From: Mya arenaria
Taxonomy: Eukaryota > Mollusca > Bivalvia > Myida > Myidae
NCBI RefSeq assembly: GCF_026914265.1
Contig: NC_069127.1
Span: forward strand, 19,585,045 to 19,649,044
Direction: 5' to 3'
Length of the DNA stretch: 64,000 nucleotides
Shown: positions 1-64,000 of the stretch, piece after piece
Position numbering within the stretch: position 1 is the stretch's first letter
Layout: each line of letters begins with the position of its first letter
Notes under the pieces: generated by a model
The model's input: only the letters and a program-made list of their open reading frames with translations
What the model was told of the DNA's origin: nothing
Databases searched by the model: none
Translations under genes and position numbers: made by a program

Positions 1-1581
1 GGCTTCCTTGAGAGCCGCTATCCGTTCGTCGCACATGAACATAAGATCGTACCACTCCGTCTTCTCTAACAGATTGGTGGCCTCCGGGTACTGTTCCCGG
101 AGCTTATCGGCCTCCTCCATGGCGAGATTCCTTAGGAGCCGTAGGTCCACGGCCTGGGCGGTCAGACATAACAGGTTAGTCACCATCATCTGTACGATCT
201 CAACCGCCTCCGCCGTCAGCCGCGCGCTTACCAATGCCATCGAATTAACAGACTGGTTGTGTGTCTCAGCGCTTATCACGTGGTTGCTCATGGGGTTCAC
301 AAAGTGGTCGAGCTCCGACATGTACGAAGCCATCGCTGTATCGCAGCCTTTGAATCCAAAGTCGAGATTTATATCACATCCGCTGAGATTTGGAGGTAGT
401 CCAAAGTTCAGTTTTCCGTTCACAACTTCTTGAAATTGAGCTAGGAGCAGTTTCCCACACACACCCATCACTTGTCTGGTCTGATCCATGGCGATTGACA
501 TGGTTTCTCCTTGGAAATTTGCTCCGTGGGCAATTGTGTTTGTTCGATGGTCAATGATGGGGTTATCATTGGCACTATTCAGCTCAATGGTGATACGCCT
601 ACAAGCATCGACAAGAGTCTCGGCGACGGACCCAAGCCACTGTGGCGAGCTCCTCAGACTGTATCTGTCCTGCTTCAGGACGCCATACTTGTCTGGAAGA
701 TGCATGTCTAGAGTGGTAATCGCCAACTGGCTGTCTTCAAGTACGCGTAGCATATTGCGAGCGATTTCCTTTTGGCCGAGATGTGGTAGGCACTCATGAA
801 TCAGAGGGTGAAAACTTTCCGTTCTCCCGTGAAGAGCTTCCACTGACATTCCTGTGCACACTTGAGTTAGGAGTAGCATAAGATTGGCGTCATACAGAGT
901 TGGCGCGGAAACACCCGCAGCGAATGAATCCGCATTGATAATAGCCAGTCCTTCTTTAGGCCCCAGGGTAATTGGCGTAATTCGGACCGCTTCGAGCGCT
1001 TTAGGACACGTTGTTTGAACTCCAGCGTGGACGACCTGTAAATCCGCACGGCCAATCATAGCCGCTGCGATGTAACCAAGAGGCATCAGGTCCCCGCTGG
1101 CGCTCACCGAGCCTCTTAGTGGGACTCGGGGCGTTATGTCGTGATTTATCAACTCCACCAGCACCTGGGGCACGTCAGGCCGCACGCCGGAGTATCCTTT
1201 CGCCAGACAGTTCGCACGCGTCACCATGGCAGCGCGTGTCAAATGCACGGGAAATACTCGACCCATTCCAGCATTCACGTGCCGAATTAAGGCTGTTTGT
1301 ACATCATCTAATTTACATGACCTTACTTCTGCGCTCCCGCCAAAACCTGTATTTATACCGTACACAATAAGCCCTTCGTCCAATTTCTCTTTAAGGTATT
1401 TTTGGTTTGAAACCATTTCATTTAAAGCGTCCTCGGCCAGAACGACCTTGACCCCGCTGTCGGCACTAAGGCCGAGAACCTCGGGTATAGAGAGTTGTCT
1501 CCCGTTTAAGATCACCGTGTCCTTGATCTTTCTACGCTCCTGTATCATGGCCAGCGTGGTCTTTACGTGACTTTCCGACAT
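1..1581 (-). CDS. PAL1: aromatic amino acid ammonia-lyase (PAL/TAL type), 3' end outside window
   Basis: MIO-type lyase expected to deaminate tyrosine and/or phenylalanine to p-coumarate/cinnamate and ammonia. The ATG is at 1581-1579. The 1581 bases run colinear with PAL5 without net insertion or deletion to the window edge (527 codons), and I read no stop. Visible landmarks match PAL5: catalytic Tyr in VYGINTGFG, the MIO triad Ala-Ser-Gly in VSASGD, QDRYSLR, NDNPIID and HNQSVNSM. The selectivity position reads RHVNAG (His-Val). The last part of the long coding exon and the C-terminal exon lie left of the window, so intactness cannot be judged. A splice acceptor (TTTCTTTAG) ends 13 bases upstream of the ATG and a TATA-like box lies about 680 bp upstream, as in PAL5. 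Confidence 0.9.
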   Translation of the reverse strand, partial: MSESHVKTTLAMIQERRKIKDTVILNGRQLSIPEVLGLSADSGVKVVLAEDALNEMVSNQKYLKEKLDEGLIVYGINTGFGGSAEVRSCKLDDVQTALIRHVNAGMGRVFPVHLTRAAMVTRANCLAKGYSGVRPDVPQVLVELINHDITPRVPLRGSVSASGDLMPLGYIAAAMIGRADLQVVHAGVQTTCPKALEAVRITPITLGPKEGLAIINADSFAAGVSAPTLYDANLMLLLTQVCTGMSVEALHGRTESFHPLIHECLPHLGQKEIARNMLRVLEDSQLAITTLDMHLPDKYGVLKQDRYSLRSSPQWLGSVAETLVDACRRITIELNSANDNPIIDHRTNTIAHGANFQGETMSIAMDQTRQVMGVCGKLLLAQFQEVVNGKLNFGLPPNLSGCDINLDFGFKGCDTAMASYMSELDHFVNPMSNHVISAETHNQSVNSMALVSARLTAEAVEIVQMMVTNLLCLTAQAVDLRLLRNLAMEEADKLREQYPEATNLLEKTEWYDLMFMCDERIAALKEA

Positions 1582-2264
1582 TTTTCTTGGTAGTCTAAAG
1601 AAATATATAAATGTGCATGTAATTATATGGCACTACAATTTATTAATATGAAAACATTTAAAATGAACTTTCATTCTCAAGTCGCGATGATTCTCGAACT
1701 TGAAAACGTCTATATGTAATCTTTGTCATGGGGATCAAAAAGAATTGAAAATATGTACTATTATATTTTTAAATTAAAACGGTATGTATATACGTACCGC
1801 GAGTGTGGAATATTCAAAATCTGGTTTAAAATGTTGAAACAAATGAGAACGGTATTAAAAATGTTCGAAGATATTTTTAATTAGCTTAAGTTATATCTTT
1901 TAAATTTCTATTCCTTAACGGTTTTTGCTTTTGTAATTTTTTTACGATATGAAATTCTCGTATATAAATACAATTACACACCTTTTGCAGTAAGTCAATG
2001 TCGTCAAACACAAACGAATTTATAATAATATTTATTTCCTTGACAATTATTTAAGAAATAAAAGCAAAATATTGACAATGATAATAAAGATATATATATG
2101 TAAGAGAAACCAGGTTTGTTTTAATAAATCTTCCATACCTGTTTAATGGCAATACAAAACAGTATTGTATATATCCCTTTTATTTTTCTCTCTTAACTCT
2201 TCGAACAATTAAAACAATGAATTACTTTAAACTATTCCGAGCAGTCAGCTTATCATATATAGAG
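1582..2264 (-). promoter_or_regulatory. PAL1 5' region: TATA-like box, untranslated exon and leader intron
   Basis: Read on the minus strand, a TATA-like box (CTCTATATATGA, 2264-2253) follows a conserved CCTGGTAGGAT segment also present before PAL3 and PAL5. Downstream comes a possible donor (AAACAG|GTATGG, near 2140) and then an acceptor (TTTCTTTAG|ACTACC, boundary at 1594) just before the ATG. This suggests a short untranslated first exon and a leader intron of roughly 0.5 kb. The exon structure is inferred from conserved signals, not from transcripts. Confidence 0.5.
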
Positions 2265-2933
2265 AGGCCACCGACCATCCTACCAGGATATAATTTACAC
2301 TGTGTCAGCTACCGCGCTACACCGACCCGATTGATATCTTCGGCAGTCGTATTAGATTCAGCTTTGTCCACGAACTGGAGATGGTTCAAAGTTAAAAAAC
2401 ATAAAACACGGATGTTATGACCAGTTTAAACTAGTGTCAGATGCAGCCGGCTCACTAATTGACAGTTCAACGTAATACACCTTAGCTTTGGAATGTTGTT
2501 TTGCAAATGCCGTAAGTTCTTATTTAGACAGATCACACTGGGTGTTCCGACGAGAGATTCACAGGGAGCCATTTAAAATTGTTGAAACTAAAGACTAATA
2601 TGAAAAGAAAAGAACAGAGCATATTATGTGACTGTCAATGTTGAGAAGTAAGAAACAAACAAGCAGCATATAACACTAAGAGAGAGTAAATACACATTAT
2701 TTTGTTTAATAACTGAATGTTTTGTATGTCGATCAATCTTAATAACTTTACTCCACCGATGCAGCTTCTACATTTCAGACAGCCCACAATGCTACAGTCA
2801 ATAAACACAGAAGGATGTGGACTTGATTGAAACATATTCGTTTTTAATGTACTAACAAAACAACAAACATAACACAAACCAATAAAACTACTAGATAGAT
2901 CGGCGGACCTTTGAACCCTTCCATTTTATTCGA

Positions 2934-2964
<31 letters not shown>

Positions 2965-3236
2965 GAAACGCAATTGAAACGCGAAAACTGAAATATGAAC
3001 CATTAAAATGTCCTATGTCAGACGAAGGTGAGGCAAAATGACCAAAGTGATGACAATATGGAGAAATCGTTTGTTTATTGTTGTTTTCTGAACCCGGATT
3101 TAATTTGAATTTAACTTAGAAATATTGAAGCGTTCATAATCAGGTAGAAATATCGTGACAAATAGAGCTACAGATTTTACTGCTGCTGCTATTGCTACTG
3201 CCACTGATTCAGCCGAGATTTAAATCTGAAACTGTG

Positions 3237-3237
<1 letters not shown>
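2265..3237. other. PAL1 upstream spacer, with an (AAC)n run at 2936-2964
   Basis: No coding region recognised. The segment is nearly identical to 35101-36050 upstream of PAL5, and parts recur upstream of PAL6 (near 47850-48330). It contains a short AAC microsatellite, longer here than in the second copy. Confidence 0.6.

Positions 3238-3295
<58 letters not shown>
3238..3295. repeat. (CTA)n microsatellite
   Basis: Uninterrupted CTA triplets. The homologous site at 36051-36191 has grown to more than twice the length and carries a TTCTTCTA interruption, so the locus expanded after duplication. Translations here are low-complexity poly-Ser or poly-Tyr artefacts. Confidence 0.95.
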
Positions 3296-3563
3296 AAATG
3301 TTTTTGTAATCTTAATAAAAGTATCTCAAATGAAAAAAAGACAGATCTGATTCTTAGGATTCGTAAAACTCTCGGGTGGGCGAGTTTGATAATATTTTTC
3401 AAAGACAACATTTTGTTCGAAAACCAACCTTTAAACTTAAATAGGTGTGAATGTTTTATACAATGGTGCTGCATTTGGAATACATGTTTAAAGTTCAATA
3501 TATAAATTAACGGATACTATTTAAATGTACACATGATGTATTTCAGCCATTATTACAAGCTTA

Positions 3564-4036
3564 TTAAAGGAACTATACATCAGATTGACACCAAAAAAAA
3601 ATCTCAGGACAATCATTTAATGAAATGTTTTACTCTTTGATATCATAATTGTAAAAAATATACCAAACTGTTAAAAAAATCGGGTAGCCAAAATTGCAAT
3701 CCAGTGCTGTATCCACTGTGTATCCACTGTGCTACGAAGGCTAACCCTAAACTGTTGGAGTATTTAAGCTATATACCTAACTTAATAATATCCCGTGATA
3801 ACATCGACTAGCCAATCACGCATAAGGAATTAATTCTACTAGGTAGACATACCTAGTAATCTCTTTTAATGGAAAAATACGAAAAAAACTGCAAAACATA
3901 AATTAATTGTAAACTATGTGGTACTCTAGTTAGTAAATTTCAATGCATTGTACACATTGATACCAAAAATTATGTCAGTTTTCGACAATTTTCTTCTTTT
4001 ATCGCTTTTTCATCATACGGAGTGCAGCCCCTTTAA
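3564..4036. mobile_element. TTAAAGG-ended inverted-repeat element, copy 1 (decayed)
   Basis: Bounded by TTAAAGGAACT on the left and the complement of TTAAAGGGGCTG on the right. Internally it matches the better preserved copy at 58622-59265, but the tRNA-like region is degraded. It sits at the same place as 36460-36923, so it predates the duplication. Non-coding, about 0.47 kb. Confidence 0.7.
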
Positions 4037-5349
4037 TGTATAATTCGTTTTTAATTACAATGTACTCTTTTCATGAGCTATAAAGTGTAGATGTGAACTA
4101 CAGACAGGCGAAACACTATTAACATTTACACTGTTTTTATAAATCAAAGCAATGGTAGTGATGATAGACTCGGGCAATGATCAGTAGTTTTATTAAAGCA
4201 TGTGCACTCTGAATCATACAGCATGCTTAAGAAGGGATCTCCTTTAGCACTGTAAAAGTGTTACCATATTTCTCTTATGACTTCATCTTTCCTGCTACAT
4301 AGTTATATTTCTTGTATGGTTGAAATAAGATAAGCTTACAGTTTCATAATTTTACTTTACTTCCAAAGTTTGCCAATGTTTATCCAGTCTTACAAAGAAA
4401 ATCACTGTAAAAGAATCTGTATAAAGCAGCTAACATATAGAATAAGCTGCAAAGTTTCCTTCTCAATTACCTAATGATCATTTCGTTTTGTGCATACACC
4501 AATTGTCAACTTTTCATGTATTATTGCCACAGTTATTTCTTTCATTATGCGCATACTTTGTATATGTGAAAACTGAAAATTTTATAAAAAATATTGAAAT
4601 CTATATTGTTTAAATCAAAAAATGGTATCACTTTGTAAAGTATGTCTTTCTAGTAGTATATGTTGTATATTGCTATGTCCAAGTGTACGTCAATGGTGTC
4701 ATTCTGGATATACGAGTATGACGTATTTTGCTATCTGTTCCAAAGTATGGCACGGAATCATGGCATTCGATCAAGATATAGTGTCTGCTGTTTTAAATGA
4801 AACTGCAACCTCAGAATTGTTTTGGCCCCATTTTCTCGAAAGATTTTAATCGTACCAAGCTTCAGTGCTTTATTTCATTAACCCAGATTTGCTTCCTTAC
4901 TCATGATTTTACTGATGGAAAAAAAATATTTCATCATTATTATAAAAAAGCTTAGCTTTATCCTTTTATAAAGGACTTATGAGGTGGTTTGGCTTTCCGC
5001 CATTTTGTGTTTGTTTTTTATGAACAATTAATTAAGAAACAAACTTGCTTGCAAACTAAAGCTGACTGTTTATGTACGTAAAAGGACGGTATTCATCAAA
5101 GATAAAATATGTTTTTGTATAAGGACGGTATTCATCAAAGATAAAATATAAGTGATGTCAATATGTTTACTAATAAAGATGAATTTAGTTAAATGAACCA
5201 CTTTAAATGGTCGTTTCTTCATGCCAGAGGTATTTCCATAACTCCGCCAAATTGTTGTCGATTTCCAAAATTCTTTTACTAATGAATTCGGTCTGTTAAT
5301 TATTCCATTTTCAAGAGCTCTTACTGCTCAGGTGTCCATCTCCTTTAAG
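4037..5349. other. spacer, no gene recognised
   Basis: AT-rich duplicated spacer matching 36924-38202. A 75-codon open frame at 4622-4849 shares its last 40 codons or so with 37555-37743, but the match is no better than the surrounding non-coding DNA. I do not call it a gene. Confidence 0.5.
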
Positions 5350-5564
5350 CCACCAGAAAGGCCGTTTCCCTGTACGCGCGTCGGGACAAATTGGGCTTCG
5401 CGGAAGATCTGGCCAACACGCCGGGGCCCGCGAACTACGGAGTGAATAATCCGAGTGTTACAAAAAATAGAAGCCCCCAGTACTTGCTACTTGGGCGGAA
5501 CTTTGAACCTACGCAGAAAGAGAACACCCCTGGACCCGGGGCCTACAACCAACAAAACGTGAAC
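5350..5564 (+). pseudogene. orphan exon of a sperm-tail PG-rich repeat (ODF3/SHIPPO-like) ciliary gene, copy 1
   Basis: A 215-base open segment after an AG acceptor and before a GT donor encodes two PG-rich units: ANTPGPANYGV and ENTPGPGAYN. Upstream residues read SLYARRDKLGFAEDL. Such repeats are typical of ODF3/CIMAP and STPG proteins bound to axonemal microtubules. No other exon of such a gene is visible, so it looks like a captured exon carried in the lyase spacer. This copy is open; the copy at 38203-38417 has an in-frame stop. A distant parent gene spliced across the window is possible but less likely. Confidence 0.65.
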
Positions 5565-6144
5565 GTATTGGATGTGTACGTGAATAGTTACTCATTCAAT
5601 ATGAAGGACTTAAAATTCGATTTATCTCTTTGTGGTGACGTAGCACTCAACAGTTATCCATACGTACACGTACAAGTAACGTTTCTCAACCTTTCTATTA
5701 TAAGCAATGTTAACTACATTGCCGGATGTCAATATTTATATGAAAATCTCTTACTTATATAAACGCCGTACGCATTTAACGGAACGATCGGTCGGAGATA
5801 TCTGGCGATATGTGGTACCGTGTAATAAATAGTGCGATTATTTGCCACAATAATAATTACCAGAACACAAGCCATCCAATAGATTTATAAAGAGTCTAGT
5901 ATTATCCTCTGTTTTGTTTTTACAGTTTCGGAAGTGCCCATAAAAAAGAGATTGCGAGTTTTCGCTTGATTATATTTTTATATTTACATCTGTTTACATT
6001 TTATAAACGTACTATGTGTACATTTCCGCTGTTAACTGTCAGCGTTATCAAAATGATGTGATCTTGTTTAATCTATATAATCTTATTCCATTTGATTATG
6101 TTATTGTATCCCTGTTCCGTGATTCACTGCTAATCACTGTACTG

Positions 6145-6385
6145 TATCTACACATTACCATAGCAACTGCGATATAGCTACACATTACCCTGGCAACCGT
6201 GACATTTCTTCACATTACTTTAGCAACGGTGACAAATTGCAAAAACATTGACGACATATCTACAAATTACCATAGGATTGGTGATATTTTTACACTTTAC
6301 AATAGCAACGGTGATATTTTTATGTATTTCCATAGCAACGGTGAAAGATCTGCACATTACTATGACAACGGAAACTAATCATTTC
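6145..6385. repeat. degenerate ~30-bp tandem array with X-box-like motifs, copy 1
   Basis: About seven units spaced roughly 30 bp apart share the core TTACCATAGCAACGGTGA. The core resembles the RFX-factor X-box (GTNRCC, 0-3 spacer, RGYAAC) except at the first base. The homologous array at 39740-39915 keeps fewer units. Regulatory activity is not shown. Confidence 0.6.
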
Positions 6386-8009
6386 TTAAACATTTTTAAT
6401 TTACGTGTTTTTTTTAAAAAAAGAAATCTATTCAGATTATAACCTACATTTTCAGTCAATAAAAGACATTCAAGTTCAACTCTTAATCATTAAGACTTGT
6501 AGTTTTACAACCTAACATACGTAATTTTCTTCCCGCCGGCTGAAAACATGTGATACTCTAAAGACATTTAGAACGTATTAGGTAGAATCTATAACTAAAA
6601 ATAGTTCGGATTGTTTGCTCTGCCGTTCTTTATCGTAAAGAGTTTACCTTATATGTTCTAACTAATACTTGACTATAGCGGTCAATTTTTGAAACGTCAA
6701 GAAAATCGAAATTTAATAAATTTATCTCACTACTGTCGTATACTGAGATAGTGTTACGTTTTAAACCTACAACATTGGACCAGCATGGGCAATATTGTAC
6801 AAATAGATCTTTACGAACTATTTAGAGTTCATCGCACTAAATAAGCAAATCAGAGCCAAGTATTTCTAATCTAGTTTGTTTGGTGGTCTAGGTGATTGAA
6901 TCGATTCACTGTTTATGCCGTGACGTCACACCTGAAGATTTACTTACCCGAGTTTCAAGCCGATAAGAAATTTCTTTTTACAAATTTAACGAAATGTTTC
7001 CTTGCAATTAATTCGTTAAATTTGCACAACTATAACATATTCTGAAAGTTAATTCAAATTGCGAAGAAAAGTATTCAAAGGATTTAAATGTCTATTATAT
7101 TTCCACGCATTGTGTTATTACAGTGCGTATTATAGAAATGTTAATAAACTCTTATATGTAAAATTGTGTTATAATTCCATTTACTTCTTGCCCACAGAAG
7201 GCCAAACTTGAGTTGTGGAGTATATGCTGAGTATAAAGCTTCTCGGAAAATATATTTTAAAGGTATTATTTGTAATCATGTAAAAAATCGCCCAGCACTT
7301 CCATTTAATGTTTTCATAATTTCCAGTTTTACAGACACTGAGAACGGTAGTCTTTAGTTTATATAATCGTAGTGTTGTTGCAGACCTTGTATATACAAAG
7401 GTTTTGGTACATTTTACTTGTTACTTAGTGTCGATTCCATTCATTCACTTTACATGACTGAATTTGTAATCACTTATGAGTTTTGAGACCGCATTATCGC
7501 ATTTATCTCGCCATTACTCTCATGTCTCAATGTACGTATAGTCAGGTCAAATTTAGATGGTCATTAATATAGCTTTTTAGCAATGTACTATAACGTTTCT
7601 AAAAAATAGGTGCCTATACAAACCAAAAACCTAGACCTAGAATGCAGGCTCCGTCAACTTTGATTCAACATATTTTCCCTATTTAAAAGGCAACCTATAG
7701 TAAATATTCGTAGATTGTATTTACATCTACCTAAAACTTGTCAAGTAAGTTCTAATACAGATTCAAATGATAAACTTTCCTTCAATAATTTAAGAGTGGT
7801 CGTCTCTCCATTAAAGTTACCAATAGTACGAACGTTACGAATGGTGGCTTGTTTCCTAACATTTCTTCGTGCAAATCTGGGAAATGTATTTGCTGTTCTT
7901 TTCTTCGAAATAGCCCAAATATTCCCTCTTTCATAAATAATAGAACATTTAACTGTTTACTAAAGAAAAACGTCTCTTGAAAATCATCTAATAATATAAT
8001 TATGTTATT
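6386..8009. other. spacer, no gene recognised
   Basis: AT-rich duplicated spacer matching about 39916-41530. A piece corresponding to 6540-6790 also appears at 28440-28665 beside a rearrangement junction. No coding signal found. Confidence 0.5.
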
Positions 8010-9235
8010 AATTGAAATGTGGAAATTTGTGGAATTCAGTATGTAGGACAGACAGGGGGCCATCGAAGTCCGGTTACGAGAACATGTTTATCAAATCAAA
8101 AAGAATAATAACTCCTTCATTTTTTATATCAACATTTTTATAGCAGCTTACATAGTTTGGATAAATTAACCATTCATCCAGTAGAACATATACTATTTAC
8201 AGATAAAGTAAGCAATTCCTATAGATTCAAGGCAAGATGGCACGCATAACTTGACAGGAATAAACGCTTGCAAACTCCATATCCGCTTTGACTCAATGAT
8301 CACATATCTAATGTTGGTAATATATCAAAGAGTAGTAATATTGATATTGTTTTCATTATTTATAGATAGAAAGCGTTAGACAAGATCACATTGTAAGATG
8401 ATTAAAGGAAACATAAAACAGAGACAACGTCGAACAATTGATTTCGAGCAGTGCAATAATATCCTGTTACTAAATGGGAAACATCGATTTATTTTGTACT
8501 TCAGTTACTTCTTTAAGCTTATTGGATAAGGAAGCGGAAAAAAATCATTTTGAGGACAGATGATCCAAAGTATGAATGCGCTTGTATTGTTAACGGTTAT
8601 ACTAAACATTACCTCCATTCCACTATTGTTAATGTGGAACTCGTATTAAACTTTCTTTTAGCAAAATATTTAAATGGTTTATTCAAGAATAAAAATTTAG
8701 AAAAATGCGTTCTGCAATACTTTAAGAATAAAGAAGTACCAATAATATGTTATAATTATAATAGGCTTATTCGAAATTGCATATTTAAATATATCGAAGT
8801 AACGGCAGAAGATGACATTTCTGGAAATACACCTTCTTCGTGAGATTGTATTGAATATGTGTATCGTTACGACGCTTTTGGGCATATTGTTACTGTGGAT
8901 TTTATGTTTATTAAAAATTATCAACCTAAGAAAACTGCTAAATAAAAGTCATAAATACCGGATAGAATCTGAAATTAATTTCCATACGTGTAAATAAGAA
9001 TTGACAGAGACTTTATCTAACTGTTATAAAAGGTGGCATAAAAGAGAAGGGGTTGAACGTATTGCCTTAATGTCGTGGATGAATAAAATATTTTTCAACA
9101 ATACTCCATTAGCCCTCCCACCTAAGTCTATTTCGATAACTCCAAAACTGATAATGAATATCAAAACCACACATAAAAACTAAGTCTTCGTTCCAGCTGA
9201 CAAACCAGCTAATAATGTAATTATAGTTTGACGTT
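8010..9235 (+). mobile_element. decayed Penelope-like retroelement fragment, copy 1
   Basis: A GIY-YIG-like stretch (QYVGQTGG, around 8035-8065) is followed by sequence typical of the N-terminal part of Penelope-like reverse transcriptases: YDAFGHIVT, NFHTCK, and FVPADKPANNVIIV near 9190-9228. The order (endonuclease remnant, then N-terminal part) could reflect a head-to-tail partial array. It is broken and lies just beyond the MCT1 3' end on the opposite strand. The same fragment accompanies MCT2 and MCT3, so it inserted before the gene pair was multiplied. Confidence 0.7.
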
Positions 9236-9542
9236 TATAGTACGTAAATACTATCATTGGTGAGGTACAATCTTCAGAACATACGTTCCTAGCCTACTCG
9301 ATAAAATGTATTATTAAAATTCATTTTGGTTTTAATGTTCAATTTCAAGTTGTGTTGAATGATGATTATAAAAACATTCCAACAATACACTAGAAATCAA
9401 TAGTGCATACAAACGTATAAATCACGATTTATAGTTAATTTCATTTTTTGTTCTACTAAACAGGTTTCGATTTTACTTACATCTCCTCCTTAACTGCGAT
9501 TAAAATGCATATGCAAAAATATAGTTATACAGTGCATGAGAA

Positions 9543-12500
9543 TTACTGGTTGACCTTTGAACTGTTCGCATCAACAACTGCTGTAAAACCAACAATGAAT
9601 ACTCCGACAAGTTGAACATTGCCAGAAGGTTCGGAAAAATATTTCCACATCTTTTGTATGTTTCTTCTTCCTTTTACAGTCACAGAATGCGGAAAGTCCC
9701 ATCACAAATGAACTTGCAATCATGGAAATACCCGCGAAATGAAATGCTGATTGATAGTTTCCTAACGCGTCCTTTATCCACCCTGAAAATACAATATAAA
9801 ACATGGTTTTACACGACTAAGTTTATTAAAAATAATTTTTCTAGAATTTGTCAATGCAAAATTTACATAGATGTACGCATAGCCAAATTAAATAGCTCAA
9901 CTGTTCTTTTACACAAACGTGCCATTGTAGTCCGAGCAGAAACCCCGTCCACTGGAAAAGGAGGACCAGGCCGAATGAACTGGCTAGTTTGCCACTCCCC
10001 AGCAGGTCTACCAGAATCATGGGTCGAGCGCGTTATAAGAACCCGCGAAGAGCCCAAATATCACAGAGTAGGTTGCGAATTGCCAGTACTGGGAGGAAAA
10101 CCCGCTAGTTATATTTGCAATACCGCTGATGAATATAGCCGTCGTGTAAAAATATTTTCTACTATTTCGCAGTAGTTCGATATCACAAAGGAAACCAAAA
10201 GCGAGCCGCCCTACAATGTCGGCTATACCGGTGATTGAGAGAAGAAATGCGGCCCTTTGTGGAGTCACGTAATGCTCAATTGCTAGCGGCGGAATCATAA
10301 CGGTGGCGGGTGTATGGCCGCATGCCGCCGACATGATGGATACGCCGAAGCAAAGAAACAATGACCTCTTCAAAAGTGTGTAGTCTAAATATTCGCGGAA
10401 TCCCTTCTGTACGAATATCGAGTTTCAAGAGGTCTGCTGGTAGCGGGCGTCATTTGCGTTCATTCTCTACTTGTCTACCTCATCAAAAAAATCACTCTCA
10501 TTTCTACTTTGTTCATTAGCGTTCTTTCTCTGCGTGTCTTCTTTATCACAATAATCACTCTCATTTCTACTTTGTTCATTTGTAACAGTTTCAATGCAAT
10601 ATATATCATTTGCCCTTTCCTTACCCTCATTAATTGTTAACGCACTCTTGTCATTAGGCACATCTCTGAAGAACAACCCACAAATAATGATATTCACCAT
10701 TACACCCGCCATTATAAACATTGTGCATTTAAACTCAACATGTTTGAAGAGCATTTCAAGGAGCGGTGCAAACGCGAAGGTGCCAATACCGGCGCCGGCG
10801 ACCGCGATCCCCGTGGCGAGGGAGTGCAGCCTGCGGAACGACTGCCCAAGGATGACGATGGACGGCGTGTAAGCCAAAGACTTACCGATACCTGTCAAAG
10901 TAAAGAAACAAAATATAACGGCTAGGTAGACTGATTCTAGACATACTTGGAATTTCTGCTAGATCCGACGAGCTTAAACTTCGCATACCGGCTTTGATAA
11001 CTAGCTCGTAGTTAAATTACAACGTTATGAAAATGGTACAATACAATTACTTTATCCAATACCCTCGGAGTAAAAATATACATATGCGAGAAGCGCTCTT
11101 GTGTAATTTCAATAACTCGGGTTGTAAGAACATTAACTAGATGTGTTTAAAAACATTTGAAATCTGATCGCATTGTAGATAGTCAAACAATGCCTATAAC
11201 CTCTACATAACGGAAACCTTTATAAGAATTGAAAACCTTTGAAAGAATTATGGCATGAAAAAATATCAACATTTTGGAGAGTATGAAAACATCGACTAAC
11301 CCGCTAGTAAGCCGTATATAAGAAACATGTATTCCAGTCTCGGCATAAGACTAGTCAGTGTCCAGCCGGCCGCCGTCAAGACGCCGCCGACGACCACCAT
11401 CGTCTGACAGAAGAACCGAGAACTCAAGGCACTCGACACCGGACCTGTGTTAGAAATAACTTATGTTGAAAATGTAGAAAGAGGCATCATGGAGACAAAA
11501 CGAAAATGGTTAAATTTGGGCATTGGCGTTTTTAATCAATATAGTCCGCCTCTATTTTAAAAACTCCTCGGGTCGATCCGCGATCGTTGGCATATTCGAG
11601 TGGTCAATCCCCCAAAATGGACACCAGCATGATTTATAGTTTATTTTTATACAATAACCTTCGCCTTTTTTAAGTTCCCCAATTATTTTTAATTGTTACT
11701 TTATATTTACACGGTACCTAACAGCAGTCCCATGGTGTTTGCCATGGAGCCGACCCAGGCTGTTTTACCGGAGCTCTCCTGAAACACGTCGAGCAGCTAT
11801 ACGTATATCACACCAAAGCTGTTGACTGCTCCGCCGATCAGAAAGTTCAATACTGTTGCGCCTGTGAAAAATGTAAGTCTTATAAATGCTAGAAATTGAA
11901 AACATCTAGGTAATACCTAAGTTGAACATCGGTAAGATGTTCCGATTCATTGGGAAAATTATTCAATAGAATGCCAGAATTACTCCTGGAATGTTTCGTT
12001 CCATATTCAATGACTTAATGCGTACTTTGATAAGATGTACCTTTTGCGTTTTATTTTTTTTTAGGATTTTTGGGATAAGAGTGAGGTTTGTGCACATAAA
12101 CTGGTTTAAACCCCCAGTATATTTGCATTTTTCTGACCGTTACAAAGCTGTACCTAACAACCCTTGATAAACATACCTAGTTTTTTAAAGATAGTATGTT
12201 TGCACTGTGCTGTTTGTGGAGTTTTGTGCTGTTCTTCCATGTTTCTTGTTTGTGATTTTATGTTCTATGTCTTTGGCGTTTACCCAGTGCCATTAAACCG
12301 GGTTTATGTTTAAACTGTTTGCTACTGAGCTTGTTTCTTTAGCTTTTCGCATAAATATTAAGCGATAATTGATCCCGATTTTATTCCAAAAACATAATTC
12401 TAAAATACGTTGAAAAATCCTGTTAGTATTAAAGGTGGTTCAGTTTTGCCATTTTCAGCTATTCTTTTTTATCGCTTTGCCAGAACAAAAGACGATAATA

Positions 12501-13227
12501 ATAGTTTTCTCGTCTTTTAATGTTGAGACTAAAAAGCTGAACGGCAGCATAAAGAAGTGATATTATTTGAATAAGCATCGTTCTTCATCGTATTTCCTTT
12601 ATTTTAAAATCGCCTTCACAAGAACCCAACAACGAAAAGACGTCAAAACGCCAAACGTCGTCTTTTTGCTCTTACGCCCGTGAAACAATTAAAAAGACAT
12701 TATTGGCAGACACAGGCATGCAAGTAAAGTTACTTACAATATTGAAGATCTGGCCGAAAAATAGCGTAGATGATGTTAGATTTAAGGGGTAAAAATGATT
12801 TTAAGTCATCAATTATGTGACCAATTAATACACATGACTTACGGATGACAATGACCAAGCCCCAGCCGCCGTCGGGAGCGGAAGCACCAACGCAGCGAAG
12901 CTTCATGGTTTCATCAGGAGTGGGAGGACCAATTCGTCTGCGCTTTGTTGTATTTTCATGACCAAAGCGCTTGCGCTCGGTGCCATCATCCGGAGCGGTA
13001 GGACTAATTCGGCTGTGTTCTGTGGCATCATCCGGAGCGGTAGGACCAATTTGGCTGCGATATGTGGCATCGTTCGGAGAGATAGGACATATTCGGCTTC
13101 GCTCGGTGGCATCGTCCGGAGAGGTAGGACAAATTCGGCTGCGCTCAGAGGCATCGTCCTGTGCGGGAGGACCAATGCGATGGCGCTCAGTTGCATTTGT
13201 CGTGAAGGATTTCACATACATAACCAA
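9543..13227 (-). pseudogene. MCT1: SLC16-type transporter, five coding exons, disabled
   Basis: MFS transporter of the monocarboxylate family. Exons: 13227-12843, 11861-11718, 11444-11301, 10891-9919 and 9782-9543, with the last three of the internal boundaries in phase 1 as in MCT2. Exon 1 carries about eight copies of a 13-residue ERSRI(S/C)PT-type repeat. The family signature reads PDGGWGLV, so the second conserved Trp is Leu. Lesions I can read: a nonsense codon (TAG for Glu) at 11799-11797 in exon 2, TAG and TGA codons in the exon 4 loop (near 10470 and 10420), a one-base loss near 10020, a one-base gain in exon 5, and an altered last base of exon 4. Only about two 21-residue loop repeats remain. 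It pairs with PAL2 upstream. Pseudogene, high confidence. Confidence 0.85.
12050..12345. repeat. interspersed repeat, SINE-sized, in MCT1 intron 1
   Basis: About 290 bases, including GGTTTAAACCCCCAGTA and a tail near GTTTATGTTTAAAC, recur at 48630-48905 in an unrelated place (beyond truncated MCT4). Both copies read the same way. No ORF and no clear terminal repeats. I cannot name the family. Confidence 0.6.
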
Positions 13228-13263
13228 TTTTTAAAAGAAGGAAAGTATTGATATAGTTCAGCT

Positions 13264-13264
<1 letters not shown>

Positions 13265-13339
<75 letters not shown>

Positions 13340-13347
13340 GATGATGA
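13265..13347. repeat. (GAT)n microsatellite upstream of MCT1
   Basis: Nearly uninterrupted GAT triplets 40-120 bp upstream of the MCT1 start codon. Absent at the same place in the MCT2 and MCT4 copies, so it is a late expansion. Confidence 0.95.
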
Positions 13348-14898
13348 AGACAATAAAGATGAGCATATAAGTCGTTTTTTTAATTCTTGAATCACTTTTA
13401 TATACAGGTACCTTTTTTATTAGTTACATTTTCTTAGGAAACATTGGTGTTTTTAAAACAACAACCATAAACGAACATGTCTTTGCTTCACATTTCAAGT
13501 TTGAACAGATTCCTTAAATTTGGTGCATTTGTCATTTCGTAAATAATATACTGGATAGATATTGGAAGCTATGTGCATGTATTTAAAAAAAAAACGATTA
13601 CAACAAGCAAGTAAAAAGATCCACCATAGATTGGGTGTTTCTTAAACCATCACGTTAGAGCATACTTTACCGCTTTGTTCGTAATTTTAGTTCGGAATCG
13701 GATATATTTAGAGGTACTTTTATATACATGTAGAAACGCATTCACTCCTTGTAGGAACAAAGGGTATTTTCGAGGAAAAGGTCACATGGATGACTATTAA
13801 CAGACACGCTCGCGAGGTTGCGACAACTCCATGTACGGGTATGTATATATAAGTGTGTGCTTTCTCGTGTATAACGTCACCCAGGTTTGTACACATGTCT
13901 AATATATTGTATGGTAGCACGAGGGGATTGATCAGCGCGCCTATCAGTTTAAGTTTAAAGATGAATAAGGCAAACTAATGTTAAACTCAGCTTCAAATTT
14001 TACCTGTATGTGTAGCTACACCTGCAAGTACACGTCGTGTTTCGCAAACTCGCTGTGTGTCGAAAATGTGCGTACATTCACACTGGATATTCAAGTTTAA
14101 CTTTCGATTTGCTCTCTTCTAGTAAGTTGAAAGGCACATTTTCCGATATTTTCTCTGACGTATTCTTTGTACGCCCGTGTTTACGTTAAGAGACGACGAT
14201 GGCATTCCAAAATTGCAAGACTAGAGCGAATGTATACTATGACACAACGTCGCTGATTTGTTCACGGCGGTATGCAATGCGCACTGAATGACAAACGGTC
14301 ATTGACATATCCCATCTTGACGTATACCAAATTAATATTTTGTAAACCGAAATTAAGTAAGTTGTTTTACATTTAGAAATATACAAATACTTATGTTTTA
14401 TTAGTTGGATAAACAGAAATGCTCAATTTGTTATGTATATGCAAAAATATTGTGAACAAAATTGAAAATTATCATTCTATCAATACGAAAGTAGCTCGAT
14501 CGAAAATGCCAGAAGTTTTATATCAGGTATTCGTCGAGCGACCTATCCTTGTCCAGGTTTGCCTTTAATGACGCTTTAATTCTTAAAATAACCATACTTA
14601 AGGCACTATAACAGATCGAGAGCATATAATAAAGATATTTCAAAATAGCAAATACAAAAGAAAACACAGTTGATTAAAAACAACACCAAACGGATTTCCC
14701 TGAAATTTCTTATCTTGTTGACACCTTAATAATTCATCACCAACGAACTTGTGAATGTTGTCAAATTTTGAACGAGTTTAAAGACAGATTATCGAATAAA
14801 TATCATAACACGTGTGTTACATAGTTTGTTCTCTTTAGATCATAACTTCTCTGTCAGGTTAGAGTGAAACCACATAATTGTTAACGTTTTGTGAGGTT
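13348..14898. other. PAL2-MCT1 intergenic region with conserved palindrome
   Basis: No gene seen. The PAL-to-MCT spacer is conserved in four pairs. It contains a perfect 12-base palindrome, GTGTAGCTACAC, at 14010-14021, also at 21353-21364, 31253-31264 and 53556-53567, each roughly 0.4-0.8 kb upstream of an MCT start. It may belong to the MCT promoter; no function is shown. Confidence 0.5.
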
Positions 14899-15957
14899 TC
14901 AAGTCAGGGAAACATATATGTTTACATATCGAGTTATATATAAGGCAGTGAAGATGTCAAGGAGGACGTCCTCCACTGAGCGGCTCTGGACGGCCTTCAA
15001 AAGCCGTCCCAGCCAAGTGTCGATAGCCGGTTGCCCGCAGTAGAACGGAATGTTCAGCTCCTTCAGAATAAAGTTGTACATTCGGCTTGTACCTGAAGAA
15101 ATAAAAACAGATAAAATAACCATATGTAAGTTATGCTTAGATCGTTACGAGTGGTCGTTAATCACCAAACAGAATAATGTAATAATGTTGTTATTGCTTT
15201 ATATAACTATATTATTTTATCGTTTACCGGTAATTGGTTTATACATGTACCAACCGTTTTAAAATGATATAATGTGCAATATTATACTGTTACGTATCAC
15301 AAATTTTAAATAGGCAGTATCAGTACCTTTTCCCATGTATTTCGATGCATCCATTTCTCCGTTGCATGCCCGTTTGTAGATGTTTTGCATCCGTTCGTAC
15401 ACAACCATCTCCGAAGCAGCCTTTGTCACTTTCATTCCCGAGGCTTCCTTGAGAGCCACTATCCGTTCATCGCACAGGAACATAAGATCGTACCACTCCG
15501 TCTTCTCTAACAAATTGGTGGCCACCGGGTACTGTTCCCGGAGCTAATCGGCCTCCTCAATGGCGAAATTCCGTAGGAGTCGGAAGTCCACGGCCTGGGT
15601 GGTTAGACACAACAGGTTAGTTACCATCATCTGTACGATCTCAATCGCCTCCGCTGTCAGCCGCGCGTTTACCAGTGCCATCGAATTAACGGACTGGTTG
15701 TGTGTCTCAGCGCTTACCACGTGGTTGGTCATGGGGTTCACAAAGTGGTCAAGCTCCGACATGTACGAAGCCATCGCTGTATCGCAGCCTTTGAATCCAA
15801 AGTCGAGATTTATATCACATTCGCTGAGATTCGGAGGTAGTCCAAAGTTTAGTTTTACGTTCACAACTTCTTGAAACTGAGCAAGGAGCAGTTTCCCACA
15901 CACACCCAATAGTGATACGCCTACAGGCATCGACAAGAGTCTCGGCGACGGGCCCTG
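14899..15957 (-). pseudogene. PAL2: 3' half of an ammonia-lyase, pseudogene
   Basis: Retains the C-terminal exon (from 15092, SRMYNFILKELNIPF) and the 3' part of the long exon (15327 up to about 15907). The 5' side jumps from the [10 protein letters not shown] region, through a deletion, to a short piece of the TLVDACR region. It then runs into an inverted copy of its own 3' flank at 15958. The usual C-terminal tail is replaced (deletion near 14948). The catalytic Tyr, MIO triad and selectivity residues are gone, so it cannot be an enzyme. It lies 1.67 kb upstream of MCT1 on the same strand, the usual pair order. Confidence 0.85.
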
Positions 15958-16235
15958 AAAGCTCACAAAACGTTAACAATTATGTGATTTCGCTCTAACA
16001 TGACAGAGAAGTTATGATCTAAAGAGAACAAACTATGTTACACACGTGTTATGATGTTTATTCGATAATCTGTCTTGAAACTCGTACATTATTTTGACAA
16101 CATTCACAAGTTCGTTGGTGATAAATTATTAAGGTGTCAACAAGATAAGAAATTTCATGGAAATCCGTTTGGTGTTGTTTTTAATCAACTGTGTTTCCTT
16201 TTGTATTTGCTATTTTGAAATATCTTTATTAGAGT
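15958..16235 (+). repeat. inverted copy of a PAL 3' flank (inversion junction)
   Basis: This stretch is the reverse complement of the PAL2 3' flank at about 14640-14895 (for example CATGACAGAGAAGTTATGAT against its complement near 14840). PAL2 thus sits between two inverted 3' flanks. It marks where an oppositely oriented lyase copy was joined and lost. Confidence 0.75.
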
Positions 16236-16237
16236 TT

Positions 16238-16566
16238 AAACAAAGATAACTTCACTATTTCTTCATCATTTTAAATGAAATATAGCGCAGTCTACGTATA
16301 CGCCGCTTACGGAGCCCCGCGTTCGGTATTTTACCAGAGTTTGATTGAGAGTTTAGTTTCTTAAAACACTTCGACAAACCTTTCCGCATTACGGCCGTCT
16401 GACGGAGCACTGTCAAAACATTATTTTGAAATCATGTTTGTCGAAGTGTTTGATGAAACTATTTACCTTATCAAACTCTGGTAATAAAACAAAGAATGGG
16501 TTCTTTGAGCATCATAGACTGCCCTTTGTTTATATTGGTGTAGAAAAACAAAAGTTATCTTTGTTT
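16238..16566. mobile_element. small non-autonomous inverted-repeat element
   Basis: Ends are AAACAAAGATAACTT (16238) and its complement (16552-16566). A second, longer imperfect inverted repeat lies inside: arms of about 48 bases at 16332-16380 and 16436-16483 sharing TACCAGAGTTTGAT and CACTTCGACAAAC. No ORF. It sits right at the inversion junction. The family is not recognised and no clear target duplication is visible. Confidence 0.6.
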
Positions 16567-17575
16567 TAAGTGTTCATTTTCAGCAAAATGTTGCCTTCCG
16601 ACGGAGCATATATGGCGTAGTTTATCACATGGTATACACACACTGGTTTTTCGAAACTAATAATGTTAATGAAGACACTCAATAAGGGTATGTAAAGCTT
16701 AATAATCATATTTCGCTAATGGAATCAAACAACTAATAAACCGTCCAAAACTGGTTTCAGCGCGTGATCAATCTTCAGTTGTTCATAAAAAAAAATATGT
16801 ACCTTTGCAACGGATGTTGTCGCTTACAAAATTTGGGTTTGGTGTAAAATTAACTGATATTGATAGTTTTTAATAATTTAACAGATATGTTAACCAGTTC
16901 GTACTAATGCACACAGATAAATATATTTGGAAATGCAATGAAATCGCCGAAGTTTGTTTTTTTCGAAGAAAATGGTAGCGTTTAAAGGTCCGCCGACTTT
17001 TCTATGTATTTTTAAGCATAACCAAACACGAATGGCTTTGTTTTTTGGTTGTATAACAAATTAAATAAACACCTGATTAGATCATGCCGTCCACATCCTT
17101 ATGTTTTGATTAATTGTACAAAAAGGCCTGTCTAAATTGATCGACCAAAATAATATTCTATAATTCAACAACATACTGTAATATTTGTTTACTTTATCAT
17201 AATTAACATGCTGCTGATTACGTTCTTACTTCACATAAATAACAGTCATATATATTTTTAGTTTCAACATTAGTGCATGCTTCCCTGTGATTGGCGGGCA
17301 AACCAAAGTATATCTGTCATCATACAATCAATAATTCAGGTGAACTATATTTAACTCTCACTAAGCATAATTTATAAAATTGTAGCCGGAACTAGTTGTC
17401 ATGATATCCGTGTTTTATGTTTACGTTTCGAACAGCCCTCTCTGTGTCATCTCGACCATCTCCAGTTCGTAGAAAAAGCCGAGTCTGATTCGATTTCCGG
17501 ATATATCCATCGCTTTCGTGTAATGTGGTAGCTAGCACAGTTAAACTAATATCCTGGTAGGATGGCCAGTGGCTC
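16567..17575. other. PAL3 far-upstream spacer, shared with the PAL7 breakpoint region
   Basis: No gene recognised. About 16640-17480 matches 58550-57856 in reverse orientation, including GGTCCGCCGACTTTT and the segment at 17395-17470. This shows what PAL7 was fused to. Confidence 0.6.
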
Positions 17576-18268
17576 CTATATATAACATGGCGCACTGGGA
17601 ACTGGCATCACACATTCATGATAAGCTTACTGTTCGGTATAGTTTAAAGTAATTCATTGTTTTACTTGTTCGAAGGGTTCAGAGAGAAAGATAAAAGGGA
17701 CAGTTAAATACCATTTTATATTCGCCTTAAACAAATAAAGGTATGTAAGGTTTACTGGAAAAAAATATTTTACACATTTATCTTTATTATAATTTTAAAT
17801 ATTAAAGGATTCTATTTCCTAAATAATTTTCAAGGATTTTTTTCTTTTTATGATGTCGTTTGTATTGGAAGAAATTGCATTACTGAAATAAGCGTGGAAT
17901 TTAATGAATACATTTAATTTAATTTCGTGGAAAAATTACAGAGGCAAAACCGTAACCTTAATGGAATAGAAATTTAATAGATATAAGTTAAATGACAGAA
18001 ACAACCTTCGAACATTTTTGATTTCCGGTCGGATTCTTTTCAACTTTTTAACCAGATTTCGAATATTCCACAATCGCGGTACGTATACATACCGTTTTTA
18101 TTAACACAAAGATATAATAAATAGTTTTTCGCTTCAATTTTTGATCCATATGGCAAAGATTGTATATATATATACATGACAGTTCTTTCTAAATGTTTTG
18201 ATATTACTAAATCATAGTACCGTATAATTACATGCACATGTATATATTTCTTTAGACTACTAAGAACA
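17576..18268 (+). promoter_or_regulatory. PAL3 5' region: TATA-like box and leader intron signals
   Basis: TATA-like box CTATATATAAC at 17576-17586, preceded by the conserved ATCCTGGTAGGATGG. A possible donor (AAAG|GTATGTAAG) lies near 17740, and an acceptor (TTTCTTTAG) ends about 14 bases before the ATG. Although the PAL3 coding part nearly equals PAL5, this 5' region is clearly more diverged from the PAL1 and PAL5 versions. Confidence 0.5.
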
Positions 18269-20379
18269 ATGTCGGAAAGTCACGTAAAAACCACGCTTGC
18301 CATGATACAGGAGCGTAGAAAGATCAAGGACACGGTGATCTTAAACGGGAGACAACTCTCTATACCCGAGGTTCTCGGCCTTAGTGCCGACAGCGGGGTC
18401 AAGGTCGTTCTGGCCGAGGACGCTTTAAAGGAAATGGTTTCAAACCAAAAATACCTTAAAGAGAAATTGGACGAAGGGCTAATTGTGTACGGTATAAATA
18501 CAGGTTTTGGCGGGAGCGCAGAAGTAAGGTCATGTAAATTAGATGATGTACAAACAGCCTTAATTCGGCACGTGAATGCTGGAATGGGTCGAGTATTTCC
18601 CGTGCATTTGACACGCGCTGCCATGGTGACGCGTGCGAACTGTCTGACGAAAGGATACTCCGGCGTGCGACCTGACGTGCCCTAGGTGCTGGTGGAGTTG
18701 ATAAATCACGACATAACGCCCCGAGTCCCACTAAGAGGCTCGGTGAGCGCCAGCGGGGACCTGATGCCTCTTGGTTACATCGCAGCGGCTATGATTGGCC
18801 GCGCGGATTTGCAGGTCGTCCACGCTGGAGTTCAAACAACGTGTCCTAAAGCGCTCGAAGCGGTCCGAATTACGCCAATTACCCTGGGGCCTAAAGAAGG
18901 ACTGGCTATTATCAATGCGGATTCATTCGCTGCGGGTGTTTCCGCGCCAACTCTGTATGACGCCAATATTATGTTACTCCTAACTCAAGTGTGCACAGGA
19001 ATGTCAGTGGAAGCTCTTCACGGGAGAACGGAAAGTTTTCACCCTCTGATTCATGAGTGCCTACCGCATGTCGGCCAAAAGGAAATAGCTCGCAATATGC
19101 TACGCGTACTTGAAGACAGCCAGTTGGCGATTACCACTCTAGACATGCATCTTCCAGACAAGTATGGCGTCCTCAAGCAGGACAGATACAGTCTGAGGAG
19201 CTCGCCACAGTGGCTTGGGTCCGTCGCTGAGACTCTTGTCGATGCTTGTAGGCGTATCACCATTGAGCTGAATAGTGCCAATGATAACCCCATCATTGAC
19301 CATCGCACAAACATAATTGCACACGGAGCAAATTTCCAAGGAGAAACCATGTCAATCGCGATGGATCAGACCAGACAAGTGATGGGTGTGTGTGGGAAAC
19401 TGCTCCTAGCTCAGTTTCAAGAAGTTGTGAACGGAAAACTGAACTTTGGACTACCTCCGAATCTCAGCGGATGTGATATAAATCTCGACTTTGGATTCAA
19501 AGGCTGCGATACAGCGATGGCTTCGTACATGTCGGAGCTCGACCATTTTGTGAACCCCATGAGCAACCACGTGATAAGCGCTGAGACGCACAACCAGTCT
19601 GTTAACTCGATGGCATTGGTAAGCGCACGGCTGACGGCGGAGGCGGTTGAGATCGTACAGATGATGGTGACTAACCTGTTATGTCTGACCGCCCAGGCCG
19701 TGGACCTACGGCTCCTGAGGAATCTCGCCATGGAGGAGGCCGATAATCTCCGGGAACAGTACCCTGGGGCCACCAATTTGTTAGAGAAGACGGAGTGGTA
19801 CGATTTTATGTTCCTGTGCGACGAACGGATAGCGGCTCTCAAGGAAGCCTCGGGAATGCAGGGGACGAAGGCTGCTGCGGAAACGGTTGTGTATGAACGG
19901 ATGCGAAACCTCTATAAACGGGCATGTAACGGAGAAATGGATGCATCGAAATACATGGGAAAAGGTACTAATACTGTCCATATTAATTTGTGATACCTTT
20001 TATGGTTTAATATTGCGCATTGTATCATTTTCAAACGGATCGTATCAACCTATTGCCGTTAAACGATAAAATTATATAGTAATTAAATTAACAACAGCAT
20101 AAATTACATTATTTTGTTAGATGAAAACGAACACTCGTGAATAAATTAGCATATCTTACTTATGGTAATTATATTTGTTTTATTTCTTCAGGTACAAGCC
20201 GAATGTACAACTTTATTCGGAAGGAGCTGGACATTCCGTTTTACTGCGGGCAACCGGCTATCGACACGTGGCTGGGACGAATTTTACAAGCCATACAGAG
20301 CCGCTCAGTGGAGAACGTCCTCCTTGACATTTTTACTTCCGTCTCGCCACCATCCAGACAGAACAGCCAAACCGCTTAA
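18269..20379 (+). pseudogene. PAL3: full-length ammonia-lyase with one nonsense codon
   Basis: Exons 18269-19964 and 20192-20379 join at AAAG|GT..CAG|GT to give 627 codons, like PAL5. The MIO triad, catalytic Tyr74, QDRYSLR, NDNPIID and HNQSVNSM are all present, and the selectivity pair is His101-Val102. The only lesion I find is codon 139 (18683-18685), TAG where PAL1 and PAL5 have CAG (Gln). It lies about 22 codons before the MIO triad, so any product would be inactive unless the stop is read through or polymorphic. The intron and 3' flank also nearly equal PAL5, so the copy is young. MCT2 follows 1.77 kb downstream. Pseudogene, null allele, or base error in the assembly. Confidence 0.8.
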
Positions 20380-22146
20380 ATTCATCCCTTAAAATATTAA
20401 TATTATGTAAAAGCAAGGGTTTCCCTGAACTGAAAGCTCACTTAACGTTAACAGTAATTTGGTTCCGCTTTTACTAGACAGAGAACTTATGACCTTAAGA
20501 GACCAGAACATATATGTTTATTTGAAAATATGTCCTTAAACTCGTACAATATTTTGACAACATTCACAAGGTCGTTGATTGATTAATTATTAAGGTGTCA
20601 AAAAGATAGACTGTCTTTCAGGGAAATCCGGTTGGTTTTATTTATGTTTATGTTAATATTTATAACTGCGTTTTTTTTTCATTTTGAAATATCTTTATTA
20701 CATGCCCTATCGATATTTTATGGTGTGACATCAAATACTGTGACCTCAAGTATTTCAAGAATCATAGCGTCTTTTAAGGCAAACCTGGACAAGAGATCTC
20801 TCGACTACCTGATTTTTTTCGATCGAACTATTTTCGCATTTATTGAATGACATTTTTCAAGTTTGTTCATCAGATTTCTGTACAAACATTATTTATTATT
20901 TATAGTTTTACTGTTTATCTGACTAATAAAATATCTAAAACATATAAGTGTGTATTTGTTAATGTAAAACGACTCGTTAAATTTCGGTTTACAAAATATA
21001 AATTTTGCATTTGTCATGAGAAGATATGTTGTCCATAAAACACATACAATTATAAACACTAGAAGTTAAGTAAATATATATTATCATAGTCGTAGAATAA
21101 TATGTAGCAGCTAGCTGCCAACAGCATATCAGCTTATTGCCAGCAGCTTGCTGCTATGCCGCTGTGCTGCTAACTTCACGCACACACGCAAGCGTTGTTT
21201 TTAAGTAAACATTTTCATACAAAAGTATGACAGCGAAACTATCAGAAAATGTGCCTTTCAATCCGTAATGAGAGAGAAAATCGAGAGTTCGCTTTCAATG
21301 TCCACTGTGAACGTACACAAGCGAGTTTGCGAAACACGACGTGTGCTTGCAGGTGTAGCTACACATACAGGCAAAAGTTGCAGTTGAGTATAACACTAGC
21401 TTGTCTAACTTATCTTTAAACTTGAAGTTATAGGCTCGCTGATCAATTCCCTCGTGCTACCGTGTAAAAAAATCGAAATGTGTACAATATACACATACCT
21501 GGGTGAGAAAGCACACATGTAAACATACCCGTACATGAAGTGTCCGCAATCCCTCTAGCGTGTTTGTAGATGGTCATCCTTGTGTTTTTTCTCGAAGATA
21601 TCATTTTTTCCTTCTAGAGGTGGCATGCGTGAACAACATGGATATAATAGTACTGTTGAATGTATCCGCTTCCTACCCAAAATTACGGATTCATGCCCTG
21701 AAATCATTGTTTAAGAAAACTCCGAACTATGGTGGATTTGTTTACTTGCGTGATGTAATTGTCTTGGTTAAATCCATGTACATAGCTCCCAATATCTTTA
21801 GCATATATAATTTAAGGCGTTACACATGAACCAATTTTAAGGGATCTGTTTTAACATGAAATGTATAGCACACGAAAACGACTGCTGATAAAAACACAGA
21901 CCAGTTCGTTTATGGTTGTGTGTTTTTTTTAGTCCACCTAAACTACGAAAGAAAATGTAATTAATTGAAAGGTAACTATATATCAAGGTGACCCAAGAAT
22001 AAACTAACCAAATATTCCAAGTCCACAGGCTATCTTAAAAAGCGAAGTTAATTTTGGGTCAATTCCATAACAAGAGATCCGTTACATCAAGCTGAACTAA
22101 AAATAGAAAAAAAAAATCATTATTTTCCTTCTTTTAAGAACTGGTT
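20380..22146. other. PAL3-MCT2 intergenic region
   Basis: No gene seen. Inverted near-copy of 32421-30810. Contains the GTGTAGCTACAC palindrome at 21353-21364 and a CAG/CTG-rich stretch near 21108-21175. Short open frames here have no recognisable product. Confidence 0.55.
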
Positions 22147-25100
22147 ATGTGTGTGCAATCCGACGCGGCGAATAACACAGAGTGCCAGTGCACTGGTTCT
22201 CCCGAACAGAACGATGCCACAGAGCGCAGCCGAATTAGTCCTACCACTCCGGAAGATGGCACCGAGGGTAGCCGAATTAGTCCTACCGCTCCGGACAATG
22301 CCACAGAGCGCAGCCGAATTAGTCCTACTGCTCCGGACGATGGCACCGAGCGCCATCAATTCGGTCCTCCCGCTCATGACAGTACAAAGCTCAAACGAAT
22401 TGGTCCTCCCACTCCCGATGGAACCATGAAGCTTCGCTGTGTTGGTCCTTCCGCTCCGGACGGCGGCTGGGGCTGGGTGATTGTTATATGTAAGTTATGT
22501 GTATTAATTGGTCACATGATTAATGACTGAAAAAAATAATCTTCATTTTAATCGGTATACGAAACATCGTCTTCGTTATTTTTCGGCCAGATCTTCAATA
22601 TTTTAAGTAGTTTAACCTGCATGCTTGGATTTTTCAATACATTTTGGAAAATTTGCATTACAATTTGGTCTCAATTATCGCTTTGGTCATTCAATTGGGG
22701 ACGCAAATTTCCAGGAGTAATTCTTGCATTCTTTTGAATACTTTTTTCTATTCGAAATGAATCAGAACATCCTAACCGTGTTCGACTTAATTGTTAACTA
22801 AATGTTTTCAATTTCAAGCAATTCTAAGACAAATACGACTTAATTTTTCACAGGCGCAACAGTGCTGAACTTTCTGATCGGCGGAGCAGTCAACAGCTTT
22901 GGTGTGATATACGTAGAGCTGCTCGACGTGTTTCAGGAGAGCTCCGGAAAAACAGCCTGGGTCGGCTCCATGGCAAACGCCATGGGACTGCTGTTAGATA
23001 ACGTGTATACATTTAAGTCACACATGAAAAATAATTGGGGAATTTTCAATAGATTGCGACGATAAGTGTATAAATATATGCTTTTAATCATGCTGGTGTC
23101 CATTTTGGGTGTTGACCACTCAAATACTCCATCGATCGTGGACACGAGGATCTCTTAAAATAGAGACGGACACATGATCGTAGTATTTATTGACAAAAAA
23201 CGCCATTGCGCTAATTTAATGTTTTTCGTTTTGTTTCCATGATGCCTATTTCTACATTTACAACATAAATTATTTCTAACACAGGTCCGGTGTCGAGTGC
23301 CTTGAGTTCTCGGTTCTCCTGCCGGACGATGGTGGTCGTCGGCGGCGTTTTGACGGCGGCCGGCTGGGCACTGACTGGTCTTATGCCGAGACTGGAATAT
23401 ATGTTTCTTACATACGGCTTACTAGCTGGTTAGTCGATGTTTTCATAATCTCCAAAATTTATTCATTGTCTCCATTCTGGTTTAATTTTATTAGTCTTAT
23501 AAAGGTTTTCAATTTTTTATAACGGCTCCCACAATGTGGAGCGAATAGACATTATATGTCTTACTACAATGCAATCAGATTTCAAATGTGTTTTTACGCA
23601 CATTCTAGTAACTGCACCCACAAGCCGAGTTATTGATATTACACACGAGGGCTTAACGAGTGTATATTTTGAAACCGAGGGTATTGCATTAAATAATGCA
23701 TAGCAGAACACAACGAAAACACTGTAGTGCAGTCCCTGTTATCACAGATTATAAGCGTATTTCAATATTGCCATAATTAGCAGAAATTCCAAGTATGCCT
23801 AGAAATCATTTCACCTAGCTCAAGCATAAATATAACTGTACTGGAATACTATCGTTTAAAAACTAGGGAAATTGTCAATCGAAACTGTTATGCCACATTT
23901 CTGACCATTCTACAAACATTCCGACCTGTTTGCCACACCTCTGACCATTCTACATACATTCCGACCTGTTATGCCACACCTCTGACCATTCTACATACAT
24001 TCCGGCCTGTTATGCCACACCTCTGACCAGTCTACATACATTCCGACATGTAATGCCACACCTCTGACCATTCTACATACATTCCGACCTGTTATACGAC
24101 ACCTCTGACCATTCTACATACATCCCGACCTGTTATGCCACATCTCTGACCATTCTACATACATCTCGAACTGTTATGCCACACCTCTGACCAGTCTACA
24201 TACATTCCGACCTGTTATGCCACACCTCTGACCATTCTACATACATCCCGACCTGTAATGCCACACCTCTGACCATTCTACATACATTCCGACCTGTTAT
24301 GCCACACCTCTGACCAGTCTACATACATTCCGACCTGTTATGCCACACCTCTGACCATTCTACATACATCCCGACCTGTTATGCCACATCTCTGACCATT
24401 CTACATACATCTCGACCTGTTATGCCACACCTCTGACCATTCTACATACATTCCGACCTGTTATGCCACACCTCTGACCATTCTACATACATCTCGACCT
24501 GTTATGCCACACCTCTGACCATTCTACATACATCCCGACCTGTTATGCCACACCTCTGACCATTCTACATACATTCCGACCTGTTATGCCACACCTCTGA
24601 CCATTCTACATACATCCCGACCTGTTATGCCACACCTCTGACCATTCTACATACATTCCGACCTGTTATGCCACACCTCCGACCATTCATACATTCAGGC
24701 CTGTTATATCACACTTCTGACCATTCTACATACATTCAGACCTGTCTGACCATTCTACATACATTCAGACCTGTAATGCCACACTTCTGACCATTTTATA
24801 TACATTCCGACCTGAAATGCCACACCTCTGACCATTCTACATACATTCCGACATGTAAAGCCCTGTAATGCCACACTTTTGACCATTCTTTATACATTCC
24901 GACCTGTAATGCCACACCTCTGACCATTCTACATACATTCCGACCTGTTATGCCACACCTCTGACCATTCTACATACATTCAGGCCTGTTATTCCACATC
25001 TCGGACCATTCTACATACATTCAGGCCTGTTATGCCACATCTCTGACCATTCTATATACATTCCGATCTGTTATGCCACACCTCTGACCATTCTACATAC

Positions 25101-27172
25101 ATTCCGACCTGATTTTCCACACCTTTGACCATTCTACATACATTCCGACCTGTATGCCACACCTCTGACCATTGTACATACATTTCGACCTGTTATGCCA
25201 CACCTCTGACCATTCTACATACATTCCGACCTGTTATGCCACACCTCTGACCATTCTACATACATTCAGGCCTGTTATGCCACACCTCTGACCATTCTAC
25301 ATACATTCCGACCTGTTATGCCACACCTCTGACCATTCTACATACATCCCGACCTGTTATGCCACACCTCTGACCATTCTACATACATTCCGACCTGTTA
25401 TGCCACACCTCTGACCATTCATACATTCCGACACACATGACAGTATATTGTACAAAACAAGTTACTCCTATTGATGAAAATGTTGTTTCTTTACACTGAC
25501 AGGTATCGGTAAGTCGTTGGCGTACACGCCGTCCATCGTTATCCTTGGGCAGTGGTTCCGCAGGCGGCATTCCCTCGCCACGGGTATCGCGGTCGCCGGC
25601 GCCGGTATTGGCACCTTCGCGTTTGCACCGGTCCTTGAGATGCTCTTCAAACATGTTGAGTTTAAATACACAATGTTTATAATGGCGGGTGTAATGGTGA
25701 ATATCAGTATTTGTGGGTTGTTCTTCAGAGATGTGCCTAATGACAAGAGTGCGTTCACAATTGATGAGGATAAGGAAAGGGCAAATGATATATATTTCAT
25801 TGAAACTGTTACAAATGAACAGAGTAGAACTGAGAGTGATTATTGTGATGAACAAGACATGCAGACAAAGAACGCAAATGAACAAAGTCGAAATGAGAGT
25901 GATAGTTGTGATGAACAAGACAAGCAGAGAAAGATCACAAATGAACAATGTCAAAACGAGAGTGATTATTGTGATGAACAAGACATGCAGGGGAAAACCA
26001 GAAATGAACAATGTCGAAATGAGAGTGACTATTGTGATGAACAAGAAAAGCAGAGAAAGATCACAGATGAACAAGGTCGAAATGAGAGTGACTTTTGTGA
26101 TGAACAAGACAAGCAGAGAAAGATCACAAATGAACAATGTCGAAATGAGAGTGACTTTTGTGATGAAGAAGACATGCAGGGAAAGAACGCAAATGACACC
26201 CGCTACGAACAAACCTCTGGAAAGTCAACATTCGTACAGAAGGGGTTCCGCGAATATTTGGACTACACCCTGTTGAAGAGACCACTGTTTCTTTGCTTCG
26301 GCGTATCCGTCATGTTGGCGACATGCGGCCATTCCCCCGCCACCGTAATGCTCCCGCCTCTAGCCATAGAGCATCATGTGACTCCACAAAGGGCCGCATT
26401 TCTTCTCTCAATTACCGGAATAGCCGACATTGTAGGGCGGCTCGCTTTTGGTTTCCTCTGTGATATCGATATACTGCGAAATAATAGGAAATATCTTTAC
26501 ATGGCATCTATATTCATCAGCGGTATTGCAAATATAACTTGCGGGTTTTCCACCCAGTACTGGCAATTCGCAACCTACTCTGTGATATTTGGGCTCTTCG
26601 CGGGTTCCTACAACGCCCTCACTCCCGTGATTCTGGTAGACCTGCTGGGGAGTGGCAAATTAGCCAGTTCATTCGGCCTAGCCCTCCTTTTCCAGGGGAC
26701 GGGTTTTCTGCTCGGACCGCCAATGGCAGGTTTGTGTAACAGTTGAGCTATTTAAGTCGGTTTTGCATACATGTATGAAAATGAATTGGGTATTTTTGGT
26801 ATTTAATTTATAATTGCAAATATTCTTTTCATTGAAAATATCTAGAAAAGAAGTCCTAAATTATAATATTTCTTCTTCAATATCTTTTATAAAACTTAGT
26901 GTTGTAACACCGTGCTTTACATTATATTTTCGGGGTGGATAAGAGACGCGTTAGGAAACTATCAATCAGCATTTCATTTTGCGGGCATTTCCATGCTTGC
27001 AAGTTCATTTGTGATGGGATTTTCTACATGCTTTGACTGTAAAAGAATGAAGAAACATACAAAAGATGTGGAAATATTTTCCGAACCTTCTGGCAATGTT
27101 CAACTTGTCGGAGTATTCAATGTTGGTTTTACAGCAGTTGTTGATGAGAACAGTTCAAAGGTCAACCAGTAA
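22147..27172 (+). pseudogene. MCT2: SLC16-type transporter, full exon set but two splice sites altered
   Basis: Exons 22147-22489, 22854-22997, 23285-23428, 25503-26729 and 26934-27172 (about 698 codons; all junctions phase 1). Exon 1 has ERSRISPTAPD-type repeats and ends in the MCT signature PDGGWGWV starting membrane segment 1. Exons 2-3 cover early membrane segments (LNFLIGGAVNSFGVIY, TMVVVGGVLTAAGW). Exon 4 holds GIGKSLAYTPSIVILGQWF, a cytosolic loop of six Cys/acidic 21-residue repeats, and later segments. Exon 5 gives WIRDALGNYQSAFHFAG and the tail. Every exon is open. However, the intron 2 donor reads AT instead of GT (22998-22999), and the last acceptor reads CGG instead of CAG (26931-26933). 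It probably makes mis-spliced RNA. Substrate is inferred only: monocarboxylates or aromatic amino acids. Confidence 0.8.
23887..25433. repeat. 41-bp minisatellite in MCT2 intron 3
   Basis: About 37 tandem copies of a 41-base unit containing GACCATTCTACATACATTCC and CCTGTTATGCCACACCTC. MCT4 intron 3 holds the same array with about 17 copies; MCT1 intron 3 has none. No coding meaning. Confidence 0.95.
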
Positions 27173-27489
27173 TTCCAAAGTTCTTATAAACTGTATAACT
27201 ATATTTTGTTCACATGCATTTTAATCGCAGTTAAGGAGGATGTAAGTAAAATCGAAACCTGTTTAGTAGAACAAGAAATGAAATTAACTATAGGTCGTGA
27301 TTTATACGATTGTATGCACTTTAGGTTACTAGTGTATTGTTGGAATGTTTTAATGATCATCATTCAACACAAATTGAAATTGAACATAAGAACCAATATG
27401 AATTTTAAAAATACTGTTTTTCATCCAGTGTAGTCGATGAATGTAAGTTATAGAAGATTGTAACTCACCAATGATTGTATTTCCATACT

Positions 27490-28436
27490 ATAAACGTCAA
27501 ACTATAATTACATTATTAGCTGGTTTATCAGCAAAAATTTCAACCCTTCTCATTTATAACACCTTTTTCAATATTTAGATAAAGTCTCTGTCAATTCTTA
27601 TTTACACATATGGAAATTAATTTCAGATCCTATCCGATATTTCGGACCTTTATTTAGCAGTTTTCTTAGGAGATTATTTTTAATAAACGTAAAATCCCCA
27701 GTAACAATATGTCCAAAAGCGTCGTAACGATACACATACTCAATACAATCTCACGAAGAAGGTGTATTTCTAGAAATTTCATCTTCTGCCATTACTTTGT
27801 TATAGTTAAATATGCAATTTCGAATAGGCCTTTTAAATTTATAACATATTATTGGCACTTCTTTATTGCAGAATGCTTTTTTTCTAGATTTTTATTCTAG
27901 AATAAACCATTTAAATTGAAAATGTCTATACCCTTGTTGCTAAAAGAAATTTTAATACGCTCTTAACATTATCAATAGTAGGATGGAGGTAATGTTTAGT
28001 ATAACCATTAACAATACAAGCGCATTCATACTTTGGATCATCTGTTCTCAAAATGATTTTTTCCGCTTCCTTATCCAGTAAGCGTAAAGAAGTAACTGAA
28101 GTAGAAAGAATTCGATGTTTACCATTAAGTAACAGAATATTATTACACTGTTCGAAATCAATTGTTCGACGTTGTTTTAGATTTATGTTTCCATTAATCC
28201 TCTTACCATGTGATCTTATCTTACACTTTCTAACTTTAAATAATAAACAAATATAAATATTACTACTTTTTAATATATTACCTTCATTAAATATGTGATT
28301 ATTGAGTCAAGGCGGATATGGAGTTTTCAAGCGTTTAACCCAGTCAAGGCAAATTTATCCTAACTATGTCGCTCTTATAAAAAATATGAGACTTTGAAGG
28401 AGTTATTACTATTTTTGATTTATAAACATGTTCTCG
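27490..28436 (-). mobile_element. decayed Penelope-like fragment beyond MCT2 (copy 2)
   Basis: Reverse-oriented counterpart of 8080-9235, lying just past the MCT2 stop as the other copies do past MCT1 and MCT3. It ends abruptly at 28436, where a rearrangement joins an oppositely oriented spacer piece. Broken element. Confidence 0.65.
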
Positions 28437-29384
28437 AAACATGACATGTGATGCTCTAAAGACGTATTAGGTAGAATCTTTATAACTAAATAAGAGTTCG
28501 GATTGTTTGCTGTGCCGTTCTTTATCGTAAAGAGTTTACCATATATGTTCTTACTAAGGACTATAGCGGCCGTTCAATTTTTGAAACGTCAAGAAAATCG
28601 AAATGTAATAAATTTATTTCATTACTATCGTATACTGAGATAGTTTTAAACCTATAACATTGGACCACATTTTCTGATATTTTCTCTGACGTATTATTTG
28701 TATGCCTATGTTTACTTCAAGAAACGACGATTGCATTTCAAATTTTTTACAAAAGAGCACATTTCTATAGCGTAACGTTGTTCATTTATTCGCGGAGATA
28801 GGCGATGTACACTGAATGACAATCGATCATTTTGTATACATATTTCATCTTGACAAATGCAATATTAATATGTTGTAAACCAAAACTTAATGAGTTGTTT
28901 TACATAAAACAACACACATACACACTTTAGATGTTTTATTAGTTGGATAAACAGTTAAAGTTATAAATAATAAATTATAAATGTACAAATATCTGGAAAA
29001 TAGGTAATTGTCCATGCTTGCCTTTAATGATGCTATAATGCTTAAAATAGCCACACTTTGTGGTCACAGTATTTGATGACACACTATAACAGATCGAAAT
29101 TATGTAATAGCAAAAACAAAACAAACGCAGTTAATTAACATAAATAACACCATACGGTGAAAGTCAGTCTATCTTGTTGACACCTTAATTTATCACCAAC
29201 TAACATTGTACGAGTTTAATGACAGATTTTCGAATAAAAACGATTAAGCATATGTGACATAGTTTGTTCTCTTTAGGTCATAGGTTTTCTGTCTAGTAAA
29301 GGCAAAACCACATAATTGTAAAGGTTTAGTGAGCATTCAGGTCAGGGAAACCTATGCTATTACATATCGCTCAATATTTTAAGT
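28437..29384. other. mosaic junction region
   Basis: 28440-28665 matches the spacer at 6540-6790 in direct orientation. At about 28665 it switches to the PAL-MCT intergenic sequence found at 14137 onward (ACATTTTCTGATATTTTCTC). Two rearrangement joins thus lie within about 230 bases. No gene here. Confidence 0.65.
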
Positions 29385-30352
29385 TGTTCATTCGGCTTTT
29401 ACCTGAAGAAATAAAACTTATATAATTAGCATAAGTAAGATATGCTTATATCTTCACGAGTGGTCGTTAATCACCAAACAAAATGTAATGTAAGTATGTT
29501 GTAATTGCTTTATAAAACTGTGTAATTTTAGAAATTAACGGTAATTGGTTTATAGCAATTGTTTTGAAATGATAGAATGTGCAATATCAAACTGTTACGT
29601 ATCACAAATTTTAAATGGGCAGTATTAGTACGTTTTCCCATGTATTTCGATGCATACATTTCTCCGTAACATGCCAGTTTATAGAGGTTTTGTATCCGTT
29701 CGTACATAACCATTTCCGCAGCAGCCTTCGTCCCCTGCATTCCTGATGCTTCCTTGAAAGCCGCTATCCGTTCGTCGCACAGGAACATAAAATCGTACCA
29801 CTCCGTCTTCTCTAACAAATTGGTAGGCCCCGGGTACTGTTCCCGAAGCTTATCGGCCTCCTCAATGGCGAAATACCTCAGAGGTCGGAGGTCCACGGTC
29901 TGGGCGTTCAGACATAACAGGTTAGTCACCATCATCTGTACGATCTCAACCGCCTCCGCCTTCAGCCACGCACTTACCAGTGCCATCGAATTAACAGACT
30001 GGTTCTGTGTCTCAGCGCTTATCACGTGGTTGCTCATGGGGTTCACAATTGGTCAAGCTCCGACATGTACGAAGCAATTGCTATATCGCTGCCTTTGAGT
30101 CCAAAGTCGAGATTAATATCACATCCGCTGAGATTCGGGGATAGTCCAAAGTTTAGTTTTACGTCTACAACTTCTTGAAACTGAGCAAGGAGCAGTTTCC
30201 CACATACACCCATCACTGGAGTTTGGTCCGTCGCCGAGACTCTTGTGGACGCCTTAAGGCGTATCAACCTTGAGCTGAATAGTACCAATGATAACCCCAA
30301 CATTGACCATCGCACAAACACAATTGCCCACGGAGCAAATTAATGTCAATCG
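29385..30352 (-). pseudogene. PAL4: scrambled ammonia-lyase fragment
   Basis: Only about 20 bases of the C-terminal exon remain (near 29385-29403). The 3' part of the long exon runs 29632-30218 on the minus strand, with the donor changed from AAAG|GT to AAAC|GT. From about 30220 to 30352 the sequence is another lyase piece (GSVAETL to NTIAHGAN region) on the plus strand, head-to-head with the first. It then passes into MCT intron 1 sequence. The N-terminal half with the MIO triad is absent. Clear pseudogene, and a record of an internal inversion. Confidence 0.8.
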
Positions 30353-30463
30353 CCATATTGAAGATCTGGCCAAAAAATAACGAAGACGATGTTTTGTATA
30401 CCGATTAAAATGAGTTTTTTTTTCAGTCATTTATCATGTGACCAATTAATACACATAACTTAC

Positions 30464-30809
30464 ATATAACAATCACCCAGCCCCAGCCGCCATCCGGATC
30501 GGAAGGACCAATACAACGAAGCTTCATGGTTCCATCGGGAGTGGGAGGACCAATTCGTTTGCGCTTTGTTATACTGTCATGAGCGGGAGGACCGAATTGA
30601 TGGCGCTCGGTGCCATCGTCCGGAGCGGTAGGACTAATTCGGCTGCGCTATGTAGCATTGTCTTGAGCGGTAGGACTAATTCGGCTGCGCTCGGTGCCAT
30701 CGTCCGGAGCGATAGGACTAATTCGGCTGCGCTCGGTGCCATCGTTCTGTTCGGGAGAACCAGTGCACTGGCACTCTGTGTTATTCGCCGCGTCGGATTG
30801 CACACACAT
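30464..30809 (-). pseudogene. orphan exon 1 of an MCT copy
   Basis: Matches MCT2 exon 1: ATG at 30809, TERSRIS-type repeats, the PDGGWGWV signature and the donor GTAAGT at its end. The GAG of one repeat is TAG (near 30652). Beyond the donor about 100 bases of intron remain before PAL4 sequence begins; exons 2-5 are missing. It follows PAL5 by 1.61 kb on the same strand, so it is the remains of the transporter once paired with the intact lyase. Confidence 0.8.
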
Positions 30810-32421
30810 AACCAGTTCTTAAAAGAAGAAAAATAATGATTTTTTTTATTTTTTTAGTTCAGCTTAATGTAACGGATCTCTTGTTATGGAATGGACCCAA
30901 AATTAACTTCGCTTTTAAAGATAGCCTGTGGAATTGGAATATTTGGTTAGTTTATTCTTGGGTCACCTTGATATATAGTTACCTTTCAATTAATTACATT
31001 TTCTTTCGTAGTTTAGGAGGACTAAAAATAAACACACAACCATAAACGAACTGGTCTGTGTTTTTATCAGCAGTCGTTTTCGTGTGCTATACATTTCATG
31101 TTAAAACAGATCTCTTAAAATTGGTTCATGTGTAACGCCTTAAATTATAATTACACGGTAGCACGATGAATTGATCAGCGAGCCTATAACTTCAAGGTTA
31201 AAGATAAGTTAGACAAGCTAGTGTTATACTCAACTGCAACTTTTGCCTGTATGTGTAGCTACACCTGCAAGCACACGTCGTGTTTCGCAAACTCGCTTGT
31301 GTACGTTCACAGTGGACATTGAAAGCAAACTCTCGATTTTCTCTCTCATTACGGGTTGTAAGGCACATTTTCTGATAGTTTCGCTGACATACTTTTGTAT
31401 GACAATGTTTACTTAAAAACAACGCTTGCGTATGTGCGTGAAGTTAGCAGCACAGCGGCATAGCAGCAAGCGGCTGGCAATAAGCTGATATGCTGTTGGC
31501 AGCTAGCTGCTACACATATTATTCTACGACTATGATAATATATATTTACTTAACTTCTAGTGTTTATAATTGTATGTGTTTTATGGACAACAAGTCAGTG
31601 TGTGTATACCACGTGATAAATTGCGTCATAATTGACACGTCGGAAGGCAATATCGCTTATGTTCCGAAATTGTAAGACTGAAGCAACATCGTTGATTTAG
31701 TCGCGGAGATGTGCACTAAATTACAATCGGTCAATGAATTTGTAAACATATCTTCTCATGACAAATGCAAAATTGATATTTTGTAAACCGAAATTTAACG
31801 AGTCGTTTTACATTTACAAATACACACTTATATGATTTAGATATTTTATTAGTCAGATAAACAGTAAAAACTATAAATAATAAATTATGGTTGTACAGAA
31901 ATTTGATGAACAAATTTAAAAAAATGTCATTCAATAAATGCGAAAATAGTTCGCTCGAAAAAAAAATCAGGTAGTCGAGAGATCTACTCCCTAAGTTGAT
32001 CTCTTGTCCAGGTTTGCCTTAAAAGACGCTATGATTCTTGAAATAACCCTACTTGAGGTCACAGTATTTGATGTCACACCATAAAAGATCGATAGGGCAT
32101 GTAATAAAGATATTTCAAAATAAAAAAAAACGCAGTTATATATATTAACATCAACATAAATAAAACCAACTTGATTTCCCTGAAAGACAGTCTATCTTGT
32201 TGACACGTTAATAATTAATCAACCAACGACCTTGTGAATGTTGTCAAAATATTGTACGAGTTTAAGGACTGATTTTCGAATAAACATATATGTTCTGGTC
32301 TCTTAAGGTCACAAGTACTCTGTCTAATAAAAGCGAAACCAAATTACTGTTAACGTTAAGTGAGCTTTCAGTTCAGGGAAACCCTTGCTTTTACATAATA
32401 TTAATATTTTAAGGGATGAAT
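30810..32421. other. PAL5-MCT intergenic region
   Basis: No gene seen. Mirror image of 22146-20380, with the GTGTAGCTACAC palindrome at 31253-31264. Confidence 0.55.
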
Positions 32422-34534
32422 TTAAGCGGTTTGGCTGTTCTGTCTGGATGGTGGCGAGACAGAAGTAAAAATGTCAAGGAGGACGTTCTCCACTGTGCGG
32501 CTCTGTATGGCTTGTAAAATTCGTCCCAGCCACGTGTCGATAGCCGGTTGCCCGCAGTAAAACGGAATGTCCAGCTCCTTCCGAATAAAGTTGTACATTC
32601 GGCTTGTACCTGAAGAAATAAAACAAATATAATTACCATAAGTAAGATATGCTAATTTCTTCACCAGTGGTCGTTTATCATCTAACAAAATAATGTAATT
32701 TATGCTGTTGTTACTTTAATTACTATATAATTTTATCGTTTAACGGCAATAAGTTGATACGATCCGTTTGAAAATGATACAATGCGCAATATTAAACCAT
32801 AAAAAGGTATAACAAATTAATATGGACAGTATTAGTACCTTTTCCCATGTATTTCGATGCATCCATTTCTCCGTTACATGCCCGTTTGTAGAGGTTTCGC
32901 ATCCGTTCATACACAACCATTTCCGCAGCAGCCTTCGTCCCCTGCATCCCCGAGGCTTCCTTGAGAGCCGCTATCCGTTCGTCGCACATGAACATAAGGT
33001 CGTACCACTCCGTCTTCTCTAACAGATTGGTGGCCCCCGGGTACTGTTCCCGGAGCTTATCGGACTCCTCCATGGCGAGATTCCTCAGGAGCCGTAGGTC
33101 CACGGCCTGGGCGGTCAGACATAACAGGTTAGTCACCATCATCTGTACGATCTCAACAGCCTCCGCTGTCAGCCGCGCGCTTACCAATGCCATCGAGTTA
33201 ACAGACTGGTTGTGCGTCTCAGCGCTTATCACGTGGTTGCTCATGGGGTTCACAAAGTGGTCAAGCTCCGACATGTACGAAGCCATCGCTATATCGCAGC
33301 CTTTGAATCCAAAGTCGAGATTTATATCACATCCGCTGAGATTCGGAGGTAGTCCAAAGTTCAGTTTTCCGTTCACAACTTCTTGAAACTGAGCTAGGAG
33401 CAGTTTCCCACACACACCCATCACTTGTCTGGTCTGATCCATCGCGATTGACATGGTTTCTCCTTGGAAATTTGCTCCGTGGGCAATTGTGTTTGTGCGA
33501 TGGTCAATGATGGGGTTATCATTGGCACTATTCAGCTCAATGGTGATACGCCTACAAGCATCGACAAGAGTTTCGGCGACGGACCCAAGCCACTGTGGCG
33601 AGCTCCTCAGACTGTATCTGTCCTGCTTGAGGACGCCATACTTGTCTGGAAGATGCATGTCTAGAGTGGTAATCGCCAACTGGCTGTCTTCAAGTACGCG
33701 TAGCATATTGCGAGCGATTTCCTTTTGGCCGACATGCGGTAGGCACTCATGAATCAGAGGGTGAAAACTTTCCGTTCTCCCGTGAAGAGCTTCCACTGAC
33801 ATTCCTGTGCACACTTGAGTTAGGAGTAGCATAAGATTGGCGTCATACAGAGTTGGCGCGGAAACACCCGCAGCGAATGAATCCGCATTGATAATGGCCA
33901 GTCCTTCTTTAGGCCCCAGGGTAATTGGCGTAATTCGGACCGCTTCGAGCGCCTTAGGACACGTTGTTTGAACTCCAGCGTGGACGACCTGTAAATCCGC
34001 GCGGCCAATCATAGCCGCTGCGATGTAACCAAGAGGCATCAGGTCCCCGCTAGCGCTCACCGAGCCTCTTAGTGGGACTCGGGGCGTTATGTCGTGATTT
34101 ATTAACTCCACCAGCACCTGGGGCACTTCAGGTCGCACGCCGGAGTATCCTTTCGCCAGACAGTTCGCACGCGTCACCATGGCAGCGCGTGTCAAATGCA
34201 CGGGAAATACTCGACCCATTCCAGCATTCACGTGCCGAATTAAGGCTGTTTGTACATCATCTAATTTACATGACCTTACTTCTGCGCTCCCGCCAAAACC
34301 TGTATTTATACCGTACACAATAAGCCCTTCGTCCAATTTCTCTTTAAGGTATTTTTGGTTTGAAACCATTTCCTTTAAAGCGTCCTCGGCCAGAACGACC
34401 TTGACCCCGCTGTCGGCACTAAGGCCGAGAACCTCGGGAATAGAGAGTTGTCTCCCGTTTAAGATCACCGAGTCCTTGATCTTTCTACGCTCCTGTATCA
34501 TGGCCAGCGTGGTCTTTACGTGACTTTCCGACAT
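32422..34534 (-). CDS. PAL5: aromatic amino acid ammonia-lyase (PAL/TAL type), intact
   Basis: Exon 1 34534-32839 and exon 2 32609-32422 (GT..AG intron, phase 1) encode 627 residues, between cyanobacterial PAL (about 570) and plant/fungal PAL (about 700). Landmarks: catalytic Tyr74 in VYGINTGFG; MIO triad Ala161-Ser162-Gly163 in SVSASGDLMPLGY; Asn216 in GLAIINA; Tyr307 and Arg310 in QDRYSLR; Phe356 in ANFQG; Glu439 and Gln443 in AETHNQSVNS; QAVDLR near 476-481. HNQxVNS and QAVDLR fit PAL/TAL, not histidase. The second exon (SRMYNFIRKELDIPFYCG) matches the eukaryotic PAL tail. His101-Val102 lies where His in bacterial TAL favours tyrosine, so a Tyr-preferring enzyme is likely. No signal peptide seen; probably cytosolic. 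All splice sites are canonical. Best candidate for the active gene. Confidence 0.93.
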
Positions 34535-35100
34535 TTTCTTGGTAGTCTAAAGAAATATATAAATGTGCATGTAATTATATGGCACTACAATTTATTAATA
34601 TGAAAATATTTAAAATGAACTTTCATTCTCAAGTCGCGATGATTCTCGAACTTGAAAACGTCTATATGTGATCTTTGTCATGGGGATCAAAATGAATTGA
34701 AAATATGTACTATTATATTTTTAAATTAAAACGGTATGTATTTACGTACCGCGAGTGTGGAATATTCAAAATCTACGATATTAAATTCTCATATATAAAT
34801 ACAATTACACACCTTTTGCAGTAAGTCAATGTAGTCAAACACAAACGAATTTATAATAATATTTATTTCCTTGACAATTATTTAAGAAATAAAAGCAAAA
34901 TATTGACAATGATAATAAAGATATATAATTATGTAAGAGAAACCAGGTTTGTTTTAATAAATCTTTCATACCAGTTTAATGGCAATACAAAACAGTATTG
35001 TATATATCCCTTTTAGTTTTCTCTCTTAACTCTTCGAACAATTAAAACAATGAATTACTTTAAACTATTCCGAGCAGTCAGCTTATCATATATAGAGAGG
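34535..35100 (-). promoter_or_regulatory. PAL5 5' region: TATA-like box, leader exon and intron signals
   Basis: TATA-like box CTCTATATATGA near 35097-35086 on the minus strand, then a possible donor G|GTATGAAAG near 34971 and an acceptor TTTCTTTAG just before the ATG. Nearly identical to the PAL1 5' region apart from a deletion of about 100 bases inside the leader intron. Confidence 0.5.
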
Positions 35101-36048
35101 CCACCGACCATCCTACCAGGATATAATTTACACTGTGTCAGCTACCGCGCTACACCGACCCGATTGATATCTTCGGCAGTCGTATTAGATTCAGCTTTGT
35201 CCACGAACTGGAGATGGTTCAAAGTTAAAAAACATAAAACACGGATGTTATGACCAGTTTAAACTAGTGTCAGATGCAGCCGGCTCACTAATTGACAGTT
35301 CAACGTAATACACCTTAGCTTTGGAATGTTGTTTTGCAAATGCCGTAAGTTCTTCTTTTGACAGATCACGCTGGGTGTTCCGACGAGAGATTCACAGGGA
35401 GCCATTTAAAATTGTTGAAACTAAAGACTAATATGAAAAGAAAAGAACAGAGCATATTATGTGACTGTCAATGTTGAGAAGTAAGAAACAAACAAGCAGC
35501 ATATAACACTAAGAGAGAGTAAATACACATGATTTTGTTTAATAACTGAATGTTTTGTATGTCGATCAATCTTAACAACTTTACTCCACCGATGCAGCTT
35601 CTACATTTCAGACAGCCCACAATGCTACAGTCAATAAACACAGAAGGATGTGGACTTGATTGAAACATATTCGTTTTTAATGTACTAACAAAATAACAAA
35701 CAAAACAAATACCAATAAAACTTCGAGATAGATCGGCGGACCTTTGAACCCTCCCATTTTATTCGAAAACAACAACAACAACAACGAAACGCAATTGAAA
35801 GGCGAAAACTGAAATATGAACCATTAAAATGTCCTATGTCAGACGAATGTGAGGCAAAATGACCAAAGTGATGACAATATGGAGAAATCGTTTGTTTATT
35901 GTTGTTTTCTGAACCCGGATTTAATTCGAATTTTACTTAAAAATATTGAAGCGTTCATAATCAGGTAGAAATATCGTGACAAATAGAGCTACAGATTTTA
36001 CTATTGCTACTGCCACTGATTCAGCCGAGATTTAAATCTGAAACTGTG

Positions 36049-36050
<2 letters not shown>

Positions 36051-36086
<36 letters not shown>

Positions 36087-36092
36087 TTTCTT

Positions 36093-36191
<99 letters not shown>
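36051..36191. repeat. (CTA)n microsatellite, expanded copy
   Basis: Counterpart of 3238-3295, about 140 bases, interrupted by TTCTTCTA and a CCACTA variant. The flanking spacer 35101-36459 matches 2265-3563 and holds no gene. Confidence 0.95.
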
Positions 36192-36459
36192 AAATGTTTT
36201 GGTAATCTTAATAAAAGTATCTCAAATGAAAAAAAGACAGATCTGATTCTTAGGATTCGTAAAACTCTCGGGTGGGCGAGTTTGATAATATTTTTCAAAG
36301 ACAACATTTTGTTCGAAAACCAACCTTTAAACTTAAATTGGTGTGAAAGTTTTATACAATGGTGCTGCATTTGGAATACATGTTTAAAGTTCAATATATA
36401 AATTAACGGATACTATTTAAATATACACATGATGTATTTCAGCCATTATTACAAGCTTA

Positions 36460-36923
36460 TTAAAGGAACTATACACCAGATTGACACCAAAAAAAAATCT
36501 CAGGACAATCATTTAATGAAATGTTTTACTCTTTGATATCATAATTGTAAAAAATATACCAAAATGTAAAAAAAAAATCGGGTCGCCAAAATTGCAATCC
36601 AGTGTTGTATCCACTGTGCTACGAAGGCTAACCCTAAACTGTTGGAGTATTTAAGCTATATACCTAACTTAATATTATCCCGTGATAACATCGACTAGCC
36701 AATCACGCATAAGGAATTAATTCTACTAGGTAGACATACCTAGTAATCTCTTTTAATGGAAAAATACGAAATAACTGCAAAAACATAAATTAATTGTAAA
36801 CTATGTGGTACTCTAGTTAGTAAATTTCAATGCTTTGTACACATCGATACCAAAAATTATGTCAGTTTTCGACAATTTTCTTCTTTTTTCGCTATTTCAT
36901 CATACAGAGTGCAGCCTCTTTAA
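36460..36923. mobile_element. TTAAAGG-ended inverted-repeat element, copy 2 (decayed)
   Basis: Same position and ends as 3564-4036 relative to the duplicated unit; non-coding. The spacer that follows (36924-38202) has no recognisable gene. Confidence 0.65.
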
Positions 36924-38202
36924 TGTATAATACGTTTTTAATTACAATGTACTATTTTCATAAGTTATAAAGTGTAGATGTGAACTACAGACAGGCGAAA
37001 CACTATTAACATTTACACTGTTTTTATAAATCAAAGCAATGGTAGTGATGATAGACTCGGGCAATGATCAGTAGATTTATTAAAGCATGTATAATCTGGA
37101 TCATACAGCATGCTTTAGAATGGATCTCCTTTAGCACTGTTGAAGTGTTACCATATTTCTTTTATGACTTCATGTTTCCTGCAACATAGTTATATTTCTT
37201 GTATAGTTGAAATAAGATAAGCTTACAGTTTCATAATTTTACTTTACTTCCAAAGTTTGCCAATGTTTATCCAGTCTTACAAAGAAAATCACTGTAAAAA
37301 AATCCTGTATAAAGCAGCTAAACTATAGAATAAGCTGCCATGTTTCCTTCTCAATTATCTAATGATCGTTTCGTTATGTGCATACATCACTTGTCAACTT
37401 TTCATGTATTATTGCCACAGTTATTTCTTTCATTATGCGTATACTTTGTATATCTGAAAACTGAAAATTTTATTAAAAAATATTGAAATCTATATTGTTT
37501 AAACCAAAAATGGCATCTCTTTATTAAGTATGTCTTTGTAGTATATGTTGTATCTTGCTATGTCCAAGTGTACGTGTCAACCTTTCAAGCCGTCATTCTG
37601 GATATACGAGTTTGTCGGCTTTTGCTATCTGTTCCAGAGTATGGCACGGAATCATTGCATACGATCAAGATATAGTGTCTGCTGTTTTAAATGAAACTGC
37701 AACCTCAGAATTGTTTTGGCCCCATTTTCTCGAAAGATTTTAATCGTACCAAGCTTAAGTGGTTTATTTCATTAACCCAGATTTGCTTCCTTACTCATGA
37801 TTTTACTGATGGAAAAATATTTCATCATTATTATAAAAAAAGCTTAGCTTTATCCTTTTATAAAGGACTTATGAGATGGTTTAGCTTTCCGCCATTTTTT
37901 TTTTATCAACAATTAATTAAGAAACAAACTTGTTTGCAAACTAAAGCTAACTGGTTTTAGTATAAGGACGGTATTCATCAAATATAAAATATGTTTTTTT
38001 TTGTATAAGGACGGTATTCATTAAAGATAGAATATAAATAGTTAAATGAACCACTTTAAATGGTCGCTTCTTCGTTCCGGAGGTATTTCCATAACTCCGC
38101 CAATTTGTAGTTGATTTCCAAAATTCTTTTACTAATGAATTCGGCCTGTTAATTATTCCATTTGCAAGAGCTCCGACTATTTAGGTGTCCATCTCCTTTA
38201 AG

Positions 38203-38417
38203 CCACCAGAAAGGCCGTTTCCCTGTACGCGCGTCGGGACAAATTGGGCTTCGCGAAAGAACTGGCCAACACGCTGGGGCCCGCGAACTACGGAGTGAAT
38301 AATCCGAGTGTTACAAAAAATAGAAGCCAATAGTACTTGCTACTTGGGCGGAACTATGTACCTACGCAGAAAGAGAACACCCCTGAACCCGGGGCCTACA
38401 ACCAACACAACGGGAAA
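38203..38417 (+). pseudogene. orphan ODF3/SHIPPO-like exon, copy 2, with stop
   Basis: Same 215-base length and splice-like edges as 5350-5564. The first unit is kept (PG-rich repeat altered to NTLGPANYGV), but the codon pair for Pro-Gln has become Gln-stop (AGCCAATAGTAC near 38324), and the second unit reads TPEPGAYN. Decay is ahead of copy 1, as expected for a captured exon without function. Confidence 0.6.
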
Positions 38418-38634
38418 GTGTTGAACGTGTACGTGTATAAGTTACTCATTCAATATGATGGACTTAAAATTCGTTTGCCACGACATCTCTCTTTGTGGTG
38501 ACGTAGCACTCAACAATTATTCATACGTACACGTACAAGTAACGTTTCTCAACCTTTCTAATATTAGCAATGTTAACTACATTGCCGTATTTCAATATTT
38601 ATATGAAAAACACTTAATCATATAAACGCCGTAC

Positions 38635-39273
38635 TGTCGCGTAACGCGACTAAAATGTAGAGTTTAAATGGTTAAAGCAACAGTCTCTTTTAAAGTATAA
38701 AGATTAATTTATTTCATTAAACTAACATTGATTTAACAATACATATATTCAAAGTAACATTTAATGGTCATATTAGTACCGATGTTAATTAAGAATTAAT
38801 GGGTAATAAAATACTAATTAGCGCACATCTTTGGCATGTTAATTGTAAAAAGCACATGGTTGTCTAATGGAATGTGACCATTCAAAACAATTAATGAGAC
38901 AGTTCATTGTAAACATTTGTATAAGGAATTACTATTTTTATACGGAATATGTCGTTTAGTAGCTATAAAAGCTTTAATAAGCGTAGTTTAGTTAATGTGT
39001 CTGTCAAAATATATACTATGTTGAATTGTGTTTATGACAGTACTGACCTATATTCAGAGTATTTATACTCATTCGTTTGTGGATTATGGAGTTGGTAGTC
39101 CGAGTGAAGTCCGGGTTCGGTCTGGAAGTGCTGGACTCACATGTAATTTAGCGAGAATTATATTATTATACGAAGAAAGATCATTTTAAATAAAGAATGA
39201 ACATTGGAACAATTATTGGTTAATGAGTTAGATTCTAGAAAGTTCTGGATTGTTCTGTGGCTGTTACACTACA
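38635..39273. mobile_element. solo LTR of a retrotransposon
   Basis: Element of 639 bases beginning TGTCGCG and ending ACTACA, flanked by GTAC on both sides (38631-38634 and 39274-39277). The empty site is preserved near 5768 (CCGTACGCATTTAACGG), so it inserted after the unit was duplicated and is fairly young. An AATAAA lies near 39189. Family not determined; TGT..ACA ends and a 4-base duplication fit Ty3-like or BEL-like elements. Confidence 0.75.
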
Positions 39274-39739
39274 GTACGCATTTAACGGAATGATCGGTCG
39301 GAGATATCTGGCGATATGTGAGACTGCGTAATCGTGCGCTTGTTTGCCACACTAATAGTTATCATGAACATTAGCCATCCCATATATTTATTAAGAGTCT
39401 AGTATTATCTTCTGGGTTTTTTTTAGAGTTTCGGAAGTGCCCCTCTAAAAGATATTGTGTTGTCCGTTTTATTATATATTTATACGTACATGTGAACATG
39501 TGTTCTATTTTATAAAAAAAGAGATTGCGAGTTTTCGCTTTATTATATTTTTATATTTACATGTGTTTACATTTTATAAATGTACTATGAGTACATTTCC
39601 GCTGTTAACTGTCAGCGTTATCAAATTGATGTGATCATGTTTAATCTATATAATCTTATTCCATTTGATTATGTTATTGTATTACTTCATGTTTTTTCTG
39701 ACGCTAACCCTGTTCCGTGATTCACTGCCAATCCCTGTA

Positions 39740-39915
39740 CTGTATCTACAAACTACAAAAGCAGTGACGACATATCTACAAATTACCATAGAAATGGGGT
39801 CTAGAAATATTGACATTTCTACACTTTTCCATAGCAACGATGATATTTTAATGTATTACCATAGCAACGTTGAAAGATTTGCACTTTACCATAACAAGGG
39901 AAACATTATCATTTC
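39740..39915. repeat. X-box-like tandem array, copy 2 (shortened)
   Basis: About four units around ACCATAGCAAC, fewer than at 6145-6385. The spacer that follows to about 41530 matches 6386-8009 and shows no gene. Confidence 0.5.
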
Positions 39916-41539
39916 TTAAACTTTTTTTAATGTACGTGTTTGTTTTTTATAAAAAAAAGAAAACATATATATTCATATTATAACCTTTATTTCTACCGAA
40001 TAAAAGGCCTTCAAGGTTTAATAATTAAGAGTTGTTGTTTTACAATTTGACATACATAACGTAATATGGTTCCCGCCGGCTGAAAAGAGGTAGTACTGTA
40101 AAGAAATTCAGAACATATAAGGTAGAATCTTTATAACTAAAAAGAGTTCGGATTGTTTGCTCTGTCGTTCTTTATTGTAAAGAGTTTACCTTAAATGTTT
40201 TTACTAATACTTGACAATAGCGGCCGTTTAATTTTTGAATCGACCAGAAAATCGAAATTAAATGAATTTATTTCACTACTAATGTATGCTGAGATAGTTT
40301 TAAGTTTTAAACCTATAACATTGGACCAGCGTTGGCCCTTTTGTACAAATAAATATTTACCAATTATTAAGGGTTCATCGCTTTAAATAAGCAAATCAGA
40401 GCCAAGTATTTCTTATCTAGTTTGTTTGGTGGACTAGGTGATTGAATCGATTCACTGTTTATGCCGTGACGTCAATTATCTTTTTTTAAATTTAACGAAA
40501 TGTTTCCTTGCAATTAATTCGTTAAATTTGCACAACTATTACCTATTCTGAAAGTTAATTCAAATTGCGAAGAAAAGCGTTCAAAGGATTTAAATGTCTA
40601 TTATATTTCAATGCAATGTGTTAATATTACATTGAGTTTTATAGAAACGTTAATAAATTCTTAACTGTTACATTGTGTTATAATTTCATTTACTTCTAGC
40701 ATACAGATGGCCAAACTTGAGTTGTGGAGTACATGCTGATTCTCTAAAAATATATTTTAAATGTATTATTTGAAATCGAGTAAAAATCGCCCCGCTCTTC
40801 CATTTAATTTTGTCATAATTTCCAGTTTTATAGAGACTGAGAACGGTAGTCTTTAGTTTATATAATCGTAGCTTTGTTGCAGACCTTGTATATACAAAGG
40901 TTTTGGTACATTTTACTTGTTACTTATTGTTGATTCCATTCATTCACTTTACATGACTGAATTTGTAATCACTTATGAGTTTTTAGACCGCATTATCGCA
41001 TTTATCTTTCCCCTATCCTCATGTTTCAATGCACGTATAGTCAGGTCAAATGTAGATGGTCATTAGTATAGCTTTTTAGCAATGTTCTATAACGTAAATA
41101 GGTGGCTATACAATAAATTAATGAATACAATACTTAAAATATAAACTAAAAACCTAGACCTAGGATGCAGGCTCCGTCAACTTTGATTCAATATCCTTTT
41201 CTTGAATTGTTTAAAAAGCAACCTATAGTAAATATTCGTAGATTGAATTTACATTTAGCTAATACTTGCCAAGTACGTTCTAATACAGATTCAAATAATA
41301 ATTTTTTCTTCAAGAATTAAAAAGTGGTTGTCTCTCCATTAAAATTACCAATAGTACGAACGTTACGAATGGTGGCTTGTTTCCTAACATTTCTTCGTGC
41401 AAATCTGGGAAATGTATTTGCTGTTCTTTTCTTCGAAATAGCCCAAATATTCCCTCTTTCATAAATAATAGAACATTTAACTGTTTACTAAAGAAAAACT
41501 TCTCTTGAAAATCATCGTTCTTTATATATGTTCTTACGT

Positions 41540-42700
41540 GATATATGGATACTTGTGGAATACAGTTTGTAGGACAGAAAGGGAGGCCATTGAATCCGGT
41601 TCTGAGAACTTTTTTATAAAATCAAAAACAATAATAACTCCTTGAATTTTTTTATATCAACATTTTTATAAGTGCGGACATAGTTTGGATAAATTTACCA
41701 TTCATCCAGCAGAACATATATTATTTACAGATGAAGTAAATAATTCCTATTATCCGCCTTGACTCAATGTTCACATATTTAATGTAGGTAATATATCAAA
41801 GAGTAGTAATATCTATATTTGTTTATTATTTAAAGATAGAAAGCGTAAGACAAGAGCACATGGTAAGAGGATTAAAGGAAACATAAAACGGAAACAACGT
41901 CAAGCTATTGATTTCGATCAGTGAAATAATATTCTGTTACTAAATGGTAAACATCGATTCAGTTACTTCTTTACGCTTATTGGATAAGGAAGCGGAAAAA
42001 GTCATTTTAAGGACAGATGATCCAAAGTATGAATGCGCTTGTATTGTTAATGGTTATACTAAATATTACCTCCATCCTACGATTGATAATGTGGAGATCG
42101 TGTTAAACTTTCTTTCAGCAACAAGGGTATATACATTTTCAATTTAAATGGTTTATTCAGAATAAAAATGTAGAAAAAATGCATTCCGCAATACTTAAGA
42201 ATAAAAAAGTGCCAATAATATGTTATAATTATAAAAGGCCAATTCGAAATTGCATATTTAACTGTAACAAAGTAGTTGGAGAAGATGACATTTCTGGAAA
42301 TACACCTTCTTCGTGAGATTGAATTGAATATGTGTACCGATACGACGCTGTTGGACATATTGTTACTGGGGATTTTAAGTTTATTAAAAATAATCTCATA
42401 AGAAAACTGCCAAATAAAGGTCTTAAATACCGGATAGGATTTGAAATTGATTTCCATACGTGTAAATAAGAATTGACAAAGACTTTATCTAAATATTGTA
42501 AAAGGTGGTATAAAAGAGAAGGGGTTGAAATTATTGCCTTAATGCCGTGGATGCATAAAATATATTTTAACAATAATCCATTAGCCCTCTCCCCTAAATC
42601 TATTTCGCTATCTCCGAAACTGATTATGAATATCAAATCCATACATAAAATCTTAGGATTCGTTCCAGCTGACAATAATGTAATTATAGTTTGACGTTTA
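41540..42700 (+). mobile_element. decayed Penelope-like fragment, copy 3
   Basis: Counterpart of 8010-9235: a GIY-YIG-like remnant near 41550-41590, then the N-terminal reverse-transcriptase-side region (YDAV-GHIVTGDF, KYRIGFEIDFHTC, FVPADNNVIIV near 42660). Lies beyond the MCT3 3' end on the opposite strand. Broken. Confidence 0.65.
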
Positions 42701-43012
42701 TATTATGTAAATATTATCATTGGTGAGTTATAATCTTCTAGAACTTACATTCCTAGCCTACTCGATGCAAAAGGTATTTTTAAAATTCATATTGGTTCTA
42801 ATGTTCAATTTCAAGTTATGTTGAATGATGATAAAAAACATTCCAACAATACACTAGTAACCTTAAGTGCATACAAACGTATAAAGCACGATTTATAGTT
42901 AATTTAATTTCTTATTCTACTAAACAGGTTTCGATTTTACTTTTATCCTCCTTAACCGCGATTACAATGCAAGTGAAAACATATAGTAAAACAGTTTATG
43001 AGAATTCTGGAA

Positions 43013-43780
43013 TTACAGGTTGACCTTTGAACTGTTCTCATCAGCAACTGCTGTAAAACCAACATTGAATACTCCGACTAGTTGAACCTTGCCAGAAGGT
43101 TCGGAAAATATTTCCACATCTTTTGTATGTTTCTTCTTTCTTTTACAAACACAGAATGTGGAAAGTCCCATCACAAATGAACTTGCAATCAAGGAAATGC
43201 CCGCAAAATGAAATGCTGATTGATAGTTTCCTAACGCGTCCCTTATCCACCCTGAAAATACAATGTAAAACACGGTGTTACAATATTAAATTTAAAAATA
43301 AATGTTGAGGAAAAATATTTTAATTGAATACCTTTTTTGGCAATGAAACAAATATTTGCATTTATAAATTAATTACCAAAAAATACCTAATTCAAGTTTC
43401 TTACCATAGAATTAATAATTGAGAGAAGGAAGGCGTCACGTGATGCTCTATGGCTAGCGGCGGGAGGATTACGGTGGCGGGGGAATGGCCGCATGTCGCC
43501 AACATGACGGATACACCAAAGCAAAGAAACAATGGTCTCTTCAATAGAGTGTAGTCTAAATACTCGCGGAACCCCTTCTGAATGAATGACGAGTTTCCAG
43601 AAGTTTATTGGTAGCGGGTGTCATTTGCGTTCTTTCTCTGCATGTCATCTACATCACAATAATCACTCTCATTTCTAATTTGTTCATTTGCGTTCTTTCT
43701 CTGCATGTCTTGTTCGCACAATAATCACTCTCACTAATTTGTTCATTTGCATTCTTTCTTTCAAATGGCAGTTGTCTTCC
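43013..43780 (-). pseudogene. MCT3: 3' remnant of an MCT transporter
   Basis: The last exon (43251-43013, acceptor CAG intact) is open and encodes WIRDALGNYQSAFHFAG and the cytosolic tail. Upstream, only a decayed piece of exon 4 remains (about 43415-43780): the LKRPLFLCFGVSVMLATCGHS region and about three loop repeats. Membrane segments after it and exons 1-3 are missing. At about 43785 the sequence changes to unrelated DNA holding a large hairpin. It would have been the partner of PAL6. Confidence 0.8.
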
Positions 43781-43934
43781 TTTATTTAAGTCTGTTTTCC
43801 CAGATAAATATATGACTTTGAATTTAGATTTTGATGATAAGAAGCAAGTTTAAAATACATAATTAAAGTCTTCTTTCTTAAAATAAGGCAAATTTTAAAA
43901 ATATTTTAACCCTAGAAGATTAAAGAATTGATTA

Positions 43935-44125
43935 GATGTGTATCATAATTTGAAGTCAAGGACTTTTTCACTTCAGAAACGGACTTGAACTTCACCATGG
44001 CCCGATTTAGCAAAAACGATTTTTTTATCTGATTTTTCTCGTTCGCCTGCTAAATCGGGTCATGGTGAAGTTCATGTCCGTTCCTGAAGTGAAAAAGTCC
44101 TTGACTTCAAATTACGATACACATC
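43935..44125. repeat. 78-bp perfect-length hairpin (inverted repeat)
   Basis: Arms 43935-44012 and 44048-44125 are both 78 bases and differ at only four positions; the loop is 35 bases. Arms share AAGTCAAGGACTTTTTCACT and CGATTTAGCA. It lies in a segment of about 0.87 kb (43790-44655) that replaces most of MCT3 and matches nothing else here. Possibly a fold-back transposon; no terminal duplication identified. Confidence 0.85.
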
Positions 44126-45492
44126 ACATATCAAACTGAAAGACTCGTGATCTCAAGGCTAAACAATTGTGCAGAAGTTTCTTTTCATTTCTCCAAAATG
44201 TATGTAATGTGCTTGCAGTAAACATAATAGGAGGTTAGGGTACAAACAATCGGCGTGGAAACATGTACAGTCGAGTTACAACCATGAAGTTTGGAAAATA
44301 GCAATATATACATGCAAGCATAGTTACAACATGCACAGATATGCCATTTTTGCAGGGAAAATACGAACAATTGTGGATAAAATCAACACGTTTATTTGCA
44401 AACATTGCCACCTTAGCCACAATCTGTTCAATAACTTTTTATCTTTAAAGTTATGATACCAAACTAAGATGTCGATCGAAGAAAATATGTGTTCGCCACA
44501 TACTGGATGCATACATTTTTTCAAAATTTTAAGTAAAAGTCCACTTACCAGGCAAAAGTTGGTACCATAATCGGTACCTTTCATTCTAAATCAGCCATTT
44601 TGTTTGCCATGAAACATTTTTCTCACTTTATGTTTGCATGAAACGTCCTCCCCTTGTGTGTGTAAAAATGTGCGTACATTCACAGTGGATATTCAAGTTG
44701 AACTTTCGGTTTATTCTCTCCTGATGGGTTGAAAGGCACATTTTCCGATATTTTCTCCCTGACGTATTCTTTAAACGCCCGTGTTTACATTAAAGGACGA
44801 CGATGGCATTCAAAAAATTTTAAGACTAGAGCGAATGTATTATATGGCACAACGTCGCTGTTTTGTTTACGGCGGTATGCAATGTGTACTGAATGATAAA
44901 CGGTCATTGACATATCACATCTTGACCAATGTCAAATTAATGTTTTGTAAACCGACATTTAGTGAGTTGTATTACTTTAAGAATTACACACATACATATG
45001 TTTTATTAGTTGAATAAACAGTGAATGCTTAATTGTTTATGTAGTTGCAGTAACTTGGTGAACAAAAATGAAAAATATCATTCTATAAATGCGAAAGTAA
45101 CTAAATCGAAAATGCAAGACGTTCTTTATCAGATATTCGTCGTGCGACCTATATTTGTCCAGGTTTGCCTTTAATGACGCTATAATTCTTAAATTAACCA
45201 TACTTAACAGATCGAGAGCATATAATAATATAATTTTAAAATAGCAAATACAAAAGAAAACACAGTTGATCAAATATAACACCAAACGGATTCCCTGAAA
45301 TTTCTTATCTAGTTGACACATTAATAATTTATCGCCAACGAACTTGTGAATGTTGTCAAAATAGTGTACGAGATTAAAGACAGATTATCGAATAAACAAA
45401 CACATAATTGTTAATGTTTTGTGAGCTTTCAACTCAGGGAAACAAATGCTATTATATATCGCTTTATATTTTAAGGTATTCAGTTCATTAAT
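44126..45492. other. unique segment, then PAL6 3' flank
   Basis: Up to about 44655 no similarity to other parts of the window. From there the PAL-MCT intergenic sequence resumes (compare 14050 onward). No gene recognised. Confidence 0.5.
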
Positions 45493-47601
45493 TTAAGCGG
45501 TTTGAGCTGTTTTGTCATGATGGTGGCTAGACGGAAGTGAAGATGTCAAACAGGACGTCCTCCACTGAGCGGCTCTGGACGGCCGTCAAAAGCCGTCCAA
45601 GCCAAGTGTCGATAGCCTGTTGCCCGAAGTAGAACGGAATGTCCAGCTCCTTCCGAATAAAGTTGTACATTCGGATTGTACCTGAACAAATAAAAAACAC
45701 ATGTAATAACCATATGTAAGTTACGCTTAGATCGTTAATAGTGGTCGTTTATCAGCAAACAAAATAATATTATACTGTTGTTTTGCTTTATATAACTACA
45801 TAATTTAATCAATTACCGGTAATTTGTTTATACCAACCGTTTTAAAATGAAACAAATGTGCAATATTAAACTGTTGCGTATCACACATTTTAAATGGTCA
45901 GTATCAGTACCTTTTCCCATGTATTTCGATGCATCCATATCTCCGTTGCATGTCCGTTTGTAGATGTTTCTCATCCGTTGGTACACCATCATCTCTGCAG
46001 TTTCCTTCGTCACCTGCATTCCTGAGGCTTCCTTGAGAGCCGCTATCCGTTCGTCGCACAGAAACATAAGATCGTACCACTCCGTCTTCTCTAACAAATT
46101 GGTGGCCTCCGGGTACTGTTCCCGGAGCTTATCGGCCTCCTCCATGGCGAGATTCCGCAGTCGTCGGAGGTCCACGGCCTGGGCGGTTAGACACAACAGG
46201 TTAGTCACCATCATCTGTACGATCTCAACCGCCTCCGCCGTCAGCCGCGCGCTTACCAGTGCCATTGAATTAACGGACTGGTTGTGTATCTCAGCGCTGA
46301 TCACGTGGTTGCTCATGGGGTTCACAAGGTGGTCAAGCTCCGACATGTACGACGCCATCGCTATATCGCAGCCTTTGAATCCAAAATCAAGATTTATATT
46401 ACATCCGCTGAGATTTGGAGGTAGTCCAAAATTTAGTTTTACGTTCACAACTTCTTGAAACTGAGCAAGGAGCAGTTTCCCACACACACACCCATTACTT
46501 GTCTGGTCTGATCCATCGCGATTGACATGGTTTCTCCTTGGAAATTCGCTCCGTGTGCAATGGTGTTTGTGCGATGGTCAATAATTGGGTTATCATTAGC
46601 ACCATTCAGCTCAATGGTGATACGCCTACAAGCATCGACAAGAGTCTCGGCGACGGGCCCAAGCCACTGTGGTGAGCTCCTCAGACTGTATCTGTCCTGC
46701 TTGAGGAAGCCATACTTGTCTGGAAGATGCATGTCGAGAGTGGTAATCGCCAACTGGCTGTCCTCTAGCACGCGTAGCATATTGCAAGCCACTTCTTTTT
46801 GCCCGACATGTGGTAGCATTTCATGAATGAGTGGGTGAAAACTTTCCGTTCTCCCGTGAAGAGCTTCCACTGACATGCCTGTGCAAACTTGAGTTAGGAG
46901 TAGCATAAGGTTGGCGTCATACAGAGTTGGCGCGGAAACACCAGCAGCGAATGAATTCGCATTGATAATAGCCAGTCCTTCTTTTGGTCCCAGGGTAATT
47001 GGCGTAATTCGGACCTCTTTGAGCGCTTTAGGACACGTTGTTTGAACTCCAGCGTGGGTGACCTGCAAATCTGCGCGACCAATCATAGCCGCTGCGATGT
47101 AACCCAGAGGCATCAGGTCCCCACTGGCGCTCACCGAACCTCTCAGTGGGACTCGGGGCGTAATGTCGTGGTTTATCAACTCCACCAGCAACTGGGGCAC
47201 TTCAGGTCGCACGCCGGAGTAACCTTTCGCCAGACAGTTCGCACGCGTCACCATGGCAGCGCGAGTCAAATGCACGGGAAACACTCGACCCATTCCAGCA
47301 TTCATAAACCGAATTAAGGCTGTTTGTACATCATCTGTTTTGCATGACCTTACTTCTGCGCTCCCGCAAAAACCTGTATTTATACCGTACACAATAAGCC
47401 CTTCGTCCAATTTCTCTTTAAGGTATTTATAGTTTGAAACCATTTCCGTTAAAGCGTCCTCGGCCAGAACGACCTTAACCCGGCACTAAGGGCGAGAACC
47501 TCGGGTATAGAGAGTTGTCTCCCGTTCAAGATCACCGTGTCCTTGATCTTTCTACGCTCCTGTATCATGGCCAGCGTTGTCTTAGCGTGACTTTCCGGCA
47601 T
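45493..47601 (-). pseudogene. PAL6: diverged ammonia-lyase with Phe-Met selectivity pair, frameshifted
   Basis: Exons 47601-45911 and 45681-45493 in the PAL5 layout. The MIO triad (SVSASGD), catalytic Tyr and QDRYSLR are kept. At 47308-47303 the codons TTT-ATG give Phe-Met (RFMNAG) where PAL1, PAL3 and PAL5 have CAC-GTG (His-Val). Nearby the PAL5 residues Gly81 and Leu91 are Cys and Thr. Lesions: a 7-base deletion near codon 45 (about 47478), a 2-base CA gain in the run near 46490, and a 1-base gain near the C-terminus (about 45503). The TATA/leader-exon region is deleted: from about 47850 the flank jumps to far-upstream sequence. So it is now a pseudogene, but it seems to have diverged in substrate choice first. 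Confidence 0.85.
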
Positions 47602-49042
47602 TTTTCTTGGTAGTCTAAAGTAAAATGCAAATGTGCATGTAATAATATGGTATTATGATCTAGAGAATGAAAACATATAAAATGAACGTTCATGTAAATA
47701 TAAACTTTGTCATGCGGATTAAAAATTTAAATTAAAACAAATATTACTATATATATATATATTAATAAACAAGGTATGCTTACGCACCACGAGAGTGGAG
47801 TATTCGAAATCTGGTTAAAAATGTTGTAAAAATCCGACCTTTAATACGGCTCACTAATTGAGAGTTCAACGTTCTACACCTAAGGCCTAAACAAAATATG
47901 TATGTTTCGGGTAACCCGACCCTTATAAAAATGCGCCGACACTAACTATTTTTTCCTGTTTCTGAGCAAAAAAATATTCGTTAGAGAATAGAGAGTTACG
48001 AAGGGCGGATAAATGCGAATTGGACGATCTGAATTATTGTTTATAGGATAAAACAAAGTAAGGCAATGACAGTAATGTAGGAAAGACTGCCATGTGCAAG
48101 GAAACAGGTTACCCTAAACAAACAATTGTTTTTGGCCTAAGCTTAGTAATGTTGTTTTGCAAATGCATAAAGTACTTCTTTTGATAGATCACTGTGGGTT
48201 TTCCGACGATAGATTCACAGGGAGCCATTGAAATTGTTGAAACTAAGGAATAATATGAACAGAAAAGAACAGAACATATTAAATGACTGTCAATGATGTG
48301 AAGTACGAAACAAAGAAAGAGTAAATACACATTATTTTATTTAATAATACAAAAATGCAATTTAAACTAATAGCTACTCAAACACTTTGAACAACTCAAA
48401 TGTGTGTTTTATTTCAACTAAAGCAAACTTGATGTCTATTCAATCTACGTGCAAGGTGTATTACTTGAATTTATTGTAATCATTGCAAATGCAATTTAGT
48501 GTAGCCGAGATCCCTAATCATAGAAGTGCTTTGGGTTGACCTATTACTTTATTATTATTTGTGTTATTATTTCCTCAAGTTAATGCATACTCTGATACGA
48601 TTTACCATTTACGTTTTTACTTTATTCCGGATTGTTGGGATAAGAATGAGGTTGTGCACTCACACTGGTTAAACCCCCCAGTAAATTAACATTTTACTGA
48701 TCGTTCCAAGGCGGAACCTAGCCATCCTTGTTAAACAACCCAAGTGTTTATATGTTTTTTTTTATATATTATATATGTAATGTGTTGTTTGTGAAGTTTT
48801 GTGCTGTTGTTCCTGGTTTGTGATTCATTCTTGTTTGTGTTATATGTCTTTGACGTTGAGCCTGTGCAATTAAATGGAGTTTAATGTTTAAACGGTAGTT
48901 GATTCTGTAGTTTCTCACATATTGTAATTTTGGACTTTTTTTCTGGAATTTGTCAATAAATTCAATTCCAAAAATACCCAATTCATTATCATACATGTAT
49001 GTATAGCCGACATAAATAGCTTAAATGTTCTTGTAAACACAC
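47602..49042. other. PAL6 upstream spacer joined to MCT4 3' side
   Basis: 47850-48330 matches sequence normally about 0.9-1.1 kb upstream of PAL1. The interspersed repeat also seen at 12050-12345 recurs at 48630-48905. The MCT4 last exon and the Penelope-like fragment expected here are missing, so a deletion joined these parts. No gene recognised. Confidence 0.55.
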
Positions 49043-52000
49043 CTGCCATTGGCGATCCGAGCTGAAAACCCGTCCCCTGAAAATGGAGGGCCAGGCCGAA
49101 TGAACTGGTTAGTTTGCCACTCTCGAGCAGGTCTACCAGAATCACGGGGGTGAGGGCGTTGAAGAAACCCGCGAAGAGCCCAATTATCACAGAGTAGGTC
49201 ACAAATTGCCAGCACTGTGTGGAAAACCCACAAGTTAAATTTGCAATACCGTTGATGAATATAGATGCCATGTGCCTGTTATTTCGCAGTATATCGATAT
49301 CACAGAGGAAACCGAAAGCGAGCCGCCCAACAATGTCTGCTATCCCGGTAACTGAGAGAAGAAAGGCGGCCCTTTGTGGAGTCACGTGATGCTCTATGGC
49401 TAGCGGCGGGAGCATTACGGTGGCGGGTGAATGGCCGCATGTCGCCAACATGACGGATATGCCGAAGCAAAGAAACAATGGTCTCTTCAACAGGGTGTAG
49501 TCCAAATATTCGCGGAACCCCTTCTGTACGAATGTCGAGTTTCCAGAGGATTGTTCGTAGCGGGTGTCATTTGCATTCTTTCGCTGCATGTCTTGTTCAT
49601 AACAATAATCACTCTCATTTCGACATTGTCCATTTGTGATCTTTCTCTGCTTGTCTTGTTCATCACAATAGTCACTCTCATTTCGACATTGTTCATTTGC
49701 GTTCTTTGTCTGCATGTCTTGCTCATCACAATAATCACTCTCATTTCGACATTGTCCATTTGTGATCTTTCTCTGCTTGTCTTGTTCATCACAATAGTCA
49801 CTCTCATTTCGACTTTGTTCATTTGCGTTCTTTGTCTGCATGTCTTGCTCATCACAATAGTCACTCTCATTTCGACATTGTTCATCTGTGATCTTTCTCT
49901 GCTTGTCTTGTTCATCACAAAAGTCACTCTCATTTCGACATTGTTCATTTGTGATCTTTCTCTGCTTGTCTTGTTCATCACAAAAGACACACTCATTTCG
50001 ACATTGTTCATTTCTGGTTTTTCCCTGCATGTCTTGTTCATCACAATAATCACTCTCATTTCGACATTGTTCATTTTTTATCTTTCTCTGCTTGTCTTGT
50101 TCATCACAATTATCACTCTCATTTCGACTTTGTTCATTTGCGTTCTTTGTCTGCATGTCTTGCTCATCACAATAATCACTCTCATTTCTAATTTGTTCAT
50201 TTGCGTTCTTCCTCTGCACGTCTTGTTCATCACAATAATCACTCTCATTTCTACTGCGTTCATTTGTAACAGTTTCAATGAAATATATATAATTTGCCCT
50301 TTCTTATCCTCATCAACTGTGAACGCTTTCTTGTCATTAGGCACATCTCTGAAGAACAACCCACAAATACTGATATTCACCATTACACCCGCCATTATAA
50401 ACAGTGTGTATTTAAATTTAACATGTTTGAAGAGCATCTCAAGGAGCGGTGCAAACGCGAAGGTGCCAATACCGGCGCCGGCAACCGCGATCCCCGTGGC
50501 GATGGAGTGCCGCCTGTGGAACCACTGCCCAAGGATGATGATTGACGGCGTATACGCCAACGACTTACCGATACCTGTGAAACAACATTGTCATCAATAG
50601 GAGGAACTTTTGAAATTGTTTAGTACAATATTCTGTCATGTTTGTTGGAATGTATGTAGAATGGTCAGAGGTGTTGCATTACATGTCGGAATGTATGTAT
50701 AATGGTCAGAGGTGTGGCATAACAGGTCGGAATGTATGTAGAATGGTCAGAGGTGTGGCATAACAGGTCGGAATGTATGTAGAATGGTCAGAGGTGTGGC
50801 ATAACAGGTCGGAATGTATGTAGAATGGTCAGTGGTGTGGCATAACAGGCCTGAATGTATGTAGAATGGTCAGAGGTGTGGCATAACAGGCCTGAATGTA
50901 TGTAGAATGGTCAGAGGTGTGGCATAACAGGTCGGAATGTATGTAGAATGGTCAGAGGTGTGGCATAACAGGCCTGAATGTATGTAGAATGGTCAGAGGT
51001 GTGGCATTAAAGGTCGGAATGGTCAGAGGTGTGGCATAACAGGTCGGAATGTATGTAGAATGGTCAGAGGTGTGGCATTAAAGGTCGGAATGTATGTAGA
51101 CTGGTCAGAAGTGTGGCATAACAGGTCGGGATGAATGTAGAATGGTCAGAGGTGTGGCGCTACAGGTCGGAATGTATGTAGAATGGTCAGAGGTGTGGCA
51201 TAACAGGTCGGAATGTATGTAGAATGGTCAGAGGTGTGGCATAACAGGTCGGAATGTATGTAGAATGGTCAGAGGTGTGGCATTACAGGTCGGAATGTTT
51301 TTAAAATGGTCAGAAAAGTGGCAAAACAGTTGCGATTGACAATTACTCAGTCCCCTTGGATTTTAAACGATGTTATTACAGTACAGTTATATTTATGCAT
51401 GAGCTAGGTGGAATGATTCCTAGGGTTACTTCCTGCACCACAGTGTTTTCTTTGTGTTCTGCTATGTATAATTTAATGCAATACCATCGGTTCCAAATAA
51501 TACACTCGCTAATTCTCATTTGTTATGTCATTAACTCAGCTTGTGGGTGCAGTAACTAGAATGTGCGTAAAAACACATTTGAAATCTGATTGCATTGTAG
51601 TAAGAAAAATAATGTCTATACTTTCCACAAAGCGGGAGCCGTTATAAAAATTGAAAACCTTTATAAGACTTATAAAATTAAACCAGAATAGAAACAATTT
51701 TGGAGAGTATGAAAACCTCGACTAACCAGCTAGTAAGCCGTATGTAAGAAACATATATTCCAGTCTCGGCATAAGACCAGTCAGTGCCCAGCCGGCCGAC
51801 GTCAAGACGTCGCCGACGATCACCATCGTCCGGCAGGAGAACCGAGAACTCAAGGCACTCGACACCGGACCTGTGTTAGCAATAACTTATGTTGTAAATG
51901 TAGAAATAGGCATCATGGAAACAAAACGAAAATCATTAAATTAGGGCAATGGCGTTCTTTGTCAATAAATACTACGATCATGTGTCCGCCTTTATTTTAA

Positions 52001-52886
52001 GAGATCCTCGAGTCGATACACGATCGATGGCGTATTTGAGTGGTCAACACCCAAAATAGACACCAGCATGATTTTTAGCATATATTTATACAATAATCTT
52101 CGCAATCTATTAAAAATTCCACAATTATTTTAAAGAGTTACTTAAATGTATTCACGGTACCTAGCAGCAGTCCCATGGCGTTTGCCATTGATCCGACCCA
52201 GGCTGTTTTTCCGGAGCTCTTCTGAAACACATCAAGCAGCTCTACGTATATCACACCAAAGGTGTTGACTGCTCCGCCGATCAGAAAGTTCAACACTGTT
52301 GCGCCTGTGAAACATTATGTTGTATTAGACTTAATATTACTAGAAATTGAAAACATAGAATAAGCATTTAAGTCGAACACGGGTAAGATGTATTAATTCA
52401 TTTAAAATTTGCGTCCCCAATTGAATGACCAAAGCGATTATTGAGACCAAATTGTATTGCAAATTTTCCAAAATGTATTGAAAAATCCAAGCATGCAAGT
52501 TAAGCTACTTGAAATATTGAAGATCAGGCCGATAAAAACGAACAGGATGTTACATATAGCGATAAAAATGAAGAAAGTCTTCTTAAGTCATGAACAATGT
52601 GACCAATTAATACACATAACTTACATATAACAATGACCCAGCCCCAGCCGCTGTCCGGAGCGGAAGGACCAACGTAGCGAAGCTTCCTAGTTCCTTTGGG
52701 AGTGGGGGGACCTATTCGTTTGCGCTTTGTTGTATTGTCATGAGCGGGAGGACCGAATCGATGGCGCTCGGTGACAACGTCCGGAGCGGTAGGGCTATCT
52801 CGGCTGCGCTCTGTGGCATCGTTCTGTGCGGGAAAACCAGTGCGGTGGCGCTCTGTATCATTCGCCGCGTCGGATTGCACACACAT
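49043..52886 (-). pseudogene. MCT4: SLC16-type transporter lacking its last exon
   Basis: Exons 52886-52625, 52304-52161, 51870-51727 and 50574-49043, with canonical splice sites throughout. Exon 1 has only three or four N-terminal repeats but keeps PDSGWGWV. Exon 4 carries about eleven 21-residue Cys/acidic loop repeats, the longest set in the window. A one-base loss near 50300 (AAGAAAGGGC against AAGGAAAGGGC in MCT2) shifts the frame just before the repeats. A short in-frame deletion removes part of the membrane-segment region (RNNRHMASIF). Exon 5 was not found downstream. Pairs with PAL7, 1.64 kb upstream. Confidence 0.8.
50635..51330. repeat. 41-bp minisatellite in MCT4 intron 3
   Basis: About 17 copies of the complement of the unit in MCT2 intron 3 (GGTCAGAGGTGTGGCATAAC within each). 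Same intron, different copy number. Confidence 0.95.
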
Positions 52887-54523
52887 TACCAGTTCTTAAA
52901 AGAAGGAAAATAATGATTGTTTTTTTGTTATTTTTTTTTAGTTCAGCTTGATGTAACGGACTTCTTGTTATGAAATGGACCCACAATTTACTTCGCTTTT
53001 ATAGATTGCCTGTGGTTTTGGAATATTTGGTTAGTTTATTCTTAGGTCACCTTAATATATAGTTACATTTTCATTAGTTATCTTTAATTTCGTAGTTTAA
53101 CTGGATTCATGGAAATAGTTTTGAACCTAAAAACAACCATAAACGAACTTGTCTGGGTTTTTTTATCAATAGTCGTTTCCGTGTTCTATGCATTTCATTT
53201 ATAAAACAAATACCTTAAAATTGGTTTATGTGTAACTTTTTAAATGATATATCCTAAAGATATTGGGAGTATGTACATGGAATTAACAAGACAATTACAT
53301 CATGCAAGTAAAATATCCACCATAGTTGGGATTTTTCTTAAACAATGATTTCAGGGCATGAATCCGTAATTTTGGGTAGGAAGCGGGTACATTTATCAGT
53401 ACTATTATATCCATGTAGTGCACGCATGCTACTGCATACACATTTCGATTTTTTACAAGGTACCACGAGGGAATTAATCAGCGAGTCTATAACTTCAAGT
53501 TTAAAGATAAGTTAGTTAAGCTAGTGTTATACTCAACTGCAACTTTTACCTGTATGTGTAGCTACACCTGCAAGCACACGTTATGTTTTGCAAACTCGCT
53601 TGTGTACGTTCACAGTGGACATTGAAAGCGAACTCTTTCGATTTTCTCTCTCCGTACGGGTTAAAAGGCACATTTTCTGATAGTTTCGCTGTCGTTCTTT
53701 TGTATGACCATGTTTACTTAAAAAACAACGCTTACATTCCAAAATTGTTATACTAAAGCAACGTCGTTGATTTAATCGCGGAGATAGGCGATGTGCACTG
53801 AATGACAATCGGTCATTGAATTTGTATACATTTTTATCATGACAAATGCAAAATTGATATTTTGTAAACCGAAATCGAATGAGTCGTTTTACATAAACAA
53901 ATAACCACTTATATTTTTTAATAGTTTTATTAGTCGGATAAAAAGCAAAAGTTATAAATAATAAATTATATATGTACAGAAATCTAATGAACAAAATTGA
54001 AAAATGTCATTCAATAAATGCAAAAATAGTTCAATCGAAAAATTATTTTCAGGTAATTGTCGAGAGATCTACTCCCCAAGTTGATATATTGTCCAAGTTT
54101 GCCTTAAAATTCTTAAAATAACCATACTTGAGGTCACAGTATTTGATGTCACACCATAACAGATCGATAGGGCATGTAATAACGATATTTAAAAAACAAC
54201 AAAAAAACAACAACGCAGTTATAAATATAAACATAAATAAAATCAACCGGATTTCCCTGAAAGACAGTCTATCTTGTTGACACCTTAATAATTAATCAAC
54301 CAACGACCTTGTGAATGTTGACAAAATATTGTACGAGTTTAAGGACATATTTTCATATAAAAACAATTAAACACATGTTATATGTTCTGGTCTCTTTAGG
54401 TCATAAGTTCTCTGTCTAGTAAAAGCGAAACCAAATTACTGTTAACGTTAAGTGAGCTTTCAGGTAAGGGAAACCCATGCTATTATAAAATATTAAATAT
54501 TTTAAGGTATTCAAGCCACGAAT
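52887..54523. other. PAL7-MCT4 intergenic region
   Basis: Counterpart of 30810-32421, with the GTGTAGCTACAC palindrome at 53556-53567. No gene recognised. Confidence 0.5.
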
Positions 54524-57500
54524 TTAAGCGGTTTGGCCGTACTGTCTGGATGGTGGTGAGACGGAAGTAAAAATGTCAAGGAGGACGTCCTCCACTGAGC
54601 GGCTCTGGACGGCCTTCAAAAGCCGTCCCAGCCATGTGTCGATAGCTGGTTGCCCGCAGTAGAACGGAATGTCCAGCTCCTTCCGAATAAAGTTGTACAT
54701 TCGGCTTGTACCTGAAAAATTAAAACAAATATAATTACCATAAGTGCGTTGTGCTAATTTCTCCACGGGTGGCCGTTTATCATTAAACAAAATAATGTAT
54801 TTTATGCTGCTGTTGCTTAGGCCAATCCTTTTTTATTTTTTGGTTTACAAGAATTTTTGGAAAAAATGTCCACCGGGTGGTCGAAAAAAAAAAAAAAAAA
54901 AAAAAAGGACAAAAGTCACAAAACATACTCTTTAAGGGTGAAAATCAGAGAACAACAATAAAAACATTGAAAATTTATATCATTTACTTGACATTTTAAA
55001 TTTTAAAACTGCTATTAATGCATGTTTTAATACACTCAAAGTTTCAAAGTTCTAATTTCTAATTAAACACACAGTGAAATCTTACATACTGTGCATATAA
55101 AACATCAATGAAATTGACTATAAAACATGTTTACATGTATAAACTACACTTTTTATCAAAGATACATTGACTATTACTCAGCAGGACATTTGTTTAGCTT
55201 TAATGGTATGCTAAAGGAAAAGTGAATGCAGAACACTTAAAAACTGACCAATATTAAATTGGAAAAAAAGGGAAGGCAAATTTTACGCTTTAAAATACAC
55301 AATAATTGCACTGTATTAAGACAATACATTACATTTTCTAAGCATTGTGTCAGTTATTTCAATATTGGAAAATGTCAATAAAGTGAAATAATTTCCAATT
55401 TTGTAAATAAGGAAGTAATATTGTATGAAGGCATTGTGCTTTAATATTGTGCAAACAATTCCTGAAAAACTTAAAACCAAACTAGACCTAGATTTGAGTT
55501 TTAATAACCTTTACCATGCGGGGTCCTAGTTGTGTGTAACCCAATCCATGCTAAGTCCGAATATTTTCGGACCGGGATATTCACCATGCGATGTTCAGCA
55601 AATCCATTTCAAATTCAAATCTTGCAGCAAATTACCACATCAGTACATAAAAATCACATAGCAAAATAATAAATCTAGCATGTGACTTAACTTTATGTAC
55701 CAATGATAGTAACAGTGAAATCCATAATTATTTATCGGATATTTTCATCTTCTCCCAACTCCGCCATTTTGTGTATCATGCGTTCACAGGGCATCTATAC
55801 TTCATGATTGTTTATTTTTCATTTTAAAGAGAATTCCTTGGTTACAACAACAAATCTCATTTATAGTGAAATATCAAGTTCATAACAAATTAAAATGGAC
55901 TTATTCATAATAGTTTTCCGTGTTGTTTTATCTTAATGTTTTGCACACAACTCCTGGCATTAGTAAATGGCATTGACACATGTGTTCAACTCTTTCATTG
56001 TTTTTACTATACTATTAACCCAAACATGAATAAACATGTAATCTAGAATAAACACAAGCTTTTACAGTGACTCAATGACAAGTATTTCCAAACCAGTTTG
56101 TGATTTAAAATCCATAAACACAACCGACCGAACTTGTGAAACTAGATCACCGGTGTCAACTTAGAAATTTTACTTTCGATTTCACCACTCACACTAAGTG
56201 CACTGTTATTTGATATTTAACCATAAAATGTTATAAAATATTTTTCTCGCACATAATTTATAGATATTTGTGTCTACTTATTCGATGGCAGCCGCTGCCA
56301 CTTATTTTTCATCTATAAACAACACTATTTTCATGACCTAAATTTGCGGGGAAAAACAACAATCACGTGACAGTTATTGTTTGTGTCGGCTGTTAAATTT
56401 GCCAATGTATTTTGCTATTGTTATTTTAACAACTCCTGCATATTTAACTTAATTATTTCATACAAAGAGTGACTGCTATCGTCAATTTCGCCATTGCCAA
56501 CGGCGCTGCCATAACAGTTTACTGGCTCACATGTTATCACTATAAATCGGCGAATACGGCTACGGAACAACAAACCAGTCGAGATCTACTGCATTCGTAC
56601 TCTTATCTGTTCGTTTTTCTTTCGTTTCGCACCAAAATCAATACGGTCGGGAAAATAATCTTGAAAAAAAAGTGAAATTCATTTTTTTATTTTTTTTGTA
56701 CTTTTCGGAAAATTAGACCCGCCGGTTTTGTAAACCAATTTATATAAAAGTAGTGGCCTTAAGTTACTATATAATTTTATCGTTTAACGGCAACAGGTTG
56801 ATATGATCCGTTTGAAAATAATACAATGCGCAATATTAAACCAGGTATCACAAGTTAATTTGGACAGTATTAGTACCTTTTCCCATGTATTTCGATACAT
56901 CCATTTCTCCGTTACATGCCCGTTTGTAAAGGTTTCGCATCCGTTCGTACGCAATCATCTCCGCGGCAGCCTTCGTCCCCTTCATCTCCGAGGCTTCCTT
57001 GAGAGCCGCTATCCGCTCGTCGCACAAGAACATAAGATCGTACCACTCCGTCTTTTCTAACAAAGTGGTGGCCTCCGGGTACTGTTCCCGGAGCTCATCG
57101 GCCTCCTCCATGGCGAGATTCCGTAGGAGGCGGAGGTCCACGGCCTGGGCGGTCAGACACAACAGGTTAGTCACCATCATCTGTACTATCTCAACCGCCT
57201 CCGCCGTCAGCCGCGCGCTTACCAATGCCATCGAATTAACGGACTGGTTGTGTGTCTCAGCGCTTATCACGTGGTTGCTCATGGGGTTCACGAAATGGTC
57301 AAGTTCTGACATGTACGAAGCCATCGCTGTATCGCAGCCTTTGAATCCAAAGTCGAGATTTATATCACATCCGCTGAGGTTGGGAGGTAGTCCAAAGTTC
57401 AGTTTTCCGTTCACAACCTCTTGAAACTGAGCTAGTAGCAGTTTCCCACACACACCTATTACTTGTCTGGTCTGGTCCATGGCGATTGACATGGTCTCTC

Positions 57501-57855
57501 CTTGGAAATTTGCTCCGTGTGCAATGGTGTTTGTGCGATGGTCAATGATTGGGTTATCATTGGCACTATTCAGCTCAATGGTGATACGCCTACAGGCGTC
57601 CACAAGAGTCTCGGCAACGGACCCAAGCCACTGTGGCGAGCTCCTCAGACTGTATCTGTCCTGCTTGAGGACGCCATACTTGTCTGGAAAATGCATGTCT
57701 AGAGTGGTAATCGCCAACTGGCTGTCTTCAAGTACGCGTAGCATATTGCGAGCGATTTCCTTTTGGCCGACATGCGGTAGGCATTCATGAATCAGTGGGT
57801 GAAAACTTTCCGTTCTCCCGTGAAGAGCTTCCACTGACATTCCTGTGCACACTTG
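54524..57855 (-). pseudogene. PAL7: 3' half of an ammonia-lyase with a transposon in its intron
   Basis: C-terminal exon 54711-54524 is intact (SRMYNFIRKELDIPFYCG to the stop). The long exon survives only from 57855 to 56877 (about CTGMSVEALHG onward) and is open throughout. The intron between them is enlarged by a 1.9 kb element at 54820-56758. At 57855/57856 the coding sequence is cut and joined to lyase far-upstream DNA (matches 17480 reversed). An open frame happens to continue about 80 codons past the join, but those residues are not lyase. It has lost Tyr74, the selectivity pair and the MIO triad. Pseudogene, young by its open frame. Confidence 0.85.
54820..56758. mobile_element. non-autonomous PIF/Harbinger-like DNA transposon
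   Basis: A 1939-base insertion in the PAL7 intron, flanked by TTA on each side (54817-54819 and 56759-56761). Ends are GGCCAATCCTTTT and the complement of GGCCACTACTTTT; both carry TTGGTTTACAA about 20-25 bases in. A TTA duplication and GGCC ends fit Harbinger. The uninterrupted intron of PAL5 (about 32701-32730) shows the empty site. No transposase seen; a 68-codon frame at 56469-56675 has no recognisable product. Confidence 0.75.
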
Positions 57856-58621
57856 TCGAGGTGACACGCAGAGTTTACGCTGTTCGAAACGTAAACATAA
57901 AACATGGAAATCATGACAACTAGTTTCGGCTAGATTTTTTTGATTTTTTTTGGCTAAGTGAGAGTTCAATATAAGTTCACCTGAATTATTGATTGTATGA
58001 TGACAAAAATAGACTTCGGTTTGCGCGCCAATCACAGGAGAGCAAGCACTAAGAATCATATGACTGTTATTTATGTGAAGTACGAACGTAATCAGGAGCA
58101 TATTAAACTAAAAAAGAGTAAATAAACATTTTGTTGTTCAATTATAGAAAAAAAAATTGGTCGATCAATTTAGTCGGCGGACCTTTAAACGCTCCCATTT
58201 TCTTCGAAAAAAAAAACAACCTTCGGCGATTTCATTGCATTTCCAAATATATTTATCTGGGTGTATAAGTACGAATTGGTTGACATATCTGTTAAATTAT
58301 TAAAAACTATCAATATCAGTTAATTTTACACCAAACCCAAGTTTTGGAAGCGACAAAATCCGTTGCAAAGGTACATATTTTTTATGAACAACTGAAAATT
58401 GATCACGCGCTGAAACCAGCTTTGGGCGGTTTATTAGTTGTTTGATTTCATTAGCGAAATATGACTATTAAGCTTTGCATATCCTTATTGAGTGACTTCA
58501 TTAACATAATTAGATTCGAAAAACAAAAACAAAATATTACAAGGAATGCCATACGATAACTGCAATGTGATGCCAGTTGCCCAAGGTTAACAATATGGAA
58601 AGAATCGTTTGTTGTATGATG
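57856..58621. other. displaced PAL upstream sequence
   Basis: 57856-58560 is the reverse counterpart of 16600-17480 (PAL3 far-upstream), including GTCGGCGGACCTTTAAACG at 58171. No gene recognised. Confidence 0.6.
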
Positions 58622-58754
58622 TTAAAGGGACTGTGTCACAGATTGGCACAAAAAAAGTTTTTTCTGTAACGAATCTCAGGACAATTATCTAATAGAATGT
58701 GTTACGCTTTGATATTTTAATTGTAAAAAAAGTACCAAAATGTAAAAAAATTGT

Positions 58755-58827
58755 GTCGGAGACCGGGTTTGAACCCGCGTCGCCAAAATTGAAGTCTAGC
58801 GTCTTACTCACTGAGCTACAAAGGCTT
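58755..58827 (-). other. tRNA-like sequence inside the inverted-repeat element
   Basis: 73 bases with A- and B-box-like motifs at tRNA spacing, but acceptor arms (GCCTTTG against TCTCCGAC) do not pair. It is a tRNA-derived or pol III promoter-like segment, not a working tRNA gene. Confidence 0.55.
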
Positions 58828-58957
58828 TCTACTAATCGGGTGACATAATTAAGCTATACACCTACCTCGGTAATATCACGTGATATCACCGACTAGCCAA
58901 TCACGCATAAGGAATGAATTCTACCTGGTAGACATACCCAGTAATCTTTTTTAATGG

Positions 58958-59243
58958 AAAAATACGAAATAACTGCTACACTTAAATAAATTGTAAACTA
59001 TGTGGTTCTTCAGTTAGTAAGTTTTAATGCATTGTACACATCGATGCCAAGTTTATGTCAGTTTTCGACAATTTTCTTTTCTTTTTTTCGCTATTTTATC
59101 AAAAATACGAAATAACTGCTACACTTAAATAAATTGTAAACTATGTGGTTCTTCAGTTAGTAAGTTTTAATGCATTGTACACATCGATGCCAAGTTTATG
59201 TCAGTTTTCGACAATTTTCTTTTCTTTTTTTCGCTATTTTATC
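58958..59243. repeat. perfect 143-bp tandem duplication
   Basis: 58958-59100 and 59101-59243 are identical over 143 bases as I read them, inside the inverted-repeat element. Very recent, or an assembly artefact. Confidence 0.9.
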
Positions 59244-59265
59244 ATACGTGAGACAGCCCCTTTAA

Positions 59266-59788
59266 CTGATGTTAGCTCAACCTGGAATTAATTAACACAA
59301 ATTTATAATTAAAGTGACTCTCTTATTCAAAATCTATACATACACATATCAAAGGGTTAACAAACATAAATCTTGAGTGATAAACCTTTAACTCATTACT
59401 AAATAATGCATTCTGGAAAATATTACTTACTGATACCAAGATTATAGCCCTCTATGTAGAAGCTGAAAACGCCAACATTTTAAATGTTTGGTGAGTTCTA
59501 AAATATTTACTGTGATCTTCTAGCTATCATCTCATAAGATAATAATAACGTGTCTTTCAAATTTAACTCGGTATCCTTCATAAGAACCATTTTTTCACCC
59601 CCATAAGAATAATAAAACAATTGTATTAATTGAAGTAAATCTTATTTGGGGGTAAAAGTGCATCTTTAAACTGTTGAAGCGTCCAATCGCAAGTCGAACG
59701 ATAGCAACACATAAACCTCCTGACGCAACGAAACAAAGACATTGTGCTTGGCAAAGCTTGAAAAATACCTACAAAAGTAGGCGGACCT
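59266..59788. other. spacer, nothing recognised
   Basis: AT-rich, no open frame with recognisable product. Ends with GGCGGACCTTTAAA, a motif also seen at 2898, 35730 and 58174. Confidence 0.4.
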
Positions 59789-59792
59789 TTAA

Positions 59793-60136
59793 AGCTGCAC
59801 TCTCACAGATATATCGTTTTTAAAAACTTTTTTATTTTTTGTCTTGGAAAGTGCATTTTTTGCGTAAATATCTGCAAACCAATGACAAAAGATTGCTGAC
59901 AAAAGATCAGATCACAGATTTTCATATTTCCGTTCGAAAATTAATGTTTTATGGTTTAAACCGTTAGTAAGAAAAATGCATAAAACATCAATTTTTGAAC
60001 TGAAATATAAAAATCTGCTATCTAATATTTCGTTAGCAGTCTTATATAATTGGTTTCCATAGATTTTCGCAAAAATTGGCTCGTTCCAAGACAAAAAAAA
60101 AAAAATTGTCAAAACGTGAATCTGTGAGAGTGCAGC
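59793..60136. mobile_element. TTAA-flanked MITE
   Basis: 344 bases between TTAA duplications (59789-59792, 60137-60140). Terminal inverted repeats of about 50 bases begin AGCTGCACTCTCACAGAT and GCTGCACTCTCACAGATT and include TTTTTGTCTTGGAA further in. No ORF. TTAA targeting suggests a piggyBac-type parent, but this is inference. Confidence 0.8.
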
Positions 60137-60140
60137 TTAA

Positions 60141-62644
60141 CCGATGAATTTTTCAGTGAAATACTACGCCCTCTATTTCCTTTCTTGCAGCAAATATGTG
60201 TCTGGATGCAATGCTTTTTCACCCAAATGGTTTTAAATTGGCCTTTGTAGAAAAATTGCTCACAAACACCCCGAAACTTATGAAATATATCTTAATTTTT
60301 ATGTTTGCAAAAACGTTAAAGTACATAATTATGTTTGGTCAAAGTAACAGTATACGCATATGGTATCATGAAACTTGGCAGTATAGAACACCTTGGCCAT
60401 TTCCCATTAAAAACAACCTCGGATGTATACGGACGGTTTACAATGTTATAATTCTTTACAATTACCTATGCTGCAAGTAGAACGCGTAGTAATTTAAATT
60501 TAGCATCCACGCCGAAGGGCATTACTCATATTTATTTATGCAAAAAACACTTCATTGAGAATCAATTTCAACTTGGAAATAAAAATTACACGTTGAAACC
60601 CTGCAACTAAGAACTTTTACTAGCCCAGCATACATCCAAGGTTGTTATCGATTGAAAATGGCCGGGTGCTCCGATTTTCAACTAGGGGCATAGCTTTTAA
60701 ATTATTTTGACAAAGTGATGGGCTTTGCTGTATGATTCGTGCGCATAAAATCTGAGGCATTCAGCTTACGATACGTACCGACACGTTCACATCGATTCAT
60801 TTGATTGTTAATTTCTAAAAGCAAATGTTTGGGGTGAAAGTTTGCTAAATTATGTAAATTTATTGTATGAATTATCAAATTTGTTTTCACTTGTCTAAAA
60901 AGAATAAAGTGATATAATATACACTAAGTCATGTTCAATTCGACATCGCAGGTATACATAAAACACATATACCGGTGATGTTTTCAAGGATGCATGTTGT
61001 TACCTAGGCAAACTTTGCTCATGTTGCAAGTTTATGCTGTTTATGTTTATCGGTTTCATAAATTCTTCTCTGAGAGTTCCAAATTATAAAGAATGAACTT
61101 AAGAGAACAGGGGATTTACATTACATATGGAAGGCTATTAGCGTTATAATACTCATCTCATGTGGTGCAGACATTACACCAAAGTTCAAATTACGTATAT
61201 TGGCAAAGTCGGCATATAAAAGCCTATGGTCATCTCAAACATAGTCATGGCGACATATATAATATAAACATATGGGAATAACACAACGTTGGAAACCCCA
61301 AGATACACTTCTGCGCTATGCTTCTTTATGTTCCATATGCGATTTGGCTAAGAAAATACCGTTGTCATGAATAATTGATGAGGCAAAGCCGCTTAGACCA
61401 CACACCTTAGAAATAACTCGCATGGTTATTGAAAAGTGTTTAATTGTAAAATACGATTTCATTGGAAAGAGTTGTCTTCCCTGACTCATGCATATTCATT
61501 AAAACGAGATGCTGTTAGTAAATTTTCCCACGGTATGTATGAAGGGGGTGGATAATGACGAATATAATTAAGATCCGCAATGCCATTCGGAACTCATCGG
61601 CCATTTCCATCGAAAACAACCACCGTTCCGAATGTAGCAATCCTTACAAGCCTTGTATGTGTAAAATGGAAACGAAAATTGTTGAACTGTTTTTTTCTTC
61701 ATGCGAACATTTGAACACAAATGTTCTCTGTGTCAGTTTAAAATGGCATAGGTTTGTCTTTTCGATTTTCAACAAGAATAATTAAAAAAAAATACAGTAT
61801 ATATACGGACCTACCGGACCTACCGTCCCAAATTAGTTGCACCGAACGCAATTTTTACATACATAACTATAATATCGTACAGCTATAGTTTTCGATCTGC
61901 TTATATATGTTTACATAGCCTGAATATAAGAGTTAATATCGACAGCTGAAAGCGAAATTATTCTAAATGTCAATAGACGAAAAATCAGTTTGAACTTTTC
62001 CGACTTTGAAATCGTATCGATATGCAAGTGAAATATGACCCGTACAGTACGCCATAACTTTGACTTATAAACCGGAAATTATCACAAGATGCGCAGTACA
62101 ATCACGTGCACAGCGCGGTAGATTTCATTTCACATTAGATTCACGTAAGCCGTCGAGACGTAAACAAAGAAAAAATACAGGTTTGTGAGTGAAACATTGA
62201 CTTTGACAGACATTTAAATTGTTCAGTCAGGCCTATATTACTGATCTATACAGATATACAGGTAAAACTGTTATAACAGTTCTGGAAGATTTGCAAACGT
62301 TTATTTGTAGGGAATGTACAGATTGAGCGGGACATCATTTATTAAAATGTTAATTTTTGATAGTTTATCTCAAATAAAAAAAAAGCTATTGGGGATTAGC
62401 ATGCCTGTTATTCCACGACATATCTGATGCTTTAAGACTTTGTTAAACTTTTCTTTTCAAACATTGATGACATTTATGCTTCACTATTTTGAGAACTTAT
62501 AAAGTCAACATTTTGTTCGAAACCCAACCAGAAAGATAATTGATTGCAAAGCAATTTGCAAATCTCAAAAAGGTGCAAAAGTTTTTATGCAATGGTTATA
62601 CAATTGTGCTGCACATAATAGTTATTTTGCGCGGACTCAGATTA
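60141..62644. other. spacer, no gene supported
   Basis: Open frames at 60196-60480 (94 codons) and 61555-61785 (76 codons) have no recognisable domain and no copy elsewhere in the window. From about 62340 the sequence weakly resembles the lyase spacer at 3310-3570 (shared ACATTTTGTTCGAAA). Confidence 0.4.
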
Positions 62645-63270
62645 TCAAAGGGACTAGACACCAGATGGTCCCAAAATCGGCAAACACAGTATGAGGCTAT
62701 TATACACCATTTTAATGATGAACAGAATAAAGGCGACAATCATGTCACCTTTTCAGGTGAGTTTCCTGTTTAAAATAGCGCATAATTGTTTCCCAGTTCA
62801 AAGAAGCAGTGAAAGGTTTTTCTGACCACTAAATGCAAGTCATATCATCATTTCACTCTCTAAACATTCAAAAAAGTGTTTTAGCAAACGCTGTCATTTT
62901 CAGCAGAGTTTCTCAAAAGTTTCCATCAATCAATTTTATCACTGACAACTAGATCTGTGTCTATGTGGTTTTGCTGCATTTTTCTGTGAACTAATTAATC
63001 ACACTTAAAGTAGAAAAAATACATTATTTCCTATTTTTTACCCTTTTTTATCCAAAAATCTTCCCCTAAAATGTAACAATAGCGCCAAAAGTTTCCATCA
63101 ATCAATTTTATCACCGACAGCTAGATCTGTGTCTTTGTGGTTTTGCTGCATTTTTCCGTGAACTAATTAATCACACTTAAAGTAGAAAAAATACATTATT
63201 TCTTATTTTTTCCCCTTTTTTCCCCTTTTTTTATCCAAAAATCATCCTCTAAAATGTAACATTAGCGCCA
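62645..63270. repeat. repeat region with a ~172-bp tandem duplication
   Basis: Begins with AAAGGGACTAGACACCAGAT, resembling the start of the TTAAAGG elements. Copies at 62915-63086 and 63087-63270 share AAAGTTTCCATCAATC, CTAGATCTGTGTCT and GCGCCAAAAGTT with some point differences. Confidence 0.65.
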
Positions 63271-64000
63271 AAAGTTACAAATTACTTGCAAGATATATGC
63301 TAAACTAATGGTTATGTTTGTTAATGTGATAACTTTAAATGTTGAGATGATATAAGACCACATTTGCTATAAATATTGTGATCAAATGTGTAATTTAAAG
63401 CTTTAAAAAGTGGATATAGGGTAATTGGACATGTCACTGTTTTAGGACATATTTTTTTTCAAGGCAATTGTTTTTAACAAGTGTTTGTTTTGTTATTTTC
63501 AACACGATTTGACATTATAGAATCAATTAATCTTCATTTAATTTTAATTAAGAACACATTATAATTTTTACTATGTATTACACGCTTTGAAAAAGACAAA
63601 AATACCCATAAAATGTTGAATTGTTTTAGGATTATATAAAACTATATGTATTTTGCAAAATGCATACAAACAAAATCATGCATTGCCTTTTTATCAACTT
63701 GAGTAATATTTTGAAAATGAAAATAAAATGTAGGTAATTCGGTTAGCATTTATATATTCCTTTTATGACTTCGGCTTCAACAGCCAGGGTTCAGCTCATG
63801 ATAGCTATTTTTTCTTGTCTGGCTGCAATCAGACCAGTTTATAGTTTCTTAATTTGACTTTCAAAATATTAAATACTTCCAGACTTTGCCAATGTTTATC
63901 TTAAATCCTTCAAAGGTAAATTACCACTGTATAAACCGATATCTGCTCGAGTTCCATATTTCAAACATTCTTTTTGAAAAACTGCATAAACCAACATAAA
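63271..64000. other. diverged lyase-unit spacer at the right edge
   Basis: About 63740-63960 resembles 4255-4440 (shared TTTGCCAATGTTTATC and neighbours in the same order), so a further copy of the unit spacer, and possibly another gene pair, continues to the right. No gene within the window. Confidence 0.5.

Follow-up and report, generated by a model that had tools for sequence, protein, structure and literature searches.

The 64,000-nucleotide stretch of Mya arenaria DNA analysed here (the window) takes in part of an array of about 92 kb on one chromosome, in which a PAL/TAL-type lyase gene is present as twelve copies or fragments. The units of the array were lettered; unit D and part of unit F lie outside the window and were read from fetched flanks (Table 1). 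In all six units that keep exon 1 of an SLC16-type transporter gene (MCT), this gene lies 3' of the lyase on the same strand, and the distance from the lyase end to the start of MCT exon 1 is 1.90 kb in D, 1.92 kb in F, about 1.7 kb in G, 1.76 kb in H, 1.61 kb in J, and 1.63 kb in L. The four lyase-to-transporter joins described in the initial annotation are all present, with coordinates that confirm them: PAL2>MCT1 is unit G, PAL3>MCT2 is unit H, PAL5 followed by an orphan exon is unit J, and PAL7>MCT4 is unit L. Three units count against a simple pairing rule: unit B retains a lyase end and exon 2 with no MCT match between that end and the next lyase piece, and in units E and I the lyase is a fragment that lacks exon 2. 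Most copies in the array are broken. Only three lyases (D, F, and J) are intact, and both genes are intact in one unit only, D, just upstream of the window. Beside the intact lyases of F and J, the adjoining transporter is reduced to its first exon, and thus a complete carrier alongside is not needed for a lyase copy to survive. Across the window, a tRNA scan and an Rfam scan at the gathering threshold returned no matches, and ten other open frames had no Pfam match over the cut-off.

Table 1. Coordinates of lyase and transporter features by unit (window positions; negative values lie upstream of the window; e, exon)
Unit	Feature	Position	Strand	Details
F	Lyase exon 1	1..1581, runs on to -114 upstream of window	-	intact 627 aa frame
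F	Lyase exon 2	ends at -530	-	upstream of window
F	MCT exon-1 orphan	-2449..-2802	-	outside window
G	SLC16-type gene (MCT1)	9504..13229	-	e1 about 13229-12845, e2 11861-11718, e3 11444-11303, e4 10891-9920, e5 9782-9504
G	Lyase	14941..15963	-	3' half only, residues about 355-616; exon 2 part 15111-14941
H	Lyase	18269..20379	+	exon 1 18269-19964, 227 bp intron, exon 2 20192-20379
H	SLC16-type gene (MCT2)	22139..27220	+	e1 22139-22489, e2 22854-22997, e3 23285-23428, e4 25503-26729, e5 26934-27220
I	Lyase fragment	29624..30340	-	short inverted piece 30224-30340 (+)
J	Orphan MCT exon 1, downstream of lyase	30464..30817	-	
J	Lyase	32422..34534	-	exon 1 34534-32839, 229 bp intron, exon 2 32609-32422
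K	MCT remnant, downstream of unit	42966..43759	-	parts of e4 and e5
K	Lyase	45506..47601	-	frameshifted; exon 2 part 45694-45506
L	SLC16-type gene (MCT4)	49043..52894	-	e1 52894-52625, e2 52304-52161, e3 51870-51727, e4 50574-49043
L	Lyase	54527..57855	-	without first 239 residues; exon 2 54712-54527

The second coding exon of the lyase follows a GT-AG intron of 225-229 bp in the four full-length copies, and the protein is therefore 627 aa long. Unit J is the sole complete and intact copy inside the window and carries the MIO motif Ala-Ser-Gly; the lyase of unit H has a single in-frame stop, TAG, at codon 139. Comparison of the three intact copies gives a dN/dS of 0.07-0.11, and the lyase is under purifying selection. 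The transporter has five exons, one of which, covering TM1-TM2, is short and easily overlooked, and the placement of the transporter's start codon is tentative. The transporter of unit G is probably decayed, because its aligned blocks contain one stop codon and the length of e5 does not keep the frame of copy D. In unit H, the donor after e2 is AT rather than GT and the acceptor before e5 is GG rather than AG. In unit L, the length of e4 breaks the frame relative to copy D and e5 was not found. The public gene model of unit L, P0021 (LOC128237618), has an extra small exon at 60400-60356 and splices lyase exon 2 to MCT e2, a join that leaves the MCT exon in the wrong reading frame.

As the initial annotation had proposed, the enzyme is of PAL/TAL type. 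The lyase scores 461 bits against Pfam PF00221, and among NCBIfam profiles the phenylalanine ammonia-lyase model reaches 501 bits compared with 296 and 306 bits for two histidase models. The same order of models was obtained for P0001, and the profile phe_am_lyase was matched by 19/19 animal rows. The equivalog cut-off of the NCBIfam PAL model (519.15 bits) is narrowly missed at 501.2 and 512.4 bits, and we therefore name the protein PAL/TAL-type and not a certified PAL. Among solved chains, plant PAL/PAM gave the best match (396 bits) and chains named histidine ammonia-lyase gave at most 259 bits. The AlphaFold model of the lyase (mean pLDDT 82) aligns with PAM/PAL at a TM of 0.79-0.85. In the tree, 27 animal rows form one clade (bootstrap 100, SH-aLRT 98) that unites the Mya lyase with other lophotrochozoan lyases; fungi lie next to it (99/91), fungal PAL being nearest among the rows used, and plants fall outside. 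A faster tree recovered an animal clade of 50 rows with an SH-aLRT of 99. Compared with plant and fungal PAL/TAL (TIGR01226, PF00221), the Mya lyase has the same fold, the Ala-Ser-Gly triad of MIO, and the Tyr/Arg/Asn/Lys/Glu catalytic positions, but it belongs to a separate animal clade, is 41-44% identical to the rows listed, and is shorter than their 671-796 aa.

The catalytic residues are intact. At the catalytic positions, the Mya lyase has A161, S162, G163, Y74, Y307, R310, N355, K411, and E439. Across the animal set, rows with letters at the MIO triad hold Ala in 82/84, Ser in 83/84, and Gly in 84/84, and the equivalent of Tyr-74 is present in all 78 rows. At the position governing Phe/Tyr selectivity, the Mya lyase has His-101, as do the fungal PAL/TAL rows, whereas most plant PALs have Phe. 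In plant and bacterial enzymes, His here marks the use of Tyr. The substrate of the Mya lyase is very probably an aromatic amino acid, which it would deaminate; Tyr (or Tyr and Phe) is favoured over Phe alone because of this His, and the product would be p-coumarate and/or cinnamate plus ammonium. The selectivity residue varies in the animal set, being His in 48 of 80 rows and another residue in 32 (Leu in 20, Phe in 7, others in 5), and it is therefore unlikely that the whole animal clade has a single common substrate.

The array transporter is of SLC16 type. PF07690 is over the cut-off for the exon-4 frames of H and L, and TIGR00892, with a cut-off of 586 bits, scores lower, at 170.6 and 88.7 bits, for these frames that are single exons. 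Against solved chains, the joined MCT protein scores 180 bits with MCT2, 165 with MCT10, and 154 with MCT1. Like MCT1/2 and MCT10, the array carrier has the PDGGWGW start, and it differs from them by 21-residue repeats in the central loop and 14-residue N-terminal repeats. Asp-309 and Arg-313 of MCT1, both in TM8, are kept, but the TM1 Lys-38 of MCT1 is replaced by Asn, as in MCT10, and the carrier thus lacks the signature of the proton-coupled, lactate-type MCT1-4. With 100 of 433 candidates scored, the search of the Mya genome gave 112 MCT matches, and all those above 48% identity lie inside the array, such that this carrier subtype was found only there.

Compared from unit to unit, the spacers between lyase and transporter are 68-98% identical over aligned pieces of 230-1949 bp and are homologous in all six units with MCT exon 1. 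Therefore, the Mya repeats are block duplications of one ancestral pair. The initial annotation had read the repeated pairs as a unit, and while the repetition is real, its four Mya pairs are not independent support for that unit since they descend from one duplicated block. Moreover, the transporters of D and H are nearly identical (dS 0.028) and the lyases of the same units differ at a dS of 0.085, a mismatch indicating that the lyase and the transporter of a unit have not always had a common history. Roughly 0.3 kb of spacer seemed more conserved and was considered as a conserved element, but this was rejected: sliding identity rose to no sharp peak, and other parts of the array contain weaker matches to it.

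Gene linkage was seen in Mya and in one mytilid-like public gene model, P0085 (762 aa), in which a lyase is followed by an MFS transporter, the order and orientation being those of the Mya pair. The transporter part of this model reaches 443 bits against array copy D and at most 241 bits against 16 other Mya SLC16 loci. As for pairing beyond duplication within Mya, this one predicted gene model, if right, joins the same two genes and would be the one independent indication that the adjacency is conserved.

The reading we prefer, at a probability of about 0.55, is that the array consists of duplicated two-gene blocks in which a working Tyr/Phe ammonia-lyase stands beside an old neighbouring carrier, with which it may cooperate. 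The pair would have formed once and then been copied as a block; it probably arose before clams and mussels split, an age that we infer. In the model that we think most likely, the carrier would either export the aromatic acid product or import an aromatic amino acid to supply the lyase. Substrate, direction of transport, and joint function are what we infer for this pair, and the joint function is plausible. It is also possible, at clearly less than even odds, that the genes are neighbours by inheritance only, both being functional and brought together by an old chance linkage and block duplication, with a carrier unrelated to the lyase product. The homologous spacers reduce the six Mya units to one event, the lyases of F and J are intact beside a lone MCT exon, and most of the array is decaying, all of which suits such an origin. 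However, chance linkage does not readily account for the same pair, order, and orientation in the mytilid-like model, nor for a carrier to which, among the candidates scored, no Mya match elsewhere exceeds 48% identity.

Other alternatives concern the nature of the lyase. An aminomutase making beta-tyrosine or beta-phenylalanine is improbable, although aminomutases and ammonia-lyases share one type of active site and the closest solved structure by both sequence and fold is the Taxus phenylalanine aminomutase. That enzyme sits among plant PALs in the tree and has Cys, not His, at the selectivity position, and the 501 bits of the ammonia-lyase profile compare with 399, 269, and 252 bits for aminomutase models. 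An expanded ordinary histidase is very improbable indeed and we reject it: the superfamily and cofactor motif are common to both, but animal histidase (HAL) profiles score the lyase about 200 bits lower than the PAL profile, and solved structures and tree also place it with PAL. The grouping with histidase envisaged in the initial annotation as a contrary outcome was thus looked for and was not found. On this point, profiles and solved structures outweigh the tree because the histidase row in it is a fragment, 27% filled, with a long branch. Furthermore, a PF00221 search of the Mya genome gave 19 matches, 15 in this array on C6 and four in histidase-like exons on C14, where a separate histidase-like gene lies at C14:5583359-5589187. 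Exon 1, as a long uninterrupted frame, looks prokaryote-like at first sight, yet bacterial, algal, or symbiont contamination, or recent transfer from bacteria, has a negligible probability and is rejected in its turn. The intron is spliceosomal, with the acceptor in 10/10 printed copies and the donor in 9/10 (the printed stretch of C missed it), the contig is 83.6 Mb long, relatives occur in other bivalves, Lingula, and annelids, and prokaryote matches are at most 34% identical among the best 80 of 212 confirmed stretches. The lyase is an animal gene, as its intron, contig, and animal clade agree.

In two papers tracing where this enzyme family came from (PMC9002059, PMC2657906), the available text places histidase with animals and PAL with plants and fungi, and neither text contains the words mollus or annelid. 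Among the literature matches listed, titles and abstract openings named no mollusc PAL or TAL gene, which is a weak test of absence. A broader picture, which we put forward tentatively and at rather less than an even chance, is that of a separate lophotrochozoan PAL/TAL branch, neighbour to the fungal branch and older than the split of molluscs, brachiopods, and annelids, from which bivalves would keep a two-gene unit with a dedicated carrier of aromatic acids or amino acids. A phenylpropanoid acid step made by animals would then start and finish at a single locus, with read-through transcripts as a possible link.

Whether animals themselves synthesise cinnamate or coumarate can be tested directly, given a conserved animal branch whose active site is intact. 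Our guesses at its role include UV screening, shell or byssus phenolics, defence, and the disposal of amino acids. If the enzyme and carrier are truly a conserved pair, they would constitute an unusual metabolic gene pair in an animal genome.

Lyase pieces of the array extend from about -31461 as far as 57855, while transporter (MCT) pieces begin at about -34373, giving a span of some 92 kb on NC_069127.1 (C6; 83.6 Mb, with the window at bases 19585045-19649044) in a genome of 1.216 Gb in 18 contigs. The initial annotation had claimed a same-strand spacing from lyase to transporter, and this holds well, as order, strand and a distance of 1.6–1.9 kb are common to the six units that contain transporter exon 1. 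Because the spacers of these units can be aligned with one another at 68%–98%, the array is the product of block duplication. Over 335 codons, 7 synonymous changes separate the transporters of units D and H, which are alike in amino acid sequence there (dS 0.028), whereas their lyases show a dS of 0.085; parts of units have therefore also been copied or converted separately. The stretch shared by the two open frames without Pfam matches in the table is possibly a dispersed repeat.

Units of the array and associated features (window positions, to which 19585044 is added for positions on C6; negative values lie in the upstream flank)
Feature	Position	Strand	Description
Unit D			lyase and transporter both intact
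Copy D transporter e1	-11269..-10919		standard splice sites
Copy D transporter e2	-10554..-10411		standard splice sites
Copy D transporter e3	-10143..-10000		standard splice sites
Copy D transporter e4	-7920..-6757		standard splice sites
Copy D transporter e5	-6552..-6266		standard splice sites
Units F, J			lyase intact, orphan transporter exon 1, then partial lyase in each
Unit J lyase	34534-32422	-	intact; 627 aa, two exons, 229 bp GT-AG intron
Unit H			lyase with TAG; transporter with two lost splice sites
Units G, L			lyase 5'-truncated; transporter decayed
Units K, C, A			lyase broken; transporter remnants
Unit B			lyase remnant; no transporter seen
Units E, I			fragments
P0088 (Mya public model), unit F/E	-2448 to -3707 (C6:19582596-19581337)		transporter exon 1 joined to partial lyase
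Open frame between units F and G	5349-5762	+	sperm-tail PG-rich (SHIPPO) repeat match, 30 bits (cut-off 20)
Open frame	8517-8843	+	no Pfam match over cut-off; ~30 residues in common with next
Open frame	27926-28306	-	no Pfam match over cut-off
63 bp (21 aa) repeats	25750-26253; 49441-50370		transporter central loop; number varies between copies
41 bp minisatellite	23808-25536; 50496-51440		mostly within e3-e4 intron, units H and L
More distant SLC16 gene	C6:19174523-19175825		35-48% identity; about 375 kb from array

Four lyase copies are full-length, of which D, F and J retain reading frame and splice sites while H carries one stop. Pairwise comparison of the three intact copies gives dS of 0.055–0.077, dN of 0.006–0.007 and a ratio of 0.07–0.11, and the lyase protein has therefore been under selection since duplication. 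The closest public protein among the matches listed, P0001 (Mya arenaria LOC128239212), is 98% identical to unit J and matches the upstream copy D at 99.8% over exon 1. The intron acceptor (TTCAG|GTA) was seen in all ten copies printed and the donor (AAAG|GTAC or close) in nine, the stretch for C having missed the donor site; the exons lie about 0.2 kb apart, or 2.2 kb in unit L. Several public lyases from other bivalves and annelids diverge from the family at exactly the residue of the Mya intron site, which would fit gene models that either skip an intron located there or run on into it.

The lyase resembles PAL/PAM more than histidase by profiles, solved structures and fold alike, falling 7–18 bits short of the NCBIfam PAL cut-off. 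The possibility that a tree would group it with histidase was not borne out, as the animal clade joins fungi and then plants. The more careful of two trees (48 rows, LG+C20; 29 of 76 rows dropped, including long-branch Helobdella, a second Owenia sequence and P0057, and a clam histidase fragment added) unites its 27 animal rows in a single clade (100/98) with fungi adjacent (99/91) and plants outside; bacterial rows fall opposite with the histidase fragment, which fills 27% of the columns and has a very long branch. A faster tree of 76 rows recovers an animal clade of 50 rows (SH-aLRT 99), 18 of them with a named species and 32 without, and fungi next (87). The best prokaryotic relatives (best 80 of 212) are 29%–34% identical. 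A protein search with the lyase gave 7781 matches of 7998 scored, of which 120 were listed; a species was shown for 24 of the first 86, every one a bivalve, an annelid or the brachiopod Lingula. Passages of two papers on the family's origin assign histidase to animals, and PAL to plants and fungi (PMC9002059, PMC2657906). Some array-type lyases are already named phenylalanine ammonia-lyase in public databases, so that the gene is already annotated, and, among the papers listed, a literature search found no account of a mollusc PAL or TAL gene or of its function.

The copy D transporter has five exons in a single frame, with the start codon and a possible upstream exon uncertain, and belongs to SLC16 (best matches MCT2, 180 bits; MCT10, 165; MCT1, 154; MCT8, 139). 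In the same alignments, lysine 38 in TM1 of MCT1 is replaced by asparagine, as in MCT10 and unlike MCT1, while Asp-309 and Arg-313 in TM8 of MCT1 are retained. The array transporter thus has some features of amino-acid-type carriers and some of the acid type, and its sequence does not tell which substrate it carries. A genome search with the copy D protein (100 of 433 candidates scored) returned 112 matches, and all those above 48% identity lie on C6 at 19551159-19637349. Transporters D, G and L show dN/dS of 0.24–0.38 over about 330 codons, with one stop codon in G skipped.

One predicted gene model suggests that the pairing extends beyond Mya. This model, P0085 (762 aa), runs from a C-terminal lyase part into an SLC16 transporter, which implies that the two genes are same-strand neighbours in that assembly. 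Two Mytilus trossulus proteins share 88%–89% identity with its lyase half. The transporter half of P0085 is missing precisely the 48 residues encoded by Mya exon e2, otherwise aligning to residues 1–419 of 454 at 39% identity (repeat loop as gaps), and scores 443 bits against copy D versus at most 241 against 16 other Mya SLC16 loci picked from the genome search. Among Mya public models, P0021 joins lyase exon 2 of unit L (to 54542) out of frame to transporter e2 (52306-52235), and the chimeric P0088 may result from faulty annotation or represent a new fusion gene. Contigs of equal length for the lyases of one species suggest linked copies within Mytilus trossulus (P0006, P0009, P0011), Pinctada (P0022, P0025), Lingula (P0029, P0039) and Owenia (P0041, P0083).

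From neighbourhood and family, we would guess that the carrier exports the aromatic acid product or imports the amino acid. The strongest point against a required partnership is that two of the three intact lyases adjoin only an orphan carrier piece; a single intact carrier, that of unit D, might nevertheless suffice for the three lyases, so that the partnership may or may not be a needed one. The lyase step itself, in which the MIO cofactor would catalyze ammonia loss from tyrosine and/or phenylalanine, is well supported by sequence. Among the 88 rows taken as animal by search rank, catalytic positions are retained with few exceptions (for example MIO Ala to Ser in 2/84; Gln-304 to Glu in 4/88 and Arg in 1/88). 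At the Phe/Tyr selectivity position (80 rows), histidine is the commonest residue (48 rows), followed by leucine (20) and phenylalanine (7), and 5 rows have something else. Histidine at this position accompanies tyrosine use in plant and bacterial enzymes. By that rule, the Mya lyase (His-101) is predicted to use tyrosine or mixed substrates, and some relatives would use others.
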